Below are positions 1-23,505 of a DNA stretch of 23,505 bases, in pieces. Every line of letters begins with the position of its first letter. Within the stretch, counting starts at the first letter, position 1. Made by a program: the position numbers and the translations under genes. The notes under the pieces are model-generated. The model searched no databases. It was not told the origin of the DNA and saw nothing but the letters and a program-made list of their open reading frames with translations. The stretch comes from a virus: positions 1 to 23,505 of the IMG/VR virus record IMGVR_UViG_3300027734_000323; one strand, written 5' to 3'.

Positions 1-1335
1 TTGTTTTGAATTAAAATTGATATCTACTTGGTTTAAGAATATCTCATCATTTTTCAATTCTGGAAATTCCATACACATTTGTAATTTAAGTGGTTTAACA
101 ATTAATTCTTTATAGTTAGCTCTTAAACGGTTAATAAAGTTATTAAATTTAACTTCATCTCTAGTCATCTCGGCCGCATCACTAAATACATTACCACCAC
201 CATTTTCTTTATCAAATCTTTGGAAAGGAATTTTAGATGCTCTTTTTAAGATATTAAAGAACCAAGTTAACATATCATTCTCATTTAAGTTGTGACCTTC
301 CGGTGAGACTAATTCCATACCAGGTGTACCAGCATCTCCTTCTGGAAACCACACTTGTTTATTATATGGTAAATGTTTTCTACCATTTATAGTAACAGTA
401 CCTAATGTATCATCCCATTCAACTTCTTCCGAGTAATCAGCAATTAATTGACCAATTTGTTCTTCAGCACGTTGTCTAGGTAAACCTTTAATTGGAATAG
501 TAAACTTTTGATAAACAGTAGCGTTGATAATATTGAACATAATTTTAGTTTGTTCAAGAATCTTTAACTGATTATATGGTTTAATTAAACCCTCAAGATA
601 TGAAGTTTCAGAATAGTCATTCTGTGTTGAATATGAAATAAATACCAATTGAGAATCTAAGAAGATTCTTCTTAATTGTGGATCCTCTGGATATTGAATC
701 CAAAGATTACCAATAGATGGCTCATATGCTGGAACTAATGTCTCAGGCCTTAATCTATTAAAGTGAATAATATTCTTTTTCTTATCATCCCACACAATTT
801 CAATAGCAATATAACCATCAATTAAGAAATCTTTCATCATATTCCAAGCAGTGATGTTATCACCAAATCCAAATCTATTATAAATAATTTCAAAATACTC
901 TTGATATTTATCTTTAATATCTTGTGAGTAGTCATTTGATAAAGGTCTAGGTGAACAAAAATCATTCTCATTATAGATAATTGCCTCATCAGAAACCGAT
1001 GAAACAAAATCTCTTAATTCATCTTTAATTGAATATTCTCTTAAAATTCTTCTCTTATCAGCATAACTTCTATCCAAATAAGGAACTGACTTTCTATTAA
1101 GAACAGATGCAACCGCTTTGGATGAGAAGAAATCATACATCGAATTATTTTTCTGACTGTACGGATCCTCATTAATACCAACACCGACAGTGTTTCTGAT
1201 AATCATATCATCATACTTCATACCGAAGTTTGATAAATTACGAAGCAATCTATTAAAAAGACCCTTATTCTCAACCGCAGATGAGATATAAGTAGAATTT
1301 TGATTTTGTTGATTTAGCGGATTATAAGAAGCCAT
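1..1335 (-). CDS. Portal protein, T4 gp20-like (3' end cut by window edge)
   Basis: Portal vertex subunit; in T4 a gp20 dodecamer forms the DNA entry channel, starts prohead assembly and docks the terminase. The reading frame is open from ATG at 1335 to the window edge, giving 445 residues without a C-terminus (T4 gp20 is about 520). It starts MASYNPLNQQNQNSTY. The middle contains IDGYIAIEIVW and HFNRLRPETLVPAYEP, then IPIKGLPRQRAEEQIGQ and KQVWFPEGDAGTPGMELVSP, followed by a helix ending ASKIPFQRF. This matches the gp20 pattern of an LPKGKAEQ segment, a FWLPRREGG-TEI wing and a VPVSRL helix. Two late-promoter-like motifs lie upstream. In T4 the prohead protease and scaffold genes follow gene 20, so they may lie beyond the left edge (inference). 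Confidence 0.85.
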   Translation of the reverse strand, partial: MASYNPLNQQNQNSTYISSAVENKGLFNRLLRNLSNFGMKYDDMIIRNTVGVGINEDPYSQKNNSMYDFFSSKAVASVLNRKSVPYLDRSYADKRRILREYSIKDELRDFVSSVSDEAIIYNENDFCSPRPLSNDYSQDIKDKYQEYFEIIYNRFGFGDNITAWNMMKDFLIDGYIAIEIVWDDKKKNIIHFNRLRPETLVPAYEPSIGNLWIQYPEDPQLRRIFLDSQLVFISYSTQNDYSETSYLEGLIKPYNQLKILEQTKIMFNIINATVYQKFTIPIKGLPRQRAEEQIGQLIADYSEEVEWDDTLGTVTINGRKHLPYNKQVWFPEGDAGTPGMELVSPEGHNLNENDMLTWFFNILKRASKIPFQRFDKENGGGNVFSDAAEMTRDEVKFNNFINRLRANYKELIVKPLKLQMCMEFPELKNDEIFLNQVDINFNSKQ

Positions 1336-1355
1336 AAAATTTTAAAAATTTCTAG

Positions 1356-1365
1356 TATATATTAA
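1356..1365 (-). promoter_or_regulatory. Late-type promoter box for the portal gene
   Basis: TTAATATATA ends 20 nt before the ATG. A second copy lies 25 bp further upstream at 1381-1390, so the portal may have tandem promoters. Confidence 0.55.
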
Positions 1366-1380
1366 AAACAGAGTTTCCCA

Positions 1381-1390
1381 TATATATTAA
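1381..1390 (-). promoter_or_regulatory. Upstream tandem late-type box for the portal gene
   Basis: An exact TTAATATATA two bases past the stop codon of the 230-aa gene and 45 nt before the portal ATG. Confidence 0.45.
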
Positions 1391-1392
1391 GT

Positions 1393-2085
1393 TTAACGAC
1401 CATATTTTTCAAGGCTTTTCTTGATTCTATCAGCATGTCCTTTTAGTAGTTTGTAGTTTTCTTTTATATCATCTGAAATTTGATAAAAGTCTTTTATCAA
1501 AACTTTACTCATTTCAGCATCTCTATCAGCTCTATCGCCTAATTTAGCACTCCAAATCTCATAGAGTTTTCTAGGGTCATATTTATTTTTAGGGTGACCA
1601 GAATATAAGAATCTAGGAACTGCTTCCATATTTATCTTATGGACTAGTTGAACTTGTTGAAGATTATATTCAACCAAAGCATACTCAAATCCATAATTCA
1701 TCAATTCTCTATAAACTCCTTGAAAATCAACTTCTAATAAATTATTGTTTTCAAAGTCTTCTTCTTTGATGTACTTATCAAATATACTCACCCGAACTTC
1801 AAGTGGGATAAAATTAAAATTAATACCTATTATAATTATAAGATTCTCAAATTTCTTAAAATCAACAGTGAAAATTGGAGAATATCTCATCCAATTAGAA
1901 TCATCCATATAATGTAAGTGATAAAACCCACCCAATTGCATCTGACCAACATTCATACTAGTAACTTCACTATCTGATTTACTAAACTTATTATAGAAAT
2001 AAAGTGAGTTATTTTTATAATTCTCAGCAATTCCATTACCATAAACCAAATTATTTAATTTAACTCTTTCTAATAATTCACCCAT
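1393..2085 (-). CDS. Probable virion structural protein, 230 aa
   Basis: I cannot name this protein with confidence. It has no signal peptide or membrane segment. Residues about 46-105 read VGQMQLGGFYHLHYMDD, then SPIFTVDF, then IIGINFNFIPLEVRVSIFDKY. This layout (a short strand with a Tyr-rich motif, a Pro-initiated strand, then G-x-N-x-x-x-[IL]-P-x-x-x-R) recalls a structural protein family common in T4-like phages of marine bacteria. The C-terminal 60 residues are charged and helical. It lies directly upstream of the portal on the same strand with 57 nt between them, and has its own TTAATATATA motif 18 nt before ATG, so a head or neck role is plausible. That role rests on context and a weak pattern only. 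Confidence 0.8.
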   Translation of the reverse strand: MGELLERVKLNNLVYGNGIAENYKNNSLYFYNKFSKSDSEVTSMNVGQMQLGGFYHLHYMDDSNWMRYSPIFTVDFKKFENLIIIIGINFNFIPLEVRVSIFDKYIKEEDFENNNLLEVDFQGVYRELMNYGFEYALVEYNLQQVQLVHKINMEAVPRFLYSGHPKNKYDPRKLYEIWSAKLGDRADRDAEMSKVLIKDFYQISDDIKENYKLLKGHADRIKKSLEKYGR

Positions 2086-2103
2086 AGGATATTAATTTAT
2101 AGA

Positions 2104-2113
2104 TATATATTAA
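2104..2113 (-). promoter_or_regulatory. Late-type promoter box for the 230-aa gene
   Basis: TTAATATATA ends 18 nt before ATG 2085, within the 44-bp gap to the divergent gp4-like gene. Confidence 0.55.
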
Positions 2114-2129
2114 AAAATAACATTAAGGT

Positions 2130-2639
2130 ATGTTAAATAGTGCTCCAAAACAACCAGGTAAATATCACCAAGGATTGTTTACTCCAAGTAACAAAGACAA
2201 AGTAATTAAATTAAACTCACAAGGTGGATTATACTATCGTTCCGGATTAGAACAGAAAATGATGGTCTATCTAGACAATAATGAAAAGATTATCAATTGG
2301 GGAGCAGAACATCTTAGAATACCCTACACCAAAACAGAATGGGTATCAGAAAATCAAGATTATAAAACATCAGAACATACTTACTATCCTGACTTTTATT
2401 ATGAGTTAAAAAGAGAGGATGGATCAATTTCTAAAGTTGTTGCTGAAGTAAAGCCTTATTCAGAAACAATTGAACCTAAATTGAATCCAAATCCAACAGC
2501 TAAACAGATGAAGAACTTTGAATATGCTCTTAAAATGTATAATAAAAATCTAAGTAAGTGGACTTACATGATTGAATATTGTCAAAGAAAAGGATTTGAA
2601 TTTATTATTATTACTGAAAAAGTCCTTGGATCAAGATAA
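2130..2639 (+). CDS. Head completion nuclease, T4 gp4-like (PD-(D/E)XK fold)
   Basis: In T4, gp4 acts on the filled head after packaging and is required for head completion; the family has a TnsA/restriction-endonuclease-like fold. The 169-aa protein matches gp4 along its length: GLFTPSNKDK near the N-terminus, then LYYRSGLEQKMMVYLDNN (T4 has a similar IYRSSWELKVMKYFDNN), then NWGAEHLRIPY and HTYYPDFYYEL. Candidate catalytic residues are E41, D88 in YYPDF, and E106/K108 in VAEVKPY, which form an intact PD-(D/E)XK signature. T4 gp4 is about 150 aa, so the length fits. It is a single plus-strand gene between minus-strand genes, and its last 29 nt overlap the convergent membrane-protein gene. 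No clear ribosome binding site is visible beyond AAGG very close to the ATG. Confidence 0.87.
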   Translation: MLNSAPKQPGKYHQGLFTPSNKDKVIKLNSQGGLYYRSGLEQKMMVYLDNNEKIINWGAEHLRIPYTKTEWVSENQDYKTSEHTYYPDFYYELKREDGSISKVVAEVKPYSETIEPKLNPNPTAKQMKNFEYALKMYNKNLSKWTYMIEYCQRKGFEFIIITEKVLGSR

Positions 2640-2973
2640 TAATAAGAAAGAAAACACTCATAATAGTGTTTATACCATCATATAAATTTATAGCAATATT
2701 TCTCTTGGTTGATAAGATAACATACTTAAATAGACCAAGAAAAATAATACCAAAGAAATATATCCACAAATGTGAGAATAAACCAATCGGTAACCAAATT
2801 AAATAGAATATCTTAAATAGATAGAAAAATAAATTTGGAATAGCACTTTTAAGATCCAAATTTGGATCAAATTTAGCAAAAATTTTATTACGATTGGTTA
2901 GTTGATACACCTCAACCACAATAAAAACAAGTGAAAGGGCATAGAAAAAATTAGACAAAAGGCTCATCTTCAA
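2611..2973 (-). CDS. Small polytopic membrane protein, 120 aa
   Basis: Function unknown. The sequence is dominated by hydrophobic segments at about residues 6-25, 46-66, 68-88 and 100-118, so I expect three or four transmembrane helices in the host inner membrane. Between the first two is a charged stretch with KFDPNLDLKSA. There is no catalytic motif. The start overlaps the end of the upstream 104-aa gene by 23 nt, implying co-transcription and possible translational coupling; an alternative start is Met3 (2967). The 3' end overlaps the convergent gp4-like gene by 29 nt. Small membrane proteins in phages include holins, superinfection-exclusion and anti-defence proteins. I cannot choose between these, and no lysis gene is adjacent. 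Confidence 0.7.
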   Translation of the reverse strand: MKMSLLSNFFYALSLVFIVVEVYQLTNRNKIFAKFDPNLDLKSAIPNLFFYLFKIFYLIWLPIGLFSHLWIYFFGIIFLGLFKYVILSTKRNIAINLYDGINTIMSVFFLIIILIQGLFQ

Positions 2974-3265
2974 ATATAGTTTTTATTTCTCCCAGATTTT
3001 TTAAATTTGTGAGAGAATTTTGCATTAGTCTTATACTACCAGATTTACTTACTTCATTAAAAATCTCATCAGATACAGACACCTCAATCGGATCGCCCAC
3101 AATTCTATCATATTCATGTGGAATAGCATCTGAATCTCTACTTTCATAAGTCTTTCTTATGTAAGATTTACATTCATCCTTTGTTAAATGTAGTGAACAA
3201 CCATCAGGACGAATGCCCCATCCACGTTCAGACTCTTCCCAATACTGTAAATAAACGCTTTTCAT
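2951..3265 (-). CDS. Hypothetical protein, 104 aa
   Basis: I do not recognise this small soluble protein. It begins MKSVYLQYWEESERGWGIRP, followed by DGCSLHLTKDECKSYI and a central EYDRIVGDPIEVSVSD strand region. The aromatic N-terminus and following helix suggest a compact alpha/beta domain. There is no signal peptide. An exact TATAAATA sequence (the T4 late promoter consensus) lies 10 nt upstream of the ATG. It is the first gene of a two-gene unit with the membrane protein at 2611-2973, whose start overlaps its 3' end. It diverges from the glutamine synthetase gene, with 77 nt between the two starts. Confidence 0.7.
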   Translation of the reverse strand: MKSVYLQYWEESERGWGIRPDGCSLHLTKDECKSYIRKTYESRDSDAIPHEYDRIVGDPIEVSVSDEIFNEVSKSGSIRLMQNSLTNLKNLGEIKTIFEDEPFV

Positions 3266-3275
3266 ACTTTTGTGA

Positions 3276-3283
3276 TATTTATA
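3276..3283 (-). promoter_or_regulatory. Exact T4-type late promoter box TATAAATA
   Basis: TATAAATA on the minus strand ends 10 nt before the ATG of the 104-aa gene. It is identical to the T4 late promoter consensus, whereas most promoters here use TTAATATATA. Confidence 0.45.
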
Positions 3284-3331
3284 GTGATATTAATTAAACT
3301 CTTAAAGTTTAGCAAATATAATAAATAAAAA

Positions 3332-3340
3332 TTAATTATA
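3332..3340 (+). promoter_or_regulatory. Weak late-promoter-like box before glutamine synthetase
   Basis: TTAATTATA ends 2 nt before the ATG. It is a degenerate form of the TTAATATATA box found elsewhere in the window. No Shine-Dalgarno sequence is present, so translation would be leaderless or AT-driven. Confidence 0.3.
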
Positions 3341-3342
3341 CA

Positions 3343-4494
3343 ATGAGAAAAATAACATTTCATTTAGAGTATATTTGGTTAGACGGTAATTATCCTCAAC
3401 AAATACGTTCAAAAACAAAAATAGTGGAGAAAGAAATCACCGACGATATTATTGAAGATATTCAAAATAGTGAAACCGGAGATGTACGCGAACCATTCTA
3501 TAATGATTGGAAAAAAAATCCAAAATCATTACCAATGTGGAACTTTGATGGATCTTCCACTGGCCAAGCCGAAACTTCTAAATCAGAATTGTTATTACAT
3601 CCAGTAAATATTTTCATGGATCCAGTTAAACACAATGGATTTATAGTTATTTCTGAAGTATATAATACAGATGACACACCACACCACACAAATAAAAGAG
3701 CAAAAATGGTGGAAACTGTTAAAAAGTATGATCAAGAAACAATGTGGGGATGGGAGGCCGAGTATTTCATTTATGATAAAAAAACTAATAAACCACTTGG
3801 ATGGCCAACAGAAGGATATCCTAGACCACAAGGACCATTCTATTGTGCAGTTGGTGGTAATAATGTTGATGGACGCGAATTTGTCGAAGAACACACAACA
3901 TTATGTGAAATTACAGGTTTGAAAATTTCTGGAATCAATGCTGAAGTTGCTCTTGGTCAATGGGAATATCAAATTGGACCAGTTTATGCAATAGATGGTG
4001 CTGACCAAATGTGGATTTCTAGATTTTTATTACAAAGATTGTCTGAAAAATATGGATATTTTATTGAATTAGAACCTAAACCATATAAAGGAAATGATTG
4101 GAATGGATCGGGAATGCACGTTAACTTCTCAACTAAAGAAATGAGAGATGATTTGAAAAATAAGAAAAAGTTAGTTATTGAAGCTTGTGAAAAATTAGGA
4201 CAAAAAGTAGAAGAACATATTGCAGTATATGGACCAAACAATGAAGCTCGTTTAACTGGATCAAATGAAACTTGTTCAATTAAAGAATTTAGATATGGAA
4301 TTGGAGATAGAACAGCTTCAATTCGTATTCCTTCTTCAATTGAAGACAAAACAACTCCTGGATACTTAGAAGATAGAAGACCAGCTTCAAATGGTGATCC
4401 ATATGAAATTGTAACTAGAATGGTCAAAACCATCTGTGGTGGAAAGTCAGATAAAAAATCTGATAAGAAAAAGAAGAAAGAACAAGAAGCATAA
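3343..4494 (+). CDS. Glutamine synthetase, type II (GSII)
   Basis: ATP-dependent ligation of ammonia to glutamate, the main cytoplasmic nitrogen assimilation step. The 383-aa protein has a complete GSII layout. A beta-grasp N-terminal domain contains YIWLDGN and PMWNFDGSS (residues about 10-71). The catalytic domain contains GWEAEY (metal ligands E138, E140), GWPTEGYPRPQGPFYC, INAEVALGQWEYQ (E201, E208), NGSGMHVNFS (H259), RLTGSNET (303-310), RTASIRIP (323-330) and YLEDRRPASNGDPY (341-354). All expected active-site motifs are intact, so it should be active. It resembles the GSII that I know from flavobacteria. About 25 extra residues sit before the WNFDGSS motif, and a Lys-rich tail (about 368-380) extends past the catalytic domain. 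It stands alone with its own terminator. Acquisition from a host is likely (inference). Confidence 0.96.
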   Translation: MRKITFHLEYIWLDGNYPQQIRSKTKIVEKEITDDIIEDIQNSETGDVREPFYNDWKKNPKSLPMWNFDGSSTGQAETSKSELLLHPVNIFMDPVKHNGFIVISEVYNTDDTPHHTNKRAKMVETVKKYDQETMWGWEAEYFIYDKKTNKPLGWPTEGYPRPQGPFYCAVGGNNVDGREFVEEHTTLCEITGLKISGINAEVALGQWEYQIGPVYAIDGADQMWISRFLLQRLSEKYGYFIELEPKPYKGNDWNGSGMHVNFSTKEMRDDLKNKKKLVIEACEKLGQKVEEHIAVYGPNNEARLTGSNETCSIKEFRYGIGDRTASIRIPSSIEDKTTPGYLEDRRPASNGDPYEIVTRMVKTICGGKSDKKSDKKKKKEQEA

Positions 4495-4498
4495 AAAG

Positions 4499-4526
4499 AA
4501 AAACCTCTCAAATTTGAGAGGTTTTT
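4499..4526. terminator. Bidirectional terminator between glutamine synthetase and the gp55 unit
   Basis: A perfect 28-bp palindrome: A5, CCTCTC, AAATTT, GAGAGG, T5. A T-run follows on the plus strand and a matching one on the minus strand. It lies directly after the glutamine synthetase stop and also serves the convergent minus-strand genes. The stop codon of the 56-codon minus-strand ORF (4508-4510) falls inside the stem. Confidence 0.9.
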
Positions 4527-4678
4527 TTAATTTTATTAAATATTTTATTTATTTTTCTAATTCTAACTTCTTGTTTTGTTTCATATTGAATACTAACTTT
4601 AGCATCAACAAAAGAAGGTTGTGATACAACATCTTGTATAAAGTCAGACCAATTATATTGTTCGAAGTTTTTGGACAT
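4508..4678 (-). CDS. Small ORF, 56 aa, translationally coupled to the gp55-like gene
   Basis: Start and stop overlap as TAATG: the gp55-like stop TAA (4680-4678) shares its last base with this ATG. The product starts MSKNFEQYNWSDFIQDVV and ends in a basic helix (RIRKINKIFNKIKK). I do not recognise it. It is too short and too different to be called gp33, although a small co-regulator next to a late sigma factor would make sense. The stop codon lies inside the terminator stem, which is unusual and lowers confidence. Support comes from the precise overlap, the plausible amino-acid composition and the lack of any other explanation for this 170-nt gap. Confidence 0.55.
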   Translation of the reverse strand: MSKNFEQYNWSDFIQDVVSQPSFVDAKVSIQYETKQEVRIRKINKIFNKIKKTSQI

Positions 4679-5004
4679 TAAATTGAGTGAAGACCCATTC
4701 CATCATTACTTGATTCAATACTAATCAATCTAATTTGATGGTCATTATCACCTTTCTTTTTATAAAGTTCATTATAACCTTTAGCAATACCACGTTTGAA
4801 TACTTCTGTAAAGTAAGCGAAAGCATTATCAGATTTTTCCTCATTGAAGTTATACCAATTAGAAAACATATCTAACAGACCAGATTGATAACAATCCATT
4901 CTATCATCATTGTTATAATATCTCATTTTTTTAATTGTTCTTTTAGCAAGAATCTCTAACATCAATTTAGATTTGTTAGTTAATTTTCCTTGTGCTTTTG
5001 ACAC
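4678..5004 (-). CDS. Late-transcription sigma factor, T4 gp55-like
   Basis: gp55 is the phage sigma factor that redirects host RNA polymerase to late promoters. The 108-aa product starts at GTG (5004). Residues about 20-85 match the sigma region 2-like core of gp55: LAKRTIKKMRYYNNDDRMDC, then GLLDMFSNWYNFNEEKSDNAFAYFTEVFKRGIAKG, where T4 has [25 protein letters not shown]. It is clearly shorter than T4 gp55 (185 aa); both the N-terminal arm and the C-terminal sliding-clamp-binding tail seem missing. The frame stays open upstream of GTG back to a TAA near 5092, but without an ATG. A short inverted repeat sits 3 nt before the GTG. The promoters it would recognise are probably the TTAATATATA boxes (inference). 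Confidence 0.8.
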   Translation of the reverse strand: MSKAQGKLTNKSKLMLEILAKRTIKKMRYYNNDDRMDCYQSGLLDMFSNWYNFNEEKSDNAFAYFTEVFKRGIAKGYNELYKKKGDNDHQIRLISIESSNDGMGLHSI

Positions 5005-5007
5005 TAT

Positions 5008-5025
5008 GATCTCGACAAAGAGATC
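5008..5025 (-). promoter_or_regulatory. Short hairpin just before the GTG of the gp55-like gene
   Basis: GATCTC and GAGATC are separated by six bases, giving a 6-bp stem that ends 3 nt before the start codon. It could modulate translation of the sigma factor. The rest of the 171-nt gap (5005-5175) holds only this hairpin, an AT-rich leader and the next terminator. Confidence 0.3.
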
Positions 5026-5129
5026 TTTATTATGTAAGTAAATAGTAGTAGAATTATTTTTTATTATCAGTCCAACTGAAATGCTTTCATGTTATATAGA
5101 ACACTGAAATAAAAGTTTATAAATAAAAA

Positions 5130-5157
5130 AAAACTCTCAAATTTCTTTGAGAGTTTT
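5130..5157 (-). terminator. Terminator after the 427-aa protein gene
   Basis: On the minus strand AAAACTCTCAAA pairs with TTTGAGAGTTTT across a 4-nt loop and is followed by a run of T. It starts about 19 nt after the stop codon of the upstream gene. The CTCTCAAA core is also present in the terminator at 4499-4526. Confidence 0.88.
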
Positions 5158-5175
5158 CATTAAATTTTATTTTAA

Positions 5176-6459
5176 TTAAGCCTTAACTCTTTCTTTATAT
5201 TGTAATTCTTTAACAGATTGTAATTCGGTATTTAATACTTCTTTTCTCTTGTTTAAGTTATTTAATGCTACAGACAAAGCGTTTGATTCACCAATCATCT
5301 TTATAGAGCCATTTACTTTATCAATGTTAAATTGAACATCTTCAAGCTTTAATACAATTTCTCTTTCTTTATCTTCTAATCTTCTTTTTGTAATTAATTC
5401 TTTACCTAATTTATTCTCATAGAAGAATGTTAAATCATAATTTAATTCATTTCTTACTTCATTTACCAATTCTAAAGCCGACTCATATTTAAAGAATGAA
5501 TTGCCATATCTTTCATCACATCTGTATAAGAAAGTTGCATTTTTATAATTGAATGCAAATACTTCTAAATATGGATTAATTAAGTTATTAACTCTTTTAA
5601 CCACATCCATTTCAACAAATTTATTTAAGTTATTTGAAGTTTCAAGTAAAATTGGATAGAATTGTTTGTTTACAATTGGAATAATTGGAGAAGCAAATAA
5701 ACTTTCTAATGTAGTTTCTTTGTTCATTTCATCATCATTGATGAAGATAACACCTTTTTTATTTACTGATAAACCAATAGTTAAATTTTCAGAAATTCTG
5801 AAATTAACTCTATCTTCAGTGATAGTAGCATATCTCATACCAATCTCAAGATTACGAAGAGTTCTTAACTTATCATTATCTGTTACATGAGTCTCTAAAA
5901 GAGTTTTCTCAACATTATTCTCAGAAAGTAAGAACCAAGAGTCCTTAACTAAACAAAGATAACCTTCTTCAACTTGTTCAACAATTGTGAACACTGATTC
6001 TGATTTACCACCAGAAAGAAGATTAGATTTTTGTTGAGGTGATTTTGTTAAATTATGAACAAATAATTTAATTTCTGGAACCCAGTCATAAACTGCCAAT
6101 TCATTAAGAACTTTAGACATTCTATCTTGATCTGATTCCAAGTTAATAGTTTGTAAAAGAACATTAATAGGCTGTCTGTAAATTTCACCTTGATTTTTAC
6201 TATTTAAAACATTATACAAATGTTTTAATTCATATACCAATTGATACTCAGACACATCATCATTTAATGACTCTAATAAACCTTTAATTTCCTTGTCAAA
6301 AGTGTAAGCTTTTAGTTTCTCATTAAGAGACAAAACGATTGTCTTTTCAGACAAGTCATTGCAAGCATTAATGTGACCCTCAAGAATCACAGATACTTCC
6401 TCTTGATCAAGAGATAAATTTTTTCTAAAGTTGAATAACTCTAATTTGAGATTCTTCAT
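5176..6459 (-). CDS. Large unknown protein with C-terminal coiled coil, 427 aa
   Basis: I do not recognise a family. The N-terminus (MKNLKLELFNFRKNLSLDQE) is followed by a helical region to about residue 150, a mixed alpha/beta middle with SGGKSESVFTIVEQ and NNVEKTLLETHV, and a strongly charged heptad-like segment from about residue 353 to the end (ITKRRLEDKEREIVLKLEDV), predicted as a coiled coil. There is no signal peptide or membrane segment. The gene forms its own unit with one of the best promoter regions in the window (AAAGTGA element, AT box, conserved leader) and a strong terminator, so high late expression is likely. That would suit an abundant virion or assembly protein, but this is inferred from regulation only. 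Confidence 0.85.
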   Translation of the reverse strand: MKNLKLELFNFRKNLSLDQEEVSVILEGHINACNDLSEKTIVLSLNEKLKAYTFDKEIKGLLESLNDDVSEYQLVYELKHLYNVLNSKNQGEIYRQPINVLLQTINLESDQDRMSKVLNELAVYDWVPEIKLFVHNLTKSPQQKSNLLSGGKSESVFTIVEQVEEGYLCLVKDSWFLLSENNVEKTLLETHVTDNDKLRTLRNLEIGMRYATITEDRVNFRISENLTIGLSVNKKGVIFINDDEMNKETTLESLFASPIIPIVNKQFYPILLETSNNLNKFVEMDVVKRVNNLINPYLEVFAFNYKNATFLYRCDERYGNSFFKYESALELVNEVRNELNYDLTFFYENKLGKELITKRRLEDKEREIVLKLEDVQFNIDKVNGSIKMIGESNALSVALNNLNKRKEVLNTELQSVKELQYKERVKA

Positions 6460-6492
6460 AATAACAATTATTATTTTTTAATTTCTTTAATG

Positions 6493-6528
6493 TATATATT
6501 ATAAACAAAAAGTCATTTTTTTCACTTT
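6493..6528 (-). promoter_or_regulatory. Extended late-type promoter of the 427-aa gene
   Basis: The minus strand reads AAAGTGA (complement of 6522-6528), an A-tract, then ATAATATATA (6493-6502), with 20 nt between AAAGTG and the AT box. The leader contains AAGAAATTAAAAAAT, shared with the promoter at 11560-11595. Confidence 0.6.
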
Positions 6529-6579
6529 TTGTTTTAAATTCTTATTCATATCATTCTTTCCAATTTCTATACACACCAT
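6499..6579 (-). CDS. Possible 26-codon small ORF behind its own promoter
   Basis: An ATG lies 6 nt after a TTTATATATA box and opens a basic peptide beginning MVCIEIGKNDMNKNLKQK. Its stop codon overlaps the next promoter. The placement mirrors that of larger genes, but the length makes the call weak; the promoter may simply be a second promoter for the 427-aa gene. Confidence 0.25.
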   Translation of the reverse strand: MVCIEIGKNDMNKNLKQKVKKMTFCL

Positions 6580-6585
6580 AGTATC

Positions 6586-6621
6586 TATATATAAATATTA
6601 TAATGTTAATTTTTTCACTTT
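6586..6621 (-). promoter_or_regulatory. Second extended promoter upstream of the 427-aa gene
   Basis: AAAGTGA (overlapping the gp15-like stop codon) is followed after 20 nt by TTTATATATA (6586-6595). The arrangement is the same as at 6493-6528, so two promoters stand in tandem about 93 bp apart. Confidence 0.5.
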
Positions 6622-7445
6622 TGAGAGTTTATATCACGGTTGGAATTGTCATTTGAACTTCTCGGCCCACCTCCTTCTCTACTTTTAATTAAATCACTAT
6701 ACCATCTCGTTTTCTTAGGGTAAACCATCATATCTGGGTTTTCTCCATTAGAATCATAGTTATAAACATTAGACCAAGCTTTATTCTTATCATTACTAGA
6801 ACTTTGATCTAATCTCGGCTTTCTATATGCTGGGTAATAAGTTTGAACCTCAAATGAAACTGTTAATTTAATTTGATTATCAGAAGTCATATTTTTTTCT
6901 CTATTTATTTCTACTTGATTACTATCCGGAATCAACATAACTGCATCAATGTTCATAAAGTTATGTTCAAAATACATAAATCTATATAACCATAATGTAT
7001 CCATAATTGCCTGACTACATTTGAAAATATCTATTTCACTAGCAAGTAGTATAACCAAATCATATTTAACAGAAACCGGAACTGCTCTAACTTTAGTTAA
7101 AACTTTTCTAATTTCTTCTTTATTATCAATAACCATTTTTAACCATACATTTGGATTAGCAAACTCATCAGAACGAATATCAAATCCAGTCAAAGTTAAA
7201 TGTCCTCTTGGTATTATATCGGTATTTAACTCAACATATCTGTTATTTGAAACAACATCATCGGTAAATGAATCTAATAAAAATCTTTCATCTCCAGTCA
7301 TTGAGTAATAAAATGGAACATTTACTTCTTTATCACCGGATGAGAATCTATTAGTCCATCTAATTTCACCTTCTAATGTATCAAGTACACACACTGTTAA
7401 ATCACGAAAAAATACGTCTTCAAAATTAAATCTTTCTCCTATCAT
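6615..7445 (-). CDS. Tail sheath stabilizer and completion protein, T4 gp15-like
   Basis: In T4, gp15 forms the hexameric ring that caps the tail tube and contracted sheath and joins the tail to the head. The 276-aa product has the same length as T4 gp15 (272) and the same order of motifs: GDKEVNVPFYYSM near residue 37 (T4 has GDKFIRVPITYAS), an acidic ELNTDIIPRGHLTLTGFDI segment, VPVSVKYDLVILLASEIDIF with a following helix, then IDAVMLIPDSNQVEIN and KLTVSFEVQTYYPAYR (T4 has WSLTFEVNGWMYPP). The C-terminal 50 residues are polar and disordered-looking (DQSSSNDKNK, SREGGGPRSSND). Five nt separate its ATG from an ATTATATATA box. Its start is 48 bp from the divergent 198-aa gene. Identity is low, so the call rests on the overall pattern. 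Confidence 0.72.
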   Translation of the reverse strand: MIGERFNFEDVFFRDLTVCVLDTLEGEIRWTNRFSSGDKEVNVPFYYSMTGDERFLLDSFTDDVVSNNRYVELNTDIIPRGHLTLTGFDIRSDEFANPNVWLKMVIDNKEEIRKVLTKVRAVPVSVKYDLVILLASEIDIFKCSQAIMDTLWLYRFMYFEHNFMNIDAVMLIPDSNQVEINREKNMTSDNQIKLTVSFEVQTYYPAYRKPRLDQSSSNDKNKAWSNVYNYDSNGENPDMMVYPKKTRWYSDLIKSREGGGPRSSNDNSNRDINSQK

Positions 7446-7450
7446 AGAAG

Positions 7451-7460
7451 TATATATAAT
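7451..7460 (-). promoter_or_regulatory. Late-type promoter box for the gp15-like gene
   Basis: ATTATATATA ends 5 nt before the ATG. It is paired with a divergent box at 7479-7488 in a 48-bp intergenic space. Confidence 0.55.
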
Positions 7461-7478
7461 TTTTTACCCACCTCATAA

Positions 7479-7488
7479 TTAATATATA
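7479..7488 (+). promoter_or_regulatory. Late-type promoter box for the 198-aa gene
   Basis: TTAATATATA ends exactly 5 nt before the ATG at 7494, so the mRNA would be leaderless or nearly so. Confidence 0.6.
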
Positions 7489-7493
7489 GAATT

Positions 7494-8090
7494 ATGAAAT
7501 ATTTGAAAAGATTTTTAGAATCTAGATTTGAGTCAGAAGATGAACTATCTGATTATATTTTAGAATTGATTGATGAAAAATTCCTAACCTTTTTGAAGCT
7601 CGAACTCAAAAATAAATGGGATTCTTCAGGAAATGTTATTATTGGTTGTCATATATGGTATGCTTATTCAATATCAAAGGATTTTTATAGAATCGATAAT
7701 AGCCAAAAATTAGAAGATTTTATTAAAAAACTATCTATTTTATCAAAATCAATCAAAAGGTGGAATTTAGATTTTAGTATAATTAAAGATGAGTTAATAA
7801 TTATTGATGAGGCTCCAGAATATATTACAGAGTTCATGATAGACAATACACAGAAACACTTAATTTTTAGTTATGGTAGAAATACTACATACTCATCATT
7901 TAGAGATGATAAAGTTTCACTTGGGTGTTATTTTAACCAAGATTTAGAATTTTTTATTTCACTAAAAGGTGGTAATAAACAAGAAAGAGAAGATTACATA
8001 AGTAATACAATAAGAACTGGTCAAAAGTACAAATTTAAATTAATAAATAATTCAAGTGAAAAAACTGATTTTCAAATAATTCCTGTTTAA
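7494..8090 (+). CDS. Probable internal virion protein with capsid-targeting-like N-terminus, 198 aa
   Basis: The function of the body is unknown. The N-terminus, MKYLKRFLESRFESEDEL, is one of eight copies in the window of a motif resembling the T4 capsid-targeting sequence; F-L-E-S (residues 7-10) and F-E-S (12-14) would fit a gp21-like cleavage site. The remainder is alpha/beta with IIGCHIWYAYS, LSILSKSIKRWNLDFSIIKD and IFSYGRNTTYSSFRDD, and no obvious catalytic motif. It leads an operon: a TTAATATATA box sits 5 nt before the ATG, and the next gene, also with the targeting-like motif, starts 3 nt after the stop codon. Packaging into the capsid is inferred from the N-terminus only. Confidence 0.82.
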   Translation: MKYLKRFLESRFESEDELSDYILELIDEKFLTFLKLELKNKWDSSGNVIIGCHIWYAYSISKDFYRIDNSQKLEDFIKKLSILSKSIKRWNLDFSIIKDELIIIDEAPEYITEFMIDNTQKHLIFSYGRNTTYSSFRDDKVSLGCYFNQDLEFFISLKGGNKQEREDYISNTIRTGQKYKFKLINNSSEKTDFQIIPV

Positions 8091-8092
8091 TT

Positions 8093-8794
8093 ATGAAATA
8101 TCTTAAATATTTTAGGGAATCACAATCAGAGATAACACTAAAAGAAAAATTAGAGTCTATTGTGATGATGTATCAATATCTTTGGTCTAATCATATTGAT
8201 CCAGACTCACTTGGTAACTTTACTGGTAAATGCTCAGTATTATTTACTGGCTGTATGACTATTAATAGAGGATGGGACATTTCAAAGAAAGAAAGTCGAC
8301 CATATGAGTTTGATGTTGATTGTTTATTAAATAAACTAGAAACTGATTATAGAAAAGAAGAAAAACTTAAAAATATCGAAGAACTCTATAAGTCAAGTAT
8401 TATACCAAGATTTAAGCATACCAAAGAGGAAATTGAACAATTTTTATCACCAGTATTAAATTTAGAAGTAACTGGAGATAAAATTATAAAATCATATGAA
8501 ATAAATCCATATTTTAATGGTTGGAATAAAAAAGCATGCTTTAGCATAAAGTGTAAATTGAATGAGGAGTTTCTCACAATGGATGAGCAAGAAGTTGAAA
8601 CTAAAAAAGGCAATGGATATTTTGATAGAAAATATTTCAAAGAAATTGAAGATGAATTTTATTCTTGTAAAAGACTAATAAATTCAAAAATTGAAGAACT
8701 AGATTTACAAAAAGCTGGATTAGAATTTTCCATGGATGATAATACACACTTGGGTCTATACTTTAACTTCCACATTAGAATAGAGGAAATTTAA
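8093..8794 (+). CDS. Probable internal virion protein with capsid-targeting-like N-terminus, 233 aa
   Basis: This is the second gene of the operon starting at 7494, with 2 nt between stop and ATG. The N-terminus MKYLKYFRESQSEITL repeats the targeting-like motif (M-K-Y-L-K-x-F-x-E-S), with F-R-E-S as a candidate cleavage site. The rest is mainly helical, with long charged stretches (NKLETDYRKEEKLKNIEELY, and later DEFYSCKRLINSKIEELD). The interior includes GKCSVLFTGCMTINRGWD and YFNGWNKKACFSIKC. It has no recognised family. Beyond the N-terminus and a similar final beta-rich segment (LGLYFNFHIRIEEI here, LGCYFNQDLEFFISL in the neighbour), I see no clear similarity to the preceding protein. Distant duplication is possible but unproven. 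Confidence 0.82.
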   Translation: MKYLKYFRESQSEITLKEKLESIVMMYQYLWSNHIDPDSLGNFTGKCSVLFTGCMTINRGWDISKKESRPYEFDVDCLLNKLETDYRKEEKLKNIEELYKSSIIPRFKHTKEEIEQFLSPVLNLEVTGDKIIKSYEINPYFNGWNKKACFSIKCKLNEEFLTMDEQEVETKKGNGYFDRKYFKEIEDEFYSCKRLINSKIEELDLQKAGLEFSMDDNTHLGLYFNFHIRIEEI

Positions 8795-8810
8795 ACTTTC
8801 AGAGGTATTC

Positions 8811-8838
8811 AACTTATAATTTATCCGAATTATAAGTT
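8811..8838 (+). promoter_or_regulatory. Perfect 11-bp hairpin immediately before the clamp-loader start
   Basis: AACTTATAATT (8811-8821) and AATTATAAGTT (8828-8838) pair perfectly around a 6-nt TATCCG loop. The stem ends 2 nt before ATG 8841, and there is no T-run. In mRNA it would lie where a ribosome must bind; in DNA it is a dyad that a repressor could use. Confidence 0.6.
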
Positions 8839-8840
8839 AT

Positions 8841-9818
8841 ATGAAACAACTATTACTATCAGAGAAGTGGCGCCCTAAAACAATTGAGGACGTAATCCTT
8901 TTACCAAGAATCCGTAAAATATTTGAGAACGGTCTCAACCAAAATGTTATTTTATATGGTCATTTTGGAACCGGCAAAACTACTATTGCTCGCATACTAA
9001 TAGGTAAGTATCTCAAGAATACTCCACACATAGAATTAAACAGTTCATTCTATACATCTATTGATACGCTTAGAAGTAAGATTGATGACTTTTGTTCAAA
9101 GGTCTATATGGGATTTGATATGGATCAAGATATATCAAAAGATACAATTAAATATGTATTTTTAGATGAATTTGAAAGGACATCCATTCAATATCAAGAC
9201 GCCTTAAAAGCTTATATTGAAGAGTTCTCAAAGAAAAATGTTAGATTTATCCTAACAACAAACCACATCAACAAAGTTTCACCAGGAATTCGATCTAGAT
9301 TAATTGAAGTAAACTTTGATTGTCAATCACCAGAAGAAGAGAAATATCTTAAAACAGAAATCTATAAAAAGATTAATACTGTAATTGCTCCACAAGAAGA
9401 ATTTGAAATTCCAAAAGAAGAGTTGATTAAGATAATCAATAAAAAGTTTCCAGACTTTAGGTCAATAATGATTGATGTTGATAACTTCAAACAAACTGGA
9501 TCATCAAATGAATCTGGATCAACAATAAATATTAAATTAAGAAATGATTTATATGCAATTCTATTTGATAAAAGTAAGACATATGATGAGATATATCATT
9601 TTTTAATGAATAACTTTGGACCAGAAAAGATTGATGAAATGATTTCTCTTTTTGGTAGACCATTTATTGAATGGTCAATTAATGAAAAGAAATCTAATAT
9701 TGAAAAGTTATTTCAAGTAAACTATATTATCACCGAACACACAAAATTGTTAGAAACTAATACCGACCCGATTGTTTTGGGAATGACTGTTATTGGAAAG
9801 ATTCGCGATATTTTTTAA
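8841..9818 (+). CDS. DNA polymerase clamp-loader large subunit, T4 gp44-like AAA+ ATPase
   Basis: In T4, gp44 forms four subunits of the gp44/62 clamp loader that opens and loads the gp45 sliding clamp at primer ends. The 325-aa protein (T4 gp44 is 319) has the family signatures: SEKWRPKTIEDVIL (7-20), Walker A GHFGTGKTT (40-48), Walker B YVFLDEFE (105-112), sensor-1 LTTNHINK (138-145), and the arginine finger in the SRLIEVNF segment (152-159; SRC in most relatives). The C-terminal collar domain is helical. No small subunit (gp62) or clamp is adjacent, so the replication genes are dispersed. Expression may be controlled by the hairpin just before the start. It has no TTAATATATA box of its own, which would fit early or middle expression (inference). 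Confidence 0.93.
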   Translation: MKQLLLSEKWRPKTIEDVILLPRIRKIFENGLNQNVILYGHFGTGKTTIARILIGKYLKNTPHIELNSSFYTSIDTLRSKIDDFCSKVYMGFDMDQDISKDTIKYVFLDEFERTSIQYQDALKAYIEEFSKKNVRFILTTNHINKVSPGIRSRLIEVNFDCQSPEEEKYLKTEIYKKINTVIAPQEEFEIPKEELIKIINKKFPDFRSIMIDVDNFKQTGSSNESGSTINIKLRNDLYAILFDKSKTYDEIYHFLMNNFGPEKIDEMISLFGRPFIEWSINEKKSNIEKLFQVNYIITEHTKLLETNTDPIVLGMTVIGKIRDIF

Positions 9819-9855
9819 CAACTAGCTGAAGTGAATCAAATGTATATATTAGGAT

Positions 9856-9865
9856 TTAATATATA
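9856..9865 (+). promoter_or_regulatory. Late-type promoter box for the gp25-like gene
   Basis: TTAATATATA ends 5 nt before ATG 9871. GAAGTGAA lies about 22 nt upstream, a near match to the AAAGTGA element of the extended promoters. Confidence 0.6.
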
Positions 9866-9870
9866 AATTC

Positions 9871-10257
9871 ATGGCAGCAGTAGATTTTACCGATTTTTAC
9901 ATTTTATACAAAGACCACCCAAGATATGTTCCAAAAGAACTTATTGAAGATGAAGTTGTTAATGTTATTATACAGAAATATGAAATGATACTATTCACCA
10001 ATAAAGGTGAAGTATTGGGTGATCCAGAATTTGGCGCAAATCTATTAGAGTTATTGTATCAAACTAAAGTATCTGAGTCATATGTTGTTAGTACTATAGA
10101 TGAGCAAATTGCTATTTATATACCAGAATTAGCAAATACAAATTACACATTAAATGTTGTGTTTGTTCAAGATCCGGAGAATTACCAAGATATAATGTTT
10201 GTAAATCTTAAAATTGCTGACTACAGCATTTACGCACAAATAGGCAAGTTTAGCTAA
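9871..10257 (+). CDS. Baseplate wedge protein, T4 gp25-like (GPW/gp25 family)
   Basis: gp25 sits in the baseplate wedge around the central hub and nucleates sheath polymerisation; homologues occur in phage P2 (gpW) and type VI secretion (TssE). The 128-aa product matches T4 gp25 (132 aa). After a short N-terminal arm, VNVIIQKYEMILFTNKGEVLG leads to the diagnostic GDPEFGANLLELLY (50-63; T4 has FDPEFGCDLSDQLF). A helix (VSTIDEQIAIYIPEL) and the alternating strands TNYTLNVVFV and IMFVNLKIADYSI follow. The family's conserved E-F-G is intact. It is preceded by a clean late-type promoter box. Its 3' end overlaps the convergent hydrolase gene by 8 nt. It is the only wedge gene in the window. Confidence 0.87.
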   Translation: MAAVDFTDFYILYKDHPRYVPKELIEDEVVNVIIQKYEMILFTNKGEVLGDPEFGANLLELLYQTKVSESYVVSTIDEQIAIYIPELANTNYTLNVVFVQDPENYQDIMFVNLKIADYSIYAQIGKFS

Positions 10258-10864
10258 TAGAGCAATGATTGGCTGAGTAGATATATTTCCAATCTCTTTT
10301 AATATTAACACCTAAAGCTTCTGCTGTTGTAACAACATCTTCCAAACATTCCGAATCAGCACCACCAACAATAGTAACTTCTTTACCCTTTAACTTTTGA
10401 AATAAGTTATACAATTTAACAGGGCATTGAAACCACTGATGATTATTCCCAATAAATACTATAATAGTACCTTCTTCTGTTGGAAAATATTGACCTTTCT
10501 TTAGAGTCTTTTCTTGAGATTTAATCTGTTGATAAACTTCTTTACTTAGAATCTTTTTATAAAATTCAACATCAACATCATAATTATACCTCTTTTCGAT
10601 TAAATCAACTTGATTAGGAAATGTATATAAGTCTCCGTTTACTGGTATTTCAGGATTATCATCATACAAATAATCTTTATCTTGATTCTTACCATCAACA
10701 TGGTTATCAAATATTTGATAAACATTAGTAAAGTTATTACAATACTTTTTCAACTCATTCAAATACATTTCATTAAAGAACTTCTTAAATGACTTTTGAA
10801 CATCAACAACCAATAGAGTAGAGTTATTTTTTTCAAAATTTTCAAATAGTTTAAGATATTTCAT
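10250..10864 (-). CDS. Isochorismatase/nicotinamidase-fold cysteine hydrolase with capsid-targeting-like N-terminus
   Basis: The 204-aa product joins a targeting-like leader (MKYLKLFENFEKNN) to an isochorismatase-like hydrolase domain. The fold is indicated by STLLVVDVQKSF (15-26, candidate catalytic D21), a central EKRYN (candidate K91), and VTIVGGADSECLEDVVTTAE (163-182, candidate nucleophile C173, in the position of the family's G-x-x-T-x-x-C-V-x-x-T-A motif). A plausible Asp-Lys-Cys triad is therefore present. Family substrates include nicotinamide, isochorismate, N-carbamoyl compounds and ureidoacrylate; the substrate cannot be told from sequence. The leader suggests packaging and injection with the DNA, as for T4 Alt, but this is inference. 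A TTAATATATA box lies 4 nt before the ATG, pointing to late synthesis and fitting a virion protein. Confidence 0.78.
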   Translation of the reverse strand: MKYLKLFENFEKNNSTLLVVDVQKSFKKFFNEMYLNELKKYCNNFTNVYQIFDNHVDGKNQDKDYLYDDNPEIPVNGDLYTFPNQVDLIEKRYNYDVDVEFYKKILSKEVYQQIKSQEKTLKKGQYFPTEEGTIIVFIGNNHQWFQCPVKLYNLFQKLKGKEVTIVGGADSECLEDVVTTAEALGVNIKRDWKYIYSANHCSIS

Positions 10865-10868
10865 AGTG

Positions 10869-10878
10869 TATATATTAA
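10869..10878 (-). promoter_or_regulatory. Late-type promoter box for the isochorismatase-fold gene
   Basis: TTAATATATA ends 4 nt before the ATG at 10864, the shortest spacing of this class in the window. Confidence 0.6.
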
Positions 10879-10891
10879 AGTATGTGCATAA

Positions 10892-10919
10892 AAAAACACC
10901 GATTTACTCGGTGTTTTTT
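10892..10919 (-). terminator. Terminator after the Gln/Ala-rich protein gene
   Basis: ACACCGA (10896-10902) pairs with TCGGTGT (10908-10914), extended by flanking A and T runs. It lies about 20 nt past the stop codon of the minus-strand gene at 10937. Confidence 0.88.
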
Positions 10920-10936
10920 ATAAAATGTTTTATAAA

Positions 10937-11527
10937 TTAAGCTGGTAATTCTTCTTCACCAGTTTCTTCTTCCTCTTCTTGAGCTTGTCCTTGAGCCTCA
11001 GGTTGTGCTTGTGGCTGAGCTTGAACTGGTTGAGCTTCTCCTTGTGGAGCTACTTCCTCAAAACCTTCTCCACCAGTTTGAGCTTGTGCTTGTGGTTGAG
11101 CTTCAGTTTGAACTTGAACCTGTGGTTGAACTTGAACCTGTGGTTGAGCTTGTGCTTGTGGCTGAGCTTCAGGTTGTGCTTGTGGTTCAGTTTGAGCTTG
11201 TGGTTGAGCTTGTCCTTGAACAGGAGCTTGAGATTGACCTTGAACACCACCAACTAAAGCAGTTGCTGGAATTTTATCAGCATCAATACCTGCTTGAGCA
11301 ACGTGTTTTACAATTTCTTCAGCAATATCCATATCACCAAAGAACTGACGTAAGTTCTTACCAGTATTATCTTTTACTTTCTTAACATAAGCATTAATTA
11401 ATGACTGAGGAATATCAATCATACTTTTTACTTTGTAAATATCGTTTACTTGAAAAACAGATTCTTTAATAATCTCTTCTCTTTTTCTTTCAACTCTATA
11501 AGATTCAAATTTTTTGATGTGTTTCAT
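10937..11527 (-). CDS. Gln/Ala/Pro-rich repeat protein with capsid-targeting-like N-terminus, 196 aa
   Basis: Three parts are visible. The leader MKHIKKFESYRVERK matches the targeting-like motif, and IIKES (19-23) fits a gp21-type cut site. Residues about 24-95 form a folded-looking helical domain (VNDIYKVKSMIDIPQSLINA, then RQFFGDMDIAEEIVKHVAQ). Residues about 96-182 are a low-complexity QAQPQ/QVQPQ repeat, followed by an acidic tail (EEEEETGEEELPA). T4 also makes small acidic or low-complexity prohead core proteins, so a core, scaffold or internal protein is plausible. An extended promoter and a strong terminator bracket the gene, suggesting high late expression. Long antisense frames here are by-products of the repeat. 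Confidence 0.85.
   Translation of the reverse strand: MKHIKKFESYRVERKREEIIKESVFQVNDIYKVKSMIDIPQSLINAYVKKVKDNTGKNLRQFFGDMDIAEEIVKHVAQAGIDADKIPATALVGGVQGQSQAPVQGQAQPQAQTEPQAQPEAQPQAQAQPQVQVQPQVQVQTEAQPQAQAQTGGEGFEEVAPQGEAQPVQAQPQAQPEAQGQAQEEEEETGEEELPA
10982..11242 (-). repeat. Degenerate tandem repeat encoding a Gln-Ala/Gln-Pro tract
   Basis: In-frame repeats of CAA-GCT/CCA/GTT codons (seen on the plus strand as variations of GCTTGTGGTTGA) encode about 87 residues. Units vary between QAQPQ, QVQVQ and QPEAQ. Length variation by slippage is expected. Confidence 0.85.
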
Positions 11528-11559
11528 CTTAAATCATTAATTTTTTAATTTCTTATTAG

Positions 11560-11595
11560 TATATATTATATCTAAAAAATCATTTTTTTCACTTT
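11560..11595 (-). promoter_or_regulatory. Extended late-type promoter of the Gln/Ala-rich gene
   Basis: AAAGTGAAAAAAATGA (complement of 11580-11595) precedes ATAATATATA (11560-11569), with 20 nt between AAAGTG and the AT box. Both elements, the spacing and the leader AAGAAATTAAAAAAT match the promoter at 6493-6528. Confidence 0.62.
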
Positions 11596-12134
11596 TAGTG
11601 AAAAGCAAAAAAGCCTATTAATATACCAAGTCCAACTCCAACAATCCCGGTTCCAATAGAATATGCTGCTCTTTGTAATTTCAATCCAGTTATTCTTTTT
11701 TCTTGATTAGTAATTATCTTATCTTTAAGTTTTAATTGATTTCCAGCTTTTTCTAGATCCAATTTATAATTTGCAATTTGTGTATTCAACTCTTTAATCT
11801 GGTCATCTTTCGCCTTGTTATTAGTTTCCAATGATTTAATCTTTGTCTCTAATATTGCAACTTGATTAGTATATTCATTAACCACAACAACATAAGCTTT
11901 GATTGTTGAGTCGCAACTAATTTTCATTTTTTGAAATAAAGAATATAACTCTAAATCATTATCTAATGATTGAGCTTGCTCAATACTTATAATTATACCT
12001 AATGTGTCACCACCAACAATATAGAAAGATGGATAATCGATAGTCTTTGTAGAATCCACACTTAGTGTAGTTTGTTGAGCCATTACAGATACACTTAGTA
12101 TCAAGCCAACCAATAGTGTTAATAAATGTTTCAT
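11595..12134 (-). CDS. Exported coiled-coil protein with C-terminal membrane anchor (spanin-like partner)
   Basis: The 179-aa product has a clear signal peptide (MKHLLTLLVGLILSVSVMAQ, probable cut near AQ-QT), a periplasmic region with one Cys (KISCDST), a coiled coil at about residues 85-150 (VAILETKIKSLETNNKAKDD, later KDKIITNQEKRI), and a Gly-rich hydrophobic C-terminus (GTGIVGVGLGILIGFFAF) that looks like a transmembrane helix. It lacks a lipobox, so it is not a typical outer-membrane spanin lipoprotein. It is co-transcribed with the upstream TM-plus-coiled-coil gene at 12138 (3-nt gap). Two adjacent envelope coiled-coil proteins suggest a role in disrupting or spanning the envelope at lysis. 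No endolysin is visible nearby, so this stays an inference. Confidence 0.75.
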   Translation of the reverse strand: MKHLLTLLVGLILSVSVMAQQTTLSVDSTKTIDYPSFYIVGGDTLGIIISIEQAQSLDNDLELYSLFQKMKISCDSTIKAYVVVVNEYTNQVAILETKIKSLETNNKAKDDQIKELNTQIANYKLDLEKAGNQLKLKDKIITNQEKRITGLKLQRAAYSIGTGIVGVGLGILIGFFAFH

Positions 12135-12137
12135 TTT

Positions 12138-12551
12138 TTATTTTAATTTTTTTCCTAAAGAGTTTAGTAAATCGACACCTTCTCTCTTAATGGGGGTTTC
12201 TTTAAGTTTTTTAATTTGCGCATTAATCTCGTCAACTTTGTGCCTTTCCTTATCCAAATCGACTTTAGCATTTGATAAGTCATTTTTAGATTTTAACAAA
12301 TCTTTATTTAACTTATCAATTTTAGCCTTTTCAACATCAACAATTTGTTGAATACTATCAAATTTAACTTCTGATATTTTTCTAGCAGATGCCAATGAAT
12401 CTCTTTCAGATTGAATTGAATTAACTTGTTCGGATAGTCTTTTATTTTCTTCCTTTAAATTTTTATCCTCAGTAGTTAACCATTTGTAAAGAAATATACC
12501 AGATGCGAGGAATAATACTATTATTATCCAACTTTTAGTATCAAGCTTCAT
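12138..12551 (-). CDS. Inner-membrane-anchored coiled-coil protein (i-spanin/Rz-like)
   Basis: The 137-aa product has an N-terminal membrane anchor at about residues 8-25 (WIIIVLFLASGIFLYKW). From residue 28 to about 118 it is an almost unbroken coiled coil (NLKEENKRLSEQVNSIQSER, later LNKDLLKSKNDLSNAKVDLD), and it has a short basic C-terminus (LNSLGKKLK). This is the architecture of Rz-type inner-membrane spanins: a type II anchor and a long periplasmic coiled coil. It is the first gene of a two-gene unit with the exported coiled-coil protein at 11595. Its upstream AT box (AAATATATTTACTAATATG) is a weak variant of the late-promoter motif. A general structural or membrane-tethering role cannot be excluded. 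Confidence 0.75.
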   Translation of the reverse strand: MKLDTKSWIIIVLFLASGIFLYKWLTTEDKNLKEENKRLSEQVNSIQSERDSLASARKISEVKFDSIQQIVDVEKAKIDKLNKDLLKSKNDLSNAKVDLDKERHKVDEINAQIKKLKETPIKREGVDLLNSLGKKLK

Positions 12552-12592
12552 ATTAGTAAATATATTTTTTATAACGGAATAAATCCGTATCT

Positions 12593-12602
12593 TTGATATA
12601 TA
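12593..12602 (+). promoter_or_regulatory. Late-type promoter box variant upstream of the HAD gene
   Basis: TTGATATATA ends 39 nt before the ATG. A small dyad, CGGA/TCCG (12575-12587), and TATCTTTG (12588-12595, a match to the Bacteroidota -7 consensus TAnnTTTG) lie just upstream, so host polymerase recognition is also possible. Confidence 0.35.
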
Positions 12603-12641
12603 TAAAAAATTAAATCTTTCTAAAATTAAATAAAATTATAT

Positions 12642-13148
12642 ATGTATAAAAGACTAGTTTGCTTTGACTTTGATGGCACCTTAATTCATACACCTACTCC
12701 TGAGGCTGGTAAACCAGAATGGGAAAAACAAACCGGCCTTTCCTGGCAAGGTAGAGGATGGTGGGGTAATCCAGAATCACTTAATTTAAATGTATTCCAA
12801 CCACCTGTAAATCAATGGGTATATAATCACTACCTAAAAGAAACATCTGATCCAGATGCTTATGTCTTTTTAGCAACTGGTCGTTTATCTAAACTTGAAA
12901 AACAAGTGCTGGATGTATTGAAACTACATGATATTAAATTTGATGATGTTTTTTGCAACACCGGTGGTGAGACATTTAAATTCAAGTGTTGGTTATTTGA
13001 AAGAATAATCAAACAAAATCCACACGCTACTGAATTCACAATGTATGATGATCGTCACGAGCATTTGAAAGAATTTATACATTGGGCTAAACAACAACCT
13101 ATCAAAGTAAATATTATTGATGTTGTAAACAAAAAGCAAATTTTTTAA
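12642..13148 (+). CDS. HAD-superfamily phosphatase, Swiss-Army-Knife RNA-repair-like type
   Basis: The 168-aa product carries the complete HAD catalytic set: motif I CFDFDGTL (D9 nucleophile, D11 acid/base), motif II FLATGR (T79), a basic FKFKCW segment (111-117) in the place of motif III, and motif IV MYDDRHEHL (D136/D137). The inserts GRGWWGNPESL (38-47) and FDDVFCNTGG (100-109) are features that I associate with the HAD domain of Swiss-Army-Knife RNA-repair-like proteins. Family members are predicted to remove phosphates from nucleic-acid ends, so repair of damaged RNA or tRNA is a reasonable but untested role. The ClpS gene follows 12 nt after its stop codon, with its own promoter box overlapping that stop. 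Confidence 0.87.
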   Translation: MYKRLVCFDFDGTLIHTPTPEAGKPEWEKQTGLSWQGRGWWGNPESLNLNVFQPPVNQWVYNHYLKETSDPDAYVFLATGRLSKLEKQVLDVLKLHDIKFDDVFCNTGGETFKFKCWLFERIIKQNPHATEFTMYDDRHEHLKEFIHWAKQQPIKVNIIDVVNKKQIF

Positions 13149-13154
13149 TATATA
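13145..13154 (+). promoter_or_regulatory. Late-type promoter box for the ClpS-like gene
   Basis: TTAATATATA overlaps the stop codon of the HAD gene and ends 6 nt before ATG 13161, so ClpS can be transcribed independently. Confidence 0.6.
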
Positions 13155-13160
13155 CACATT

Positions 13161-13442
13161 ATGGCAACAATTACAAAAGAACAAGTAAGTGTACAAATAG
13201 AAGATATATTAGGACAACCTTATATACTAATGTTACACAATGATGATCACAACACATTTGATTGGGTAATCGAATGTCTTATAAAAGTCTGTAAACATGA
13301 CTTTGAACAGGCCTCACAATGTGCCCACTTGGTACATTTCACCGGTAAATGTGATGTTAAAAGAGGAGACCAAGAAACTATACAGAAAATGTATAATAAA
13401 CTTAAATCAGCCGGTCTTTCAGCAACTATTGAAGAAGCATAA
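13161..13442 (+). CDS. clpS: ClpS-like N-degron adaptor for the Clp protease
   Basis: ClpS binds substrates carrying destabilising N-terminal residues and passes them to ClpA/ClpC-ClpP. The 93-aa product covers the whole ClpS core: YILMLHNDDHNTFDWVIECL (21-40), QASQCAHLVHFTGKCDVK (50-67) and a closing AGLSATIEEA. The residues that contact the N-degron amine in E. coli ClpS are kept (N27, D28, D29 and H59 correspond to N34, D35, D36, H66). The gatekeeper position (Met40 in E. coli) is Phe33, and Thr38 becomes Asn31. The NDD-x-NTFD variant is what I know from Bacteroidota ClpS, which suggests acquisition from the host. It could redirect host proteolysis or shield phage proteins. Which Clp partner it uses is unknown. 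Confidence 0.92.
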   Translation: MATITKEQVSVQIEDILGQPYILMLHNDDHNTFDWVIECLIKVCKHDFEQASQCAHLVHFTGKCDVKRGDQETIQKMYNKLKSAGLSATIEEA

Positions 13443-13549
13443 CTAATTAAATATAAAATATTATGGGAGGAGATGCATAACATAGGAAAAAACTTAAAAA
13501 AATTTAATAAAAAATTTTTTTATTCAATTTTTCTTTCTATATTTGTTAT

Positions 13550-13978
13550 ATGAAACATAACAAGTTATACTTAATCAAAACTCTTTCTGTTAAGAAAGGA
13601 GTAAATCTAACTGATGATTTACAAGAAATGATTCTTACTAAAATTGCTAATGTTTTAGATAAGAATGATGATAAAGACATGATTGTTGAATCAATTGATG
13701 ATAAAGAATTTATGTTTTTCAGACTTTCCTATATGAAAGTAATGAGAATCTGTAGTATCCTTGAACCATATATCAACTACTCAGTTGATGAAATCAGCGA
13801 TAAAGTTATTCTTGGTGATGTAGATGAATATGATTTCATCATTGATAATGATGATTTATCTAAGTTTTTTAATTCTTTCCGATTGGATAATGCTAGTGTG
13901 GATGATATTTTAGATAAAATTTTAGATAAAGGAATCAACTCTTTGGATGAAATTGATAAGTTAATCCTTGTGAAATAA
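13550..13978 (+). CDS. Small acidic protein with Bacteroidota-type C-terminal helical motif, 142 aa
   Basis: Function unknown. The protein is strongly acidic with repeated Asp-rich stretches (VDEISDKVILGDVDEYD). Its last 30 residues, SVDDILDKILDKGINSLDEI and onward, form two short helices that recur in the 131-aa protein at 19756 and, from memory, at the C-termini of many Bacteroidota proteins. The ATG lies 4 nt after TATATTTG (13538-13545), which fits the Bacteroidota -7 promoter consensus, but no convincing -33 TTG is present. The 107-nt gap from ClpS contains GGGAGGAG (13464-13471), a purine-rich stretch too far upstream to serve this start codon. A bidirectional terminator follows the stop codon. 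Confidence 0.8.
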   Translation: MKHNKLYLIKTLSVKKGVNLTDDLQEMILTKIANVLDKNDDKDMIVESIDDKEFMFFRLSYMKVMRICSILEPYINYSVDEISDKVILGDVDEYDFIIDNDDLSKFFNSFRLDNASVDDILDKILDKGINSLDEIDKLILVK

Positions 13979-13980
13979 AA

Positions 13981-14008
13981 AAAAAGACAACCAATTGGTT
14001 GTCTTTTT
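13981..14008. terminator. Bidirectional terminator between convergent genes
   Basis: A perfect 28-bp palindrome (A5, GACAACCAA, TTGGTTGTC, T5) lies 2 nt after the 142-aa gene and 21 nt from the stop of the convergent 123-aa gene, so it serves both. Confidence 0.92.
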
Positions 14009-14029
14009 TATTTTAGTAAACTTCTTAAA

Positions 14030-14401
14030 TTATCCTAATGGATTAGCAGTTCTGTGAGATGCCCCACTAGCCAACGCTTGGAAACCAGTAACACCTGTTT
14101 TGTAAATTACATAAACACCACCACTTCTACTAGATTGTACTCTTAATCCACCGTTGAAGTTATCTTCTTCAGCTTGTTTGATTAAACTTTGTTTAGTTTT
14201 TTCCCAATTTTCAGCTTGTGGATAATCATCTGGGTTAGCCATTAATTCTTTTTCAGCTTCTTCTAAAGCAGCCATAAATTTATTTTTTGCTTCGCCTTTT
14301 GCAGCACTAGATTCATGTCCAGTGAAGAACTTCTTAACACCACCTAAGATTTCTTCTTCTTCATTGATTGAGAAGCTTTCAAATGTTTTTAAATGTTTCA
14401 T
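14030..14401 (-). CDS. Small probable internal virion protein with capsid-targeting-like N-terminus, 123 aa
   Basis: The leader MKHLKTFESFSINEEEEIL shows the targeting-like motif, followed by I-N-E-E (12-15), a near match to a prohead protease site. The remainder is a small domain: basic helices (GGVKKFFTGHESSAAKGEAK), an Asp-Tyr-Pro stretch, then GGLRVQSSRSGGVYVIYKTG and a Gly/Ala-rich C-terminus (GFQALASGASHR). I know no family for it. A short basic protein rich in Lys and Ala after an acidic leader fits a DNA-associated internal head protein like T4 IPI-III. One of the extended promoters lies upstream, suggesting abundant late synthesis. Confidence 0.82.
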   Translation of the reverse strand: MKHLKTFESFSINEEEEILGGVKKFFTGHESSAAKGEAKNKFMAALEEAEKELMANPDDYPQAENWEKTKQSLIKQAEEDNFNGGLRVQSSRSGGVYVIYKTGVTGFQALASGASHRTANPLG

Positions 14402-14429
14402 ATTCCTATGTTATTTTTTTTGTTTATTA

Positions 14430-14466
14430 TATATATTAAATAAAAAAACTACTTTTTTCTCACTTT
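14430..14466 (-). promoter_or_regulatory. Extended late-type promoter of the 123-aa gene
   Basis: AAAGTGAGAAAAAAG, lying inside the 3' end of the 148-aa gene, precedes TTAATATATA (14430-14439). The spacing between AAAGTG and the AT box is 21 nt, against 20 nt in the other copies. Confidence 0.58.
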
Positions 14467-14895
14467 ATATTCTGGATTATTAGCAATTCCAGATTTAGTC
14501 TTACTACCCCACCATCTACAGAAATATCTAATAGCAATATCAACGCCATTAAACTTCATTTGACCAGTAGCATATGGTTGTTCTTCTTGTCCTTCTATCT
14601 TTTCAGGTTGTTTATACTTATTTTGGTCTTTAGACACCTCACTATCATAATAGTAAAAAGTTAAAATCCATTTGAATTTTTCTTCCTCTGGATTTAACTT
14701 AATTTTACCAACTAACTTTTTATGTTCATCAAGAATATCAATTTCTTGTTCAGAGTCATACATCTTAGTAGATAATTTGTAAATATTTAAATACTTTTGA
14801 TAGATAGTACTAAATTTTTTAGTAGGAGTAAAAGCTTTCTTTATCTTAGAAAAGAATCCCTCATTAAATTGCTCAAAGTTTTTAATATTTTTCAT
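14449..14895 (-). CDS. Probable internal virion protein with capsid-targeting-like N-terminus, 148 aa
   Basis: I place the start at the internal ATG 14895, giving MKNIKNFEQFNEGFFSKIKK, not at the frame's first ATG (14922). The shorter form begins with the targeting-like motif and lies 5 nt after a TTAATATATA box; the longer form would run through that box and overlap the terminase gene. F-N-E-G (10-13) fits a gp21-like cleavage site. The body is basic (KAFTPTKKFSTIYQKYLNIY) and contains GVDIAIRYFCRWWGSKTKSG near the C-terminus. The N-terminal segment NEGFFSKIKKAF resembles sequences after targeting motifs in other phage proteins, but no known function follows. It lies between the large terminase and the 123-aa gene on the same strand. 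Confidence 0.85.
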   Translation of the reverse strand: MKNIKNFEQFNEGFFSKIKKAFTPTKKFSTIYQKYLNIYKLSTKMYDSEQEIDILDEHKKLVGKIKLNPEEEKFKWILTFYYYDSEVSKDQNKYKQPEKIEGQEEQPYATGQMKFNGVDIAIRYFCRWWGSKTKSGIANNPEYKVRKK

Positions 14896-14900
14896 AATAG

Positions 14901-14910
14901 TATATATTAA
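14901..14910 (-). promoter_or_regulatory. Late-type promoter box for the 148-aa gene
   Basis: TTAATATATA overlaps the terminase stop codon and is followed by CTATT and ATG. The same arrangement, including the spacer, occurs at 18797-18806. Confidence 0.62.
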
Positions 14911-17054
14911 ATTCCAAACCAATTTTTACCACCACCATTCTGATTTTTATATTGACTCATAAACTTTCTCTGCCTATTGACATTTATAATAGAAGAATAA
15001 TCAATACCATCTTTGTGATCACCTCTTTTAAGTATTTCTTTCCAAGAATTTAATGTACCAGAATCAACAATTTTTGATGCACAATCTTCTATCATTTCTC
15101 TAAAATCATATTTAGAAAAAACACTAGCAGCGTTAACCAAAGTCATCACCGTATCATCATGCCCAATATCAGCAGCATATCTAATATTACCAGATGATGT
15201 TATGTGTTTAACAAATGTTGTTATCTCTCTAATATTATTTTCATTTGTTATGATGAAATTCTTTTTATCCATTGCATCTTGATAATCTTTTACCAACATA
15301 TTCTTATTTTCACCAACCTTTAATCCAACTCTTTCTTCTGTAGAATCAGCTCTATGTTTATATCTAAAGAAAACACTAGATCCATAATTATTATTTCCAT
15401 CAAATACATAAGGTAAGTGAGCCAAGAATTCATTACCATAGTTATTTAACTCTAAAACAACCTTAAAGTTCTCATAGTTAAAGTACTCAAATAATAATGT
15501 GTAGAATAGTTCAGCTAATTGCTTAACTGAAACAAAATTAGACCTGTAAATAGCAATTTGCTCTAAACAAAAGAAATCAGATAGTTGTGTATAATTACCT
15601 TGTTGTAGTTCAACAGTTTCTTGTGATTTTGGTGATATTTTAAATATATTAATAATTGAATAGTCTTGACCTAATCCTTCCGATATATCCACAGATATAA
15701 CACCTTTAGTTGAGTTTCTCATAATTGGACTAAAAACATCATCATCATCAACCCAGTGTAAGTCATCATAAGAAAATTTAAGACGTTTTGTTAATTCTGG
15801 TATTTCCTCATATACATAGTTCTTTTTATTATTAAGTAATTGTTCAATTAAATTCTCACTAAGTAAAGATCTGGTAGCGTTAACAAATCTCAATCCATAC
15901 TCTTGATTGAATGCGTCTTCACCACCAATATCTTTGATAGCTTCTTCTTTCCAAGTTGTTACTTCTGACACCGCGTAAATTGGAAGTTCCATATCATCTT
16001 CTTTAACTATTTGAAACTCTTTAACTATTTTATCAGTACAAGCATCATTATTGTAGATATAAATAACATCTTTAATTAAATCTGGTATGAACTTCATCTC
16101 AACCTTAGTGTGTTCACCAAATTGTCTCTGAACCTGTTCAAAAATATATTCTTTTGTCAACCCATGTTCATACATTTTATGGTTATTTAATCTAAAGAAT
16201 GTAACAAAACGACCAGGAACCTGATGCCAATAAACTCTCATTGGCTTATAGTTATTCTTCAATGGATCTCCATCCGGTCTTTCAGCATCACTTAGTAACC
16301 TATAAAATAGATTCATACCATTTGGGGTTGAAGTAATTACAATCTTAGAGTTCTCAATCGCAGAAACAGTTGGAAAGGCAGCAGTATAGTAAGGTTCGAT
16401 GATATTACTCGGAATATGAGCAAACTCATCAAGATATAAGAAGTCAATAGTAAAACCAATCGCAGGAGTCTTACTTCGAGCTGATGATTTAATTCTACAA
16501 CCATTATCAAAAATCATTGATTGTTGGTTTAGATTCTTAATACCAGCCTTTAGAAAGAAAGGTAATTGTGCATATATGTTTCTTATCTTATCAATAATCT
16601 CAATTGTAGTACCTCTAATATTAGCAACAATCATAATATTCTTATCATTATTAAATGTAATGAAGTGTAACATTGTGATAGCAGCATTGATAGTTTTACC
16701 AATCTGACGAGATCCACATAATATTGAAAATCTATTTTTAGTGTATAGGTCTAAAATATCCCTCTGATAATCTCTTAATTTGATATTCTGAACAGAACCA
16801 TCTTCTGTTTTAATTCTACAGTATTTTTCGGCAAAGTATTGAATATCTAATTTACACTTGATGTACTCTTGGATTTCATCCTCGGTCATCATAAATGTTA
16901 TACCAGCTCTTCGGTAACCAATTTCATTCTTAAACCAAGGATTCTGAAAACGCTTTACAACAACACCATCATTGATTTTCTCAGTTATATCATCAACTAG
17001 TTTACTAGTAAAAACAAATTTCTTTTCCTCGGTTGGTTTTTTAGCAACTGCCAT
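14907..17054 (-). CDS. Terminase large subunit, T4 gp17-like (packaging ATPase and nuclease)
   Basis: The motor that cuts concatemeric DNA and pumps it through the portal. The 715-aa product (T4 gp17 is 610) has an N-terminal ATPase domain with an adenine-binding LRDYQRDIL (93-101), Walker A SRQIGKT (115-121), Walker B FLYLDEFAHI (205-214, D209/E210) and coupling motif ITSTPNG (240-246). A C-terminal RNase H-fold nuclease has acidic residues in VISVDISEG (D456), VVLELNNYG (E535) and GHDDTVMTL (D633/D634). All parts seem intact, so it should be active. Extra length lies mainly in the N-terminal 60 residues and near 345-430. The adjacent plus-strand gene, facing away, is the probable small subunit, and the two share a 47-bp promoter region. 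Confidence 0.96.
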   Translation of the reverse strand: MAVAKKPTEEKKFVFTSKLVDDITEKINDGVVVKRFQNPWFKNEIGYRRAGITFMMTEDEIQEYIKCKLDIQYFAEKYCRIKTEDGSVQNIKLRDYQRDILDLYTKNRFSILCGSRQIGKTINAAITMLHFITFNNDKNIMIVANIRGTTIEIIDKIRNIYAQLPFFLKAGIKNLNQQSMIFDNGCRIKSSARSKTPAIGFTIDFLYLDEFAHIPSNIIEPYYTAAFPTVSAIENSKIVITSTPNGMNLFYRLLSDAERPDGDPLKNNYKPMRVYWHQVPGRFVTFFRLNNHKMYEHGLTKEYIFEQVQRQFGEHTKVEMKFIPDLIKDVIYIYNNDACTDKIVKEFQIVKEDDMELPIYAVSEVTTWKEEAIKDIGGEDAFNQEYGLRFVNATRSLLSENLIEQLLNNKKNYVYEEIPELTKRLKFSYDDLHWVDDDDVFSPIMRNSTKGVISVDISEGLGQDYSIINIFKISPKSQETVELQQGNYTQLSDFFCLEQIAIYRSNFVSVKQLAELFYTLLFEYFNYENFKVVLELNNYGNEFLAHLPYVFDGNNNYGSSVFFRYKHRADSTEERVGLKVGENKNMLVKDYQDAMDKKNFIITNENNIREITTFVKHITSSGNIRYAADIGHDDTVMTLVNAASVFSKYDFREMIEDCASKIVDSGTLNSWKEILKRGDHKDGIDYSSIINVNRQRKFMSQYKNQNGGGKNWFGI

Positions 17055-17070
17055 AAGGAGTTAATATTTT

Positions 17071-17084
17071 TCAATATATATAAG
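17071..17084. promoter_or_regulatory. Shared divergent promoter boxes between the two terminase genes
   Basis: The same AT tract reads TCAATATATA on the plus strand (21 nt before ATG 17102) and CTTATATATA on the minus strand (20 nt before ATG 17054). One overlapping box may therefore drive both subunits. Confidence 0.45.
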
Positions 17085-17101
17085 AAACATTACTTTCCTA
17101 T

Positions 17102-17722
17102 ATGAGTAAGAAAGAAGAAAAGATAAATGACCTTCAAAATGAATTCAATAGAATTCAAGAAGAAAATAAAGATTTAGATGTTAGTAAATATCTAGCAAAG
17201 AAAGAAGATTTACCAGATTTAGGTGAAATTCAAATCTATGATTATGATTCCGACTTAGAAGATTCTCAGAAATTAGCATCCGAAGTTATGGAATCTTTAG
17301 TTGACCTATATTTAGGAGATAATCCAAGTATTGCACATCATGATTATGTTGTTAAGAAAATGAAGGAAGATGCTCAAGTATATGCAGATACTCTTTTTCT
17401 ACAAAAGATGACAAGAAAGAATCTACTAACACAAATGAGACAAGTAGATAATGGTGACACATCAGCAAGAATGCACGAGGTGATAAATCAATCATTCTCT
17501 CAAATGAGAGATAACATTAAATTCTCACAAACACAAAAAACTGAACTAGAAAAGTTTTATAAAGAAATGAGAAGAGATTTAGGTCTTAATGAGATATCGG
17601 AGTCAATGGAACAAAAGAATATTGAACAACAAACCGAAGATGTTAAAGAAGAAGGTAAAATTGTTGATTCTAGAAGTTTGAATAATATGATTGATTCATA
17701 CTTAAAGAACAAGAAAGATTAA
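17102..17722 (+). CDS. Probable terminase small subunit, T4 gp16-like
   Basis: In T4, gp16 recognises DNA and regulates the gp17 motor. The 206-aa product has no enzyme motif but follows the gp16 plan: an N-terminal segment with KKEDLPDLGEIQIYDYDSDLE (T4 has DISDLPGIDGEEIKVYEP), a long helical hairpin with DAQVYADTLFLQKMTRKNLL, and a segment RMHEVINQSFSQMRDNIKFS leading into LEKFYKEMRRDLGL (T4 has [20 protein letters not shown] and LHKDMKDI). The last 45 residues are charged and probably disordered. Position next to the large subunit supports the call, though the two are divergent and not co-directional as in T4. The stop overlaps the convergent 283-aa gene by 4 nt. Confidence 0.72.
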   Translation: MSKKEEKINDLQNEFNRIQEENKDLDVSKYLAKKEDLPDLGEIQIYDYDSDLEDSQKLASEVMESLVDLYLGDNPSIAHHDYVVKKMKEDAQVYADTLFLQKMTRKNLLTQMRQVDNGDTSARMHEVINQSFSQMRDNIKFSQTQKTELEKFYKEMRRDLGLNEISESMEQKNIEQQTEDVKEEGKIVDSRSLNNMIDSYLKNKKD

Positions 17723-18570
17723 AGTAACTTTCTAAATGACTCAAATGTTTTGATTAAGGTAGATAGTGATAATATTACCTTTTTAGTTTCTGTTTTATTG
17801 TAATGGTTATCATTAATCTTATTAACAAGCAAAACTGGCTTATAGTCAATAATATTCTCTTTAATGACATCTTTAAGTCCTCTATCAGTATTTGATAATA
17901 AAACTTCTAAAAGACCATTGATATCATCAGTTACTTTTAATGTATCATAATTATTATCATAGAATGAAACTTGGTCATATCTAGTTATCTCTTCATCAAT
18001 GAATTTATTACCTTCTGTTTTATATCCAATCAAATGTTGTAATAATAATCTCATCTTTTTGAAATTAACTTCATCTTTATCTATATTAGAGAAGTTATCA
18101 GATATAAAGTAAAAATTCTTAATTTTAAGACCTTGTTCTTTTAATTTTTCTTCTAAATTATCAATAAGAGTTTGATAATTTCTTTTTGTTTGTTTAGAAC
18201 AGATAATATAAATATCATCAGTTTTATTTTTTAATTCAGATATAACTGATAAATTTAACTCAAAGTTCATTTCATCAATGATATCTTTATTGAGAAACTC
18301 TTGTAAACTAATAGCCAAATTACTAAATTCAGTTTTATATGTTTTTGCTTTAATCTTTAATTTATTAACTAATTCGGTAGGCAACCAAAATGTTTTACCA
18401 TTAAAGTCTATTTTATTGCCTTGTTTTCTATAAATACCACTTTGAATAAGATTAAAGTCAGATTTAGATATTTTTAAAATAGGAATATTTGGATTGTTTT
18501 TGTCAACAATCCAGGCTTGATTTTCAAGTTTAATTAGTGTGTCTATATCAAAAAAATGTGATCTTACCAT
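17719..18570 (-). CDS. Unknown protein, possibly a degenerate HAD-like domain, 283 aa
   Basis: No confident family. The N-terminus has HFFDIDTLIKLENQAW, resembling a HAD motif I (D-x-D-G-T) that has lost the Gly. Further along come TDDIYIICSKQTKRN (near 117-130, where HAD proteins have a Thr/Ser motif II), a KNFYFISDN strand, and YDQVSFYDNNYDTL (about 198-211, where motif IV acids would lie). This order supports a HAD-like fold, with activity uncertain. The C-terminus STLIKTFESFRKLL contains KTFESF, the same hexapeptide found in the targeting-like leader of the 123-aa protein. The start overlaps the 3' end of the upstream zinc-ribbon gene by 7 nt, so the two are probably translated from one mRNA. 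Confidence 0.8.
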   Translation of the reverse strand: MVRSHFFDIDTLIKLENQAWIVDKNNPNIPILKISKSDFNLIQSGIYRKQGNKIDFNGKTFWLPTELVNKLKIKAKTYKTEFSNLAISLQEFLNKDIIDEMNFELNLSVISELKNKTDDIYIICSKQTKRNYQTLIDNLEEKLKEQGLKIKNFYFISDNFSNIDKDEVNFKKMRLLLQHLIGYKTEGNKFIDEEITRYDQVSFYDNNYDTLKVTDDINGLLEVLLSNTDRGLKDVIKENIIDYKPVLLVNKINDNHYNKTETKKVILSLSTLIKTFESFRKLL

Positions 18571-18791
18571 AATCTTTTATTCTCACCGGCCTTTTGTATA
18601 TTAATTGAAATAGGATGTGCCTGTCCATCAAATCTACTACCCTCATATGTTTTATCTACCCAGGTCACCCCACCAGATAATTCACCATCAAAGCTTCTAC
18701 ACTTTGGACAATACTTAGGCGCTTCTTCTTCCATATAAATAAAAGTTCCTCTGCACCAAGGACTTTGGCAAATTGCTTTTTTTTCTTCCAT
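18564..18791 (-). CDS. Small zinc-ribbon protein, 75 aa
   Basis: Four cysteines in two pairs, C8-x4-C13 (ICQSPWC) and C28-x2-C31 (YCPKC), form a zinc ribbon in the N-terminal half. The rest, including SGGVTWVDKTYEGSRFDGQA, looks like a beta-rich tail. Small zinc ribbons in phages often bind nucleic acid or act as structural knobs; nothing more precise is visible. The ATG lies 5 nt after a TTAATATATA box, with a spacer identical to that of the 148-aa gene. It is the first gene of a two-gene unit with the 283-aa protein at 17719, whose start it overlaps by 7 nt. Confidence 0.85.
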   Translation of the reverse strand: MEEKKAICQSPWCRGTFIYMEEEAPKYCPKCRSFDGELSGGVTWVDKTYEGSRFDGQAHPISINIQKAGENKRLW

Positions 18792-18796
18792 AATAG

Positions 18797-18806
18797 TATA
18801 TATTAA
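18797..18806 (-). promoter_or_regulatory. Late-type promoter box for the zinc-ribbon gene
   Basis: TTAATATATACTATTATG runs from box to start codon, identical to the arrangement upstream of the 148-aa gene. Confidence 0.62.
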
Positions 18807-18810
18807 ATAA

Positions 18811-18835
18811 AAAACCCACCGTTTTGGTGGGTTTT
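18811..18835 (-). terminator. Terminator after the 150-aa protein gene
   Basis: AAAACCCACC and GGTGGGTTTT pair across a 5-nt loop with a T-run on the minus strand, 7 nt past the stop codon. The stem sequence is nearly the same as that of the terminator at 19714-19739. Confidence 0.9.
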
Positions 18836-18841
18836 TTATTT

Positions 18842-19294
18842 TTATTTTATATATCCTTGACTTAGCGCAAATTCATATAGAACTGGTAAGTTTAGATACC
18901 TCATAAATCCATTTTTAATATCCTCTAATGTTTTTGATTTTTTTAATATAGACATAATCATGAAACCAAATTCCTCTTGGAATTGCAAGTCACATTCTGA
19001 CCAAGGTCTATTATAGTTTTGCAACGTCACCCATTCATTATCACCACCGGTTAACCAATATAAAGCTCTTCTAGGTTCTACTGTAGAAAAATCAAGTGGT
19101 AATTCTTTTTTCCAGATGGATCCATCCAAATTTGGATTTCTCATCATGATAGAAACAGCTTCTGCAATATCGGTGGTAATTTCATTACCAACCTCAAAAA
19201 ACAATTCGCCGTTTACTTCTTTGCTGATTCTCACAAAGTTAGATTCTGTTAGTATTCTAACATTGTTATTTTTTGTGAAACGTTTTTTTCTCAT
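18842..19294 (-). CDS. Hypothetical protein, 150 aa
   Basis: I do not recognise this protein. It starts with a basic stretch (MRKKRFTKNNNVRIL), followed by a beta-rich region ending FFEVGNEITTDIAEAV, a mixed middle with RRALYWLTGGDNEWVTLQNY, and a helical C-terminus (EEFGFMIMSILKKSKTLEDI). No membrane segment or catalytic signature is visible. It is the second gene of a minus-strand pair with the MORN-like repeat gene upstream (17-nt gap) and is followed by a strong terminator. No promoter box lies directly before its start, so it probably depends on the upstream gene's promoter. Confidence 0.75.
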   Translation of the reverse strand: MRKKRFTKNNNVRILTESNFVRISKEVNGELFFEVGNEITTDIAEAVSIMMRNPNLDGSIWKKELPLDFSTVEPRRALYWLTGGDNEWVTLQNYNRPWSECDLQFQEEFGFMIMSILKKSKTLEDIKNGFMRYLNLPVLYEFALSQGYIK

Positions 19295-19311
19295 AAAAGA
19301 AAAATGATTTT

Positions 19312-19605
19312 TTATATCTCAATCAAATTTATTCCACTGACAAACTTTCCTTTGAATGTTCCTCCTTCAAAGATTCCATTCTGAAAAGTTCCGTAGAACT
19401 CACCACTTTTAAAAATACCATAGTGCCAGTTACCAGAGTAGTAACTACCACCATACCAAATTAAAGTGTTGTTTTTGATTTCGATTTGTGCATCCTCTAC
19501 TTCCGAATCAATTAACCAATGAAAGTTTTCTTTCTCAAGGATGTTTAAGATTTTATTTTGATTTACTATCTTATTTTCATTATAAATCAGCTCATTAAAA
19601 CGCAT
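19312..19605 (-). CDS. Small protein with MORN-like beta-strand repeats, 97 aa
   Basis: After a helical N-terminal half (MRFNELIYNENKIVNQNKIL), residues about 48-91 consist of short repeats with regular aromatic and Gly positions: WYGGSYYSGNW, HYGIFKSGEF, YGTFQNGIF, EGGTFKGKF. Such W/F-x-G-G-x-F/W-x-x-G repeats form a beta-helix or MORN-like sheet, and phages often carry them in short accessory proteins whose function is unknown. The ATG lies about 30 nt after an exact TATAAATA box on the minus strand (19636-19643). It begins a two-gene unit with the 150-aa gene. Membrane, lipid or glycan contact is a generic possibility for such repeats; nothing here decides it. Confidence 0.8.
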   Translation of the reverse strand: MRFNELIYNENKIVNQNKILNILEKENFHWLIDSEVEDAQIEIKNNTLIWYGGSYYSGNWHYGIFKSGEFYGTFQNGIFEGGTFKGKFVSGINLIEI

Positions 19606-19635
19606 ATTCTCTTATTAATTTAAATCATTATTACT

Positions 19636-19643
19636 TATTTATA
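19636..19643 (-). promoter_or_regulatory. TATAAATA box upstream of the MORN-like gene
   Basis: An exact match to the T4 late consensus, 30 nt before the ATG. The nearby inverted repeat AAATCTCAA/TTGAGATTT (19654-19694, 23-nt loop) has no clear role. Confidence 0.4.
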
Positions 19644-19713
19644 TATTTGATTGAAATCTCAACAAAACATCTATATCTAGAAATTTTGAGATTTTTTATG
19701 ATTTAGCATAAAA

Positions 19714-19739
19714 AAACCCACCAAGTTATTGGTGGGTTT
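19714..19739 (-). terminator. Terminator after the 131-aa protein gene
   Basis: AAACCCACCAA and TTGGTGGGTTT pair perfectly across a GTTA loop, followed by a T-run on the minus strand. It lies 16 nt past the stop codon of the gene at 19756. Confidence 0.9.
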
Positions 19740-19755
19740 GATAAGTAATTTTTTA

Positions 19756-20148
19756 TTAACTATTAGACTGACTTTTTAAGAAAGCTTTTTCTTTTCTTGT
19801 AAGAGATTCCATACCAGAAGTACTGATTTTCTCAAGAACAGTATCTACATCCATATCAGAAAAGTCATAAAATTTAGTAAATGTGATTGGCTTCATTGAA
19901 GCAAAGTATTCAGCAAGTTCATCAACATAAATAACTTCTGTTGTTCCTTTGTTAATATAGGCAATTATGTTGAATCTTGTAGAGTCACAGAAAAGAAAAT
20001 CGGCTGTCTTTTTCATTTCCATAAGTTTTTTACCAGAAAACTTACTAACAGGAATACCATTATCATCACGAAGTCTTTCAAAATCAACAACAGAATTACA
20101 CATTCTCAAGTCAATTTTGATGTATTTGTTATCGAAGTATTTAGACAT
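19756..20148 (-). CDS. Unknown protein with Bacteroidota-type C-terminal helical motif, 131 aa
   Basis: I choose the ATG at 20148 (MSKYFDNKYIKIDLRMCNSV). The frame opens earlier at 20208, but that 20-residue extension is low-complexity and would read through the repeats upstream. The middle contains FSGKKLMEMKKTADFLFCDS and IIAYINKGTTEVIYVDELAE, suggesting a small alpha/beta domain. The C-terminus MDVDTVLEKISTSGMESLTR and onward (KEKAFLKSQS) is the two-helix motif that I know from the ends of many Bacteroidota proteins; the 142-aa protein at 13550 carries a related version. No function is known. It is divergent from the 986-aa gene across a repeat-bearing intergenic region. Confidence 0.8.
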   Translation of the reverse strand: MSKYFDNKYIKIDLRMCNSVVDFERLRDDNGIPVSKFSGKKLMEMKKTADFLFCDSTRFNIIAYINKGTTEVIYVDELAEYFASMKPITFTKFYDFSDMDVDTVLEKISTSGMESLTRKEKAFLKSQSNS

Positions 20149-20170
20149 TTTATTAAATATTAGATTGTGA

Positions 20171-20270
20171 TTGTTTATCAAAGATATGGAATAATTATTG
20201 AAATACAAAATTATTTTTACTATTTATTACTATTCTATCAATTGATAAACAAATATACGGAATAATTATT
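20171..20270. repeat. Direct and inverted repeats in the divergent intergenic region
   Basis: GGAATAATTATT occurs at 20188-20199 and 20259-20270. TTGTTTATCAA (20171-20181) is an exact inverted copy of TTGATAAACAA (20242-20252), and the 12-bp palindrome TATCAATTGATA (20236-20247) overlaps the latter. Arranged between two divergent genes, these look like operator sites; an origin-type element is less likely. Confidence 0.5.
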
Positions 20271-20318
20271 AGATTATCAAACTTTATCAGTATTTAAGAT
20301 TTTTCCGGTGATATAAAA

Positions 20319-20328
20319 TTAATATATA
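20319..20328 (+). promoter_or_regulatory. Late-type promoter box for the 986-aa gene
   Basis: TTAATATATA ends 22 nt before ATG 20351, leaving a short leader without a Shine-Dalgarno sequence. Confidence 0.55.
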
Positions 20329-20350
20329 AGTAAAATTTTAGGCTTAAATT

Positions 20351-23311
20351 ATGAAATATTTAAAATATAGAGAAGATTTTCTACATAGAGAGATTAAACT
20401 TGATGAATCAAAAATTCAAGAACAAATTAAAAGTTCTGAAATGATTTCAGAAGCTTTTGAGAATGATATCACTTGGGGTGGATCTTTAATTGGAAGACTA
20501 TTTAACTCTATATTAAGAAAAGGTAAAGTAATGATACAAACTGCTAGGATTGGATCATTAGTTAAATCTCTTAAAGATGAACTAGATTCTTTATCTGGAG
20601 AAGTACAGATCGCATCCGATGAGAAAATAAAAAATAAAGTTTACTTACTTTCTATTAGATTTTTAGTAACTGAGATATATAATATTGTTGTTAGTAATAA
20701 AACTGTTGCCGAAAAGAAAGGAGAATTAGTAGGAGATGGATCTGAGGATGCTGGTCTTATACAAACAACTATTAAACAGGTTGAGGCTATACCAGATGAG
20801 TCACTCCCAAATAAAAAAGAACTTATTGAAAAGCTTAAAAGATTTAGAGAAGCATTACTTAAATTAGAAGTAAAAGCCGAACCATCAAAAGATGAAGAGG
20901 AAGATGATAATAGTGAAACAAACTTCTATAATCAAACACTCAATCTATTGAAATCAATTGTAGCATTAAATGATGTTATTCTTAATAAAAAGATTAAGAA
21001 TGCAGAAACAAAGTTAGAGGTTGGCAAAGAATATATTAACCAAAATGGCAAGGTTTGCATGATTGTTAGTTTAGATTATATGATTGACAGACCAAGTATA
21101 AAATTAGGTGGAGATGGTATGTTTTTTACAAATGATGATAAAAAAAGTCAAAAAATAGAAAGTGATGAAGTTTTTGTTGAGTATCGTGATGAGAAAACAA
21201 AACAATATACCGGCAATTCTCCTGTACAAGTAGTTAAAAGAAACCAATTAAAGCCATATACTAAAAATGATACCATAAAAGATCAACAAGGTAAACCTTC
21301 ACAAGTAAAACCAAAATCAATAGACAACAAGGGAACTAAAATTGGAACTGGATCTGGACAAGGTCAAAAAGAAGGAGAAAAGATAGAGAAATCAAATGAC
21401 TCATATTATTATGAGAATGAATCACTTCCTATTTTTGAAGACACAGACCTTGAAAATAATGAAACACATGCTAAAGCTGCTTGGAATAAAGTATTAAACA
21501 CATGGAATAAAACTGGAATTTCAAAAATGGTTCCAAGAATACAAGAACTATTGAAAAAATCTGAGTCTGGAAGTAAATTAGAGAAAGGATGGATAATGGA
21601 CTTAGGTAAGCAAATTATGTTAAATAAATCAACAGTAGGTGCAAATCCTATGAAATTTGATGATTTAATTAAAGAAGCAGAAGCTATTCCTACATCATAT
21701 AATGATATACCTAAAGCAATATCTTTAGTTAGTAGAGTTATACTTTCATTTAAGGAAGATATGGGATTATTAGGAGCATTAGGTGATGCTAACCCACATA
21801 TTAAATTATTTGTCAACTCATTTGATGAGATGAGTAAGATATATCCTAATCTAAAAGCAAAGAAAAAAGAAGAACCTAAGAAAGAAGAGGAAAAGACACC
21901 AGAAGCACAAAATGCTTCACGTCTATTTAACTACTCTAAATTCTTATCAATAAATGAAGCAGATGATGTTGTACCTGAATTAGACTCTGAAACAGAAAAG
22001 TCCGAAAATGATGAGGTTAAAACTGCCTGGTCTAATGAGTTCAAAGAAGGTGAGGAGAAAGAGTGGAAAATAGAAGAGAAAGAAGCCAAAGAACTACAAA
22101 AAGAAACAGATGAGTTAGAGAATAAAGAAACTACATTTAAGGGTGATGACTATTATGATCACATCATAGCAATTATTGAAATTTTCGGCAAGGCTTACAA
22201 TCTATATGCAACTACTGTTATTCCATCTGGTAGACCAAATGGTAGAATTTCTCAAAAAACATTTAGAGAATATGAATTTATTGGAGATGGTAAGAATCCG
22301 GGATGGAAAGAAGGAGAAGGACCAGAAGCTGGTCCATGGGCAGCAAAGCAAACATATCAAAAGTGGCAAGATGGTGTTATGGGCATTCTTAAAGATCCTA
22401 AATATAGAAAAATATTAGCAAATGTTAAATTTGTATCAGAGGCCGAAAGTTCAACAGGAACACCATCCAAAGAAGGTTCAGGAAGATCTTTATTTACCTT
22501 CATCAATGACCTAACAACCGGAAATGGTGAATTTAGTAAGATTAAAAGAGAAATGATGAATAAGTATTTCACAACAAAAGAAATGAAAACAAAGGGAGAC
22601 AAGGAAACTCCAGGATTTGGGGGTAACCCAAGTCCTACTATTTCTGGAGATGATAAAGGTGAGACAAATAAATATTATTTAACACTTGGTAAAGAGATTA
22701 GTGGTATATATGTATCACCAAGAATGTCTGATTATAAAAAATCAGATAAAGAAAATAGCTCATTTTTGAATAATTTTACACTAGCTAAGTATAAAACAGA
22801 TGATGCAAAAGAAGGAACTATTTTAGTTTATGTTAATAATTATTTTACAGTTGATGATAGTCCACACATTTTAGTAAAGTTTCAATTTATCAAGGAAGGA
22901 AGACAATCATTAATAAGTTCTTATTTAAAAAATAGTATTACAAATGACAAAATGGAATTACCCGAAGATATAAGAGAAGATTTAACAAAATCTATTTATG
23001 TAGGTGTTATCAAATTATCAGATGGTCATTTACTAACAGGAAGTACTCCAAATATAACATATATAGACGCAGTAGAACTAAACTCACCAACGGAACAAGG
23101 ATTTAAAGAACTAAATATTAAATTGACACAGATTAAATATCTAACAAAACTTGTAGATACAAAAGATGGAAATCAAAAAAGAATAGTAGTTAAGCCAAAA
23201 GACAATAAACCGGACGAGTTTACAAATAAAGATGTTAAAGACACACTTGGTAAAATTAAAAATAGTGACTCTTTGAAAAAGGGCCTTAAAATAGAAGGAA
23301 AAATAAAATGA
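20351..23311 (+). CDS. Large probable internal virion protein with capsid-targeting-like leader and candidate cleavage sites, 986 aa
   Basis: The largest gene in the window; no known family. The leader MKYLKYREDFLHREIKL is a variant of the targeting-like motif. Sites fitting or nearly fitting T4 gp21 cleavage ([LI]-x-E then A) occur at I32-S-E-A, I440-K-E-A, I534-N-E-A and, as a variant, V695-S-E-A. An internal copy of the leader pattern, RLFNYSKFLSINEA (524-537), follows a Lys/Glu-rich linker, as if two targeting-bearing proteins had fused. Acidic or Lys/Glu-rich low-complexity linkers lie at about 178-190, 300-350 and 503-520. The C-terminal third contains KYYLTLGKEISGIYVSP and GTILVYVNNYFTVDDS, and appears folded and beta-rich. 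The stop overlaps the next start as ATGA. The 3' gene also has a targeting-like leader, so this is an operon of probable internal proteins. Confidence 0.87.
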   Translation: MKYLKYREDFLHREIKLDESKIQEQIKSSEMISEAFENDITWGGSLIGRLFNSILRKGKVMIQTARIGSLVKSLKDELDSLSGEVQIASDEKIKNKVYLLSIRFLVTEIYNIVVSNKTVAEKKGELVGDGSEDAGLIQTTIKQVEAIPDESLPNKKELIEKLKRFREALLKLEVKAEPSKDEEEDDNSETNFYNQTLNLLKSIVALNDVILNKKIKNAETKLEVGKEYINQNGKVCMIVSLDYMIDRPSIKLGGDGMFFTNDDKKSQKIESDEVFVEYRDEKTKQYTGNSPVQVVKRNQLKPYTKNDTIKDQQGKPSQVKPKSIDNKGTKIGTGSGQGQKEGEKIEKSNDSYYYENESLPIFEDTDLENNETHAKAAWNKVLNTWNKTGISKMVPRIQELLKKSESGSKLEKGWIMDLGKQIMLNKSTVGANPMKFDDLIKEAEAIPTSYNDIPKAISLVSRVILSFKEDMGLLGALGDANPHIKLFVNSFDEMSKIYPNLKAKKKEEPKKEEEKTPEAQNASRLFNYSKFLSINEADDVVPELDSETEKSENDEVKTAWSNEFKEGEEKEWKIEEKEAKELQKETDELENKETTFKGDDYYDHIIAIIEIFGKAYNLYATTVIPSGRPNGRISQKTFREYEFIGDGKNPGWKEGEGPEAGPWAAKQTYQKWQDGVMGILKDPKYRKILANVKFVSEAESSTGTPSKEGSGRSLFTFINDLTTGNGEFSKIKREMMNKYFTTKEMKTKGDKETPGFGGNPSPTISGDDKGETNKYYLTLGKEISGIYVSPRMSDYKKSDKENSSFLNNFTLAKYKTDDAKEGTILVYVNNYFTVDDSPHILVKFQFIKEGRQSLISSYLKNSITNDKMELPEDIREDLTKSIYVGVIKLSDGHLLTGSTPNITYIDAVELNSPTEQGFKELNIKLTQIKYLTKLVDTKDGNQKRIVVKPKDNKPDEFTNKDVKDTLGKIKNSDSLKKGLKIEGKIK

Positions 23312-23505
23312 TTAAAAAATACTCAGAATTTATTTTAGAAACTTATTTTCCTGAACAAACAGATTCTCCGGAGATATCTTCGGATATGAATAGATTCAAT
23401 GATATTGAAAATAACATTAAGGACTTTGATAAGTATAAAGTTACTATTAGTAATATTTATATGACTTATACCGATGAGAAGGATTTAATTAATAAATTAT
23501 CTGCT
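23308..23505 (+). CDS. Start of a gene with capsid-targeting-like leader (cut by window edge)
   Basis: The ATG overlaps the stop of the 986-aa gene (ATGA), implying coupled translation. The visible 66 residues begin MIKKYSEFILETYFPEQ. This is the closest match in the window to the T4 capsid-targeting sequence MKTYQEFIAEA: K-x-Y-x-E-F-I-x-E is shared position by position, and I-L-E-T lies where T4 is cut. The following DSPEISSDMNRFNDIENNIK is acidic and helical. No function can be assigned from this fragment. Confidence 0.75.
   Translation, partial: MIKKYSEFILETYFPEQTDSPEISSDMNRFNDIENNIKDFDKYKVTISNIYMTYTDEKDLINKLSA

Follow-up and report, generated by a model that had tools for sequence, protein, structure and literature searches.

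A short leader resembling the T4 capsid-targeting propeptide on mostly unrelated proteins of megaphages

Why do eight proteins with different bodies begin with variants of one short peptide? The question is raised by the 23,505-nucleotide stretch of viral DNA analysed here (the window). A sequence-only reading had taken the peptide for a removable signal of the capsid-targeting kind, and this was supported by most of the sequence tests described below, although presence of the proteins in the virion, their cutting and their injection are only inferred. We assign a probability of about 0.78 to the reading that the leader is a T4-type capsid-targeting propeptide.

Leader proteins of the window and their neighbours

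The leader proteins and the neighbouring genes without leader are as follows (arrows mark putative cuts).

1..1335, minus strand: portal gene, 5′ part (Portal_T4, 1e-47), without leader
2130..2639, plus strand: head-closure protein family, a neighbourhood gene without leader
7494..8090, plus strand: leader protein, MKYLKRFLES, putative cut F-L-E↓S, body without significant family match
8093..8794, plus strand: leader protein, MKYLKYFRES, putative cut F-R-E↓S, body without significant family match
10250..10864, minus strand: leader protein, MKYLKLFENF, putative cut L-F-E↓N, body modelled with a nicotinamidase/isochorismatase-like fold
10937..11527, minus strand: leader protein, MKHIKKFESY, putative cut I-K-E↓S, tail rich in Q/P/E
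14030..14401, minus strand: leader protein, MKHLKTFESFSINEE, putative cut I-N-E↓E
14449..14895, minus strand: leader protein, MKNIKNFEQFNEG, putative cut F-N-E↓G
14907..17054, minus strand: large terminase (gp17-like), without leader
20351..23311, plus strand: 986-aa leader protein, MKYLKYREDF, no Pfam match
23308..23505, plus strand: partial leader protein, MIKKYSEFILE↓T, 66 codons, then window end

By its sequence the window is a piece of a megaphage genome. Its terminase is 64–66% identical to those of LR745206 and LR756502, two genomes of ~640 kb each (W02 and W01, respectively; LR756504 and LR756501 are W03 and W04), and the LR756502 relative of its portal directly precedes the protease and capsid genes. 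The protease gene itself lies outside the window; a close 107-kb contig (93–99% identity over the two genes compared) carries both this gene and one for a capsid protein that contains SINE↓N.

All eight leader variants that had been listed are present at N-termini, and an independent profile built from LR756502 and LR745206 recognised 7/32 window genes as against 0/123 internal methionines. MIKKYSEFILE at 23308 was missed by this profile. Its counterpart at the same position in LR756502, related at 32% identity across 63 residues (E 1e-9), begins MKYLKGYSSFNED, and the gene in that place in LR745206 begins MKYLKKYKIFLEA. The proposed match of MIKKYSEFILE to T4 MKTYQEFIAE requires one residue to be skipped, and 'residue by residue' slightly overstates it. 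The named cut-site strings FLES, FNEG, IKES and ISEA are likewise in the window. The I-K-E↓S of 10937..11527 is matched by IIRES and IIKES in two relatives, and the LR745206 relative of 14030..14401 (44% identity) begins MKYLKTFENYSPINEEEE. In the 986-aa protein a stretch conserved in relatives (NDI-WG-SL-GRL) starts directly past I-S-E-A, and comparison with the relatives revealed a linker of variable length. For 14449..14895 the ATG is at 14895; the listed ORF begins farther upstream, at TTG.

The bodies behind the leaders had been called unrelated, and no two of the seven clustered here fell together: three were singletons and four each grouped with other phages (the eighth, at 23308, is cut by the window end and was left out). 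PHROGs and Pfam searches of the window leader proteins gave no significant match. The model of 10250..10864 showed an isochorismatase-like fold, with Z of 8.0–9.3 over 123–146 residues among the matches listed; judging from their titles, we take the 50 structure matches listed to belong to the isochorismatase-like superfamily. For this protein Foldseek alone gave nothing at E < 0.001 and sequence searches gave no isochorismatase-like match. D21, K91 and C173 are invariant across 13 sequences and may represent the Asp-Lys-Cys catalytic triad. Leader residues 1–12 were modelled with pLDDT < 50.

Spread of the leader through phage genomes

The leader could be traced genome-wide, as expected of a portable tag. 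A profile trained on one of the ~640-kb relatives and run on the other recognised 142/970 gene starts compared with 3/3065 internal methionines, and 116/940 compared with 2/2868 in the second genome of the pair. Its strong columns include position 4 (L, I) and position 7 (Y, F), and the first seven residues typically read M-K-[HY]-[LI]-K-x-[FY]. A core pattern for residues 1–7 was met at 130/970, 100/940 and 51/926 gene starts in W01, W02 and W03, and at 3/3065, 4/2868 and 4/2483 internal methionines. Tagged genes thus number 130–150 in LR756502 and 100–120 in LR745206, one tenth or more, and about fifty each in LR756504 and LR756501.

A blind search, with three column shuffles per genome as controls, revealed separate leader dialects in Sphingomonas phage PAU, which is T4-related, and in a 735-kb phage. 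Patterns for residues 1–8 of the W04 and PAU dialects, drawn up after this search, were found at 51/1018 gene starts in W04 (internal methionines 3/3611) and 20/291 in PAU (internal 0/1179). The search was at or near noise in MA9V-2 (206 vs 191–201 in shuffles) and PTm1 (149 vs 143–154), and gave 146 vs 134–150 in T4; sets of about four are undetectable by it. Lak-A2 yielded 234 vs 202–214, a mixed group; five proteins beginning like MNKNIKKLLESLFDD were found there by eye (internal 0/2505).

The pattern MK[HY]LKx[FY]NES was present in 98 stretches of IMG/VR. Origin from host genes was rejected, as a collection of 84,980 bacterial and archaeal genomes, one per species, contained a single such stretch; it lies on a 7.5-kb contig named Lokiarchaeota. 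The 30 bases upstream are rich in A whether or not the gene has a leader, with no specific motif seen, and a shared promoter or DNA element before the leader was rejected on this ground. The peptide is encoded with varied synonymous codons, indicating conservation at the peptide and not the DNA level. A translation-start effect, in which A-rich codons past the ATG favour Lys-rich starts, would suit these AT-rich genomes and the use of AAA at codon 2 (80% vs 61% in W01, 75% vs 74% in W02). It is practically untenable in view of the specific H/Y, L/I and F/Y positions with their varied codons and of a Glu register (next section) not seen in 818 and 817 other genes. Chance and translation-start effects were rejected by the internal-methionine controls and codon usage.

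Predicted cut site, protease and capsid protein

The first Glu past residue 7 falls at residue 8, 9 or 11 in 110/130 W01 and 88/100 W02 leaders, compared with 135/818 and 176/817 other genes. At residue 10 it was found in no W01 or W02 leader, as against 52/818 and 53/817 other genes. The site is mostly Phi-x-E↓S. The string [FILVYM]xE[SNAG] occurred within residues 5–28 of 76/130, 62/100, 24/51, 28/51 and 18/20 leader proteins of W01–W04 and PAU, respectively, and of 120/803, 123/806, 119/836, 153/921 and 40/267 other proteins; within residues 29–52 of the leader proteins it was found in 4/130, 11/100, 1/51, 9/51 and 1/20. The leader pattern itself fixes an aromatic residue usable as P3, and aromatic-matched controls were run. 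In matched non-leader proteins the site was present in 9/109, 20/118, 19/101, 30/116 and 1/22, and the contrast with leaders holds. Enrichment lying wholly beyond the leader pattern is slight in W04 (16/51 vs 26/116). In W01 the strict site was absent from 54/130 leaders, and 16/130 had no Phi-x-E by residue 24.

A prohead protease was located in the relatives and the 107-kb contig, and it retains the conserved His and Ser of gp21. The two motifs are at 85/140 in T4 and 72/127 in W01, with equal spacing. PF03420 matched in 8/8 records, four of them exceeding the family cut-off; in MA9V-2 the His motif was not found by the pattern used. The W01-type protease is carried by 9/12 large IMG/VR contigs chosen from leader matches, the remaining three being 263–348 kb records of unknown completeness. 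The protease shares a single ORF with a scaffold-like part made of repeats (YSEYIAENLDKNI), and this ORF is so filled with Phi-x-E sites that it ranks first or second among proteins of at least 150 aa in W01–W04, PAU and PTm1. By the narrower Phi-N-E its rank is only 29/482, 20/458, 29/396, 19/512 and 12/165 in W01–W04 and PAU, 1/154 in PTm1 and 3/143 in MA9V-2.

When capsid proteins were aligned, the Glu of Phi-x-E↓[NS] occupied one common column in W01–W04, PTm1 and PAU, and FLNE↓S of MA9V-2 lay a few columns away. In the gapped alignment the Phi-x-E is not exactly on T4's cut, and the end of the propeptide is a prediction; our confidence in the capsid-targeting reading is slightly lowered because of this. 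It counts against the reading that the protease is also present where the leader is absent (PTm1, 0/305) or nearly so (Lak-A2, 1/603); the leader is therefore a trait of certain lineages, one that the protease does not need.

The tag could direct proteins elsewhere, to an infection vesicle, phage nucleus or membrane, with the Glu site being part of the signal; some large phages do compartmentalise infection, according to the accessible part of PMC13282480. This appears very improbable, since in these phages the capsid protein and the scaffold-like ORF carry sites of the same type, and T4's tag, which relies on residues 4 and 7, is a known head-targeting signal.

Sequence establishes that the tag exists and is portable, that it is followed by a site with a characteristic spacing, that the protease is present, and that capsid protein and scaffold-like ORF have a type of site in common. 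The best reading is a T4 capsid-targeting propeptide system expanded to about 11–15% of genes in two genomes, in which virion presence, cutting and injection, like scaffold binding, are inferred from T4. Leader residues 1–7, hydrophobic or aromatic at positions 4 and 7 as in the T4-type targeting sequence, would bind to the scaffold core while the prohead is growing and draw the attached protein inside. The gp21-like protease would then cleave behind the Glu in a Phi-x-E context (Y-N-E↓S, I-F-E↓S, I-N-E↓E), during the wave of maturation that also trims the capsid protein and breaks down the scaffold. By analogy with T4, the freed proteins would remain amid the DNA and reach the host together with it.

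Bodies, virion data and comparison with known systems

The 414 tagged bodies formed 294 clusters, and the 20 of PAU formed 20. No relative among other tagged bodies was found for 76/152 in W01 and 76/123 in W02. The largest family (DDGF) has 48/414 members and the next 19/414; a DDGF model (mean pLDDT 78.8) matched no PDB fold at E < 0.001. RNA ligase, SET, NUDIX, M15 peptidase and a nicotinamidase-like fold are found among the bodies. Occurrence of the leader equally often on non-virion enzymes had been named as a potential refutation; enzymes are indeed tagged, but no strong replication or virion-structure family was seen among the tagged proteins scanned. One W01 tagged protein matches PQ-loop, a membrane family. 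DNA methyltransferase cargo was discounted: the match at LR745206 464007 is a false start (offset 28) and LR756502 162642 (offset 34) is likewise doubtful. Both were kept in the 123- and 152-gene clustering sets, and LR756502 162642 was excluded from the Pfam scan.

The same bodies bear on the possibility that the tag targets the scaffold core and is cut, the bodies being head-assembly or core proteins that act in or leave the prohead without delivery to the host. The window, LR756502 and LR745206 all keep a tagged protein of 794–986 aa close to the terminase, and 12/20 tagged genes of PAU lie at 100–120 kb, in the stretch with the protease and capsid genes, as this possibility would predict. 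We consider it unlikely, since the enzyme-like bodies listed above fit host takeover better and the large share of relative-free bodies is as expected for fast-changing anti-host cargo.

No virion proteomics was found for leader-bearing phages, and the words 'mass spectrometry' are absent from the MA9V-1 and MA9V-2 papers. PA5oct has a related protease (37% identity) and per-gene ESI-MS/MS notes, with 88/92 noted genes matched to gene calls and one noted gene left out. A pattern fixed beforehand was met by 5/88 detected and 9/308 undetected proteins (p 0.21, not significant); a dialect chosen post hoc gave 7/88 and 3/308, which is weak evidence. The blind search found a different shared N-terminus in PA5oct, on short genes, many near the genome ends, and not linked to detection (6/88 vs 45/327). 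For its close relative MIJ3, the available part of the paper reports four virion proteins found by MS.

The PA5oct N-terminus lends some weight to the view that a shared N-terminus reflects common descent only, from a multiplied and diverged family or early genes with a common start region, without a packaging role; its 21 sampled bodies also fell into 16 clusters. The size of the two largest body families points the same way. For the megaphage leader this explanation is quite improbable, given the cluster numbers, the recognisable unrelated domains, the varying linkers between leader and body, and the limitation of Glu register and cut-site enrichment to the leader (the PA5oct family not included).

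Further points against the capsid-targeting reading are the leaders without a site, the untagged 'internal capsid protein' gp70 of PAU and the PQ-loop match; moreover, 100–150 packaged species would far exceed T4's few. On balance we still lean towards a broader proposal, in which the largest known phages possess a genome-wide address-label system. Tagged proteins would be packed into the head, released by the protease and passed into the host as a ready-made proteome for takeover and anti-defence, with RNA-repair, nucleotide- and NAD-related and protein-modifying enzymes among them; lineage dialects would have co-evolved with protease and scaffold, and the tag would allow the injected proteome to be read straight from sequence. 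If this is true, a sizeable share of unannotated megaphage genes encodes cargo delivered at the very start of infection, when anti-defence functions are expected. Putative injected effectors of uncultured phages of the group, with their mature N-termini, could then be listed by a simple sequence rule, and tags with cut sites could be used to load chosen proteins into very large capsids. No description of such tag sets in megaphages was found in open-licence PubMed Central, including the accessible parts of PMC7824862, PMC7162821 and PMC13282480, which is not proof of novelty.

Among known systems, phiKZ, 201phi2-1 and SPN3US are alike in that many head proteins are cut after Glu by gp21-related proteases and some are ejected with the DNA (PMC9026906, PMC10052503, as far as their available text goes). 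They differ in that SPN3US propeptides are mostly long (111–254 residues, with two of 20 and 24), the phiKZ motif is S/A-x-E, and the available text of those two papers describes no short tag common to dozens of bodies. PAU shares a T4-type terminase, protease and capsid protein, with the cut site in 18/20 tagged genes, but has its own dialect, MKTL[TS][QK]LYE[AS], on far fewer genes (20/291); gp70, the only protein labelled 'internal capsid protein' in the stretch examined, begins MKWTTLSMSD and is not among the 20.

T-even internal proteins are a diverse defence set united only by the tag, according to the accessible part of PMC3012670. The T4 tag is 10–19 residues long, residues 4 and 7 serving targeting and 8 and 10 governing processing (PMC9026906). 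In T4 (ipI, ipII, ipIII and Alt, with gp21), as in the megaphages, a short N-terminal tag with key positions 4 and 7 precedes unrelated bodies, and the cut, predicted in the megaphages, follows Phi-x-E, is made by an S77 protease and is of a type that also serves capsid and core proteins. The megaphages differ from T4 in having about 100–150 tagged genes in place of a handful, a tag that typically follows the consensus given above, a predicted cut mostly after residue 8, 9 or 11, and protease and scaffold-like repeat in one ORF.

Relatives of the window and frequency of the tag

The large terminase of the 23.5-kb window record is 66% identical to that of the large-phage genome W01 (LR756502, 642 kb), 64% to W02 (LR745206, 635 kb) and 41% to W03 (LR756504, 636 kb); that of W04 (LR756501, 735 kb) is 41% identical across 75% of the length. 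Complete genomes of 634, 636, 642 and 735 kb are described in a Nature 2020 paper (PMC7162821), which assigns its largest genomes to the Mahaphage clade; for genomes >634 kb it predicts Bacteroidetes hosts. These are taken to be the W01-W04 records, a match that is inferred. A 107-kb IMG/VR contig, 99% and 93% identical to the window at the only two tagged genes compared, carries both protease and capsid genes. The window's left edge truncates a T4-like portal gene; at W01 the portal-side gene order is as in the window, followed by the protease and capsid genes. Other genes observed in the window were:

3343-4494, plus strand: glutamine synthetase gene (Gln-synt_C 5e-18) amid head genes; similar-looking genes in W01 (218053) and W02 (189663) are flanked by the same neighbours
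12642-13148, plus strand: untagged, HAD_SAK_1 (RNA-repair type HAD) match, 2e-11
13161-13442, plus strand: untagged, ClpS, adaptor of host Clp protease (PF02617, 1.8e-16)

The eight leader N-termini claimed for the window by the sequence-only reading were all found in place. Variants of this tag include MKHLKxYNES, MKHLKxYKIFES, MKYLKxFESF and MKHLKRFNEEL, and beyond the initial Met the profile is strong at columns 2 (K), 3 (H/Y), 4 (L/I), 5 (K), 7 (Y/F) and 10 (F). As a test against chance, genes were called by a simple longest-ORF rule (W01 970, W02 940, W03 926, W04 1018, T4 259, PAU 291, PTm1 305, MA9V-2 263, window 32). A ten-residue profile (score threshold 8) was trained on either W01 or W02 and applied to the other, with internal methionines as control. 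It matched 142/970 starts vs 3/3065 internal Met in W01 and 116/940 vs 2/2868 in W02, in support of the suggestion that the leader can serve as a genome-wide finder of putative cargo. The final W01+W02 profile matched 7/32 genes vs 0/123 internal Met in the window, 49/926 vs 0/2483 in W03 and 11/1018 vs 1/3611 in W04, whose dialect (lineage-specific tag variant) differs. These counts miss true members, because orthologues scored as untagged often bear a variant (e.g. W02 MIIKKYIKFINEEFDH next to W01 MKYLRTYEGFDH); they also include a few false matches.

The five occurrences of MKYLKKY in W02 are encoded by five DNAs and the five of MKHLKKY in W01 by four, and no motif was noticed upstream of tagged genes; the conserved thing is therefore the peptide. 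Window 10250-10864 has 21 IMG/VR orthologues: six retain the usual tag and 15 open with a variant (e.g. MVCIKKFEKF, MIKTFEKF, MRIVKTFDKY); the linker is longer in one. At window 20351-23311 the tag-like start is kept at six related loci with differing linker lengths.

In many W04 tagged proteins (e.g. 5130, 132880, 176207, 297634, 475399) a second short motif, DPYGEExW, was seen shortly past the leader, and in W03 (e.g. 47163, 62693, 312206, 614951) a strongly acidic segment such as SEDWDDEE directly behind it. The sole leader-pattern match in the bacterial/archaeal genome collection was a 7.5-kb contig binned Lokiarchaeota (JAGXNQ010000134), possibly phage contamination.

Bodies behind the tag

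Clustering supported the earlier view of the bodies as unrelated, for the most part: at phmmer E 1e-3, 414 bodies from seven sources fell into 294 clusters, the two biggest with 48 and 19 members. The 20 tagged bodies of Sphingomonas phage PAU gave 20 clusters. In a profile search the 48-member family (DILxELxDDGF) was tagged in 55/58 cases in W01 and 33/38 in W02. A Pfam scan of 136/152 W01 and 115/123 W02 tagged proteins (three long proteins of doubtful status, those <75 aa and those across a stretch end were excluded) matched 25 and 22 families, respectively, at E 0.01. T4-type RNA ligase, SET, NUDIX and M15 peptidase were assigned to single tagged proteins; lysozyme (4e-23), cyclase domain (2e-19), GNAT (9e-8) and HNH (4e-8) matches were not traced to a given one. 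Replication-type matches were weak (Toprim_2 6e-4, HHH_RecD2 2e-3, Viral_helicase1 3e-3). The untagged W01 comparison set, the 86 longest of 818 (<=1200 aa, none across a stretch end), matched 83 families at 1e-6, with ribonucleotide reductase, DNA polymerase B, topoisomerase, tRNA synthetases, Hsp70 and portal among the 25 matches listed.

A D12 methyltransferase match, considered as tagged cargo, proved a false start. For window 10250-10864 the predicted structure gives the body a nicotinamidase/isochorismatase-like fold and shows the tag as disordered. By eye, the body of one tagged IMG/VR protein (stretch L304, 3491-4240, plus strand) resembles a protein kinase.

Predicted cut site, protease and capsid protein

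The predicted site, [FILVYM]xE[SNAG] with the cut after Glu, was sought in residues 5-28 of leaders (defined by residues 1-7; W04 and PAU, 1-8) and of other proteins, residues 29-52 of the same leaders serving as internal control. It was enriched in leaders (Fisher p 8e-8 to 1e-24). Because the tag pattern fixes an aromatic able to serve as P3, the hydrophobic site position, the test was rerun against aromatic-matched others.

Predicted sites in leaders and controls (last two columns: P3 entirely past the fixed aromatic)
Genome; leaders; others; residues 29-52; matched controls; p vs matched; leaders; controls
W01; 76/130; 120/803; 4/130; 9/109; 4e-17; 46/130; 8/109
W02; 62/100; 123/806; 11/100; 20/118; 6e-12; 34/100; 12/118
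W03; 24/51; 119/836; 1/51; 19/101; 5e-4; 19/51; 16/101
W04; 28/51; 153/921; 9/51; 30/116; 4e-4; 16/51; 26/116
PAU; 18/20; 40/267; 1/20; 1/22; 1e-8; 8/20; 1/22

The first Glu past residue 7 stood at 8, 9 or 11 in 110/130 W01 leaders vs 135/818 others and in 88/100 W02 leaders vs 176/817; at residue 10 it stood in no leader of either genome vs 52/818 and 53/817 others.

PF03420 matched in 8/8 records, above its cut-off in four. Comparison of the prohead protease gene with T4 gp21, as had been proposed, gave a His-Ser motif distance of 55 residues in T4, W01-W04 and PAU; it is 54 in PTm1, and the motif used did not pick up the His in MA9V-2. In W01-W04 the protease shares a single ORF with repeated YSEYIAENLDKNI units that form a scaffold-like array (roughly a dozen at LR756502 225272-227371, or 5272-7371 of its stretch L020; likewise in W02, W03 and W04). 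Ranked by density of Phi-x-E[SNAG], this ORF comes 1/482 in W01, 1/458 in W02, 1/396 in W03 and 2/512 in W04; the protease ORF ranks 2/165 in PAU (without array), 1/154 in PTm1 and 11/143 in MA9V-2. Ranks for the narrower Phi-N-E are 29, 20, 29, 19, 12, 1 and 3 in the same order. A W01-type protease was found in 9/12 large IMG/VR contigs chosen from the leader matches, the three without a match being records of 263-348 kb of unknown completeness.

One Glu column of the capsid alignment (arrow, predicted cut) reads QINE↓N (W01), SINE↓N (W02), QIHE↓N (W03), QMNE↓N (W04), IINE↓S (PTm1) and ALME↓N (PAU); FLNE↓S of MA9V-2 lies a few columns off. The 107-kb contig has SINE↓N and Lak-A2 KLNE↓D. The aligned sites could not be placed exactly on T4's cut because T4 gp23 is gapped there.

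Other phages and comparison with T4

A blind search of N-termini aligned on the start codon picked out a dialect in each of five genomes, with log-likelihood gains, vs three column shuffles, of 1170 (492-495) in W01, 851 (365-371) in W02, 434 (279-304) in W03, 382 (334-344) in W04 and 295 (208-222) in PAU. A pattern based on MA9V-2 starts like MKNFFQFINES matched 5/263 there, four with [IV]NE. PTm1 and Lak-A2 count against the packaging reading: they have the protease and lack the tag; five Lak-A2 starts (MK250019: 105455, 113970, 480809, 493587, 494720) resemble MNKNIKKLLESLFDD, possibly a Lak dialect.

For PA5oct, whose record carries gene-by-gene ESI-MS/MS notes, a tag pattern fixed in advance matched 5/88 detected vs 9/308 undetected proteins (p 0.21), again a result against. 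A dialect picked after inspection of the detected list gave 7/88 vs 3/308 and is a lead only. The blind search there returned another common N-terminus, on short genes, unlinked to virion detection; 21 such genes form 16 body clusters. Common N-termini on diverged bodies are thus not alone proof of packaging. The short genes in question, at both ends of this genome (MK797984 408-2696, 280681-286146), have MDxILxLQ-like starts, often with an internal HLQ motif. The packaging argument stands on tag, site, register and shared site type jointly.

The 152 tagged W01 proteins total 28,420 residues, about 3.1 MDa at one copy each. T4 carries about 1000 internal protein molecules (PMC3012670); by that analogy several copies of each tagged protein in a capsid for 640 kb would be plausible.

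In T4 the pattern MKT[YF]xEF, taken from the known tag, matched four ORFs (ipI, ipII, ipIII and gp61.1), a method check only and no independent evidence. Hypothetical gp61.1 (NC_000866 18966-19130, minus strand) starts MKTFKEFIKED, near the internal-protein tag. T4 internal proteins have propeptides of 10-19 residues, in which targeting depends on residues 4 and 7 and processing on residues 8 and 10; with Asp at 10, targeting still occurs and processing is blocked (PMC9026906). Virion presence, cutting and injection of the tagged proteins are inferred; the sequence features expected of T4-type capsid targeting are present, and the tag most likely marks such a system, grown more than tenfold and varied into lineage dialects.
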